Positions 1-33,677 of a stretch of 33,677 nucleotides of DNA are shown here, piece after piece. The stretch spans positions 1 to 33,677 of the forward strand of contig JAKAQS010000011.1 of NCBI GenBank assembly GCA_021819585.1, written 5' to 3'. The DNA comes from Acidobacteriota bacterium. GTDB lineage: Bacteria; Acidobacteriota; Terriglobia; Terriglobales; Acidobacteriaceae. Position 1 is the stretch's first letter; every line of letters starts with the position of its first letter. The notes beneath the pieces were generated by a model that was not told the origin of the DNA, did not search any database, and worked only from the letters and a program-made list of their open reading frames with translations. A program made the position numbers and the translations under genes.

Positions 1-333
1 AACTCCCGCATCGCGCTGTACAACGCCGTCATCTCTGAGATGCAGGAGATGCCCGCCGACGAGCAATTCCTCAAAGCCCACCGGCGCTCCTTCGGCCATC
101 GGCCCATCCGGGTGCTCACCGCGCAAAATCACGCCTACGATACGGCAAACACTCCGCCGGAGGTCCACGCAAGGCACCTTGCCGATGAGAGCCACTGGGC
201 TGCCGTGCAGCGCCAGTATCTTTCGCTCTCCACCAACTCCAGACAGATTCTGGCCACGCAAAGCGGCCATTACATCCAGTTCGATCAGCCCTCGCTGGTG
301 ATCGCCGCCATTCGCAGCGAGATCCATCGCTGA
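1..333 (+). CDS. alpha/beta hydrolase, C-terminal fragment (5' end outside window)
   Basis: The frame is open from base 1 and ends with TGA at 331-333, so only about 110 C-terminal residues are visible. The end of the protein carries a Gly-His-Tyr-Ile-Gln stretch followed by Asp-Gln-Pro and a hydrophobic helix. This is the usual C-terminus of alpha/beta-hydrolase-fold enzymes, where that His is the catalytic base; the nucleophile and the N-terminal core lie outside the window. The substrate cannot be deduced. A 151-base gap separates it from the next operon, so it is probably not part of the sugar cluster. Internal ATG codons at 40 and 49 are not real starts because the frame continues upstream without a stop. 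Confidence 0.7.
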   Translation, partial: NSRIALYNAVISEMQEMPADEQFLKAHRRSFGHRPIRVLTAQNHAYDTANTPPEVHARHLADESHWAAVQRQYLSLSTNSRQILATQSGHYIQFDQPSLVIAAIRSEIHR

Positions 334-484
334 AGCAGATCAACACCGGATCGCCTCCACGCCTAAGCCGGCGCGAAGACACAACTCGAAGGATAACCAC
401 CGCAGCGTCGCTGGCGCGGCCGCGTTACCTTGATGGCTCCGCTGCGGCGAGCATAGAATCAGGACGTCGTTCCGCACAGGGCGA

Positions 485-1450
485 ATGACACCTTACGCCA
501 TGCAAACTCATCTGGAGATCATCACCGACGACGGCAACCTCTGCGGGGAAGGACCGTTCTGGGAGGACCGCGGCCAGGCCCTCTACTGGACCGACATCAC
601 CGGCCATCGCTTCTTCCGCTATGACTGGCGGCAGCAACGCCGAGATGTCTTGAGCGATGGCTTCGAGGTGGCAGGCTTCTGCCCGCAGGAAGAGGGCGGA
701 TTTCTGGTGACCAACAACCATGGCATCTGGCTATGGGCGCCGGGGGGAAACCCTCTTCTGCTCTCCGCGCAGGCCGAAGGCCAGGAGTGCGTGATGAATG
801 ACTGCGCCGCTGACTCCGTGGGACGTGTCTACTCCGGCTCCTGGCATCTGGACGAACAGGGACGCTCCGCGCCGAGTTTTCTCTTTCGCATCGATACGGA
901 CGGTTCGGTTCATATCGCCGACGAGGGAATCTGCTTCTCCAACGGGTTGGCGTTTTCTCCTGACGAAAGCACGCTTTACTTTGCCGACACTGTGGCGCGT
1001 TGCATCTACGCCTATGACTGGCGCCGCGGCGACGGCATGCTCAGCCGGCGCCGCGTGCTCACGCGCATCGATCGATCAGAGGGAGTGCCGGACGGGTTGG
1101 CGGTGGATGAGGAAGGCTTCGTCTGGTGCGCGCACTGGTTCGGCGGATGCCTCACCCGCCACGATCCCGACGGCAAGCGCGAACGGCGCATCGAACTGCC
1201 GGCGGCTCAAACCTCTTCGCTGTGCTTCGGCGGGCCGGATCTCGATGAGATCTACGTCACCTCCGCGGCGCGCAGCAATGCGCTGATGCTGGCGCCGGAG
1301 GGCTATGATCCCACCCAGCGGCTGATCGGAGGAGCCTTGTATCGGCTGCGCATCGGCATCCGCGGACTGCGGAAGCACCGTTCCAACCTGTCGCGAGCCG
1401 CCCTGGAGCAGGTTGCGGCGCCCATCTCCTCTCCCCCAAAGGAACCATGA
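485..1450 (+). CDS. SMP-30/gluconolactonase family sugar lactonase
   Basis: This 321-residue protein belongs to the SMP-30/gluconolactonase/LRE family of six-bladed beta-propeller lactonases, which hydrolyse aldonolactones to aldonates with a divalent metal. The expected metal ligands are all present: Glu22 in CGEGPFW, Asn153 in FSNGLAF and Asp203 in PDGLAVD, at almost the same positions as in human SMP-30 (18, 154, 204). No signal peptide is seen, so it should be cytoplasmic. ATG 485 is preceded by a weak AGGG; ATG 500 is an alternative start. Its stop overlaps the uxuA start in an ATGA tetranucleotide, which implies translational coupling. With uxuA next to it, the likely substrate is a hexono-lactone such as mannono- or gluconolactone, but this is inferred from context. 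Confidence 0.88.
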   Translation: MTPYAMQTHLEIITDDGNLCGEGPFWEDRGQALYWTDITGHRFFRYDWRQQRRDVLSDGFEVAGFCPQEEGGFLVTNNHGIWLWAPGGNPLLLSAQAEGQECVMNDCAADSVGRVYSGSWHLDEQGRSAPSFLFRIDTDGSVHIADEGICFSNGLAFSPDESTLYFADTVARCIYAYDWRRGDGMLSRRRVLTRIDRSEGVPDGLAVDEEGFVWCAHWFGGCLTRHDPDGKRERRIELPAAQTSSLCFGGPDLDEIYVTSAARSNALMLAPEGYDPTQRLIGGALYRLRIGIRGLRKHRSNLSRAALEQVAAPISSPPKEP

Positions 1451-2664
1451 AACAAACCTGGCGTTGGTTCGGCCCCGAAGATCCCGTTCCTCTGCACTAT
1501 GCCTCCCAGGCAGGCGCGACCGGGATCGTCACCGCCTTGCACCATCTCTATCGCGGCGAAGCCTGGCCGCTGGACGAGGTGCTGAAGCGGCGCGATGAGA
1601 TCGCCGCCGCCGGCCTGGACTGGTCGGTGGTGGAGAGCATCCCCATGCACACCTCCATCAAACTGCGCACCGGCCCCTTCCGGCGTTACATCGATGCCTG
1701 GATCGACTCCCTGGCCGCTATCGCAAAAGCTGGGGTGAAGACCCTTTGCTACAACTTCATGCCGGTGGTGGACTGGGTGCGCACGGACCTTGCCTTCCGG
1801 CTGCCTTCCACCGGCTACGCCGTGCGCTTCGACGCATTGGACTTCGCCGCCTACGATCTGTTCATCCTGCAAAGGCCAGGCGCGGAGGCCGGCTACTCCG
1901 ATGATCGCATCGCCGCCGCCCGTACACGCTTCCAGAAGATGACTCCGGAGTTCATTGACCGGCTGGAACGAACCCTGATCGCCGGCATCTCGGCCTCAGA
2001 GTCGTCCTACACCCGCGAGTCGATGCGCGCCGCCATCGCCCAGTTTGACGGCGTCACAGCCGAAGATCTGCGCGGCAATCTGCTGGCGTTTCTGCGCGAA
2101 GTGGGCCCCGTGGCGGCGGAGTTGGGAATCCGCCTGGCGATCCATCCGGATGATCCTCCCTGGCCGCTGTACGGCCTGCCGCGTATCGTTTCGACGGCCG
2201 GCGATCTGCGCTCGATCCTCGACGGATACAACTCTCCCGGAAGCGGCTTGACCTTCTGCTCCGGCTCGCTGGGCTCCCGTGCGGACAATGATCTGCTGGC
2301 CATGGCGCGGGAGTTCGGGCCGCGTATTCACTTTCTGCATCTGCGCCAGGTGCGGCGCCAGGACGACGGATCGTTTTATGAGTCTGAACACCTGACAGGC
2401 AGCTCCGATATGCTGGGCCTCATCCGCACCATGCTGGAAGAAGAGTGCCGCCGCGCGCGGACCGGACAGACAGACTGGGAGATTCCCATGCGTCCCGACC
2501 ATGGCCACCTTCTGGGCGATGATATCGGGAAGCCGGGAAACGCCGGCTACTCTTTTGTGGGGCGGCTCAAGGGACTCGCAGAGCTGCGCGGCGCCATCCG
2601 CGGGTTGCAGTACGCTGTACCGGAGCTGCGTCCCGCCAAACCGGAGGAGGTCCAACATGGGTGA
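1447..2664 (+). CDS. uxuA: D-mannonate dehydratase
   Basis: UxuA removes water from D-mannonate to give 2-keto-3-deoxy-D-gluconate in hexuronate catabolism, using a metal in a TIM-barrel active site in the cytoplasm. The 405-residue protein begins MKQTWRWFGPED and contains the family hallmarks IHPDDPPWPLYGLPRI, the CSGSLGSR-x-DND region, FLHLRQV and the C-terminal RPDHGH-LLGDD block. Length and motif order match the family (E. coli UxuA is about 394 residues), so it looks intact. It starts inside the lactonase stop (ATGA) and its own stop overlaps the following SDR by 8 bases, so three genes form one coupled operon. No uxaC (uronate isomerase) is in the window, so mannonate may arrive from another route; see findings. 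Confidence 0.95.
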   Translation: MKQTWRWFGPEDPVPLHYASQAGATGIVTALHHLYRGEAWPLDEVLKRRDEIAAAGLDWSVVESIPMHTSIKLRTGPFRRYIDAWIDSLAAIAKAGVKTLCYNFMPVVDWVRTDLAFRLPSTGYAVRFDALDFAAYDLFILQRPGAEAGYSDDRIAAARTRFQKMTPEFIDRLERTLIAGISASESSYTRESMRAAIAQFDGVTAEDLRGNLLAFLREVGPVAAELGIRLAIHPDDPPWPLYGLPRIVSTAGDLRSILDGYNSPGSGLTFCSGSLGSRADNDLLAMAREFGPRIHFLHLRQVRRQDDGSFYESEHLTGSSDMLGLIRTMLEEECRRARTGQTDWEIPMRPDHGHLLGDDIGKPGNAGYSFVGRLKGLAELRGAIRGLQYAVPELRPAKPEEVQHG

Positions 2665-3439
2665 ATTCGACGGCAAAACAGCACTCGTCACCGGAACCAC
2701 AGGGATCGGCCGCGCGATTGCCCTGCGCCTGGCAGAAGGCGGCGCACGCGCCATGGCCTGCGGCGTCGACGCAGCGGCCAACCAGGAACTCACAGCGGAA
2801 GCCCGGCGCCGCGGCCTCGCTCTCCGCGCTGTGGCCGCGGATGTGGCCGATCCAACCTCGGTACAGAGCTTCGTCGATCAGGCGGTGCGCGAACTCGGCG
2901 GGATCGACATGCTCGTTAACGCCGCCGGCATTCAACCCTTTGGTTCTGTATTGGAGACCGATCCAGCTACCTGGAACCGCTGCATGAACGTAAATGTTGG
3001 CGGCATCTATCTGATGGCTCGCAGCGTGATTCCGGAGATGAAGAAGCGGGGAGGCGGCAGCATCGTCAATCTCGCCTCCGTGCAGGGCTACGCCTGCCAA
3101 GTCGGTGTCGCGGTATACGCCACGTCCAAGGGAGCGGTCCTGAGCCTGACCCGCGCCCTCGCGCTGGACCACGCCGGCGACCATATCCGGGTGACTTCCA
3201 TCAGCCCCGGCTCAGTGAGAAGCCCTATGCTGGCCAGCTCTGCCCAGCACTTCTCTCCCGGAGCTTCGCTGGAGGAGAGTTTCGCCCGCTTCGGCGCCGC
3301 GCATCCCTTGGGGCGAATTGGAACTCCGGAGGAAGTCGCAGAGCTGGCGGCCTTCCTGCTCTCCGAGAGAGCCTCCTTCTGTACCGGAAGCGACTTCCTG
3401 GTGGATGGAGGGCTGCTGGCCGGACTTGGAGTCCAGTAA
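2657..3439 (+). CDS. SDR family oxidoreductase
   Basis: This is a 260-residue classical short-chain dehydrogenase/reductase. It shows the Rossmann TGTTGIG nucleotide site near residue 11, the NAAG motif, a catalytic Ser in NLASVQG and an intact Tyr-x-x-x-Lys in YATSK. The start at ATG 2657 is chosen because GGAGG lies 7 bases upstream and the usual short N-terminus then precedes the TGxxxGxG motif; the frame is open farther upstream but only as a shadow of uxuA. It overlaps uxuA by 8 bases. In such an operon it could be a fructuronate/mannonate oxidoreductase standing in for UxuB, or a sugar 1-dehydrogenase feeding the lactonase. Sequence alone does not settle which. Confidence 0.88.
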   Translation: MGEFDGKTALVTGTTGIGRAIALRLAEGGARAMACGVDAAANQELTAEARRRGLALRAVAADVADPTSVQSFVDQAVRELGGIDMLVNAAGIQPFGSVLETDPATWNRCMNVNVGGIYLMARSVIPEMKKRGGGSIVNLASVQGYACQVGVAVYATSKGAVLSLTRALALDHAGDHIRVTSISPGSVRSPMLASSAQHFSPGASLEESFARFGAAHPLGRIGTPEEVAELAAFLLSERASFCTGSDFLVDGGLLAGLGVQ

Positions 3440-3519
3440 TACGGCTCCCCTCTCCCGTTCGCAAATGCGATCCTTCTAGCATCTTCAGTGTTGATGGGTT
3501 CCCGAAGAGGGTTTGCAGC

Positions 3520-3543
3520 GGCGTTTTCATTGGGGAAAACGCC
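3520..3543. repeat. perfect inverted repeat, 9-bp arms
   Basis: GGCGTTTTC and GAAAACGCC flank a 6-base loop ATTGGG. It lies 80 bases after the SDR stop. It could fold as an RNA hairpin ending the uxuA operon, but no T-tract follows it, so an operator is just as plausible. Confidence 0.6.
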
Positions 3544-3603
3544 CATGGACGCAAAGACTCCAAATGAGACCTGCGCTCGTAAATACTCCCACCAATACTT
3601 TCT

Positions 3604-3617
3604 TTTTAGGCATAAAG
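3604..3617. promoter_or_regulatory. operator-like palindrome, upstream copy (TTTTA-GGCA-TAAAG)
   Basis: This imperfect copy of the recurring TTTTA-N4-TAAAA element is preceded by TTTCT, matching the flank of the other copies. Its centre lies 31 bases from the centre of the next copy at 3632-3648, about three helical turns, so a regulator could occupy both sites on the same DNA face. Confidence 0.45.
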
Positions 3618-3631
3618 GGATATATATGGTA

Positions 3632-3648
3632 TTCTTTTATCCGTAAAA
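3632..3648. promoter_or_regulatory. operator-like element, near-identical to the one at 25518
   Basis: TTCTTTTATCCGTAAAA differs at one base of 17 from the element at 25518-25534. Its core TTTTA-TCCG-TAAAA is an inverted repeat. It sits upstream of the ROK kinase/PMI genes and overlaps a possible -10, as expected for a repressor site. Confidence 0.6.
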
Positions 3649-3663
3649 GCGATATTTATCGCT
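3648..3663. repeat. palindrome AGCGATA-TT-TATCGCT
   Basis: A perfect 7-bp inverted repeat with a 2-base centre directly abuts the operator-like element at 3632-3648. It resembles a dimeric repressor site and differs in sequence from the recurring element, so it may bind a second regulator. Confidence 0.5.
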
Positions 3664-3798
3664 GCGATGAATCGGCCTTGGGCGACTGCGGGGGCAAGAA
3701 GATCCCAGCCGTGGCCCCGGCCGGACAGGACACTCCCCGAACTCCATGCGAATGACTTGGCATTACGGAATTTGCCGCTACTTTCCGGATCTGTGGCC

Positions 3799-4731
3799 AT
3801 GAAGATTCTGGCCGTCGATCTGGGAGGAACGCACGCCACCTGCGCTCTCGTGGAAGGGCGGCGCATCCTTGTGCGGCAAACGCTTGCCCTGCCCGGCTCG
3901 CCGTCGCTGGCGGCTACCCTCGAGGCCATCGCGAGTTCGCTGGAAGAGCTTCACGCCGGGAGCCCTGCGCAAGGCATCGGTTTTGGCTTCTGCGGGCTGG
4001 TGGATTCCCGGCGAACCCGGATCGCTTCCACGAATGGCAAGTACACCGATGCGGTCGATCTGGATCTTGCGGGCTGGGCGCGCGAGCGCTTTGGGCTTCC
4101 GCTGCGGCTGGAAAACGATGCGCGGCTGGCTCTGCTCGGCGAGTGCTTCGCCGGCGCTGCGCAGGGTGAGACCGACGTGGTTATGTTCACCCTGGGCACC
4201 GGCATCGGCGGCGTGGCCATGATCGGGGGCCGGCTGCTGCGCGGAAAACACGATCAGGCCGGAGTGCTCGGGGGGCACATCCCGGTAAACTTTGCAGGCC
4301 GCCGCTGCACCTGCGGCGCAGTCGGGTGTGCGGAGTCGGAGGCCTCGGGATGGTCGCTGCCGCTTGTGACGCGCGCCTGGCCGGGCTTTGCCTCCAGTGC
4401 GCTCGCCGCCCGCAACATCGATTTTCAAAACTTGTTCGCCTGCGCCACTGCGGGAGATGCTGTCTCACGCGAGATCGTCGACCACTGTCTTCGTGTCTGG
4501 GGAGCGGCAGCCGTCGCCGCAGTCCACTCGTTTGACCCCGAACTGCTGGTCTACGGTGGCGGCGTCATGCAAAGAGCCGATCTCATCCTGCCCTTCCTTC
4601 AGGACTACCTGAACGCACATGCCTGGACGCCCTGGGGCAAGGTTCGGGTTCGCGCCGCGCAACTCGGCAATGACGCCGCGCTCTTGGGCGCGGTTCCCCT
4701 CTTCGATCAGGAGCTTCCCCTTGTACGATAG
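3799..4731 (+). CDS. ROK family sugar kinase
   Basis: This 310-residue ROK protein phosphorylates a hexose with ATP. It has the phosphate-binding DLGGT at residues 7-11, the catalytic Asp107 in ENDARLALLGE, the LGTGIGG loop, and a zinc site formed by His160 plus Cys170, Cys172 and Cys177 in CTCGAVGCAE. No helix-turn-helix precedes the kinase domain, so it is an enzyme rather than a ROK repressor. ATG 3799 is chosen because the ATP motif must lie at the extreme N-terminus; its ribosome site is weak. Its end overlaps the PMI-like gene by 11 bases. The neighbouring isomerase suggests a mannokinase or fructokinase role, but glucose is also possible. Confidence 0.87.
   Translation: MKILAVDLGGTHATCALVEGRRILVRQTLALPGSPSLAATLEAIASSLEELHAGSPAQGIGFGFCGLVDSRRTRIASTNGKYTDAVDLDLAGWARERFGLPLRLENDARLALLGECFAGAAQGETDVVMFTLGTGIGGVAMIGGRLLRGKHDQAGVLGGHIPVNFAGRRCTCGAVGCAESEASGWSLPLVTRAWPGFASSALAARNIDFQNLFACATAGDAVSREIVDHCLRVWGAAAVAAVHSFDPELLVYGGGVMQRADLILPFLQDYLNAHAWTPWGKVRVRAAQLGNDAALLGAVPLFDQELPLVR
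4709..4713 (+). promoter_or_regulatory. ribosome binding site deciding a TTG start
   Basis: AGGAG lies 7 bases before TTG 4721, inside the end of the ROK gene. The protein from this TTG begins with Tyr-Asp-Arg-Phe-Pro, which as I recall resembles the N-terminus of related PMI-like proteins. The nearest upstream in-frame ATG (4670) lies deep within the ROK coding sequence. Confidence 0.7.
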
Positions 4732-6451
4732 ATTTCCCTGTGTTCCCGCAGGCTCCAGCGACGAATGCCTCCAAGGCTGGCCGGAGATTGGCCAGACGAT
4801 TCGAGGCCAGACTCGTCCCGGCCATCTCACCGTCGTCGAGTGTTATCCCGGAGTGTTTCTGGAGGAAGTACGCCGCGAACTGGCCGCCGCTCTGCCGGAT
4901 GCGGCCTTCATCCACACCCCGGACCTCTTTCGTCCCGCCGATGAGATTGACCGAATGCTGGAGCCACTGCTCGGCGACGACCCCGTCTTTGGCCGAATGA
5001 ACTCGATCGAGATGGAGGACTTCTTCGATCCCTCCAAACGAGCCGATGCGCGCCGCCGATGCTCCAATGCGAGCGCCCCTACCGTGATTTTCGGCCCCGG
5101 AGCCTCCCTGGTCGCTCCGCATGCGGACTTCCTCGTCTACGCGGACATGGCTCGCTGGGAGATCCAGATGCGCCAGCGCCGCAATGAGATCGCGAACCTG
5201 GGAGCGGAGAACTTCAGCGAGCGTCCTTCGCTGAAGTACAAGCGCTCCTTCTTTGTCGACTGGCGCGCTGCCGACCGGCTGAAGTCGCGCCTTCTCGACA
5301 AGATCGATCTGCTGCTGGACACCAACCTTCCCAACCAGCCCAAAGCGATCTCCGGCCATGTCCTTCGCCGCAGCTTGGCCGCGGTAGTTCGCCGCCCGTT
5401 TCGCGTGGTTCCATTCTTTGACCCCGGTCCGTGGGGCGGCCATTGGATGGAGCGCGTCTGCGGGCTGCCGGCCGGCGACAATCCGAATCATGCCTGGTGC
5501 TTCGACTGCGTGCCGGAGGAGAACAGCCTGCTGCTCGCCTTCGGTAACCGGCGCGTGGAAATCCCCTCCATCAACGTCGTTCTGGCTCACCCCGAGTCCC
5601 TTTTGGGTTCCGGCATTTATGCCCGCTTCGGCGCGGAGTTCCCCATCCGCTTCGACTTTCTCGACACCATGGGCGGCGGTAACCTTTCGCTCCAGGTGCA
5701 TCCGCTCACCGCCTACATTCGCGAGCACTTCGGGATGGATTACACGCAAGACGAAAGCTACTACCTGCTCGATGCCGCCCCGGGCGCCTGCGTTTATCTG
5801 GGACTGAAAGAGGGCATCGATCGCAACGCCATGTTACGGGATTTGGAGCGCGCGCAGAGCGGCGATTTTGATTTCCCGGCGGAGAACTACGTCAACCGCT
5901 TCCCGGCGCGCAAACACGACCACTTCCTCATCCCTGCGGGCACGGTTCATTGCTCCGGGAAAGATAGCATGGTGCTGGAGATCAGCGCTACGCCTTACAT
6001 CTTCACCTTCAAGCTATGGGACTGGGGCCGGCTCGGTCTGGACGGCCGCCCGCGCCCCATCCATCTGCAGCACGGCGCGGCCAACATTCAGTGGAACCGG
6101 ACAACGGAGTGGGTCCGCCAATCACTGGTGAATCGCGTACAACCGCTCGCCGGCGGCGACGGCTGGCGGGAAGAACGCACCGGACTGCATGAGTTGGAGT
6201 TCATCGAAGCGCGCCGGCACTGGTTCACCAAGACCGTGCCTCACGATACCGCCGGCAGCGTACACGTGCTCAACCTGATCGAAGGCGAGCAGGCAGCCGT
6301 CGAAAGCCCCTCGGGCTCCTTCGAGCCTTTCGTCGTCAACTACGCGGAGACCTTCATCGTACCCGCCGCCGTCGGCCCGTACACCGTCCGCCCCTGTGGA
6401 CCGGATCGCCGCCGCCAGTACGGAACCATACGCGCGCAGGTGCGGGTGTAG
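4721..6451 (+). CDS. class I mannose-6-phosphate isomerase-like protein with long N-terminal domain
   Basis: The C-terminal two-thirds is a type I phosphomannose isomerase cupin, which interconverts mannose-6-phosphate and fructose-6-phosphate with zinc. Gln325 and His327 in LQVHP, the acidic DES-YYLLDA segment and His410 in PAGTVH match the zinc ligands of the family. At 576 residues it is far longer than simple PMIs (about 320-400). The first ~220 residues contain LTVVECYPGVFLEEV, which recalls a kinase-like fold but without a recognisable P-loop. The start is TTG 4721, supported by a strong AGGAG. It overlaps the ROK kinase by 11 bases, giving a kinase-isomerase pair suited to mannose entry into glycolysis. 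The exact substrate is not proven. Confidence 0.82.
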   Translation: MYDRFPCVPAGSSDECLQGWPEIGQTIRGQTRPGHLTVVECYPGVFLEEVRRELAAALPDAAFIHTPDLFRPADEIDRMLEPLLGDDPVFGRMNSIEMEDFFDPSKRADARRRCSNASAPTVIFGPGASLVAPHADFLVYADMARWEIQMRQRRNEIANLGAENFSERPSLKYKRSFFVDWRAADRLKSRLLDKIDLLLDTNLPNQPKAISGHVLRRSLAAVVRRPFRVVPFFDPGPWGGHWMERVCGLPAGDNPNHAWCFDCVPEENSLLLAFGNRRVEIPSINVVLAHPESLLGSGIYARFGAEFPIRFDFLDTMGGGNLSLQVHPLTAYIREHFGMDYTQDESYYLLDAAPGACVYLGLKEGIDRNAMLRDLERAQSGDFDFPAENYVNRFPARKHDHFLIPAGTVHCSGKDSMVLEISATPYIFTFKLWDWGRLGLDGRPRPIHLQHGAANIQWNRTTEWVRQSLVNRVQPLAGGDGWREERTGLHELEFIEARRHWFTKTVPHDTAGSVHVLNLIEGEQAAVESPSGSFEPFVVNYAETFIVPAAVGPYTVRPCGPDRRRQYGTIRAQVRV

Positions 6452-6657
6452 CTTGCCCGGCAACCCGTTTTGGCTCCACTGTTCCTTCGGCGAGATAGAG
6501 TGCCTTCAACCCGCATCCGCCATCGGACCTTTCCCGAAGAAGAACGCGCGGAGGAGCGGGGGCGCTATCCACACTCACTCATCGCCAAAAAATCCCTCTA
6601 CGCCGACATTTCTTGCCTTGATGGGAGCGCGCAGTCCGCACATGACCCAACACCAGC

Positions 6658-6667
6658 TATTCTTTTA
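6658..6667. promoter_or_regulatory. half-site of the recurring operator-like element
   Basis: TATTCTTTTA is identical to the left half of the copy at 3630-3639, but the right half is not conserved. It lies 27 bases before the MFS start. A ten-base AT-rich match can be chance, so this is weak. Confidence 0.25.
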
Positions 6668-6693
6668 GTTCGGGGTAGGGGCGGGAAGATTTG

Positions 6694-8001
6694 GTGACGG
6701 CGACCACCACAACAGAGCGAAAGAGGGGAGCGAGACCCCGCCGCCGCCGGCGCATCGCCTGGCTCCTCGGGCTGGGCGTGCTCATCAACTACTTCGATCG
6801 CGTCAATCTCTCGGCCTCGCATCATGCGCTGATCGTCACGTTCGGGATCTCCAACGTCACCTTCGGCATCCTGGCCAGCGCATATAACTGGACCTACGCC
6901 TTGTGCCAGCTACCCATCGGCTCCGCGCTCGACTGGCTGGGCGTGCAGCGTGTGGGCCGCGTCAGCACCTTCCTATGGGGCCTTGCCTCCTGCGCAGCCG
7001 CGGCGGCTCCCAACGTGCCATCCTTCTTTGCGGCGAGGCTCGTGCTCGGAGTGGGGGAAGCGCCAACCTTCCCCGCCAACGCCAAAGCGATCGGGAACTG
7101 GTTTCCAGCCCACGAGCGCAGCTTCGCAACCAGCTACTTTGACGCGGCTGCGAAGCTCGCCTCAGCCATCGGCGTGCCCCTGATCGGCATCCTGTTGCTG
7201 CACGTCGGCTGGCGGCTGAGCTTTGCGGCAACGGGACTCGTGAGCATGCTGTACTTCCTGCTCTTCTTCTTTGTCTACCGTGAGCCGGAGCAGGATCCGC
7301 ACCTGAGCCCGGAGGAACTCGCACTGATTCGCGAAGACGAGAGCAAAGCGGAAGATGCGTCGCTACACCCGGTATCCCTTTGGAACCTGCTGCGACAGAG
7401 GCGAGTCCTCGGGCTGGCCATTGGCTTCGGATCGTATAACTACATCTTCTATCTTCTACTGGTGTGGCTGCCGACCTACCTGTCTGAGTCACTGCGCACC
7501 AATCTGCTGGACTCCTTTCTGTACACCGGAGTTCCGTGGCTGGTGGCAACCGCAGCCGATCTCCTGATTGGCGGCTGGCTTGTCGACACGCTCATTCAGC
7601 GCGGCTGGAATGCAAACCGCGTGCGCATGGCCGTTCTGGTGGGCGGAACGGCGATGGGCCTGGGCATTCTCGGCGGGGCGCACGCGCACAGCCCCGCCGA
7701 AGCCCTGGTATGGATCAGCGTCTGCATCGGCGGCCTGTCGGCGGCAGCGCCTGTCGGATGGTCCTTCCCTTCCCTGATCGCTCCGGGCGGCTGCGCCGGG
7801 CGCGTGGGCGGCATCATGAACTTTTCCAACCAGATCTCCGGGATTACGGCGTCCATCCTCACCGGCATTCTGGTCCAAAGGTGGCACAACTTCGCCGCCG
7901 CCTTTACGGTGGCTGCGGCGTACCTTGCGGCAGGAATCTGCGCCTACATCTTTCTGCTGCGCAATGCCGAACCCATCCGGCTGGAGGAGACGGCCGGCTA
8001 A
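6694..8001 (+). CDS. MFS transporter, hexuronate (ExuT/ACS) type
   Basis: This is a 435-residue major facilitator with about 12 membrane segments. The first helix motif NYFDRVNLSASH and the early DWLGVQRVGR loop are typical of the anion:cation symporter branch that includes the hexuronate carrier ExuT and related sugar-acid transporters. It would import uronates or aldonates by proton symport. GTG 6694 is preferred to TTG 6691 because GGGAAG ends 5 bases before it. The N-terminus is rich in Thr and Arg before the first helix. It follows the PMI-like gene by 242 bases, and its stop codon overlaps the convergent SDR stop by 4 bases. It supports a uronate/aldonate role for the cluster. Confidence 0.85.
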   Translation: MTATTTTERKRGARPRRRRRIAWLLGLGVLINYFDRVNLSASHHALIVTFGISNVTFGILASAYNWTYALCQLPIGSALDWLGVQRVGRVSTFLWGLASCAAAAAPNVPSFFAARLVLGVGEAPTFPANAKAIGNWFPAHERSFATSYFDAAAKLASAIGVPLIGILLLHVGWRLSFAATGLVSMLYFLLFFFVYREPEQDPHLSPEELALIREDESKAEDASLHPVSLWNLLRQRRVLGLAIGFGSYNYIFYLLLVWLPTYLSESLRTNLLDSFLYTGVPWLVATAADLLIGGWLVDTLIQRGWNANRVRMAVLVGGTAMGLGILGGAHAHSPAEALVWISVCIGGLSAAAPVGWSFPSLIAPGGCAGRVGGIMNFSNQISGITASILTGILVQRWHNFAAAFTVAAAYLAAGICAYIFLLRNAEPIRLEETAG

Positions 8002-8798
8002 GGCTTGTCTTTCCGCGCTACCGTCGCCCGCGTGGATCCCGTCGAAATGCCTCCGTCCACCAGAAGCGTCTGGCCCGTCACATACCGGCTGGCCTCCGAC
8101 GCCAGAAAGACGATGGCGCCGTCGAGATCGTTTGGCTGGCCAGGACGCCGGACGGGGATGCGCTCGATCAGGTACTCCACCCACTCCGGATCCTCGTAGA
8201 GCACCTGGTTCTGCTGGGTCTTGAACCAGCCTGGAGCCAGGCAGTTCACGGTCACACCGTGCGGCCCCCAATCCGCGGCCAGGCTCATGGTCAACTGGCG
8301 GATGCCGCCCCGGCTGGCTCCATACGGCGCCAAGCCGGCGTAGCCGAATACGCTGGTGACAGAACCCACGTTTATGATGCGCCCATAGTGGCGAGCGATC
8401 ATGCCGCGGGCGATCGCCTGCGCGACGAAGAAGCTGCCGCGCAGGTTGGTGTCCAGCACCAGATTCCAATCCTCCCAGGTGACATCGAGCGCCGGCTTGC
8501 GGACGTTGCAACCGGCATTATTGACCAGAATGTGAATCGGTCCCAAGGCCGCCTCAGCCTGGGCCGCCATGCGCTCGATGCCGGCGGGGTCGCGAACATC
8601 AAGTTCCAGAGCCACGGCGCGCCGTCCCAGGCTGCGCATCTCTTGCGCAAACTCGTCCAAAGACTCGCGACGGCGGCTGGTGAGGATCAGATCAGCGCCC
8701 GCCCGCGCCAAGGCCCGCGCAAAGTACTGGCCAAGCCCGCGGCTGGTTCCCGTCACCAGAGCCACCTGTCCCTTGAGATCGAAGAGGGAGTCATCCAT
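7998..8798 (-). CDS. SDR family oxidoreductase (gluconate 5-dehydrogenase/KduD-like) with YxxxR
   Basis: This 266-residue short-chain dehydrogenase has TGTSRGLG at residues 16-23, NNAG, the catalytic Ser in NVGSVTS and a C-terminal DGGIS. Overall it resembles gluconate 5-dehydrogenase/2-deoxy-gluconate dehydrogenase enzymes that oxidise sugar acids with NAD(P). The usual catalytic Tyr-x-x-x-Lys reads Tyr159-Gly-Ala-Ser-Arg163, so Arg (codon CGG) replaces the Lys. The rest of the protein is well formed, so it is not an obvious pseudogene. The ATG shares one base with the stop of the upstream alcohol dehydrogenase (TGATG), so the two are coupled. Substrate is unknown, probably a sugar acid or ketose. 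Confidence 0.85.
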   Translation of the reverse strand: MDDSLFDLKGQVALVTGTSRGLGQYFARALARAGADLILTSRRRESLDEFAQEMRSLGRRAVALELDVRDPAGIERMAAQAEAALGPIHILVNNAGCNVRKPALDVTWEDWNLVLDTNLRGSFFVAQAIARGMIARHYGRIINVGSVTSVFGYAGLAPYGASRGGIRQLTMSLAADWGPHGVTVNCLAPGWFKTQQNQVLYEDPEWVEYLIERIPVRRPGQPNDLDGAIVFLASEASRYVTGQTLLVDGGISTGSTRATVARKDKP

Positions 8799-9841
8799 CA
8801 GAGCTTCTCCGCCAACGGCGTCAGGACGATCTTCATGAGATTTGGCTCATTCGCATAGAGACGTTCAAACCACCGTGGGCCTTCCTCCAGAGGCGCAACC
8901 GCAGAGATCAGCGGCTTCACCTTGATCTTCCCCGAGGCAACCAGTTCGATGGCCTGCGGATACTCGCCGGCGGAAGCCGCCGTACCCTGCAATCGCAGTT
9001 GACGGCTGACCACGGTCTGCAAGGGAATCGAGACCCGGGGTGAGATATTGCCGATCAAAACCACCGTTCCGCCTTTGGCCACCGACTCAATCGCCGCCGT
9101 CACCGTCTCCTCCCGGCCCACGGCCTCCAGCGCCACATCCACTCCCGCAGCCGTTCTGCGCAGAACCTCGCGGCTCATCTCTGCTCCCGAGAGTTGCAGT
9201 ACTTCATCAGCGCCCAGAACTTCGGCCATCCGCAGCCGCGTCGCGTCGATATCGGCCACCAACACCCGGCTGCAACCTGCGATGCGCGCCGCCTGCAGCG
9301 TCAACAGGCCGATCATGCCGGCGCCGACGATGAGCGCAGTCTCGCCTCCTTGAACTCCGGCCATCCGCACCGCGTGCAGCGCCACGGAGATCGCCTCCAG
9401 CATCGCGGCCTCGGCAAAGGGCATGGCGTCCGGCAGGGCATAAAGGATGCGCTCCGGAACGACCAGATACTCTGCGAATGCGCCTGCTCGCCGGTATTCA
9501 CCACAGGAGACGCCGAGCACCTCGCGGCGTTCGCACAGATTCACGTCGCCGCGGCGGCAAAAAGCGCACTCTCCGCAGGAGACCGTGGAGTCAAAGGTCA
9601 CTCGATCACCTGGCCGCCAGGAATGGACGCCGGCTCCCACCTCGGCAACCACCCCTGCTGCCTCATGCCCCATGACGATGGGAGGAATGCGGCGGCCGGA
9701 GGAGCCGTCGTATCCGTGAACATCGCTGCCGCAGATGCCGCATGCAGCCACCCGAATCAGCACCTCGCCGCTGCCAGGGGAGGGCTGCGGCACGTCCACC
9801 AACTCAAGACGTTTGTACTCGGCAAGAACCATGGCCTTCAT
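8798..9841 (-). CDS. zinc-dependent alcohol/polyol dehydrogenase (MDR family)
   Basis: This 347-residue medium-chain dehydrogenase is of the sorbitol/threonine/galactitol-phosphate dehydrogenase type. It has the catalytic zinc Cys37 in CGICGSD, the GHEAAGVV segment with its His-Glu pair, and a structural zinc lobe CGECAFCRRGDVNLC with four cysteines. The NAD site is VGAGMIGL. It would oxidise a secondary alcohol of a polyol or sugar in the cytoplasm. ATG 9841 has GGAG 8 bases upstream. It is the first gene of a two-gene operon with the SDR. The specific sugar cannot be read from the sequence. Confidence 0.88.
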   Translation of the reverse strand: MKAMVLAEYKRLELVDVPQPSPGSGEVLIRVAACGICGSDVHGYDGSSGRRIPPIVMGHEAAGVVAEVGAGVHSWRPGDRVTFDSTVSCGECAFCRRGDVNLCERREVLGVSCGEYRRAGAFAEYLVVPERILYALPDAMPFAEAAMLEAISVALHAVRMAGVQGGETALIVGAGMIGLLTLQAARIAGCSRVLVADIDATRLRMAEVLGADEVLQLSGAEMSREVLRRTAAGVDVALEAVGREETVTAAIESVAKGGTVVLIGNISPRVSIPLQTVVSRQLRLQGTAASAGEYPQAIELVASGKIKVKPLISAVAPLEEGPRWFERLYANEPNLMKIVLTPLAEKL

Positions 9842-10339
9842 CGAATTCGCTCCGCCCTCTCCGCTGTCCCGCTTGAGCCGACCGGCGCCGTCCCGCGCCG
9901 ATCGCCCCTATTGTCGCGGAGAACAGCTATCCCGGGTTACCTGAACCTCGGCATGCGCGCCTGCCTCCGCCGCTCCGTCCTGCGCCACGGCGGATCGCTG
10001 AAGAAGGCTGCCGAACTGTTCCAGCCCCCTGAGAACCGCTGCTTGCCAACAGCAGAGACGCCTTGATGGCGGACTCGGCGAACCACTCTCCAAGGATCAC
10101 GCGGAAATCGCCCGCAGGGTGACTCTCGCAGATTAGCGTACGCGCTCGAAACGTATGGATCAAGGGCTGCTTGACAATCAAGGGTTACTTGACCAACAGG
10201 TCTGCTTGACCAAGGCGCTTTAAGAATATACCCACGATTCGGCAGGGAAAAGAATGCCGAGGGCCTGTGGATCCACAAACGGAAACGCGCTAAGGGCCAG
10301 CAAATTTGTTGACCGTAATCTTGCCTTCCAGAAAATTCT
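9842..10339 (-). promoter_or_regulatory. 498-base region upstream of the alcohol dehydrogenase operon
   Basis: No convincing gene is seen. The region lies between the 3' end of the TonB receptor gene and the start of the alcohol dehydrogenase, both on the minus strand, so it should hold the promoter of the latter and any terminator of the former. Its one clear feature is the three-fold repeat at 10167-10210. A small plus-strand frame near 9953-10066 encodes an Arg-rich peptide without recognisable family. Confidence 0.5.
10167..10210. repeat. three direct repeats of CTGCTTGAC (operator-like)
   Basis: CTGCTTGAC occurs at 10167-10175, TTACTTGAC at 10185-10193 and CTGCTTGAC at 10202-10210, spaced 18 and 17 bases. 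On the strand of the downstream dehydrogenase they read GTCAAGCAG, GTCAAGTAA, GTCAAGCAG. Regular spacing in a promoter region suggests binding of several regulator subunits. Confidence 0.5.
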
Positions 10340-13300
10340 TTAGAAGATTACCTTGATGGCAAGTTGAATCTGGCGCGCGGTTCCCGTGCCGACTTCGGTG
10401 GAGTCCTCGTCAGCGATCGTCTGCCCAATCTGGCCAAAGTTCGGGTCCGGCGTGCAACTTGCCGGCGCCGTGGCTGAGGCTGCCGTGAAGGCTGTGCAGA
10501 TACCACCGTCAGGATTGCCGAAGTTGGGGTGATTGAGGATGTTGAACAAATCAGCGCGGAACTGCAGCTTCGCCCTTTGGGTCACGGAAAAATTCTTCAT
10601 GCCCGAAAAATCCCACTGGAAGAAGCCTGGAGCCCGAAGCGTATTGCGCCCTACATCTCCCAGGGTCGTGGGATCGCCCGGAACTCCATCGAAGGTCGGC
10701 TCAATCTCAAAGGCGTTGATATTGTAGCTTTGATTGGGCCACGAGAAGTTCTGTAGCCGAACGGGCTTGCCAGTGTAATCCGGCCGGACCGGCAGACCGA
10801 AGATACCGCTCTCGATGGAAACATTTACCGGACCGCCCGAACGGGTCTGGAGAATGCTGGACATCTCCCATCCTCCAAGGACGCCGCGCATCAGCACAGA
10901 ATCTCCGCTGAGATTGGGCAGGTTGTACACCACGCTGGCGGTCAGATTGTTCCGAACGTCCCAGTCGCCCGGTCCCATGTCCTTGGCCGCGTCGTAGGGG
11001 TCTGAAAAGCCGTTGAAGACATTCACCATGTCATTGATCTCTTTCGACCAGGTGTAGTTCACCTCTGCGGACAGCTTGCCCACGTTATGCCGGATCTGGG
11101 CCTGCAGCGCGTTGTAACTGGAGCTGAGTTCATCCGCATCGTAGTCCTCGTTGGCAAAGCCCGACAGAGGATGCACGTCCGTGACGTAGTTCGCAGGATT
11201 CAGGTTAATGGCCGCAAAATCTACGCCTGCCTGCATGCGATGGTCCTGATTGCCGGTGTAGTTCAGCGTGAAGACCGTGTTATGCGGTAACTGCTGCTGA
11301 ATCCCCACCAGCCAGTTGGGAGAGTATGGATCATGAGGATGCTGCGGAAAGATGCTCACGTTCTGTGTGCCCGGAGGCAGCGTTGGATTTGATTCCGGAT
11401 AGGTAAGAGCCTCCTGGAAGATATCCACCGTATAGCTCTGATAGGCCGGCAGATTGCCTACTAGCGTGTCATCAAAGTGCATCGGATTATAGAACAGGCC
11501 ATAGTAGGCGTGGATCACCGTCTGTCCATGGCCGGTTGGGTCATATGCCAGTCCCAGGCGCGGCGCAACATCCACCGTCGGCCCGGAGTACATGGGCTGC
11601 GTTGCCGGCAGAAAAGACTGGGTAGCGAAGTCGAAGTTCTGCTCTTGATTGTCGCGGGCGCTCCAGACGGTGTTGACGTCAGTGCGGAGCCCTACATTGA
11701 CCGTCAGCTCACGAGTCACTCTCCAGTCGTCCTCGGCGTAGAAATCCCAGTTGGAGTCGTGGACGCTCGCAAAGCCCGGATATCCTATCTTTTCCAGAGC
11801 AAAGGGTACGTCATCTTCCAGGTTCGAAAAGCTGGCAAACTCATAGTTCTGGTACTGGCGAAGATACTCGTCAAGCCGGTTGAACTGTAGCTGCAGACCG
11901 AAACGAATGGTGTGACGCGCGGTTGTCTTCGTGGCATTGTCCAACACATCCGTAATAGTGTTGTAGTTGACCTGGTTGAAATCGTTGGCTCCTGGCAGCG
12001 AGCCGAGATCGGTGAAGAAGCCGGAGAACGCCGTATACGGGCGGGGCGTATCGGAATTGGTGTTGGAATCGAATCGGTTGACGGCAAGACTCACTTCATT
12101 GAGAAACGACGGACTGAAGATATGCGTCTCATGGAGCATCCCATACTCCGTCTCCAGGGCAAGCGGTGTAGTTTGGCCCTCGTTCAGGCCGTACTCCTGA
12201 TTGGTGAGCGAGTTGTCGATGCTGTAGCGGGCAAACATCTGGTCGCGATTGGACATGTTGTAGTCCACGCGGACCTCGCCGCTATCTTCGGAGAGGGTGG
12301 TGGGTAACGCCGCCGGATCATAAACCAAGTCAGCGCCGGCCGATGGGCCGGCTGCATCCTCGGTGTCAGGGACCGCACAAGAGACCGGCGCCGGAATCGC
12401 ATTGCAGTCTGCCGGCAGGGGCGCGAGCTGCGCCAGCACCGGCTGCATGGATGGCTCAAACTGGGAGCGAACGTAGGCGCTTGGAACCTCGTAAAGGGAG
12501 TTCACGTCGGTGGTCTTCTGGCGAATCCCCTCGTAGTTAATGAAGAAGAACAGCTTGTTGCGAAAGATCGGGCCGCCCAGATTGCCGCCAAACTGATTCA
12601 ATTGCAGGGGCACCTTGGGATTCGTAAGCGCATTTGCAAAATAATCGTCGGCATCCAGAGCATCGTTGCGGAAAAAGTCGAAGATCTCTCCGTGATAAAC
12701 ATTCGTTCCGCCCTTGGTCACCAGATTCATCTGCGGACCCAGGGAGTGGCCAACCTCGGCGCTGTAGCCGCTGTTGGCAAAATCAATCTCCTGAACGCTG
12801 TCGACGCTGCCCTGCATCAGACGCGATTGCTCGTTGCCCTCCGTCTCGTCGAATCCGTTCACGTCGCCGCGCCCGGCACTCTGGCCGTCCATGGTGACAT
12901 CCAGCCCGGTGAAGAAGTTCTCCTGGCCGTTGACGCTGCCTTGAAAGATTCCGATGGAGTTAACGGACCCTGGCGCGATCTCAAGAAAATCCATGACGTC
13001 TCGGCCATTCGTCGGCAAGTTGCGAAGCTGCGTCTGATTCAGCGTTGTTCCAGAGGTCGCGTTCGCCGTATCTACCGAGGTGGCCGTCCCCGTCACCTCG
13101 ACCTTTTCCGTCGCTGCAGCCACGGAGAGCGTGATGTGGATGCGCACCGCTGCGCCCACATTCAATGCGAAAGGCTGGGTGCTGGTTGTCTGGAAATGAC
13201 TGGCTGCTGCGGAGACCCGATAGTTGCCAAAGGCCAGCCCAGGAGCAGTAAAGCTGCCGTCAGCACCGGTGATGACCCTGGTCTGCTGCGAGGTCTCCAG

Positions 13301-13528
13301 ATCGGTGATGACCACAACGGCGCGAGGGATCACAGCGCCGGATGGATCCGTAACTGTACCCGCGATGGCGCCGGTATCGAACACGCTGATGTTTTGCGCG
13401 CGAGCCGGCAAAGACATCCACACCGAGAGGCTCAGGCAGATAGCCAGCGCCACAGACCCCAAGCCCACAGACTTCCAGCCGAACCTTCTCTTGCGCGCAC
13501 CAACCACGAACCAACTCCAAGTCTTCAA
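10340..13528 (-). CDS. TonB-dependent receptor, Oar-like, with carboxypeptidase-regulatory-like domain
   Basis: This 1062-residue outer-membrane protein should import a glycan fragment with TonB energy. Residues 1-44 form a long signal peptide ending in Ala-Arg-Ala. Residues ~52-138 are a CarboxypepD-reg-like beta-sandwich (AGTVTDPSGAVIPRA). A plug with LPTNGRDVMDFL follows near 170, then a long beta-barrel rich in aromatic and Asn residues, ending in phenylalanine as outer-membrane proteins do. This architecture is greatly expanded in Acidobacteriota. The start is TTG 13528, supported by GGAGG 7 bases upstream. It is the last gene of a minus-strand glycan block and has its own promoter. No SusD-like partner is present. 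The ligand is unknown; neighbours suggest an oligosaccharide. Confidence 0.93.
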   Translation of the reverse strand: MKTWSWFVVGARKRRFGWKSVGLGSVALAICLSLSVWMSLPARAQNISVFDTGAIAGTVTDPSGAVIPRAVVVITDLETSQQTRVITGADGSFTAPGLAFGNYRVSAAASHFQTTSTQPFALNVGAAVRIHITLSVAAATEKVEVTGTATSVDTANATSGTTLNQTQLRNLPTNGRDVMDFLEIAPGSVNSIGIFQGSVNGQENFFTGLDVTMDGQSAGRGDVNGFDETEGNEQSRLMQGSVDSVQEIDFANSGYSAEVGHSLGPQMNLVTKGGTNVYHGEIFDFFRNDALDADDYFANALTNPKVPLQLNQFGGNLGGPIFRNKLFFFINYEGIRQKTTDVNSLYEVPSAYVRSQFEPSMQPVLAQLAPLPADCNAIPAPVSCAVPDTEDAAGPSAGADLVYDPAALPTTLSEDSGEVRVDYNMSNRDQMFARYSIDNSLTNQEYGLNEGQTTPLALETEYGMLHETHIFSPSFLNEVSLAVNRFDSNTNSDTPRPYTAFSGFFTDLGSLPGANDFNQVNYNTITDVLDNATKTTARHTIRFGLQLQFNRLDEYLRQYQNYEFASFSNLEDDVPFALEKIGYPGFASVHDSNWDFYAEDDWRVTRELTVNVGLRTDVNTVWSARDNQEQNFDFATQSFLPATQPMYSGPTVDVAPRLGLAYDPTGHGQTVIHAYYGLFYNPMHFDDTLVGNLPAYQSYTVDIFQEALTYPESNPTLPPGTQNVSIFPQHPHDPYSPNWLVGIQQQLPHNTVFTLNYTGNQDHRMQAGVDFAAINLNPANYVTDVHPLSGFANEDYDADELSSSYNALQAQIRHNVGKLSAEVNYTWSKEINDMVNVFNGFSDPYDAAKDMGPGDWDVRNNLTASVVYNLPNLSGDSVLMRGVLGGWEMSSILQTRSGGPVNVSIESGIFGLPVRPDYTGKPVRLQNFSWPNQSYNINAFEIEPTFDGVPGDPTTLGDVGRNTLRAPGFFQWDFSGMKNFSVTQRAKLQFRADLFNILNHPNFGNPDGGICTAFTAASATAPASCTPDPNFGQIGQTIADEDSTEVGTGTARQIQLAIKVIF

Positions 13529-13535
13529 GATCGCC

Positions 13536-13540
13536 CCTCC
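13536..13540 (-). promoter_or_regulatory. ribosome binding site deciding the TTG start of the TonB receptor
   Basis: GGAGG on the minus strand lies 7 bases before TTG 13528. The resulting N-terminus gives a full signal peptide, whereas no ATG start nearby does. Confidence 0.7.
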
Positions 13541-13611
13541 GTCAGGGACTGGATCCCTGGCCGCCTCATCGACATCACTTTCCGGAACTCAAATCTTCTA
13601 AATTGATGTTC

Positions 13612-13629
13612 TTTTTACAGAGATAAAAA
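13612..13629. promoter_or_regulatory. operator-like palindrome over the TonB promoter
   Basis: TTTTTA-N6-TAAAAA is a variant of the recurring element with a 6-base centre; on the minus strand it continues as TAAAAAGAACA, the same flank as the copies at 25518 and 3632. It overlaps the -10 hexamer and predicted start point, a classic repressor position. Confidence 0.5.
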
Positions 13630-13656
13630 ATACATCTACTTTCTAATTACTGTCAA
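13627..13656 (-). promoter_or_regulatory. sigma-70-type promoter of the TonB receptor gene
   Basis: On the minus strand a perfect -35 TTGACA (13656-13651) is followed by 18 bases and a -10-like TATTTT (13632-13627). Transcription would start near 13620, leaving a leader of about 90 bases. Confidence 0.6.
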
Positions 13657-13659
13657 GAG

Positions 13660-13687
13660 GTAGTCGAATCTTTCCTTTCGTAGTCGA
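13660..13687. repeat. paired direct repeat GTAGTCGA, 20-base period, next to -35
   Basis: GTAGTCGA occurs at 13660-13667 and 13680-13687. The proximal copy ends 3 bases before the -35 hexamer. Two repeats two helical turns apart abutting -35 is the arrangement of an activator site such as an AraC-type one. Confidence 0.5.
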
Positions 13688-13907
13688 TGTTCGGCCGCCG
13701 GTTGCCCATCCGGAGGTCCGCAGCTCTCCGGCGAGCCCGGCCTGCAGAGACTGCGTAACATCTTTACCATGTTCATTTAAGGAGATCGAAGGCGGGCGAG
13801 GAGCGTACATCTTTGGCAGCAGTTCGGCTCTCTGGCTCTCACGGCTGTCCCGTCCCGCACCGCCGGGCCTTCGGATTGCGCGGAAGCGATCATCCGGGTA
13901 ATGGCGG

Positions 13908-15083
13908 CTATTCCCTGGGGAGGCTGCGGATCACCAGGATGGGGTGATACAGATTTCCATTGCGAGTGACCTCTTTCTCCACCGACGAATTGCACACGTA
14001 GGTGAAAGCCAGCTCGCCGGGGCTCTCAAATTCCACATGCTCCTTATCCGCATAACAGAATAGATGAGGCGTGAAGTTGGGACTGGAAGCGTCCATTTCC
14101 GGGTATGCGAAGAGCGTGCGTGGACGACTCCATCCGGTGGTGAGAGACGAAGAGAGACTGTAATGGGCCTCTCTTTCGAGACCAACGGGATACACGGCGA
14201 TCCACTGCTGCGTGGAGTTGTGCCAACGGACCGTCATCTCGGTCGCGCCAGGGCGGGCCACCTGCGCGCTATCGACGGGAAGCACGGTTGCAGAGTCCTT
14301 CCAGGTCTCCCAGCGCCCTTCAGCGTTCAACACCTGCCAGTCAGCGTTGCCGGGGCGGGCGAGGCGATCCAACTCCGCCAATGGGACTCGCAACAGCGCC
14401 AGATACGGCTCCTTTCCCGCCAAGGTGAAAAAGTACGCGTAGTCGGCGCCGTCGGGATTGCTCGGGTCGGGATTCCCTCCAGGCCCCTGATTCACCACAA
14501 TGGAAACGCCCGGCACCGCGCTGCCTCCGCGGTTCAAAGGCTGATAGCGAATCTTCCATTGCGAGGGACGCGCCGTGTAGTTGCGAATGCTCGCAAGTTG
14601 AGCGCCGCTGTAGGCGAATCCGAAGGCTCCGCTGCCCGCAGCGTGCATCTGCATCAGCGCGATATACAGAGTTCGCTGATAAACAAATGCGTCCATGGCC
14701 CAGAACCAGTCCGTACCGGGCGCAGCGAAGATCGGTTGCGGCTTGGCAGCACTCTGCGCCTTCCAGAAATATTGGAAGGTGCAGCTCAGCCCGGAGCAAT
14801 TGGAAATCCCTACAGAGTTGTGGATGAAGCCCGTCGCCTGCCTACGGCTCCTGGCGCCCGGCGCGCCAAGAAAGGTGTCGTCGAAGAACCAGAGGCTCTT
14901 TCCCTTGCCGAGCGGAACCGAGTAGGCGGCGTCGGCCCCCAGCCATCCCTGCTGATACGGAAACAGGTGCGGGTAAACGCCCAAAGAGGCTGTTGCGCTA
15001 TCTGGCCCGGGCTGCGCAACGCCTGTAACGCCGTCTGCCAGCAGCAGCATGCATAGCAGCACGCTTCTCAGTCTGGATCGCAT
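13908..15083 (-). CDS. secreted DUF4185-like beta-propeller protein (putative glycosidase), copy 1
   Basis: This 391-residue protein has a signal peptide (residues 1 to about 24, ending near Gly-Val-Ala-Gln) and then a domain rich in Trp, Asp and repeated beta-strand patterns, including QGWLGADAAYSVPL, LWFFDDTFLG and HNSVGIS. It is clearly paralogous to the protein at 24338-25501. The pattern resembles DUF4185-type proteins; I recall that this family includes endo-D-arabinanases (CAZy GH183), so a glycan-cutting role is plausible but not shown. ATG 15083 is chosen over an upstream in-frame start because GGGAGG lies 5 bases before it and the signal peptide then begins at residue 1. It follows the glycosidase-like gene by 14 bases. 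Conserved Asp pairs such as FFDDT could be catalytic. Confidence 0.7.
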   Translation of the reverse strand: MRSRLRSVLLCMLLLADGVTGVAQPGPDSATASLGVYPHLFPYQQGWLGADAAYSVPLGKGKSLWFFDDTFLGAPGARSRRQATGFIHNSVGISNCSGLSCTFQYFWKAQSAAKPQPIFAAPGTDWFWAMDAFVYQRTLYIALMQMHAAGSGAFGFAYSGAQLASIRNYTARPSQWKIRYQPLNRGGSAVPGVSIVVNQGPGGNPDPSNPDGADYAYFFTLAGKEPYLALLRVPLAELDRLARPGNADWQVLNAEGRWETWKDSATVLPVDSAQVARPGATEMTVRWHNSTQQWIAVYPVGLEREAHYSLSSSLTTGWSRPRTLFAYPEMDASSPNFTPHLFCYADKEHVEFESPGELAFTYVCNSSVEKEVTRNGNLYHPILVIRSLPRE

Positions 15084-15088
15084 GGTAG

Positions 15089-15094
15089 CCTCCC
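15089..15094 (-). promoter_or_regulatory. ribosome binding site deciding the start at 15083
   Basis: GGGAGG on the minus strand, 5 bases before ATG 15083, partly in the 14-base gap after the upstream stop, argues against the longer frame starting at 15122. Confidence 0.7.
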
Positions 15095-15097
15095 GAT

Positions 15098-17347
15098 CTA
15101 CACTCCCCAGTAGGCGGTCCACTCCGCGCGGGCAGGATCGACAGTAACGCGACCGTCGTTCCCCTTCCGCATTGCCGCGCCATCGACTCGACTCAGCTCC
15201 GCATCCGGCGCCAGACTAAAAGGGATCTCGATCTCATCGGGCGCCTCACCGCCGCTGCGCGAAAAACGCGCCGTCCAACCGTGCAAGCCCGCCGGTTGCG
15301 TATCAAGTGAAACCCTGCCGAAGCGCGTAGGCGTATTGCTCACCGTGAATCCATGGCGCTGCTTCAAGTCCTCAGCCATCACGCCATCCAGCAGCCGCAG
15401 TGTCTGATCGTCTTCCAGCACCAGCATATGGCGCAGGTAGCGAATGCACTCCGCGCTGGCCCAGTTGTGCGGCATATCGCCCCAGAACATGCCGATGAGT
15501 GCGTCCTGCAAAGGCTGCTCCTCGCGCCAGGCATGCAGCGGAGACGCATGGTTCAGATAACCGGCAAAGGTCCGATGCGCCCACTCCCGCAGGCCTGCCC
15601 ACAGGTAGACCTCAGCCACAAAGGCAGCGTTATAGGTCCACACCCCGCCGTGGTGCAGCCAGCCCGTATCGGACGGAATGTCCTCGCGGGTGCATGCCTG
15701 CATCAACGCAATATGTCCGCGCACAATCGGGTCGTCCTTGGCAAAAACCTGGCCCGGGAAGATCGTCTGCGAAAGCGCCCACTGGCAGGTCTGCGGACGC
15801 GGCCTGTCCCACGTATCCTCGTGCATAACAGGGTCCTCGCGCATCACCATCGGGAGATAACGAAACCCTCTTGGGTCGGCAACCATCTGGCTGCGCGCCG
15901 CGGCTCGAAATGCCGTCAGCAGCTCCTGATAGAAACCAGCAGCGCGACCCAGGTCTGGCAGCCGTAGCTTTGCCTGGGCACGAGCCACGGCTCTCAGCCC
16001 GGCCAGCGCCCACAGGGTGTTGGTGAACTCATCATGGATGCCGCCCAGACCGCCGTCCGCGAATCCCGGAGGCAGAATCCCGTAGCGGCCGTTAGGGGAG
16101 TCGCCCTCGCATGCCTCATCGCGCAGAGTGATCAAAAACTCGATCGCATGGCCCACGTGGGGCCCCAGTTGCCGCAACAGCGTCCAGTCCTGCTTCAACT
16201 CGCAGGCGCGAACCACACTGAACATGGCGATGGCAGTGTCTTTGTAGTGCTCGTTACCAGCCGATGCGATGATCTGGCCGCTGGAGGTCTGGTGGGTCCA
16301 TTCTGCAAGCAACCCCTGGTCGGCTGCTCGGTCATATCCCAGATAACGCGCCGCCTCAAGGATAAAGTTCCCGTCCACAATCCACATCCCGCGGTACACG
16401 GTAGGTCCCACCTCGAATACCAACCGGCCATCCTTCACCTCCTGAGCCTGCTGGATGTTGCGCGCACAGGCCACCAGAAAATCCCCTTTCACCGAAGGCA
16501 GCGACCAGGCCACCGCGCCTTCAAAAGGCCTCCAGGTTTGCCACCATGCGCGCACCTCCCGCAGCAAATCCTCCGGTGTAACCGCCGTATCCACTCTGCC
16601 GGAACTACCCTTCTGTGGCAAACGAAACAGCACGCGCAGCGGGTTGCCCCTTTGCGCCACCCCGTGCTCCAGATAGAACTCGTAGCCGCCCTGCGCCCCG
16701 CGCCAGAAGAGATCGCCGTTCTTCGGATACGCATTCTGCGGAATGCATACCATCCACGGCTTCTCCTCCTGCGCGCGATAGATCTGGTTCACCAGGCCTT
16801 CATTCGGCCCCGGTCGAAAGTGCCCGCCGGAGTGAATTCGCACCCGCGGCGAAGCGATCACATCGCCGGCCTTCGCGCGAATCTCCATCAGGACATTGTC
16901 GACCCGCCCCTCGCCGTCGCGGCGGCTGGCAAAGGTGATCAGCTCCATCGTTGCGTCCGGCCGTTCGGTCAGCGTGTGTACGATGGCAACTCCGGGGGCC
17001 TCCATGCGCTGTTCCAGCCATTGGGTACGCGGCATGCCGGCAAGCGTGAACTCCACAATGGCGCCGAACTGCTCGATGCCGGCGAGGCGGTCACCAGGAA
17101 AGTCGTAGCGCAGATCCCCCCATCTTCCGAGTACCGTTTTGTCGGGATCCTGAGGAAAGCAGACTGTGGATTGAAACTCTGTGGGGGCGAACCGAAAGTC
17201 GACCGCCTCATCTCCGGCAACCGCCGGCTCGGCTTGCAGCGTCTCTGTTCCCAGCCCAGTTCCCATCGGCGTAGCCGAAACGTCCAGCCCCGTGAGAACG
17301 CCGGCCGCGGCTCCTGCCGTTAGAAACGTGCGCCGATTGATGGACAT
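15098..17347 (-). CDS. Tat-exported (alpha/alpha)6-barrel glycosidase-like protein
   Basis: This 749-residue protein starts MSINRRTFLTAGAAAG, a twin-arginine signal, so it is folded before export to the periplasm. Residues ~50-270 look like a beta-sandwich. From about 290 onward there are repeated helical segments with conserved aromatics (MWIVDGNFILEAARYLG, HDEFTNTLWALAGL, GWLHHGGVWTYNAAF), the pattern of six-hairpin glycosidases such as alpha-L-rhamnosidase or GH63-like enzymes. I do not recognise a specific CAZy family. Acidic candidates for catalysis lie in VDGNF and HDEF. It sits between cupin isomerase genes and a DUF4185-like gene on the same strand, 12 bases after the cupin stop, so it belongs to the glycan operon. 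Confidence 0.75.
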   Translation of the reverse strand: MSINRRTFLTAGAAAGVLTGLDVSATPMGTGLGTETLQAEPAVAGDEAVDFRFAPTEFQSTVCFPQDPDKTVLGRWGDLRYDFPGDRLAGIEQFGAIVEFTLAGMPRTQWLEQRMEAPGVAIVHTLTERPDATMELITFASRRDGEGRVDNVLMEIRAKAGDVIASPRVRIHSGGHFRPGPNEGLVNQIYRAQEEKPWMVCIPQNAYPKNGDLFWRGAQGGYEFYLEHGVAQRGNPLRVLFRLPQKGSSGRVDTAVTPEDLLREVRAWWQTWRPFEGAVAWSLPSVKGDFLVACARNIQQAQEVKDGRLVFEVGPTVYRGMWIVDGNFILEAARYLGYDRAADQGLLAEWTHQTSSGQIIASAGNEHYKDTAIAMFSVVRACELKQDWTLLRQLGPHVGHAIEFLITLRDEACEGDSPNGRYGILPPGFADGGLGGIHDEFTNTLWALAGLRAVARAQAKLRLPDLGRAAGFYQELLTAFRAAARSQMVADPRGFRYLPMVMREDPVMHEDTWDRPRPQTCQWALSQTIFPGQVFAKDDPIVRGHIALMQACTREDIPSDTGWLHHGGVWTYNAAFVAEVYLWAGLREWAHRTFAGYLNHASPLHAWREEQPLQDALIGMFWGDMPHNWASAECIRYLRHMLVLEDDQTLRLLDGVMAEDLKQRHGFTVSNTPTRFGRVSLDTQPAGLHGWTARFSRSGGEAPDEIEIPFSLAPDAELSRVDGAAMRKGNDGRVTVDPARAEWTAYWGV

Positions 17348-17359
17348 CGCCTCTCTCTT

Positions 17360-18151
17360 TCAGGGCTCCAGCGTCGGCCAGAGCGAGGCCACCCGAACGG
17401 GATCTGAGACCCACTGCAACGCCTCAGGGTTGGCTAGATATTGCCGGTAGATGGAAACCTTCGCGTCCAGTCCCAGCTCCGGATAGCTTCGCGGCCCTCT
17501 CACCTGCAACGAGGACCGGCGATAACGGGGATTCGCCTGCCACTTGATGCTCCCGCCGCGCAGCAGCGGAAACCAGGCCAAGCCGCCGTGCGCCCGAACA
17601 CCGTCGTAGCGGAAGCCGTACTGCCGATCGCAGAGCGCACAGAAGACCATCCGCCGATCCGGATCGGCGTTGATCACGCAATGCGCCCATCCCGGTGGCG
17701 CCACCACTTGATCCCCGGGTCCAGCCGCGACCGCAATGCACTTGCCTGGCTCGTCCTCCGCAAACTCCTGAGCGTAAACAATGGCCCGCCCCTCCCATAT
17801 CTCAAACAGCTCCGGCGTCGACCATCCGCAGTGCGGAGCAGGCGAATGAATATGTCCCTGGCTGCGCACCGGCTCTTCACCCAGCCGTCCCCCTGCGTAG
17901 GCCACCACGCCGAACAGCAGGTATCTGCGCCGCAGATCGTCCGCATCTTCGCTCCGGCAGACATCCATCGCAATGCCGTACACCGGATCAGGGCCGCTGC
18001 ACTCCGGGTCGCGCAGGCTCCTTCGGATCTCGTCAAGCCGGCGCAACTCCACCTCCGGCCCCAGCACCTCCGGCCCGTAGTCGAAGGCCAGCGCCTCCCG
18101 GCGCAGCCGGACGTCCAGCCCTGAGTCGAAACCAACGCCCTGTTCATTCAT
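17360..18151 (-). CDS. cupin glucose-6-phosphate isomerase-like protein, larger copy
   Basis: This 263-residue cupin resembles the metal-dependent archaeal-type phosphoglucose isomerase family (GPI cupin), which converts aldose and ketose phosphates. The first cupin motif is QGHIHSPAPHCGWSTPELFEIWEG, with His-x-His and a Glu as metal ligands, and the second contains PPGWAHCVIN with the final His. It is longer than usual (about 190 residues) owing to extra N- and C-terminal parts. ATG 18151 is preferred over TTG 18157; neither has a clear ribosome site. It overlaps the upstream cupin gene by 8 bases, so the two are coupled and may form one complex. The true sugar substrate is unknown. Confidence 0.75.
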   Translation of the reverse strand: MNEQGVGFDSGLDVRLRREALAFDYGPEVLGPEVELRRLDEIRRSLRDPECSGPDPVYGIAMDVCRSEDADDLRRRYLLFGVVAYAGGRLGEEPVRSQGHIHSPAPHCGWSTPELFEIWEGRAIVYAQEFAEDEPGKCIAVAAGPGDQVVAPPGWAHCVINADPDRRMVFCALCDRQYGFRYDGVRAHGGLAWFPLLRGGSIKWQANPRYRRSSLQVRGPRSYPELGLDAKVSIYRQYLANPEALQWVSDPVRVASLWPTLEP

Positions 18152-18743
18152 GAGCAATCATCGGTCGGCCGTCGCGCTCCACTACCCGCGCGCCAAACCC
18201 GCTCTTTCGTATCGCTGCGTAGTCGTAACCCGCATCGCTGCCCCAGCAGGCCCAGAAGATGAGCGGCTCCTTGCCCACGTTTACTACCCGGTGGGCGTGC
18301 TCCCCCCGGATGTAATGGAGTGTGTTGGGAGCCATCGCCTCGCCCCATGTATTTCGTTCGGAGCCCATCCGCAGCAGGATTCCCTCGCCGCCCACAGTGG
18401 CATAAAACTCCGCACGGGTCTGGTTGGCGTGGAAGTGACCATGCGTCATAAAGTACTCGTCACCCACCTTGCCCGGCTGCAAAACCGTCACGCCCCAAAA
18501 CAAGCCGCCTTCTTCTCCTGCGGGAACGGACGAGACGACGCGGACCCGGTAGATCTCGCGCGCAGGGTCCATGGCGCGGAAAGCCGGCTCGTCGCCGAAG
18601 AGCCCCCGCAGATCGCCCAGAGCCTTGATGCTCTCACGCACACCCGGACCTCGGACTCCGCCACGAGCCCAGTCCAGAACCAGCTCGGCAGGCACGGGCA
18701 CGGCGCCCTCCAGGGATTTCGGCTTTGTCTTCAGTGGTGACAT
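18144..18743 (-). CDS. cupin glucose-6-phosphate isomerase-like protein, smaller copy
   Basis: This 199-residue protein matches the length and motifs of cupin-type phosphoglucose isomerase: MTHGHFHANQTRAEFYATVGGEG carries the His-x-His and Glu ligands, and LHYIRGEHAHRVVN the later His. It would isomerise a sugar phosphate in the cytoplasm using a divalent metal. ATG 18743 is chosen; a TTG at 18785 would add 14 residues without similarity and would sit in the AT-rich promoter. It is the first gene of a minus-strand operon that continues through the second cupin, the glycosidase and DUF4185-like protein. Residues Gly-Ser-Asp-Ala-Gly-Tyr near the C-terminus are also typical of the family, as I recall. 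Confidence 0.82.
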   Translation of the reverse strand: MSPLKTKPKSLEGAVPVPAELVLDWARGGVRGPGVRESIKALGDLRGLFGDEPAFRAMDPAREIYRVRVVSSVPAGEEGGLFWGVTVLQPGKVGDEYFMTHGHFHANQTRAEFYATVGGEGILLRMGSERNTWGEAMAPNTLHYIRGEHAHRVVNVGKEPLIFWACWGSDAGYDYAAIRKSGFGARVVERDGRPMIAHE

Positions 18744-18969
18744 CCTATCAGCGGCGATCCTAGCAGAGTGATTGTTCGCATTCAAGAATAAAAGCTACAA
18801 TAAAATTTCGTTTATGCTCAAAAAGACGATGGACGAGTAATCCGGTTCGGTTGCAGGCCGTAAAGCCCAGATGTGAGAACGTGGCCGCTGTACGCGACGG
18901 CTGCCGGTTCGCTTCCCTTCGATTCCCATTAAATCCAGACGGTCTCCGCAAGCTCCCAAAGATCCAGCC
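18744..18969. promoter_or_regulatory. divergent promoter region between cupin operon and sugar porter
   Basis: This 226-base gap separates two divergent operons. The part at 18770-18830 is AT-rich and should hold the minus-strand promoter; it carries one degenerate copy of the recurring operator-like element. No clear sigma-70 hexamer pair could be assigned to the plus-strand gene. Confidence 0.5.
18807..18823. promoter_or_regulatory. degenerate copy of the operator-like element
   Basis: Read on the minus strand it is TTTTGAGCATAAACGAA, matching 13 of 17 bases of the copy at 25518-25534, including TTTT, ATAAA and GAA. It lies 64 bases before the cupin gene start. Confidence 0.4.
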
Positions 18970-20367
18970 ATGCACATCTCCGTTGTCAGCCATGACTCGC
19001 AATATGCCACTCCGGCCCGCTCCCGCCTCTATGTTCTGTCTCTTGCGGTGGTGGCAGCGATCTCAGGCTTTCTCTTCGGCTTTGATACCGCCGTCATCAA
19101 TGGCGTTCTGCTGTTTTTGCAGCGCCAATTTGCGCTCTCCAGCCTGCAAACCGAGATAGCAGCCAGCGCTCTCCTGCTGGGGTGCCTCTTCGGCGCCGCC
19201 GGCGCCAGCCTGATCGGAGACAGCATCGGCCGGCGCAAGTCGCTGCTGCTGGCAGCCATCCTGTTTGCCTCCTCCACCTTGGGAACGGCGCTGACGCCCT
19301 CAGTGCTGGTCTTTTCCATCGGCCGTCTCTGCGGGGGCCTGGCGATCGGGCTCGCTTCGGTGCTCACGCCGGTGTACATCGCCGAGATCGCGCCGGCGCG
19401 CAATCGCGGCCGGCTGATCTCCATGAACCAGCTCGCGATCGTGGCCGGCATTCTCGTCGCTTATGTGGTGAGCTGGGCGCTGGCAGGCATCGGCGCCTCC
19501 AGTTGGCGCTGGATGCTGGGCTTGGCGGCTGTTCCGGCGCTGGGATTCCTGCTTGGTCTGCTGTTCATCCCTGAAAGTCCTCGCTGGCTGATCAGCCAGG
19601 GCGAACGGGAACGGGGCAGAGAGGTGCTCGCGCGCATCTACGGCCCCGCCCAGGCGGAGCTGCAAGCCGCTGCCGTCGAGGCTGCTGCCGCGGGAGAATC
19701 CGGCACGTGGAGAGAGGTCTTCGCGCCGCCCATGCGCCGCCCGCTGGATGTGGCTCTCGGCCTGGCCATTCTCTGCCAGATCACCGGCATCAACACCGTG
19801 TTGTACTACGGGTCCATCCTGATCAGCCAGCACTTCCGTGGGCAAACTTCAGGCGCTGCGCTGGCCGCGAATATCGTCATCGGCGGGGCCAATCTGGTTG
19901 GCACCCTGCTCGCGCTGCGCTTCATGGATCGCTGGGGGCGCCGCACCATGCTGCTGACCGGTTCCGCGGGAATGACCGTTTCGCTGCTCCTCTTCATCCT
20001 CGCGTATCGCGTTCCTGGGCTTCCCCCAATGCTCTTGCTGGCCTGCATTCTTAGCTACACCGGATTCTTCGCCTTTGCCATGGGTCCGATCCCCTGGGTG
20101 GTGATCGGGGAGATCTTCCCCAATAAAATCCGCGGCCGCGCCGCATCCATGGCCACCTCCGCGCTCTGGACAGGAACCCTCCTGGTCACCCTCACCTTCC
20201 TCTCTCTCATCCGCGTTCTCGGGGTCTCCGGCACGTTTTCCATCTATGCGGTTCTCTGCGCCGCGGGCTTCGTGTTTATATGGACGAGGGTTCCTGAAAC
20301 AAGGGGCAAGACCCTGGAACAGATTCAGCAATACTGGGAGGGCCTGAACCATGGCAAGGCGCGGTAA
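18970..20367 (+). CDS. sugar porter family MFS transporter
   Basis: This 465-residue, 12-helix transporter belongs to the sugar porter family (XylE/GLUT type), which imports monosaccharides by proton symport. Diagnostic motifs are present in order: FGFDTAVINGV in helix 1, DSIGRRKSL, PESPRWL after helix 6, QITGINTVLYYGS in helix 7, DRWGRRTML and PETRGKTLEQI after helix 12. The QITGIN motif marks the sugar-binding helix. ATG 18970 has only a weak ribosome site. It overlaps the downstream DeoR-type regulator by 17 bases, so carrier and regulator are co-expressed. Specificity is not readable, but glucose, xylose, mannose or arabinose are usual for this family. Confidence 0.93.
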   Translation: MHISVVSHDSQYATPARSRLYVLSLAVVAAISGFLFGFDTAVINGVLLFLQRQFALSSLQTEIAASALLLGCLFGAAGASLIGDSIGRRKSLLLAAILFASSTLGTALTPSVLVFSIGRLCGGLAIGLASVLTPVYIAEIAPARNRGRLISMNQLAIVAGILVAYVVSWALAGIGASSWRWMLGLAAVPALGFLLGLLFIPESPRWLISQGERERGREVLARIYGPAQAELQAAAVEAAAAGESGTWREVFAPPMRRPLDVALGLAILCQITGINTVLYYGSILISQHFRGQTSGAALAANIVIGGANLVGTLLALRFMDRWGRRTMLLTGSAGMTVSLLLFILAYRVPGLPPMLLLACILSYTGFFAFAMGPIPWVVIGEIFPNKIRGRAASMATSALWTGTLLVTLTFLSLIRVLGVSGTFSIYAVLCAAGFVFIWTRVPETRGKTLEQIQQYWEGLNHGKAR

Positions 20368-21190
20368 GCCAAAGATGGATGCAAATGCGCGGGAGAGTCC
20401 AGAAGCTAGCCTGAATGGACAGCAGCAGCGGTTTCATTCCATTCTGACCGGACTCCAGGAGCACGGCACGGTCGCAGTCGACGACCTTAGCACCCAGTTG
20501 AGCGTCTCGGTGGTCACCATCCGCCGCGACCTCGATCTGCTCGAACAGCAGGGCCTGCTGCGGCGAACCCATGGAGGCGCGGTCTCCATTGAGCCGCTCT
20601 TTTACGAGCCCTTCAAAAAGGATCGTTCCTTTCAAGAGCAGGTGGAACGTCTCGCCAACGAGAAGCGGAGAATCGGCCGCGCAGCCGCGGCGCTCATCAA
20701 CCCGGGCGAAACGATTGCGATCACTCCCGGCACCACCACTGCGGAGATCATTCGCGGCCTTCCCCTTGCCAGCCGGATCACCGTGGTCACCAACACGGTA
20801 AACATTGCGATGGAACTGTCGAAGCGCAAAGACATCAACGTCTTCGTCACCGGCGGCCACCTGCATGGCGACTGGTTTTCCCTGGTGGGGCCCTCGGCCA
20901 TCCGCAGCCTGGAAAACATGCTTATCCAAACCATGTTCATCGGCGCCGACGGCATCGATGCGCAGTGGGGCCTCAGTTGCCTCAGCTCCGACGAAGCGGA
21001 ACTCAATAGCACCGTGGCCGCTCACTCCCGCAGACACATCGCTGTTGTGGACCACACCAAGTTCGGCGTCGTCACCAACTGGCGCATCTGCGAAATGTCC
21101 CTGATCCAGAAGCTCATCACCGACACCGGCGCAACCGACGAGATGATCGCTCCTTTCCAGAAGCTGGGCATCGAGGTGATCCGAGTCTGA
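20351..21190 (+). CDS. DeoR/GlpR family transcriptional regulator
   Basis: This 279-residue regulator has an N-terminal DeoR helix-turn-helix at about residues 25-80 (ILTGLQEHGTVAVDDLSTQL, VVTIRRDLDLLEQQGLL, then RRTHGGAV) and a C-terminal sugar-phosphate sensing domain (PGTTTAEI, VVTNTVNIAMEL, VTGG, FIGADGID). Members usually repress sugar operons and release DNA on binding a phosphorylated sugar. ATG 20351 has GGAGG 9 bases upstream within the transporter gene; ATG 20375 is an alternative. It overlaps the sugar porter by 17 bases. It is the only regulator in the window and so the first candidate for binding the recurring AT-rich operator-like elements in this locus; that link is inference. 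Confidence 0.93.
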   Translation: MARRGKPKMDANARESPEASLNGQQQRFHSILTGLQEHGTVAVDDLSTQLSVSVVTIRRDLDLLEQQGLLRRTHGGAVSIEPLFYEPFKKDRSFQEQVERLANEKRRIGRAAAALINPGETIAITPGTTTAEIIRGLPLASRITVVTNTVNIAMELSKRKDINVFVTGGHLHGDWFSLVGPSAIRSLENMLIQTMFIGADGIDAQWGLSCLSSDEAELNSTVAAHSRRHIAVVDHTKFGVVTNWRICEMSLIQKLITDTGATDEMIAPFQKLGIEVIRV

Positions 21191-21343
21191 CCCTCCTCAG
21201 CCATCCTCTTCATTTCTCCATTAAATGATCGAGTTCTTTGATAAAGACAGTTTCTATAAACTTTTTCTACAAAAAGAATCGTAATACGGTATGATTTGGG
21301 TGCAAATGGCCTCCGCTCTCGTTCGCATCCGGAATCTCCGCCA
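21191..21343 (+). promoter_or_regulatory. promoter region of the second glycosidase gene
   Basis: This 153-base AT-rich gap has a -10-like TATGAT at 21290-21295. Upstream of it are several small palindromes: CTTT-GAT-AAAG (21236-21246), TTT-CTAT-AAA (21251-21260) and TTTTT-CTAC-AAAAA (21262-21275). No convincing -35 is seen, which may mean an activator is required. Confidence 0.5.
21262..21278. promoter_or_regulatory. operator-like element before second glycosidase
   Basis: TTTTTCTACAAAAAGAA keeps the N4-centred T-run/A-run palindrome and the GAA flank of the other copies (11 of 17 identical to 25518-25534). It lies just upstream of TATGAT. Confidence 0.4.
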
Positions 21344-23536
21344 ATGAATCGCCGTACCTTTCTCAAGATCTCCAGCAGCGCGGCCGCCATGGCTGCCCAA
21401 AGCAACATCCTGGCCGCCTCGCCGCGGATCCTGCCCGCAGTTCCGTCTTTGGCTGACTTGGCCAGCGTGCGCATGCCCCACACCTACATGGAGCTCTTCA
21501 ATCTGCCCATCTCCATGAATGACTGGGGCTACGCGCAGACGGTCAAATCCGTCTCTGCCATCAGCGCCATCGGCTTTCCTCCCTATGCCTGCTGCGGCAT
21601 GCCGGACATACCCTGGAGCCCAGGGCTGCTCACCACCTGCGAGATCTTTGTCCAGGATCGCCTCGTCGCCATCTCCGACGATCCCGCGGAGGCGGTTACC
21701 TACCAGTGGTTCCCGCACTGCGTGGAAAGGGAGCAGACCGTCGACAAGATCTGCTTTCACACCACCCTGTTTCTGCCGGCGCAACAGCGAGCGGTGCTGC
21801 AGAAGATCGAGCTCCGCAACCTCTCTGCGCAGAACCGCACTCTGACACTGGGCTTCTCCATGCGCGCTGCTGTGACGTGCAAGACCACAGCCTGGTTCAC
21901 CAACCTTCCCGGAGAAGGCGACAACCTCAGCTCCTGGGACGCCGCGCACGGCCGAATCACCTGGACCGCGCAGCACTCGCCGGCGGCGGCCGCGCAGGGG
22001 ATGCATCCTCCCGCCGACGCGCTCATCGCCGGAGACATGCTGCAGTACCACCTGGACCTGGCGCCCGGGGCAAGCCGCGAGCTTCATTTTGTCTGCGCGC
22101 TCGCGAACACGGCCGCGGAAGCCAACGCGATGCACGACCAGTTGCAGGCAAACTTCTATGCTACGCAGGGCCACAGTCAGAAGCACTTCGAGCAACTCTT
22201 GCAGTCCGCCTACACCTCCGGCAATAGCGACTTCTCCGGATGCCTGCCCCGTCTGCAAACGGACAGCGAAGCGCTTTGGAACCTATGGCAAAACGGGCTC
22301 AGAGGTTTGCTCAGCGCGCGCCGCCGATCGCCCGACTCCGCTTATGGGCCTACACTCCTCACTCTGAGCGGCCACGTCTTGCCCACGCTGAGCTTTCCCT
22401 GGGACACCTCGCTCACCAGCCTCAGCCTGGCTTTGCTCGATCCCGAGCCCCTGCGCAACCTCCTGGAAGTATGGTTCCAGCGCGACATGCACCAGCATCT
22501 GGCCACCGATTACATCAGCGGCGAAGCCGTCGGCCCATGGTACGCCGTGAATGACATGGCCATCGTCCGCTGCTCGCGCGACTACCTGCGTATCACTGGC
22601 GACTTTGCGTGGCTCGACAAACCGCTGGCCGGTAAGACGATCCTGGAGCACCTGATCGGTCAGGCCACCTACTGGAAACAGTTGGCAGCCGGCAACGGCT
22701 TAGCGGACTACGGCGGCATCGCCAATCTGCTGGAAGTGGTCAGCACCTACGTCCACCAGGTGGCGGGCATGAACGCCGGGAACGTCTCCAGCATGCGCTT
22801 TGTCGCTGAACTGCTGGACCGGCGAGGCCGCAACCATCAGGCGGCGCAACTCCGCGCCGAGGCTAAAGAACTCGCTGCCAAAATCAACCGCATTCTCTAT
22901 GTGCAAGGCAAAGGATGGTGGCGCGCCGGCCGGCCTGGCGGCTCCTTTCAGGAAGTCCGCCACTGTTACGACTTCCTGGCCGTTCTGGACAACATGGGCC
23001 AGGATCTCTCCGCCGAGCAGAAGCAGGAGATGGCGCACTTCTTCTGGACGCAGCTCGCCTCCAAAAAGTGGATGCGTGCGTTAGCCAGCGGCGATCCCGA
23101 TGCCACCTGGAACGTTCGCCCCGATCACAGTTGCCTCGGCGCCTACGCCGCATGGCCTCCGGAGTGCGCCAAGGGTCTCTACCAGGTGGACGACCCCGAG
23201 CGCATCGCCGCATGGCTGGCCGAGGTCGCCAAAGCGGGTAACCAGGGACCCATCGGCCAGGCGCACTTTGTCGAGGAGGTGGTCCCGCCGTTGAAGGGCG
23301 GAGCCTACAAAGCATCGAACGACGCCCCCTACATCGAGGACTGGAGCGCCATCGCCGGGGGCGCCTTCATCGACATGACCATCGAATCGATCTTTGGCGT
23401 TCGCCCGTCACTCTACAACGGGATCCACGCCACGCCACGGCTCGCCGCGTTTGATCCAAACGCACGCCTGGAGGGCCTGCGCTACCAGGGTGGGCAGTAC
23501 ACGGTGTCACAATCCGGGATCAAGCCGTCACGCTGA
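21344..23536 (+). CDS. Tat-exported six-hairpin glycosidase-like protein
   Basis: This 730-residue protein begins MNRRTFLKISSSAAAMA, a twin-arginine signal for periplasmic export. Residues ~60-300 form a beta-rich domain; from ~300 to the end there is a helical barrel with HVLPTLSFPWDTSLTSLSLA, NDMAIVRCSRDYLRITGD, LADYGGIANLLEV and WNVRPDHSCLGAYAAWPPE. The Pro-Trp-Asp-Thr motif and barrel layout recall GH63/GH37-like glucosidases and related six-hairpin enzymes, but I cannot assign a family. It is not closely similar to the other Tat enzyme at 15098. ATG 21344 is chosen because the Tat motif must be N-terminal. It overlaps the convergent esterase gene by 17 bases at the 3' end. Confidence 0.75.
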   Translation: MNRRTFLKISSSAAAMAAQSNILAASPRILPAVPSLADLASVRMPHTYMELFNLPISMNDWGYAQTVKSVSAISAIGFPPYACCGMPDIPWSPGLLTTCEIFVQDRLVAISDDPAEAVTYQWFPHCVEREQTVDKICFHTTLFLPAQQRAVLQKIELRNLSAQNRTLTLGFSMRAAVTCKTTAWFTNLPGEGDNLSSWDAAHGRITWTAQHSPAAAAQGMHPPADALIAGDMLQYHLDLAPGASRELHFVCALANTAAEANAMHDQLQANFYATQGHSQKHFEQLLQSAYTSGNSDFSGCLPRLQTDSEALWNLWQNGLRGLLSARRRSPDSAYGPTLLTLSGHVLPTLSFPWDTSLTSLSLALLDPEPLRNLLEVWFQRDMHQHLATDYISGEAVGPWYAVNDMAIVRCSRDYLRITGDFAWLDKPLAGKTILEHLIGQATYWKQLAAGNGLADYGGIANLLEVVSTYVHQVAGMNAGNVSSMRFVAELLDRRGRNHQAAQLRAEAKELAAKINRILYVQGKGWWRAGRPGGSFQEVRHCYDFLAVLDNMGQDLSAEQKQEMAHFFWTQLASKKWMRALASGDPDATWNVRPDHSCLGAYAAWPPECAKGLYQVDDPERIAAWLAEVAKAGNQGPIGQAHFVEEVVPPLKGGAYKASNDAPYIEDWSAIAGGAFIDMTIESIFGVRPSLYNGIHATPRLAAFDPNARLEGLRYQGGQYTVSQSGIKPSR

Positions 23537-24341
23537 TCTCATCGCTTCGGTCTTCGATATCAGAGACAAAGCGCAGCGTGCTGCGCAACTGTTCGCGCCA
23601 GTACTCCCAGGTGTGGCCGCCGTCGTGCTCTTCGTAGGTGTGCGCTACGCCCTCGGCCTGAAGCGCCTGGTGCAGTGCTCGGTTTCCCGCCAGCAGCGAG
23701 TCCTCCCGCCCGCAGTCAAACCGCAGCGGCGGAAGATGCGAGCGATTCGCGCGTACCCAGTGCAGAACATCAGCATTCTCCTCACCAGCGGCGAGATACT
23801 CCTCCATCGGCTCCTGTACGAACTCCCGCAGATCGCCAATCCGGGTCACCGCGGAGTGCGCAGAGATTCCTTTCACCTTCGCTGCATGTTTGGCCCCCAG
23901 GCGCAGAGCTCCGTAACCGCCCATCGACAATCCTGCAAGATAAAACCGGCTGGTCTCCACCTGGGGCAGCGATTCCCCGATGAACTCGGGCACATCCTCC
24001 ACAATGTACGCCTCCGCGTCGAACTCCCGATGCATCAGATACCCGCTGCCGTCGCCCCACAGCCCGTCGGAAGGCATGGCGATGGCCAAGGGCCGAAGAC
24101 CCCCCGAACGGATCATCGCGTCGGCCGTCTCCCCAACCCTACCCCAAACCCACCAGTTCCAGTGGCTGCCGTAGACGCCGTGCAACAGAAGCAAAAGCGG
24201 CAATCTGCCTTGCGCGGGCGCGTTTGGAACATACAGGCTCAGATCCGCGCGGCGGCCGAGCGCCGGGGAGTACAGCGTGGCAAAGCGCACGCCAGACGCA
24301 TCCACTGGCTCGGACAACTTCGCGTGACGAAAGCGGCTCAT
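23520..24341 (-). CDS. serine esterase (esterase D/FrmB-like alpha/beta hydrolase)
   Basis: This 273-residue alpha/beta hydrolase resembles the esterase D/S-formylglutathione hydrolase and CE1 carbohydrate esterase group. A complete triad is visible: Ser139 in GLSMGGYGAL, Asp214 in GREDSLL and His243 in DGGHTWEYW. The oxyanion region LLLHGVYGSHWNWW follows a beta-strand near residue 50. No signal peptide is evident, so it probably acts in the cytoplasm, for example removing acetyl or aromatic acyl groups from imported sugars. Its ATG overlaps the stop of the upstream DUF4185-like gene (ATGA), so the two are coupled. Detoxification of formaldehyde is an alternative role, but the operon setting favours a carbohydrate esterase. 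Confidence 0.85.
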   Translation of the reverse strand: MSRFRHAKLSEPVDASGVRFATLYSPALGRRADLSLYVPNAPAQGRLPLLLLLHGVYGSHWNWWVWGRVGETADAMIRSGGLRPLAIAMPSDGLWGDGSGYLMHREFDAEAYIVEDVPEFIGESLPQVETSRFYLAGLSMGGYGALRLGAKHAAKVKGISAHSAVTRIGDLREFVQEPMEEYLAAGEENADVLHWVRANRSHLPPLRFDCGREDSLLAGNRALHQALQAEGVAHTYEEHDGGHTWEYWREQLRSTLRFVSDIEDRSDEISVTA

Positions 24342-25501
24342 GGCTTCCCGGTACTCCTCTCCCCGCTAACCATCGCCGGCATCGGCATGCGCACCGCGCG
24401 CGGGAAGTAGATTCCCATCTCCGTGGCCAGCTTCGGCGGCGTCAGCGTATTGCAGACATAGGTGAAAACCAGATCGCCATGCTCGAATTCGGGATGTTCC
24501 TTGGCCGCGTAGCAGAAGTTATCTTTGTCGTAACGCGGATCTCCCGGCTGCATCTCCGGAACGGTATAGAGGATCTGCCCCGCGCTCCATGGCCCGGTTG
24601 CTGTGGGAGCGGTCCGCAGCAGGATGTGGCTGGAGAAGGCCTGGGGATCGAACATCACGGCCATCCACTGCTTCAGGCGCGGATGGTATCGGATGGAGAG
24701 CTCGGAGATTCCGGGCGACATCACCTCTTGGGCGTCGCCAGGATCGAACCCGTTGCGCCACTGCCCGTCGCGCGCCAAATACTCCAGGTTCTTCCGCGGG
24801 GCCGTAAGCCCGCGTAGCGGCGCCCGCGACGCGATCAGCGGCCTTGCGCCGCGTTCGTCCAACGCAAAGATGTCGGCATAACGCCCGTCCACAACCGCTG
24901 TGGCGGAGGGATACGCCCCTGCTCCATCGGCTACCAGCGGGAGATAGCTGATCTTCCAGCGCAGGGGATCCGGGCCAGGCGACTCGATCCGCGCCAAATC
25001 TGTCCCGCAGGTTGCAAAACCCATCGCCGAAGACTTATCCGTCGCGTGGACGCACAGCAGCGTGATCCAGAGGTCATCTCCAGCACGGAATCCATCCAGC
25101 GCCCAGTACCACGTATGCGGATGCCGCGGCTTAAAAAAGCTCACCGGTCGCCCCTGAGCATCCTTGCGGATGAAGTATCGGATCCGCCAGCGCCCGCTCG
25201 CTCCGCAGGTCGAGATACCAATCGTGTTGTGGACCATCACCGGAGCCTTGTCCCGCACCACGCGGCGCGGCCCATAGAGCGTATCCCCGAAGACCCAGAC
25301 ATCCGCGCCATTCGGCTGCGGAATCGAATAGGCCGCATCCGCTCCCAGCCATCCATCCGTCTTGCCTGTCTGCAGAGGGAACCGCGGAGTGCATGCTGCA
25401 TCAGGCCCCACCGCCCAGGCTCTTCCGCAGCACAAGATCATCGCCGCGGCGAAAGCCAAGCAGGCATGACTCCACCTCATCAACGAACGATTTGCATTCA
25501 T
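24338..25501 (-). CDS. secreted DUF4185-like beta-propeller protein, copy 2
   Basis: This 387-residue protein has a signal peptide (residues 1 to ~30, ending Ala-Trp-Ala) and a domain clearly related to the protein at 13908-15083. Shared segments are GWLGADAAYSIP, a Val-Phe-Gly-Asp-Thr strand (Phe-Asp-Asp-Thr in copy 1), HNTIGIS, a Trp-x-Trp-Ala-x-Asp motif, RWKISYLPL, and FCYAAKEHPEFE near the end. As in copy 1, a DUF4185-type glycan-cleaving role is plausible. ATG 25501 has no ribosome site and lies about 10 bases after a likely -10, so the mRNA may be leaderless; ATG 25480 is an in-frame alternative but also lacks a ribosome site and would shorten the signal peptide. It heads a two-gene operon with the esterase. 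Confidence 0.7.
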   Translation of the reverse strand: MNANRSLMRWSHACLAFAAAMILCCGRAWAVGPDAACTPRFPLQTGKTDGWLGADAAYSIPQPNGADVWVFGDTLYGPRRVVRDKAPVMVHNTIGISTCGASGRWRIRYFIRKDAQGRPVSFFKPRHPHTWYWALDGFRAGDDLWITLLCVHATDKSSAMGFATCGTDLARIESPGPDPLRWKISYLPLVADGAGAYPSATAVVDGRYADIFALDERGARPLIASRAPLRGLTAPRKNLEYLARDGQWRNGFDPGDAQEVMSPGISELSIRYHPRLKQWMAVMFDPQAFSSHILLRTAPTATGPWSAGQILYTVPEMQPGDPRYDKDNFCYAAKEHPEFEHGDLVFTYVCNTLTPPKLATEMGIYFPRAVRMPMPAMVSGERSTGKP

Positions 25502-25510
25502 TAGAAGATA

Positions 25511-25539
25511 ATTATTGTTCTTTTATCCATAAAACACAA
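25511..25539 (-). promoter_or_regulatory. promoter of the DUF4185-like/esterase operon
   Basis: On the minus strand TTGTGT (25539-25534) and AATAAT (25516-25511) are separated by exactly 17 bases, and the operator-like element fills the spacer. The predicted start near 25504 is only a few bases before ATG 25501. Confidence 0.55.
25518..25534. promoter_or_regulatory. operator-like element, best copy
   Basis: On the minus strand it reads TTTTATGGATAAAAGAA, with core inverted repeat TTTTA-N4-TAAAA. It differs at one base from the copy at 3632-3648. It occupies the -35/-10 spacer, where a bound protein would block RNA polymerase. Confidence 0.6.
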
Positions 25540-25763
25540 GCGGGAGCACCTGAACCGCCTTTCGCAGTTCAGATCGCCGGAGTAAGGGGCCGGCTTCCCT
25601 GCGGCTGGAGCGCGATTGGGACAAAACACCGCGTTGATCCTTGTTGCAAAGGCCAGTCAAGGGCTGCTCCCGCAGCTACTCCCGCAGGCGCTCCAACCTT
25701 CATTCATGATCAAGAACGGAGCCGCTCGCGCCGCGATCCATACTCTACGGCCGCGGATCTGAT

Positions 25764-26513
25764 TTAGAGCGTCAGGATGCGTGGACCATCCTTGGTAATC
25801 GCCACGGTTTGCTCAAAGTGGGCACTGACGCCGGCATCCACCGTCACCGCCGTCCATCCATCTTCCAGGACCCTCACGTCGGCCGACCCCATATTGATCA
25901 TCGGCTCGATGGCGAGGACCATACCGGCCTTGAGCCTGGGACCCTTTCCAGCCACTCCGTAGTTGGGCACCTGAGGATCCTCGTGCATGTTCTTGCCAAT
26001 GCCATGACCCACAAACTCGCGCACTACGCCGTACCCCTCGGCCTCACACATCGCCTGAACCGCATGCGAGATATCGAAGAGCCGTCCCCCCACTACCGCC
26101 TTTTCGATCGCCGCATACAAGGATGCCTCCGTGACCCGGAGCAACTTCTCCACCTGCGCAGAGATCTTCCCCACCGGATGGGTCACAGCGGCGTCCGAAT
26201 AATACCCGTCGACGATGACGCCGCAGTCCACCGAGACAACGTCACCCTCCTTGAGCACCCGCCGCTCACTGGGAATTCCATGGATCACCTCTTCGTTCAC
26301 TGAGGTGCAGAGCACGGCGGGGTAGCCATGGTAGCCAAGAAACGCCGGCTTGACGCCCAACTCTTCCACTTTGGCCACGGCGGCACGCTCCAGATCCATC
26401 GTGGTGGCTCCCACTCGCACCGCGCTCTTCACCGCCTCATGCACCTTGCGGAGCGCGATGCCGGAGATGCGCATCTTTTCGATCTCTGCCTCGGTTTTGA
26501 TCAGGACGGCCAT
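25764..26513 (-). CDS. map: type I methionine aminopeptidase
   Basis: Map removes the initiator methionine from new proteins. The 249-residue protein has the five metal ligands of the family in order: Asp in SVDCGV, Asp in YYSDAAVTH, His in EFVGHGIGKNMHE, Glu in LAIEPMINM and Glu in FEQTVAITKDG. There is no N-terminal zinc-finger extension, so it is the short bacterial form. It follows adk by only 4 bases, the tightest junction in this operon, and is the last gene of the spc string here. In many bacteria infA and rpmJ come next; they are absent from the following 262 bases. Confidence 0.97.
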   Translation of the reverse strand: MAVLIKTEAEIEKMRISGIALRKVHEAVKSAVRVGATTMDLERAAVAKVEELGVKPAFLGYHGYPAVLCTSVNEEVIHGIPSERRVLKEGDVVSVDCGVIVDGYYSDAAVTHPVGKISAQVEKLLRVTEASLYAAIEKAVVGGRLFDISHAVQAMCEAEGYGVVREFVGHGIGKNMHEDPQVPNYGVAGKGPRLKAGMVLAIEPMINMGSADVRVLEDGWTAVTVDAGVSAHFEQTVAITKDGPRILTL

Positions 26514-26517
26514 GGTC

Positions 26518-27273
26518 TCACACGTTGGAAGTTGTCTTCAGCCGGGTTGTACCTGCCGGGGATGGCTGTGGCAGCGCCGCAGCCTGGCGCAGGCGCCGCA
26601 GCGCGGCGCGGATGGCGCCCGTCACCTGATCGACCGGAGCATCGCCTTCCACCTGCGCAAAACGGCTACCGTGAGCCTTGTAGTACTCAATGACCGCCGA
26701 TGTCTTCGCCTGGAAGGCCTTCATGCGCTCACGGAAGACCGGCTCCGTGTCGTCACTGCGCTGGATCAGAGCCGTGCCGTCCCGGTCGCAGACGCCGGGC
26801 TGCAGGGGCGGATGAGAGAACTGATTGTAGATCGTCCCGCACACAGGGCAACTGAAGCGTCCGGTGATACGCTCCAGCAGGACTTGCTCGGGCACAACGA
26901 TACTGACCGCAACCACTGGGAGCGGCGCATCGGTTAGCTGCGCGTCCAGCCACTCCGCCTGGTTTAGAGTGCGTGGAAAGCCATCCAGGATGTAACCACG
27001 CTGTGTGTCCGGCTGTTGCAGCCGTGTTTCCACCATCTTGTTGACCAGATCATCCGGGACCAGTTGGCCGCTGCTCATCAACGCATCGGCCATCAGACCC
27101 AACTGCGTCTGATTCTTGCGATGTTCGCGCAGCAGATCTCCCGTGGAGATCTGGGGGATGCCAAACTCATCCATCAGCCGCTTGGCCTGAGTTCCCTTAC
27201 CCACTCCTGGAGCCCCAAGCAGCAGAACCGGACCGGGAAGAACTTCTTTCGTATTGTCCGGACGCTGCATCAT
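26518..27273 (-). CDS. adk: adenylate kinase
   Basis: Adk interconverts ATP + AMP and 2 ADP in the cytoplasm. The P-loop GAPGVGKGTQAKR is near residue 20, followed by the AMP-binding STGDLLRE and DGFPRTLNQAE. The lid is of the long, zinc-binding type, with Cys-Pro-Val-Cys and a later Cys-Asp-Arg-Asp, so a Cys3Asp-type metal site is likely. The protein is 251 residues from ATG 27273, a second ATG follows directly, and no clear ribosome site precedes either. A GTG at 27426 with GGAG 3 bases upstream would add 51 residues of low similarity and is judged less likely. A Pro-rich C-terminal tail follows the kinase domain. Confidence 0.95.
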   Translation of the reverse strand: MMQRPDNTKEVLPGPVLLLGAPGVGKGTQAKRLMDEFGIPQISTGDLLREHRKNQTQLGLMADALMSSGQLVPDDLVNKMVETRLQQPDTQRGYILDGFPRTLNQAEWLDAQLTDAPLPVVAVSIVVPEQVLLERITGRFSCPVCGTIYNQFSHPPLQPGVCDRDGTALIQRSDDTEPVFRERMKAFQAKTSAVIEYYKAHGSRFAQVEGDAPVDQVTGAIRAALRRLRQAAALPQPSPAGTTRLKTTSNV

Positions 27274-27452
27274 GGGAACGAGGGATGATTCCAATCTCTT
27301 CTTCGCGTCGATGGACTGGACCCTGCTGCTCGACTCTTCATCAAGAGCATAGAGGGCGAGAAGAGTCTGTCCTGTACTGCAAAATCTCCAGCGGATGCAC
27401 CGGAGCGAGTGTCTTGATGGATCCACGCTCTCCAGCCGGCCGGCAAGAGAAA

Positions 27453-28865
27453 CTACCAGGTTCGGCGGCCACGGATGCGGCCGGATTTGGGAGAAAAGCC
27501 GTCATAGTGACGCATGATGAGCTGCGCCTCCACCTGCTGCACGGTGTCCATGGCGACCCCGACGACGATCAGCAGCGAAGTGCCGCCAAAGTAAAAGTTG
27601 AGCCCCAGGCCATTAGTCACCCAAGTCGGCAGATGATCAAAAAAGCTGCCGATCAACCAAAGATGATTGAAGTGAATGCCCGAGATCAGAAACATGGGAA
27701 TGATCGATATGGCGCATAGATAGAGCGCGCCCACCAGGGTGATCCTTGTCAGCACATCATTGATAAAGTCCGAGGTGCGCCTGCCCGGCCGGATACCCGG
27801 GATGAAGCTGCCGTACTTGCGCATGTTGTCGGCAATATCGTCCGCACGGAAGATGATGGAAACGTAGAAGTAGGCAAAGAAGATGATGGAGACGATGTAG
27901 AGAAAGACATACCACGGTTCCGCCGGCGCCAGGGCACGGAAGATGGGGCCCAGAAAGCTTGTGTCGCGCAGCGGACCGGAGCCGAACAGACTGGCATTTT
28001 CAAGCAGCATCGGCGCCGACAGAATGGAAGCCGCAAAGATCACCGGCATCACGCCGCCGGAGTTCACCTTCAACGGAAGGAAGCTGCTGGAAGCCTGGGT
28101 CATGCGGCGGCCCACCATGCGCTTGGCGGACTGAATGGGGATGCGGCGCTCGGATCGCTCCACGAAGACGATAAAAGCCACCACCGCAACCATCATCACG
28201 ATCAGCAAACCGATCGCGATGGGCGTAAAGCCTCCCCACGCCTGGGTCGTCGCCTTCTGATAAAGATCGACGATGCCGCGCGGAAGACCAACCACGATGC
28301 CGGTAAATATCAGCAGCGACATGCCGTTGCCGATGCCACGGTCCGTGATCTGCTCGCCCAGCCACATGATGAACGCCGTACCGGCCGTCAGGGTAATCAC
28401 GCAAAGAGGCAAAAAAGCGCTCTTGCTGATGTTCACCATCGTCTCGCCGGTGCTCGTGCTGGTCAAAGTGAGGCCGATGAAGAAACTCTGCACCACAGCC
28501 AGCAGAACGGTGACGTAGCGAGTCCACTGGGTGATCTTGCGCCGCCCCAGTTCCCCTTCCTTCTGCAGCTTGGCCAGCGGCTCGTAGATCACCGTCAGTA
28601 ACTGAAAGATGATCGAAGCGGTGATGTAGGGCATGATACCCAAAGCGAAAACCGTCAACTTGCGCAGATTCCCGCCATTGAACAGGTCCAGCAGGCCCAG
28701 CGCTCCGCCGGCGTTCTGATTGAAGTACTGGGCGAGCTTGGTTGCATCGATGCCGGGGGTGGGAATATGCGCGCCCAACCGGTAGACCGCAAGCAGCGCC
28801 AACGTAAAGCCGATCCGCTTGCGCAGATCCGGAATGCGGAAGATGTTGAGGAATTTATCGAGCAT
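27453..28865 (-). CDS. secY: preprotein translocase subunit SecY
   Basis: SecY is the channel of the Sec protein export complex in the inner membrane. The 470-residue protein begins MLDKFLNIFRIPDLRKRIGFTL and has about ten membrane helices. Typical segments include RLGAHIPTPGID, the GIMPYITASIIFQLL plug/TM2 region, QWTRYVTV, GIGNGMSLLIF and the RGRRTW C-terminus. Length and motif order are normal for the family. The ribosome site is weak (GAGG 12 bases before ATG). It lies 247 bases after rplO, the widest gap in this spc operon, so an internal promoter or processing site in that gap is possible, though none is clear. Confidence 0.97.
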   Translation of the reverse strand: MLDKFLNIFRIPDLRKRIGFTLALLAVYRLGAHIPTPGIDATKLAQYFNQNAGGALGLLDLFNGGNLRKLTVFALGIMPYITASIIFQLLTVIYEPLAKLQKEGELGRRKITQWTRYVTVLLAVVQSFFIGLTLTSTSTGETMVNISKSAFLPLCVITLTAGTAFIMWLGEQITDRGIGNGMSLLIFTGIVVGLPRGIVDLYQKATTQAWGGFTPIAIGLLIVMMVAVVAFIVFVERSERRIPIQSAKRMVGRRMTQASSSFLPLKVNSGGVMPVIFAASILSAPMLLENASLFGSGPLRDTSFLGPIFRALAPAEPWYVFLYIVSIIFFAYFYVSIIFRADDIADNMRKYGSFIPGIRPGRRTSDFINDVLTRITLVGALYLCAISIIPMFLISGIHFNHLWLIGSFFDHLPTWVTNGLGLNFYFGGTSLLIVVGVAMDTVQQVEAQLIMRHYDGFSPKSGRIRGRRTW

Positions 28866-29112
28866 CGATTTGCGGAGCCTCAGACCGAGGAGTTGAGCCC
28901 GGAGTGCGAGCTCTGATTTGATTCAGGAACTTGAGTTAGATGTCCATCTTGTCCATGGGCGTTCCCTGCTGGAGTTCTCTGTCTATCTTACGCGGAAGCA
29001 GGAAAACAAGTGTCGGAACGGAGATCGTTCACCGGCCCATCAGATGCCGGCCATAGCGCCGGCGCCCCAAATCGGCCGGAAGTAGCCCGGACGAGCCCCC
29101 GCAAACCGCGTT
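28866..29112 (-). other. 247-base rplO-secY spacer
   Basis: No gene is seen. The minus strand has weak candidate promoter hexamers near 28990-29010 (TTGTTT then TAAGAT at suboptimal spacing) that I do not regard as firm. A hairpin spans the rplO stop at its upstream edge. Confidence 0.4.
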
Positions 29113-29120
29113 CTACGCGG
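29106..29120. repeat. hairpin CCGCG-N5-CGCGG enclosing the rplO stop codon
   Basis: A perfect 5-bp inverted repeat has the TAG stop of rplO (29113-29115, minus strand) in its loop. Only three T follow on the minus strand, so terminator strength would be low. Confidence 0.5.
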
Positions 29121-29580
29121 AAGCGGAGGTCTCCCCGCCAACCACCACTGCCTTGCCGCCGGCCGCCTCAATGGCCTTCTGCGCCGCCTTGGAGAACTTG
29201 TGCGCATGCACCGTCACCGCCGACTTCAACTCTCCGTTGGCCAGCACCTTCACCAGGCCGTTGCGCTTCTTCAGAATGCCCCGCTCGGCCAGCTTCTCCA
29301 GCGTGAGTTCAGCCTCGTTCAGGGCGGCGATCGTGTCCAGGCCAAGAACCGCGTACTCCACCCGGAAGATGTTCGTAAAGCCGCGCTTGGGAAGTCGGCG
29401 GTGCAGCGGCATCTGGCCGCCTTCAAATCCGCGCATCAGGCTGGAGCCGGACCGAGAGCCTTGGCCCTTGTGGCCACGCGTGGCCGTCTTTCCCATGCCG
29501 GAGCCCATGCCGCGGCCCACACGCTTCTTGTTTTCATTCGCCTTCTTCGGCGCCTTCAGATTACTGAGATTCAGTGCCAT
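29113..29580 (-). CDS. rplO: 50S ribosomal protein L15
   Basis: L15 is an assembly protein of the large ribosomal subunit. The 155-residue sequence begins MALNLSNLKAPKKANENKKRVGRGMGSGMGKTATRGHKGQGSR (shown here only to mark the basic Gly-rich N-terminus in spaced motifs: KRVGRG, GKTATRGHKGQ, GFEGGQMPLHRRLPKRGF). These are diagnostic. ATG 29580 has GAGGA 4 bases upstream; the frame is open five codons farther but without similarity. It sits in the conserved order rpmD-rplO-secY. Confidence 0.97.
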   Translation of the reverse strand: MALNLSNLKAPKKANENKKRVGRGMGSGMGKTATRGHKGQGSRSGSSLMRGFEGGQMPLHRRLPKRGFTNIFRVEYAVLGLDTIAALNEAELTLEKLAERGILKKRNGLVKVLANGELKSAVTVHAHKFSKAAQKAIEAAGGKAVVVGGETSASA

Positions 29581-29658
29581 GATGTCCTCGCTCACGCCAG
29601 CTTAGCCTGCTCGCCCAGCCGACTCGCATGTTGTAGCCTCCCGGCGGAGGCGGAATGA

Positions 29659-29844
29659 TTACTCGAGAATCCGGACCAGATGGGGAACCTTGTTCACCAT
29701 GCCGCGAATCGACGGCGTGTCTTCGCGCTCGATGATCTGATTCAAACGGGTGAAACCCAGACCTTTGACGACCAGCTTGTGCTTGACCGGCGTGCAGATC
29801 TGCGAGCGAAAGTACTGGATCTTGATCTTGGCGTTTTCTGCCAT
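29659..29844 (-). CDS. rpmD: 50S ribosomal protein L30
   Basis: This 61-residue protein matches bacterial L30, a small large-subunit protein: KIKIQYFRSQICTPVKHK, then LGFTRLNQIIERED and VNKVPHLVRI, the usual C-terminal helix-strand. It lies between rpsE and rplO as expected. GGAG lies 7 bases before ATG, and the bases TTCGTT between them recur before the S14 and L6 starts. Confidence 0.97.
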   Translation of the reverse strand: MAENAKIKIQYFRSQICTPVKHKLVVKGLGFTRLNQIIEREDTPSIRGMVNKVPHLVRILE

Positions 29845-29903
29845 AACGAAACTCCTCGGATAGACTTGCGAAACCTTCCAGCCCAGCTTTGCGGGCCGGC
29901 CGC

Positions 29904-30410
29904 CTACAGCTCTTCGATCGCCTTGCCACGCAGCGCTGCCACCTCTGCCTTGTCGCGCAACTGCGCCAGTGCGTCAAACGTGGCCTTGATCACGTTGTGC
30001 GGATTGGCTGATCCAATGCTCTTGGTCAGCACGTTCTGCACTCCCGCCGCTGTCATCACCGCGCGCACCGTCTTGCCGGCGATCACTCCCGTGCCCTCCG
30101 GAGCCGGCTTCAGCAACACCTGGCCGGCGCCGTAACGGCCCAGCACCGCGTGCGGAACCGTGTACTGGGTGAGATTCACTTTGAGCAGATTCTTCTTGGC
30201 CGCCTCAATCCCCTTGCGAATCGCCTGCGGGACCTCCTTGGCCTTGCCGGAACCGTACCCAACCACGCCCTCGGCCGGATCGCCAACAATCACAAGCGCC
30301 GCAAAAGACATGTTTTTTCCGCCCTTGACCACCTTGGTCACACGATTGATGGAGACGACCTCGTCCTTGAGGTTCATCCGGCCTGCGTCCAGCTTCTTCC
30401 TGATTGCCAT
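29904..30410 (-). CDS. rpsE: 30S ribosomal protein S5
   Basis: S5 shapes the mRNA entry channel and decoding accuracy in the small subunit. The 168-residue protein has the N-terminal double-stranded-RNA-binding-like domain ([50 protein letters not shown]) and the C-terminal domain ([33 protein letters not shown]). ATG 30410 is chosen over the upstream frame extension (to 30449) because GGAAG lies 5 bases before it and the family start follows. It is 147 bases after rplR. Confidence 0.97.
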
Positions 30411-30514
30411 CTTTGCTTCCTCTTTGCTTCCTATGTATCTCTCCGGCACACCGGTCCGGAGGTCGCAGTCCTCGCTGCCTTTTGTGGGGACGTCTGGCGC
30501 GTCCTTGCTTGTCT

Positions 30515-30538
30515 GCCGCGGCCGCTGCCGGCCGCGGC
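30515..30538. repeat. perfect GC hairpin in rplR-rpsE spacer
   Basis: GCCGCGGCC and GGCCGCGGC are 9-bp perfect arms around a 6-base loop. No T-tract follows on the minus strand, so read-through is expected; it may act in mRNA processing or stability. Confidence 0.6.
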
Positions 30539-30557
30539 TGAAACTCTCTGCGGGCCG

Positions 30558-30923
30558 CTAAAACTCCAGGCCGGCTTCGCGAGCCGCATCCGCCAGGGCC
30601 TTGATGCGGCCGTGATACAGGTAACCGCCCCGATCAAAGACCACTTTCTTTATGCCTTTCTCTGCCGCACGCTCCGCGATCATCTTACCCACGGCCTTGG
30701 CCGCTTCCACGTTGCCGCCGCTCTTGCGCTCAACTCCCTTGGGAGTGACCGTGGAAGCCGATGCCAGCGTGACGCCGTTGGCATCGTCGATGAGTTGGGT
30801 GTAGATGTGGTTGAGCGAACGGTAGACATTCAGGCGCGGGCGCTCAGCCGTGCCGGTCAGCTTGGCGCGGATGCGCTGATGCACACGCTGACGAATCACA
30901 TTGCGTTGACGAAGATTGATCAT
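30558..30923 (-). CDS. rplR: 50S ribosomal protein L18
   Basis: L18 binds 5S rRNA in the central protuberance. The 121-residue sequence shows the basic N-terminus [21 protein letters not shown], then [15 protein letters not shown] and the C-terminal [27 protein letters not shown], all diagnostic. ATG 30923 has GGAAG about 8 bases upstream. It lies between rplF and rpsE as in other bacteria. Confidence 0.97.
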
Positions 30924-31032
30924 TTTGGTTCTTCCTTCCCTAAAGGCGTCGCCATCCTCTGGCGACGTTCGGTGAAATATCTGCCGCGCCTGTCGCGCCG
31001 TGCTCCCCGGCGCCTGCTCTTATCCATAGACG

Positions 31033-31049
31033 CCGGCCCTCCTGGCCGG
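31033..31049. repeat. GC hairpin after rplF, loop contains AGGAG on minus strand
   Basis: CCGGCC and GGCCGG form 6-bp perfect arms with a 5-base loop, 7 bases after the rplF stop. On the minus strand the loop reads AGGAG, so a ribosome-binding-like sequence would be sequestered or exposed; no start codon follows closely. Confidence 0.5.
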
Positions 31050-31056
31050 AGCCGGC

Positions 31057-31596
31057 TTACTTGGCTCCGGTCTTGCCAACCTTCTTCTTCAGCTTCTCAT
31101 CGGAGTAGCGGACTCCCTTGTTCTTGTACGGATCCGGCTTGCGCAAGGAACGCATATCCGCCGCCACCTGCCCGACCTTCTGGCGGTCGATTCCAGAGAT
31201 GGTCAGATGCGTCTGCTTGGGGTCGATGGCCACCTCAATTCCGCTGGGCAGCGGAAACTCGATGGGGTGCGAGTAGCCCAAGGTGAACACTACGGTGTCT
31301 TTGCCCTTCATCTCCACGCGGTAGCCGATGCCGATCACGTCCAGCTCCTTCTTCCAGCCGTTGGTGACTCCCTCCACGGCGTTGAAGATCAGAGCCCGGG
31401 CCAAGCCATGCACCGCTGCATGAGCATCATCGGGGCGCTCCACCTGCAGCACGCCGCCCTTCTCTGAAACCGTGATGCCGGAGGGAAGCAGAGCGCTCAC
31501 CTTGCCCTTGGGGCCTTCCACAACAACAATGTTGCTCTGCACGGCGTACTTGACGCCCTTGGGCAGCGTGATGGGCTTCTTGCCGATACGTGACAT
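31057..31596 (-). CDS. rplF: 50S ribosomal protein L6
   Basis: L6 sits near the factor-binding site of the large subunit. The 179-residue protein has the N-terminal [15 protein letters not shown], the GPKG segment, [31 protein letters not shown] and the C-terminal [17 protein letters not shown]-type signature (here [20 protein letters not shown]), which is diagnostic. ATG 31596 is preceded by AAGGA and the TTCGTT spacer seen before other genes of this operon. It is 187 bases after rpsH. Confidence 0.97.
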
Positions 31597-31783
31597 AACG
31601 AAGATCCTTGGTGGCTTGCGAGTCCCTCACCGAGATGAGTTCCACTGCAGCCGGCGATCCTGGCTCGCCTGGGCCATTCCTGCTTCTACTCCCGGAAAGA
31701 TGGAGCAGCGTTCAAAATCCTTCACTCCGCCAAACCTGCGCGGAGCGGTTCCCCGAGACAACACTCCCAAAGAGAGTCACACC

Positions 31784-32182
31784 CTACCAGACCTCACAGA
31801 GAATCTCGCCGCCAACGCCCTCGCGGCGCGCTTGCCGGCCCGTCATCACGCCCTTGGGGGTGGTCATGATCGAGATGCCCAGACCTCCCTGAACGCGCTT
31901 GATCTCATCCTTGCCGATGTAAACACGGCAACCGGGACGGGAGACACGCCGCAGATCGCGAATCACAGCCTCATTGTTCGGGCCATATTTCAGGTACACG
32001 CGCAGAATCTTCTGGCCATCCTCTTCGGCAGCCTTGTAGTTGGCGATGTAGCCCTCTTCTTTCAAAATTCTCGCGATCTCGGTCTTCAGCTTGGAGGCCG
32101 GAGCATCGAGCTTCTGATGGCGGGCACGGTGCGCGTTGCGAATGCGGGTAAGAAAATCTGCTACGGGATCGGTAAGATTCAT
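31784..32182 (-). CDS. rpsH: 30S ribosomal protein S8
   Basis: S8 binds the central domain of 16S rRNA and in many bacteria represses the spc operon. The 132-residue protein begins MNLTDPVADFLTRIRNAHRA and has ILKEEGYIANYK, LRRVSRPGCRVYIGKDEI and the conserved C-terminal ISIMTTPKGVMTGRQARREGVGGEILCEVW-type end (GISIMTTPKGVMTG). AAGGA lies 5 bases before ATG 32182. Whether S8 autoregulates here through a spacer hairpin cannot be seen directly. Confidence 0.97.
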   Translation of the reverse strand: MNLTDPVADFLTRIRNAHRARHQKLDAPASKLKTEIARILKEEGYIANYKAAEEDGQKILRVYLKYGPNNEAVIRDLRRVSRPGCRVYIGKDEIKRVQGGLGISIMTTPKGVMTGRQARREGVGGEILCEVW

Positions 32183-32256
32183 CGTTTTCCTTTCATCCCC
32201 CGTTCGCTCCCTTCGGATGGCTTGAACCGGCGGGGAGAACCTGCGGGAATGGTTTT

Positions 32257-32270
32257 GGCGTCAGAACGCC
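32257..32270. repeat. small hairpin GGCGT-CAGA-ACGCC in S14-S8 spacer
   Basis: Perfect 5-bp arms with a 4-base loop lie in the 167-base rpsN-rpsH spacer, 75 bases before the rpsH start. No T-tract follows on the minus strand. Confidence 0.4.
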
Positions 32271-32349
32271 GAGGTTGATTACTCCCTGTGGCGCGCGCGA
32301 TCTTTTGGCCGGCGGATCGGTTGCGCGCCAAGGCAATGCGTCGCGCCGG

Positions 32350-32535
32350 CTACCAGCTTGACTTGACGACGCCCGGAATCTCGCCCTTCAGCACAAGATT
32401 GCGGAAGCACAGGCGGCAGATGCCGAACTTGCGCAGAAACCCGCGCGGACGGCCGCACAACTGGCAGCGGTTATGCTGACGGGATTTGAACTTGGGCTTG
32501 CTTGCGTCCTTGACGCGCTTTGCTGTAGTTGCCAT
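32350..32535 (-). CDS. rpsZ: 30S ribosomal protein S14, zinc-binding type Z
   Basis: This is the short, 61-residue zinc-binding (C+) form of S14. The zinc ligands are in CQLCGRPRG and CRLCFRN, four cysteines in two Cys-x2-Cys pairs, followed by the C-terminal [11 protein letters not shown]. It takes the usual place between rplE and rpsH. The symbol rpsZ is used for type Z; rpsN is common too. The ribosome site GAGAG is followed by the TTTCGTT spacer. Confidence 0.96.
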
Positions 32536-32627
32536 AACGAAATTTCTCTCTCCAACTCACTCAGGTGGAAACCTTGCTTCGACGCCCTCGGCAACCTCCG
32601 GCTGCCTGGGGAAAAATCCTGCTCGCT

Positions 32628-33176
32628 TTACGCCCCCTGGCGGAACGGCATGCCGAAGCTCTTCAACAGCTCGCGTGCTCCGTTATCGTCCTTGGCCGTC
32701 GTCACGATCGTCACATTCATGCCCTTGATCTTGTCGACCTTCGCGTAGTCGATCTCCGGAAAGATCAACTGATCGCGCAGACCCAGCGTGTAATTCCCAC
32801 GCCCATCAAAGCTCTTCGAACTTACGCCGCGAAAGTCGCGTACGCGCGGCAGCGCCACATTGATCAGCCGGTCAAGAAACTCGTACATCTTGTCTCCGCG
32901 CAACGTCACCATGGCTCCGATCGGCATGCCCTCGCGCAGCTTGAAGGCTGCAATCGACTTCTTGGCCTTGGTGATCACAGGCTTCTGCCCCGCGATCGAC
33001 GCCAGATCCGCAAGCAGCGGATCGATGATCTTCACGTTCTGGGTCGCCTCGCCCAGACCCATGTTGATCACAATCTTCTCGAGCTTGGGCACAGCCATCC
33101 CATTGCTGACGCCCAGATCCTTCTGCAGCGCCTGCTTGATGCCGCCGTGATACTTGTCCTTCAAACGTGCCGCCAT
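32628..33176 (-). CDS. rplE: 50S ribosomal protein L5
   Basis: L5 contacts 5S rRNA and the P-site tRNA in the large subunit. The 182-residue protein has [19 protein letters not shown], the [25 protein letters not shown] block and [21 protein letters not shown], then [23 protein letters not shown], all family signatures. ATG 33176 is preceded by GAGAAG. It lies 116 bases after rplX. Confidence 0.97.
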
Positions 33177-33276
33177 CGCTTCTCTTCTCTTTCTCCACGG
33201 CTTCGGAGTGCCTCTTGGAGGGGTACCGTTTCGTGGGGTGATCCATCAAAACCAAACGCTGTCGGGCATCTTGCGC

Positions 33277-33290
33277 CCGGCTTTGGCCGG
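33277..33290. repeat. hairpin CCGGC-TTTG-GCCGG after rplX
   Basis: A perfect 5-bp inverted repeat lies 2 bases after the rplX stop in the minus-strand sense. It has no following T-tract and belongs with the other GC hairpins in the spacers of this operon. Confidence 0.4.
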
Positions 33291-33292
33291 CG

Positions 33293-33664
33293 TTACTTCC
33301 TGAACTTTTTCTCCGCAATCGCACCGCCGTTGGTGCGGGCGATCCGGGTCTTGGTATTTCCCTCCACCTGGTAGCCCACACGAGTGGGCTTTCCTTCAGA
33401 GTCGGCCAGCATCACGTTGGAGATGTGAATCGGCGCCTCCTGCTCCAGGATGCCGCCCGCGATATTCTTCTGCGGATTCGGCTTCAGGTGCTTTTTGATC
33501 ATGCCGACACCCTCCACCAGCACGCGCTGCTTGTCCACGATCACTCGCAGCACGCGGTGAGGTTTGGGCCCCTTGTCCTTGCCCGCGATCACCACAACCA
33601 TATCGTTGCGCTTGATCCGGATCTTCGATTTGCCGGCGCTGGCCGGCTTGAATTTGTTCGGCAT
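33293..33664 (-). CDS. rplX: 50S ribosomal protein L24
   Basis: L24 starts assembly of the large subunit. The 123-residue protein has the KOW motif (KIRIKRNDMVVVIAGKDKG), then GVGMIKKHLKPNPQ, GGILEQEAPIHISNVML and RVGYQ. It is somewhat longer than the usual ~105 residues because of a short N-terminal and an internal extension. ATG 33664 is preferred to GTG 33670. The window ends 13 bases upstream, so the preceding rplN/rpsQ genes expected in this operon are outside. Confidence 0.96.
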   Translation of the reverse strand: MPNKFKPASAGKSKIRIKRNDMVVVIAGKDKGPKPHRVLRVIVDKQRVLVEGVGMIKKHLKPNPQKNIAGGILEQEAPIHISNVMLADSEGKPTRVGYQVEGNTKTRIARTNGGAIAEKKFRK

Positions 33665-33677
33665 GGTCACTCTCTTT

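Follow-up and report, generated by a model that had tools for sequence, protein, structure and literature searches.

The 33,677-nucleotide window (the whole stretch of Acidobacteriota DNA analysed here) carries a block of sugar-related genes, and raises the question of whether their promoters share an operator read by a single regulator. The host is a soil-type bacterium. The initial annotation drew attention to two 17-mers, at 3632-3648 and 25518-25534, and proposed that one regulator, possibly the DeoR protein encoded at 20351, controls the block. These 17-mers indeed differ at one base, and are the sole matches at ≤2 mismatches in a scan of the 3.88-Mb genome (reversed control, 0). The palindromic core noted within them, TTTTA-N4-TAAAA, occurs three times in the window at ≤1 mismatch, against 0.05 expected, and the earlier description of weaker copies (3604, 13612, 18807, 21262) is accurate. 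The accompanying caution about chance was fair: the window holds 20 direct 17-mer pairs at ≤1 mismatch, several of which are mutual shifts, and ten shuffles gave 1-10. The 17-mer pair alone is therefore little proof. The existence of the repeated element is nevertheless confirmed by what follows.

Each 17-mer sits within a longer 21-bp palindrome, TTCKTTT-N7-AAAMGAA, whose full extent had been missed; the recurrent 'GAA flank' is the part of the AAAMGAA arm that lies farthest from the palindrome's centre. With the pattern fixed beforehand, 96 upstream regions from 23 other loci carrying this DeoR were examined as a held-out set. The pattern gave 22 matches in 20 of the 96 regions, against 0.53 ± 0.69 in 60 composition-keeping shuffles, and a single match in 202 kb of coding DNA. 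Among 42 half-site permutations the true half-site ranked first, permuted half-sites of the same letters reaching at most seven matches. Similarly, a spacer of 7 yielded the 22 matches and the next best spacer nine, and the best gapped palindrome in a de novo search was TCGTTT-N7-AAACGA.

Could AT-rich promoters simply resemble one another by chance? The promoters here are AT-rich, the window is rich in 17-mer pairs, and the full pattern at ≤2 mismatches is no commoner genome-wide than in a reversed control (16 sites versus 18); counts at ≤1 mismatch in 61 genomes were, broadly, likewise not above the control. Shuffles, half-site permutations, spacer preference and the pairing preference described below all speak against chance, and this explanation, which was not upheld, is hardly credible. 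As genome-wide counts do not exceed the control, only positions serve as evidence, and it is the position of the sites, not their abundance, that is non-random. Four of the 16 genomic sites (3600, 13609, 18807 and 25518) fall within the window, which is 0.87% of the genome, and all four lie at promoters.

Sites were scored with a plain matrix built from 22 sites of other genomes, which replaced a symmetric EM fit that had collapsed onto AT-rich sequence. With this matrix the window sites at 3600, 18807 and 25518 rank top, whereas 181 kb of host-genome sequence reaches 11.1 at most. Single sites can mislead: the one at 29830 scores 18.3, but its pair score is -1.9 and it lies, by eye, at the start of an L30 gene in a ribosomal operon; it was rejected as a false positive.

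Many of the palindromes occur in twos, with centres 31-32 bp apart, or three helical turns, a feature absent from the original description of the element. Counting repeated registers, 37 of 49 site pairs lay 29-34 bp apart, against 0.62 (maximum 3 of 100). With one partner allowed per held-out region, 14 of 31 fell at 30-33 bp, against 1.88 (maximum 7 of 100); in the other 17 the best partner lay outside that range. Pair scores give five peaks in the window (15.8-34.2), before the ROK/PMI, receptor, cupin/transporter, glycosidase 2 and DUF4185b genes, whereas the next distinct place reaches 1.8 and the maximum in a sample of the same genome is 2.3. A matrix grown from a seed without degenerate letters, which thus owes the window nothing, returned the same five places (13.1-28.1; sample maximum 1.4). 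Furthermore, R1, a pair model built without the host genome, gave six matches at four places in the 3.88-Mb assembly (93% complete), all within the window; individually these matches are weak (E 0.016-0.52), and the receptor pair falls below the R1 list. Single sites, unlike pairs, are also found elsewhere in the genome, and the clustering at this locus that had been suggested as a check is thus observed both for the pattern sites and for every R1 pair place.

Table 1. Candidate paired operators, proposed regulator and target genes in the window.
Feature	Position	Strand	Palindromes and spacing	Scores, family matches or basis of name
Paired operator before ROK kinase/PMI (candidate)	3600..3652		3600-3620, 3632-3652; 32 bp apart	21.9 + 12.3
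Paired operator before outer-membrane receptor (candidate)	13609..13661		13609-13629, 13641-13661; 32 bp apart	12.1 + 7.5
Paired operator, cupin/transporter (candidate)	18776..18827		18776-18796, 18807-18827; 31 bp apart	5.7 + 21.4
Paired operator before glycosidase 2 (candidate)	21228..21279		21228-21248, 21259-21279; 31 bp apart	8.9 + 7.0
Paired operator before DUF4185b/esterase (candidate)	25486..25538		25486-25506, 25518-25538; 32 bp apart	9.2 + 19.7
DeoR-family regulator, proposed binder	20351..21190	+		PF08220 2.3e-18, PF00455 1.1e-45
ROK sugar kinase (target)	3667..4731	+		PF00480
Large PMI-like protein (target)	4619..6451	+		PMI name by eye, from the initial annotation
TonB-type outer-membrane receptor (target)	10340..13528	-		PF25183, PF13620
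DUF4185-like protein	13908..15122	-		PF13810 4.8e-6, 26.5 bits, below 39.5 cut-off
Glycosidase-like protein 1	15098..17347	-		name by eye; Pfam search at 0.001 found no family
Two cupin glucose-6-phosphate-isomerase-like proteins (target)	17360..18785	-		PF06560 in both
Sugar porter (target, upstream of DeoR)	18970..20367	+		PF00083, TIGR00879
Glycosidase-like protein 2 (target)	21296..23536	+		name from the initial annotation; Tat signal
DUF4185b and esterase (target)	23520..25501	-		PF13810 above cut-off, PF00756

Five paired sites thus form a common element before several promoters of the block (Table 1). Six promoters had been proposed originally; five are upheld by pair scores, and the MFS half-site at 6658 was rejected (matrix score -4.2, no pair present). 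The pair before the ROK kinase is present also in genome G003. The receptor pair covers both hexamers of a promoter-like match on the minus strand (13656-13627), and its site is weak in G003 (6.6). The cupin/transporter pair separates the divergent cupin (minus strand) and sugar transporter-DeoR (plus strand) genes, and is kept in G023, G003 and several further genomes. The glycosidase 2 pair, the weakest of the five, overlaps a promoter-like match at 21266-21295; it is kept in G023 and absent in G003, and R1 joins 21261 to a downstream partner instead (21261-21308). Before DUF4185b, the inner copy extends over the start codon at 25501; the site stands at the same position (-37) in G023 and is degraded in G003.

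The proposed binder is encoded in the middle of the block, by a gene that shares some bases with the 3′ end of the sugar-transporter gene. The protein combines an N-terminal HTH_DeoR domain (PF08220, 66.1 bits, cut-off 21) with a C-terminal DeoRC sugar-sensing domain (PF00455, 156 bits, cut-off 31.8), and at E ≤ 0.001 its matches are the only HTH-family ones among 30 scanned frames. Its best NCBIfam match is AgaR (NF040755), at 209 bits below the 260 cut-off of that equivalog, and no aga genes were recognised within the block. Among the targets, the part of the ROK kinase conserved in alignments with G018 and G001 begins at the ATG at 3799. The PMI-like protein, for which Pfam and NCBIfam searches gave no match, is matched in 7 of 61 genomes, its own included. 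Gene order suggests that the genes for glycosidase-like protein 1 and, distally, the DUF4185-like protein probably belong to the cupin operon. Glycosidase-like protein 2 has a weak match to the GH94 supersandwich (E 0.0053). In comparison with the DUF4185 family (GH183 D-arabinanase), the gene at 24338-25501 scores 45.3 bits, above the cut-off of 39.5. A search for PDB relatives of both glycosidase-like proteins and DUF4185b found none.

In genomes that retain this DeoR, the element is found again at orthologous promoters, which supports the idea of a single regulator, and we infer from this association that DeoR itself is the binder. Conservation at orthologous promoters, the other check suggested at the outset, is partial: many keep the element and several lack it. 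Scores below 12 were obtained for 3 of 14 promoters of ROK, 8 of 17 of the receptor, 5 of 16 of the cupins, 7 of 10 of glycosidase 2 (the window's own included) and 8 of 11 of DUF4185b, some of the loci counted having also trained the matrix. At the ROK gene of G306 the pair lies 286 bp upstream and is common to the receptor. Two genomes with cup1-ROK-PMI and no DeoR match gave no pattern match in 12 and 14 kb (n = 2 only), and the site was not found for several DeoR relatives of ~50% identity from other lineages.

The sites might be bound by another regulator, such as any of the genome's four further DeoR paralogues, either on its own or jointly with the local protein. The host genome has five DeoR matches, and elements of the same build adjoin some other DeoR genes, in some of 24 paralogue loci (e.g. 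ATCGTTT-N7-ATACGAT in locus L015), leaving room for cross-talk or for another DeoR as binder. Yet 88 kb of paralogue loci hold only two matches at ≤2 mismatches, and the exact pattern, among the matches listed from 61 genomes, occurs only at two clusters with this DeoR. The site also stays with this DeoR where gene order has been rearranged, and in Hymenobacter too, which makes a different binder unlikely.

It is proposed that the sites are very probably paired operators of the local DeoR-family repressor, acting on five promoters of the sugar block and released by a sugar phosphate. Each promoter would carry two 21-bp palindromes, often one strong and one weak. As their centres lie 31-32 bp apart, two DeoR dimers would share one face of the DNA, where they may touch as a tetramer. 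When substrate is absent, DeoR is predicted to cover promoter elements and silence the receptor, glycosidases, transporter, kinase and isomerases; acting at the 18776-18827 pair, it would silence its own operon too. A phosphorylated sugar from the pathway may then bind the DeoRC domain and release DeoR. The palindrome, its pairing, its conservation at many orthologous promoters and the apparent confinement of pairs to the block can be read from the DNA; binding, repression, cooperativity, inducer and sugar are put forward on that footing.

Alternatively, the regulator could be an activator whose sites recruit polymerase without repression. Before ROK in G018 and G001, a promoter-like TGGACA/TATAGT can be made out by eye, with the sites upstream of it, and one DeoR-family NCBIfam entry bears an activator name. 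The window pairs, however, share bases with promoter-like hexamers or with a start codon, and the DeoR-type sugar regulators in the parts of the literature compared are repressors; activation is accordingly quite improbable.

Control of this kind is well known, and the details of the switch are new. As far as the sections compared describe it, Escherichia coli DeoR likewise uses several operators per operon and joins separate sites, but these are single operators ~600 and 300 bp apart, bridged by looping (PMC8053113), whereas promoters of this block have two palindromes at a distance of 31-32 bp. DeoR-family RhaR regulons, in the portions consulted, are likewise local sugar regulons found by comparative genomics, and Chloroflexus RhaR is released by the pathway sugar L-rhamnulose; their motifs are direct repeats of 10-11 bp period, in contrast with the paired inverted repeats seen here (PMC3870299). 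Corynebacterium SugR, according to the excerpts compared, is also a DeoR-type repressor with two 21-bp sites in one intergenic region and sugar phosphate effectors, but its sites are non-palindromic and AC-rich, and its targets are scattered over the genome, unlike this block (PMC2222622). For Caldicellulosiruptor, the passages compared report DeoR-family motifs of two symmetry kinds, from a search in which repeated units were sought at a period of 21 or 32 bp; those units are 7-11 bp, whereas here whole palindromes recur at 31-32 bp (PMC8579813). Open-access literature gave no match for the half-site letters together with DeoR, and no DeoR regulon in Acidobacteriota was found there. Regulation in this phylum seems little charted, and the block yields a candidate operator, regulator and target list.

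The arrangement may extend beyond this genome. It seems rather probable that Acidobacteriaceae and Hymenobacter share a DeoR subfamily, along with its PMI gene, and that this subfamily works on a double operator as a tetramer, the two 21-bp palindromes lying three helical turns apart. The portions of the literature compared hold no description of such a double-operator promoter code for the DeoR family, and the spacing rule hints at how two repressor dimers may cooperate. In Hymenobacter, which belongs to another phylum, all 18 loci have the palindrome ahead of PMI, against 0.20 expected, which suggests that regulator, operator and gene stayed or travelled jointly across phyla.

A putative operator of the block, the 21-bp palindrome TTCKTTT-N7-AAAMGAA, was fixed from window sites together with those in the shared ROK/receptor promoter of two more distant relatives, G018 and G001 (DeoR identity 64 and 60%), which carries TTCGTTT-TGGCGAT-AAACGAA and TTCTTTT-ACCATCT-AAACGAA on one strand or the other; K and M were picked with the window in view. 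Eighty loci coding for DeoR relatives were fetched. The held-out set comprised 23 loci of L076–L099 (96 upstream regions, 25.4 kb), excluding L074 and L075, which represent the already inspected genomes G023 and G003, and L095, a near copy of L094. With at most two mismatches, the palindrome matched 22 times in 20 of these regions, against a mean of 0.53 (maximum 2) in sixty dinucleotide shuffles and one match in 202 kb of coding DNA. Among 42 orderings of the same half-site letters the real one ranked first (22 matches versus 7 for the second), and of the spacer lengths 7 performed best (22 matches, versus 9, 8 and 7 for spacers of 8, 13 and 2). TCGTTT-N7-AAACGA was the top result of an open search for gapped palindromes, and even the stricter TTCGTTT-N7-AAACGAA, which omits the window letters, matched 17 times, in 17 regions.

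A matrix built from the 22 held-out sites, none from the window's own genome (G000), scored window positions 3600 (21.9), 18807 (21.4) and 25518 (19.7) highest, followed by 29830 (18.3), 33303 (14.4), 3632 (12.3) and 13609 (12.1); 21259 scored 7.0, and the maximum in a 181-kb sample of G000 was 11.1. The matches at 29830 and 33303 are single sites in genes read by eye as ribosomal and are ascribed to chance. A strict matrix returned the same top three (19.0–19.3; sample maximum 9.8), ranked 13609 eighth and did not list 3632. The single-site pattern is not limited to the window, as G000 holds 16 sites, four of them in the window, versus 18 for a reversed control.

Strong sites often have a second site 31–32 bp away. 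Among site pairs within 9–90 bp, a count that takes in window promoters and repeated registers (e.g. L089, L092), 37 of 49 were 29–34 bp apart, against 0.62 (maximum 3) in 100 shuffles of the flanks. When each held-out region contributed a single partner, 14 of 31, one with a negative partner score, lay at 30–33 bp, against 1.88 (maximum 7 of 100); in the other 17 regions the best partner was at some other distance. Scoring of pairs at 31–32 bp yielded five window peaks (see table). The remaining listed window scores were overlapping shifts of these five (up to 6.6) or otherwise at most 1.8, and the own-genome sample reached 2.3. Strict-matrix pair scores gave the same five peaks (28.1 to 13.1), versus 1.4 in that sample. 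Across 117 loci (1.66 Mb, some places twice), 68 pairs scored at least 10; 58 of these preceded a gene with a match to a window protein or lay at its start, and one fell inside such a gene; with each pair counted once, the proportion was 47/57. One pair, L087:14022-14077, is flanked by a UxuA gene and a DUF4185 gene, so the regulon of some genomes may include mannonate dehydratase; the window has no pair peak before UxuA.

Features of the window, with pair scores at 31–32 bp and orthologous promoters scoring at least 12 (counts include the window itself, and some loci were among those from which the matrix was built)
Feature	Position	Pair score	Orthologous promoters
ROK/PMI pair	3600	34.2	11/14
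PMI-like gene	4619-6451		
Receptor pair	13609	19.6	9/17
TTGACA/TATTTT match	13656-13627		
Glycosidase-like gene	15098-17347		
Cupin/transporter pair	18776	27.1	11/16
DeoR gene	20351-21190 (+)		
Glycosidase 2 pair	21228	15.8	3/10
Promoter-like match	21266-21295		
Second glycosidase-like gene	21296-23536		
DUF4185b/esterase pair	25486	28.9	3/11
Ribosomal-protein (spc-type) operon, read by eye, adjoining SecY and adenylate kinase	28900-33677 (-)		

A pair model, R1, was built from 26 sequences, none contributed by G000, G023, G003, G018 or G001, and run on eight genomes. Its six matches in G000 mark four places (18780, 3599, 25487 and 21261), none of them outside the window, with individually weak E-values of 0.016 to 0.52, and all nine matches in G023, G003, G018 and G001 fell at promoters of this block. 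The DeoR-less G041 and G043 each gave one weak match (E 1.55 and 0.84) on contigs other than that of PMI, and G006 gave none. R1 detected the receptor pair only when the window was scanned unfiltered; at glycosidase 2 this model joins 21261 to a downstream partner (to 21308), whereas the matrix prefers 21228.

The initial annotation had proposed two 17-bp sites with a TTTTA-N4-TAAAA core, along with weaker versions, and all of its site positions were confirmed. At up to two mismatches the genome contains no further match to the 17-mer of 3632 and 25518, and since 20 pairs of 17-mers differing by no more than one base occur in the window (1–10 in ten shuffles), that pair alone is weak evidence. 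A half-site proposed at 6658 was rejected as an operator (matrix score −4.2 at 6660).

At orthologous promoters the expected element is kept by many ROK and cupin genes and often lost before glycosidase 2 and DUF4185b. These mixed counts and losses indicate that the regulon is conserved in part, with turnover. The pattern is matched exactly at the ROK promoters of G214 and G178 and with one mismatch at those of G084 and G234; among the three ROK misses, L088 is lost to a contig end, and in G306 a pair shared with the receptor stands 286 bp upstream. For DUF4185b, the window, G023 and G003 have the site at −37, in degraded form in G003; it is missing in all eight other loci, in some of which the gene may lie inside an operon.

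Both domains of the family are present in the DeoR protein, and a scan of 30 frames at E 0.001 detected no other HTH family. PMI occurs in 7 of 61 genomes, own included. G041 and G043 carry it with ROK and both cupins and without a DeoR match; in these two genomes, a small number, the 12 and 14 kb around PMI hold no pattern match (two mismatches, spacers 6–8), with best single scores of 9.7 and 10.0 and best pairs of 1.4 and −3.2. Loci of other DeoR paralogues (24 loci, 88 kb) gave two pattern matches. Several contain palindromes that are likewise built 7-7-7, four of them (L013, L015, L020, L024) starting ATCGT, not TTCGT; such sites suit the DeoR family, and both cross-talk and a specificity code between paralogues are possible. 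In Hymenobacter (L104, L109–L111, L115–L118, L120–L128, L134), where DeoR is 52–56% identical, 18 of 18 PMI promoters have a site scoring at least 15 (lowest 15.2; 0.20 expected), although these loci come from related species, some with identical sites, and are not independent events. Partner offsets of 30 and 31 bp rank first there, but pairing is weak because mean partner scores are negative (−9.6 and −9.7). The PMI–DeoR pair and operator are common to Hymenobacter (Bacteroidota) and Acidobacteriaceae. The site is absent from most of the other lineages whose DeoR is about 50% identical or less, G053 included.

The receptor pair overlaps both hexamers of its promoter-like match and the glycosidase 2 pair overlaps another, such matches being no commoner than chance (6 versus 4.3, 1 versus 0.9); the DUF4185b pair extends to the start codon. 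These positions fit a repressor. Spacing by three helical turns would place two dimers on one DNA face, which suggests that they may form a tetramer. DeoRC domains are generally known to sense sugar phosphates. The kinase and isomerases of the block suggest a hexose phosphate as the signal. For SugR, another member of the family, sugar phosphates are the releasing signal (PMC2222622).

In partial texts of the published accounts, RhaR-type motifs are direct repeats with a 10–11 bp period (PMC3870299), SugR sites are non-palindromic (PMC2222622), Escherichia coli DeoR uses single operators far apart (PMC8053113), and the search for motifs in Caldicellulosiruptor looked for palindromes or for short units repeating at 21 or 32 bp (PMC8579813); paired palindromes at three turns were not found in these portions. 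Local DeoR regulons are of a known kind, of which the arrangement in pairs represents a variant.

The window corresponds to contig C8 of a 3.88-Mb genome in 347 contigs; among titled records, the nearest with an orthologue of its DeoR are two MAGs of Granulicella, at 94 and 88% identity. Genes of the block (~3.6–25.5 kb) specify the DeoR regulator, an outer-membrane receptor and a sugar porter, together with a ROK kinase, two cupin isomerases, a large PMI-like protein, an esterase, a pair of DUF4185-like proteins and a pair of glycosidase-like proteins assigned to no family. Interspersed among them are genes for two dehydrogenases and an MFS transporter. DUF4185/GH183 enzymes cleave D-arabinan, as stated in an excerpt of PMC10115798. 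The names 'PMI' and 'glycosidase' were given by eye or in the initial annotation; no library supplied either name at the usual cut-off. The PMI-like protein (610 aa, no Pfam or NCBIfam family) has relatives at 61–66% in another family of the same order, in the same class and in Hymenobacter. Both glycosidase-like proteins have Tat-signal matches under cut-off and neither a curated Pfam family nor a PDB match; possibly they represent new hydrolase families, and both are kept beside this DeoR in many genomes.
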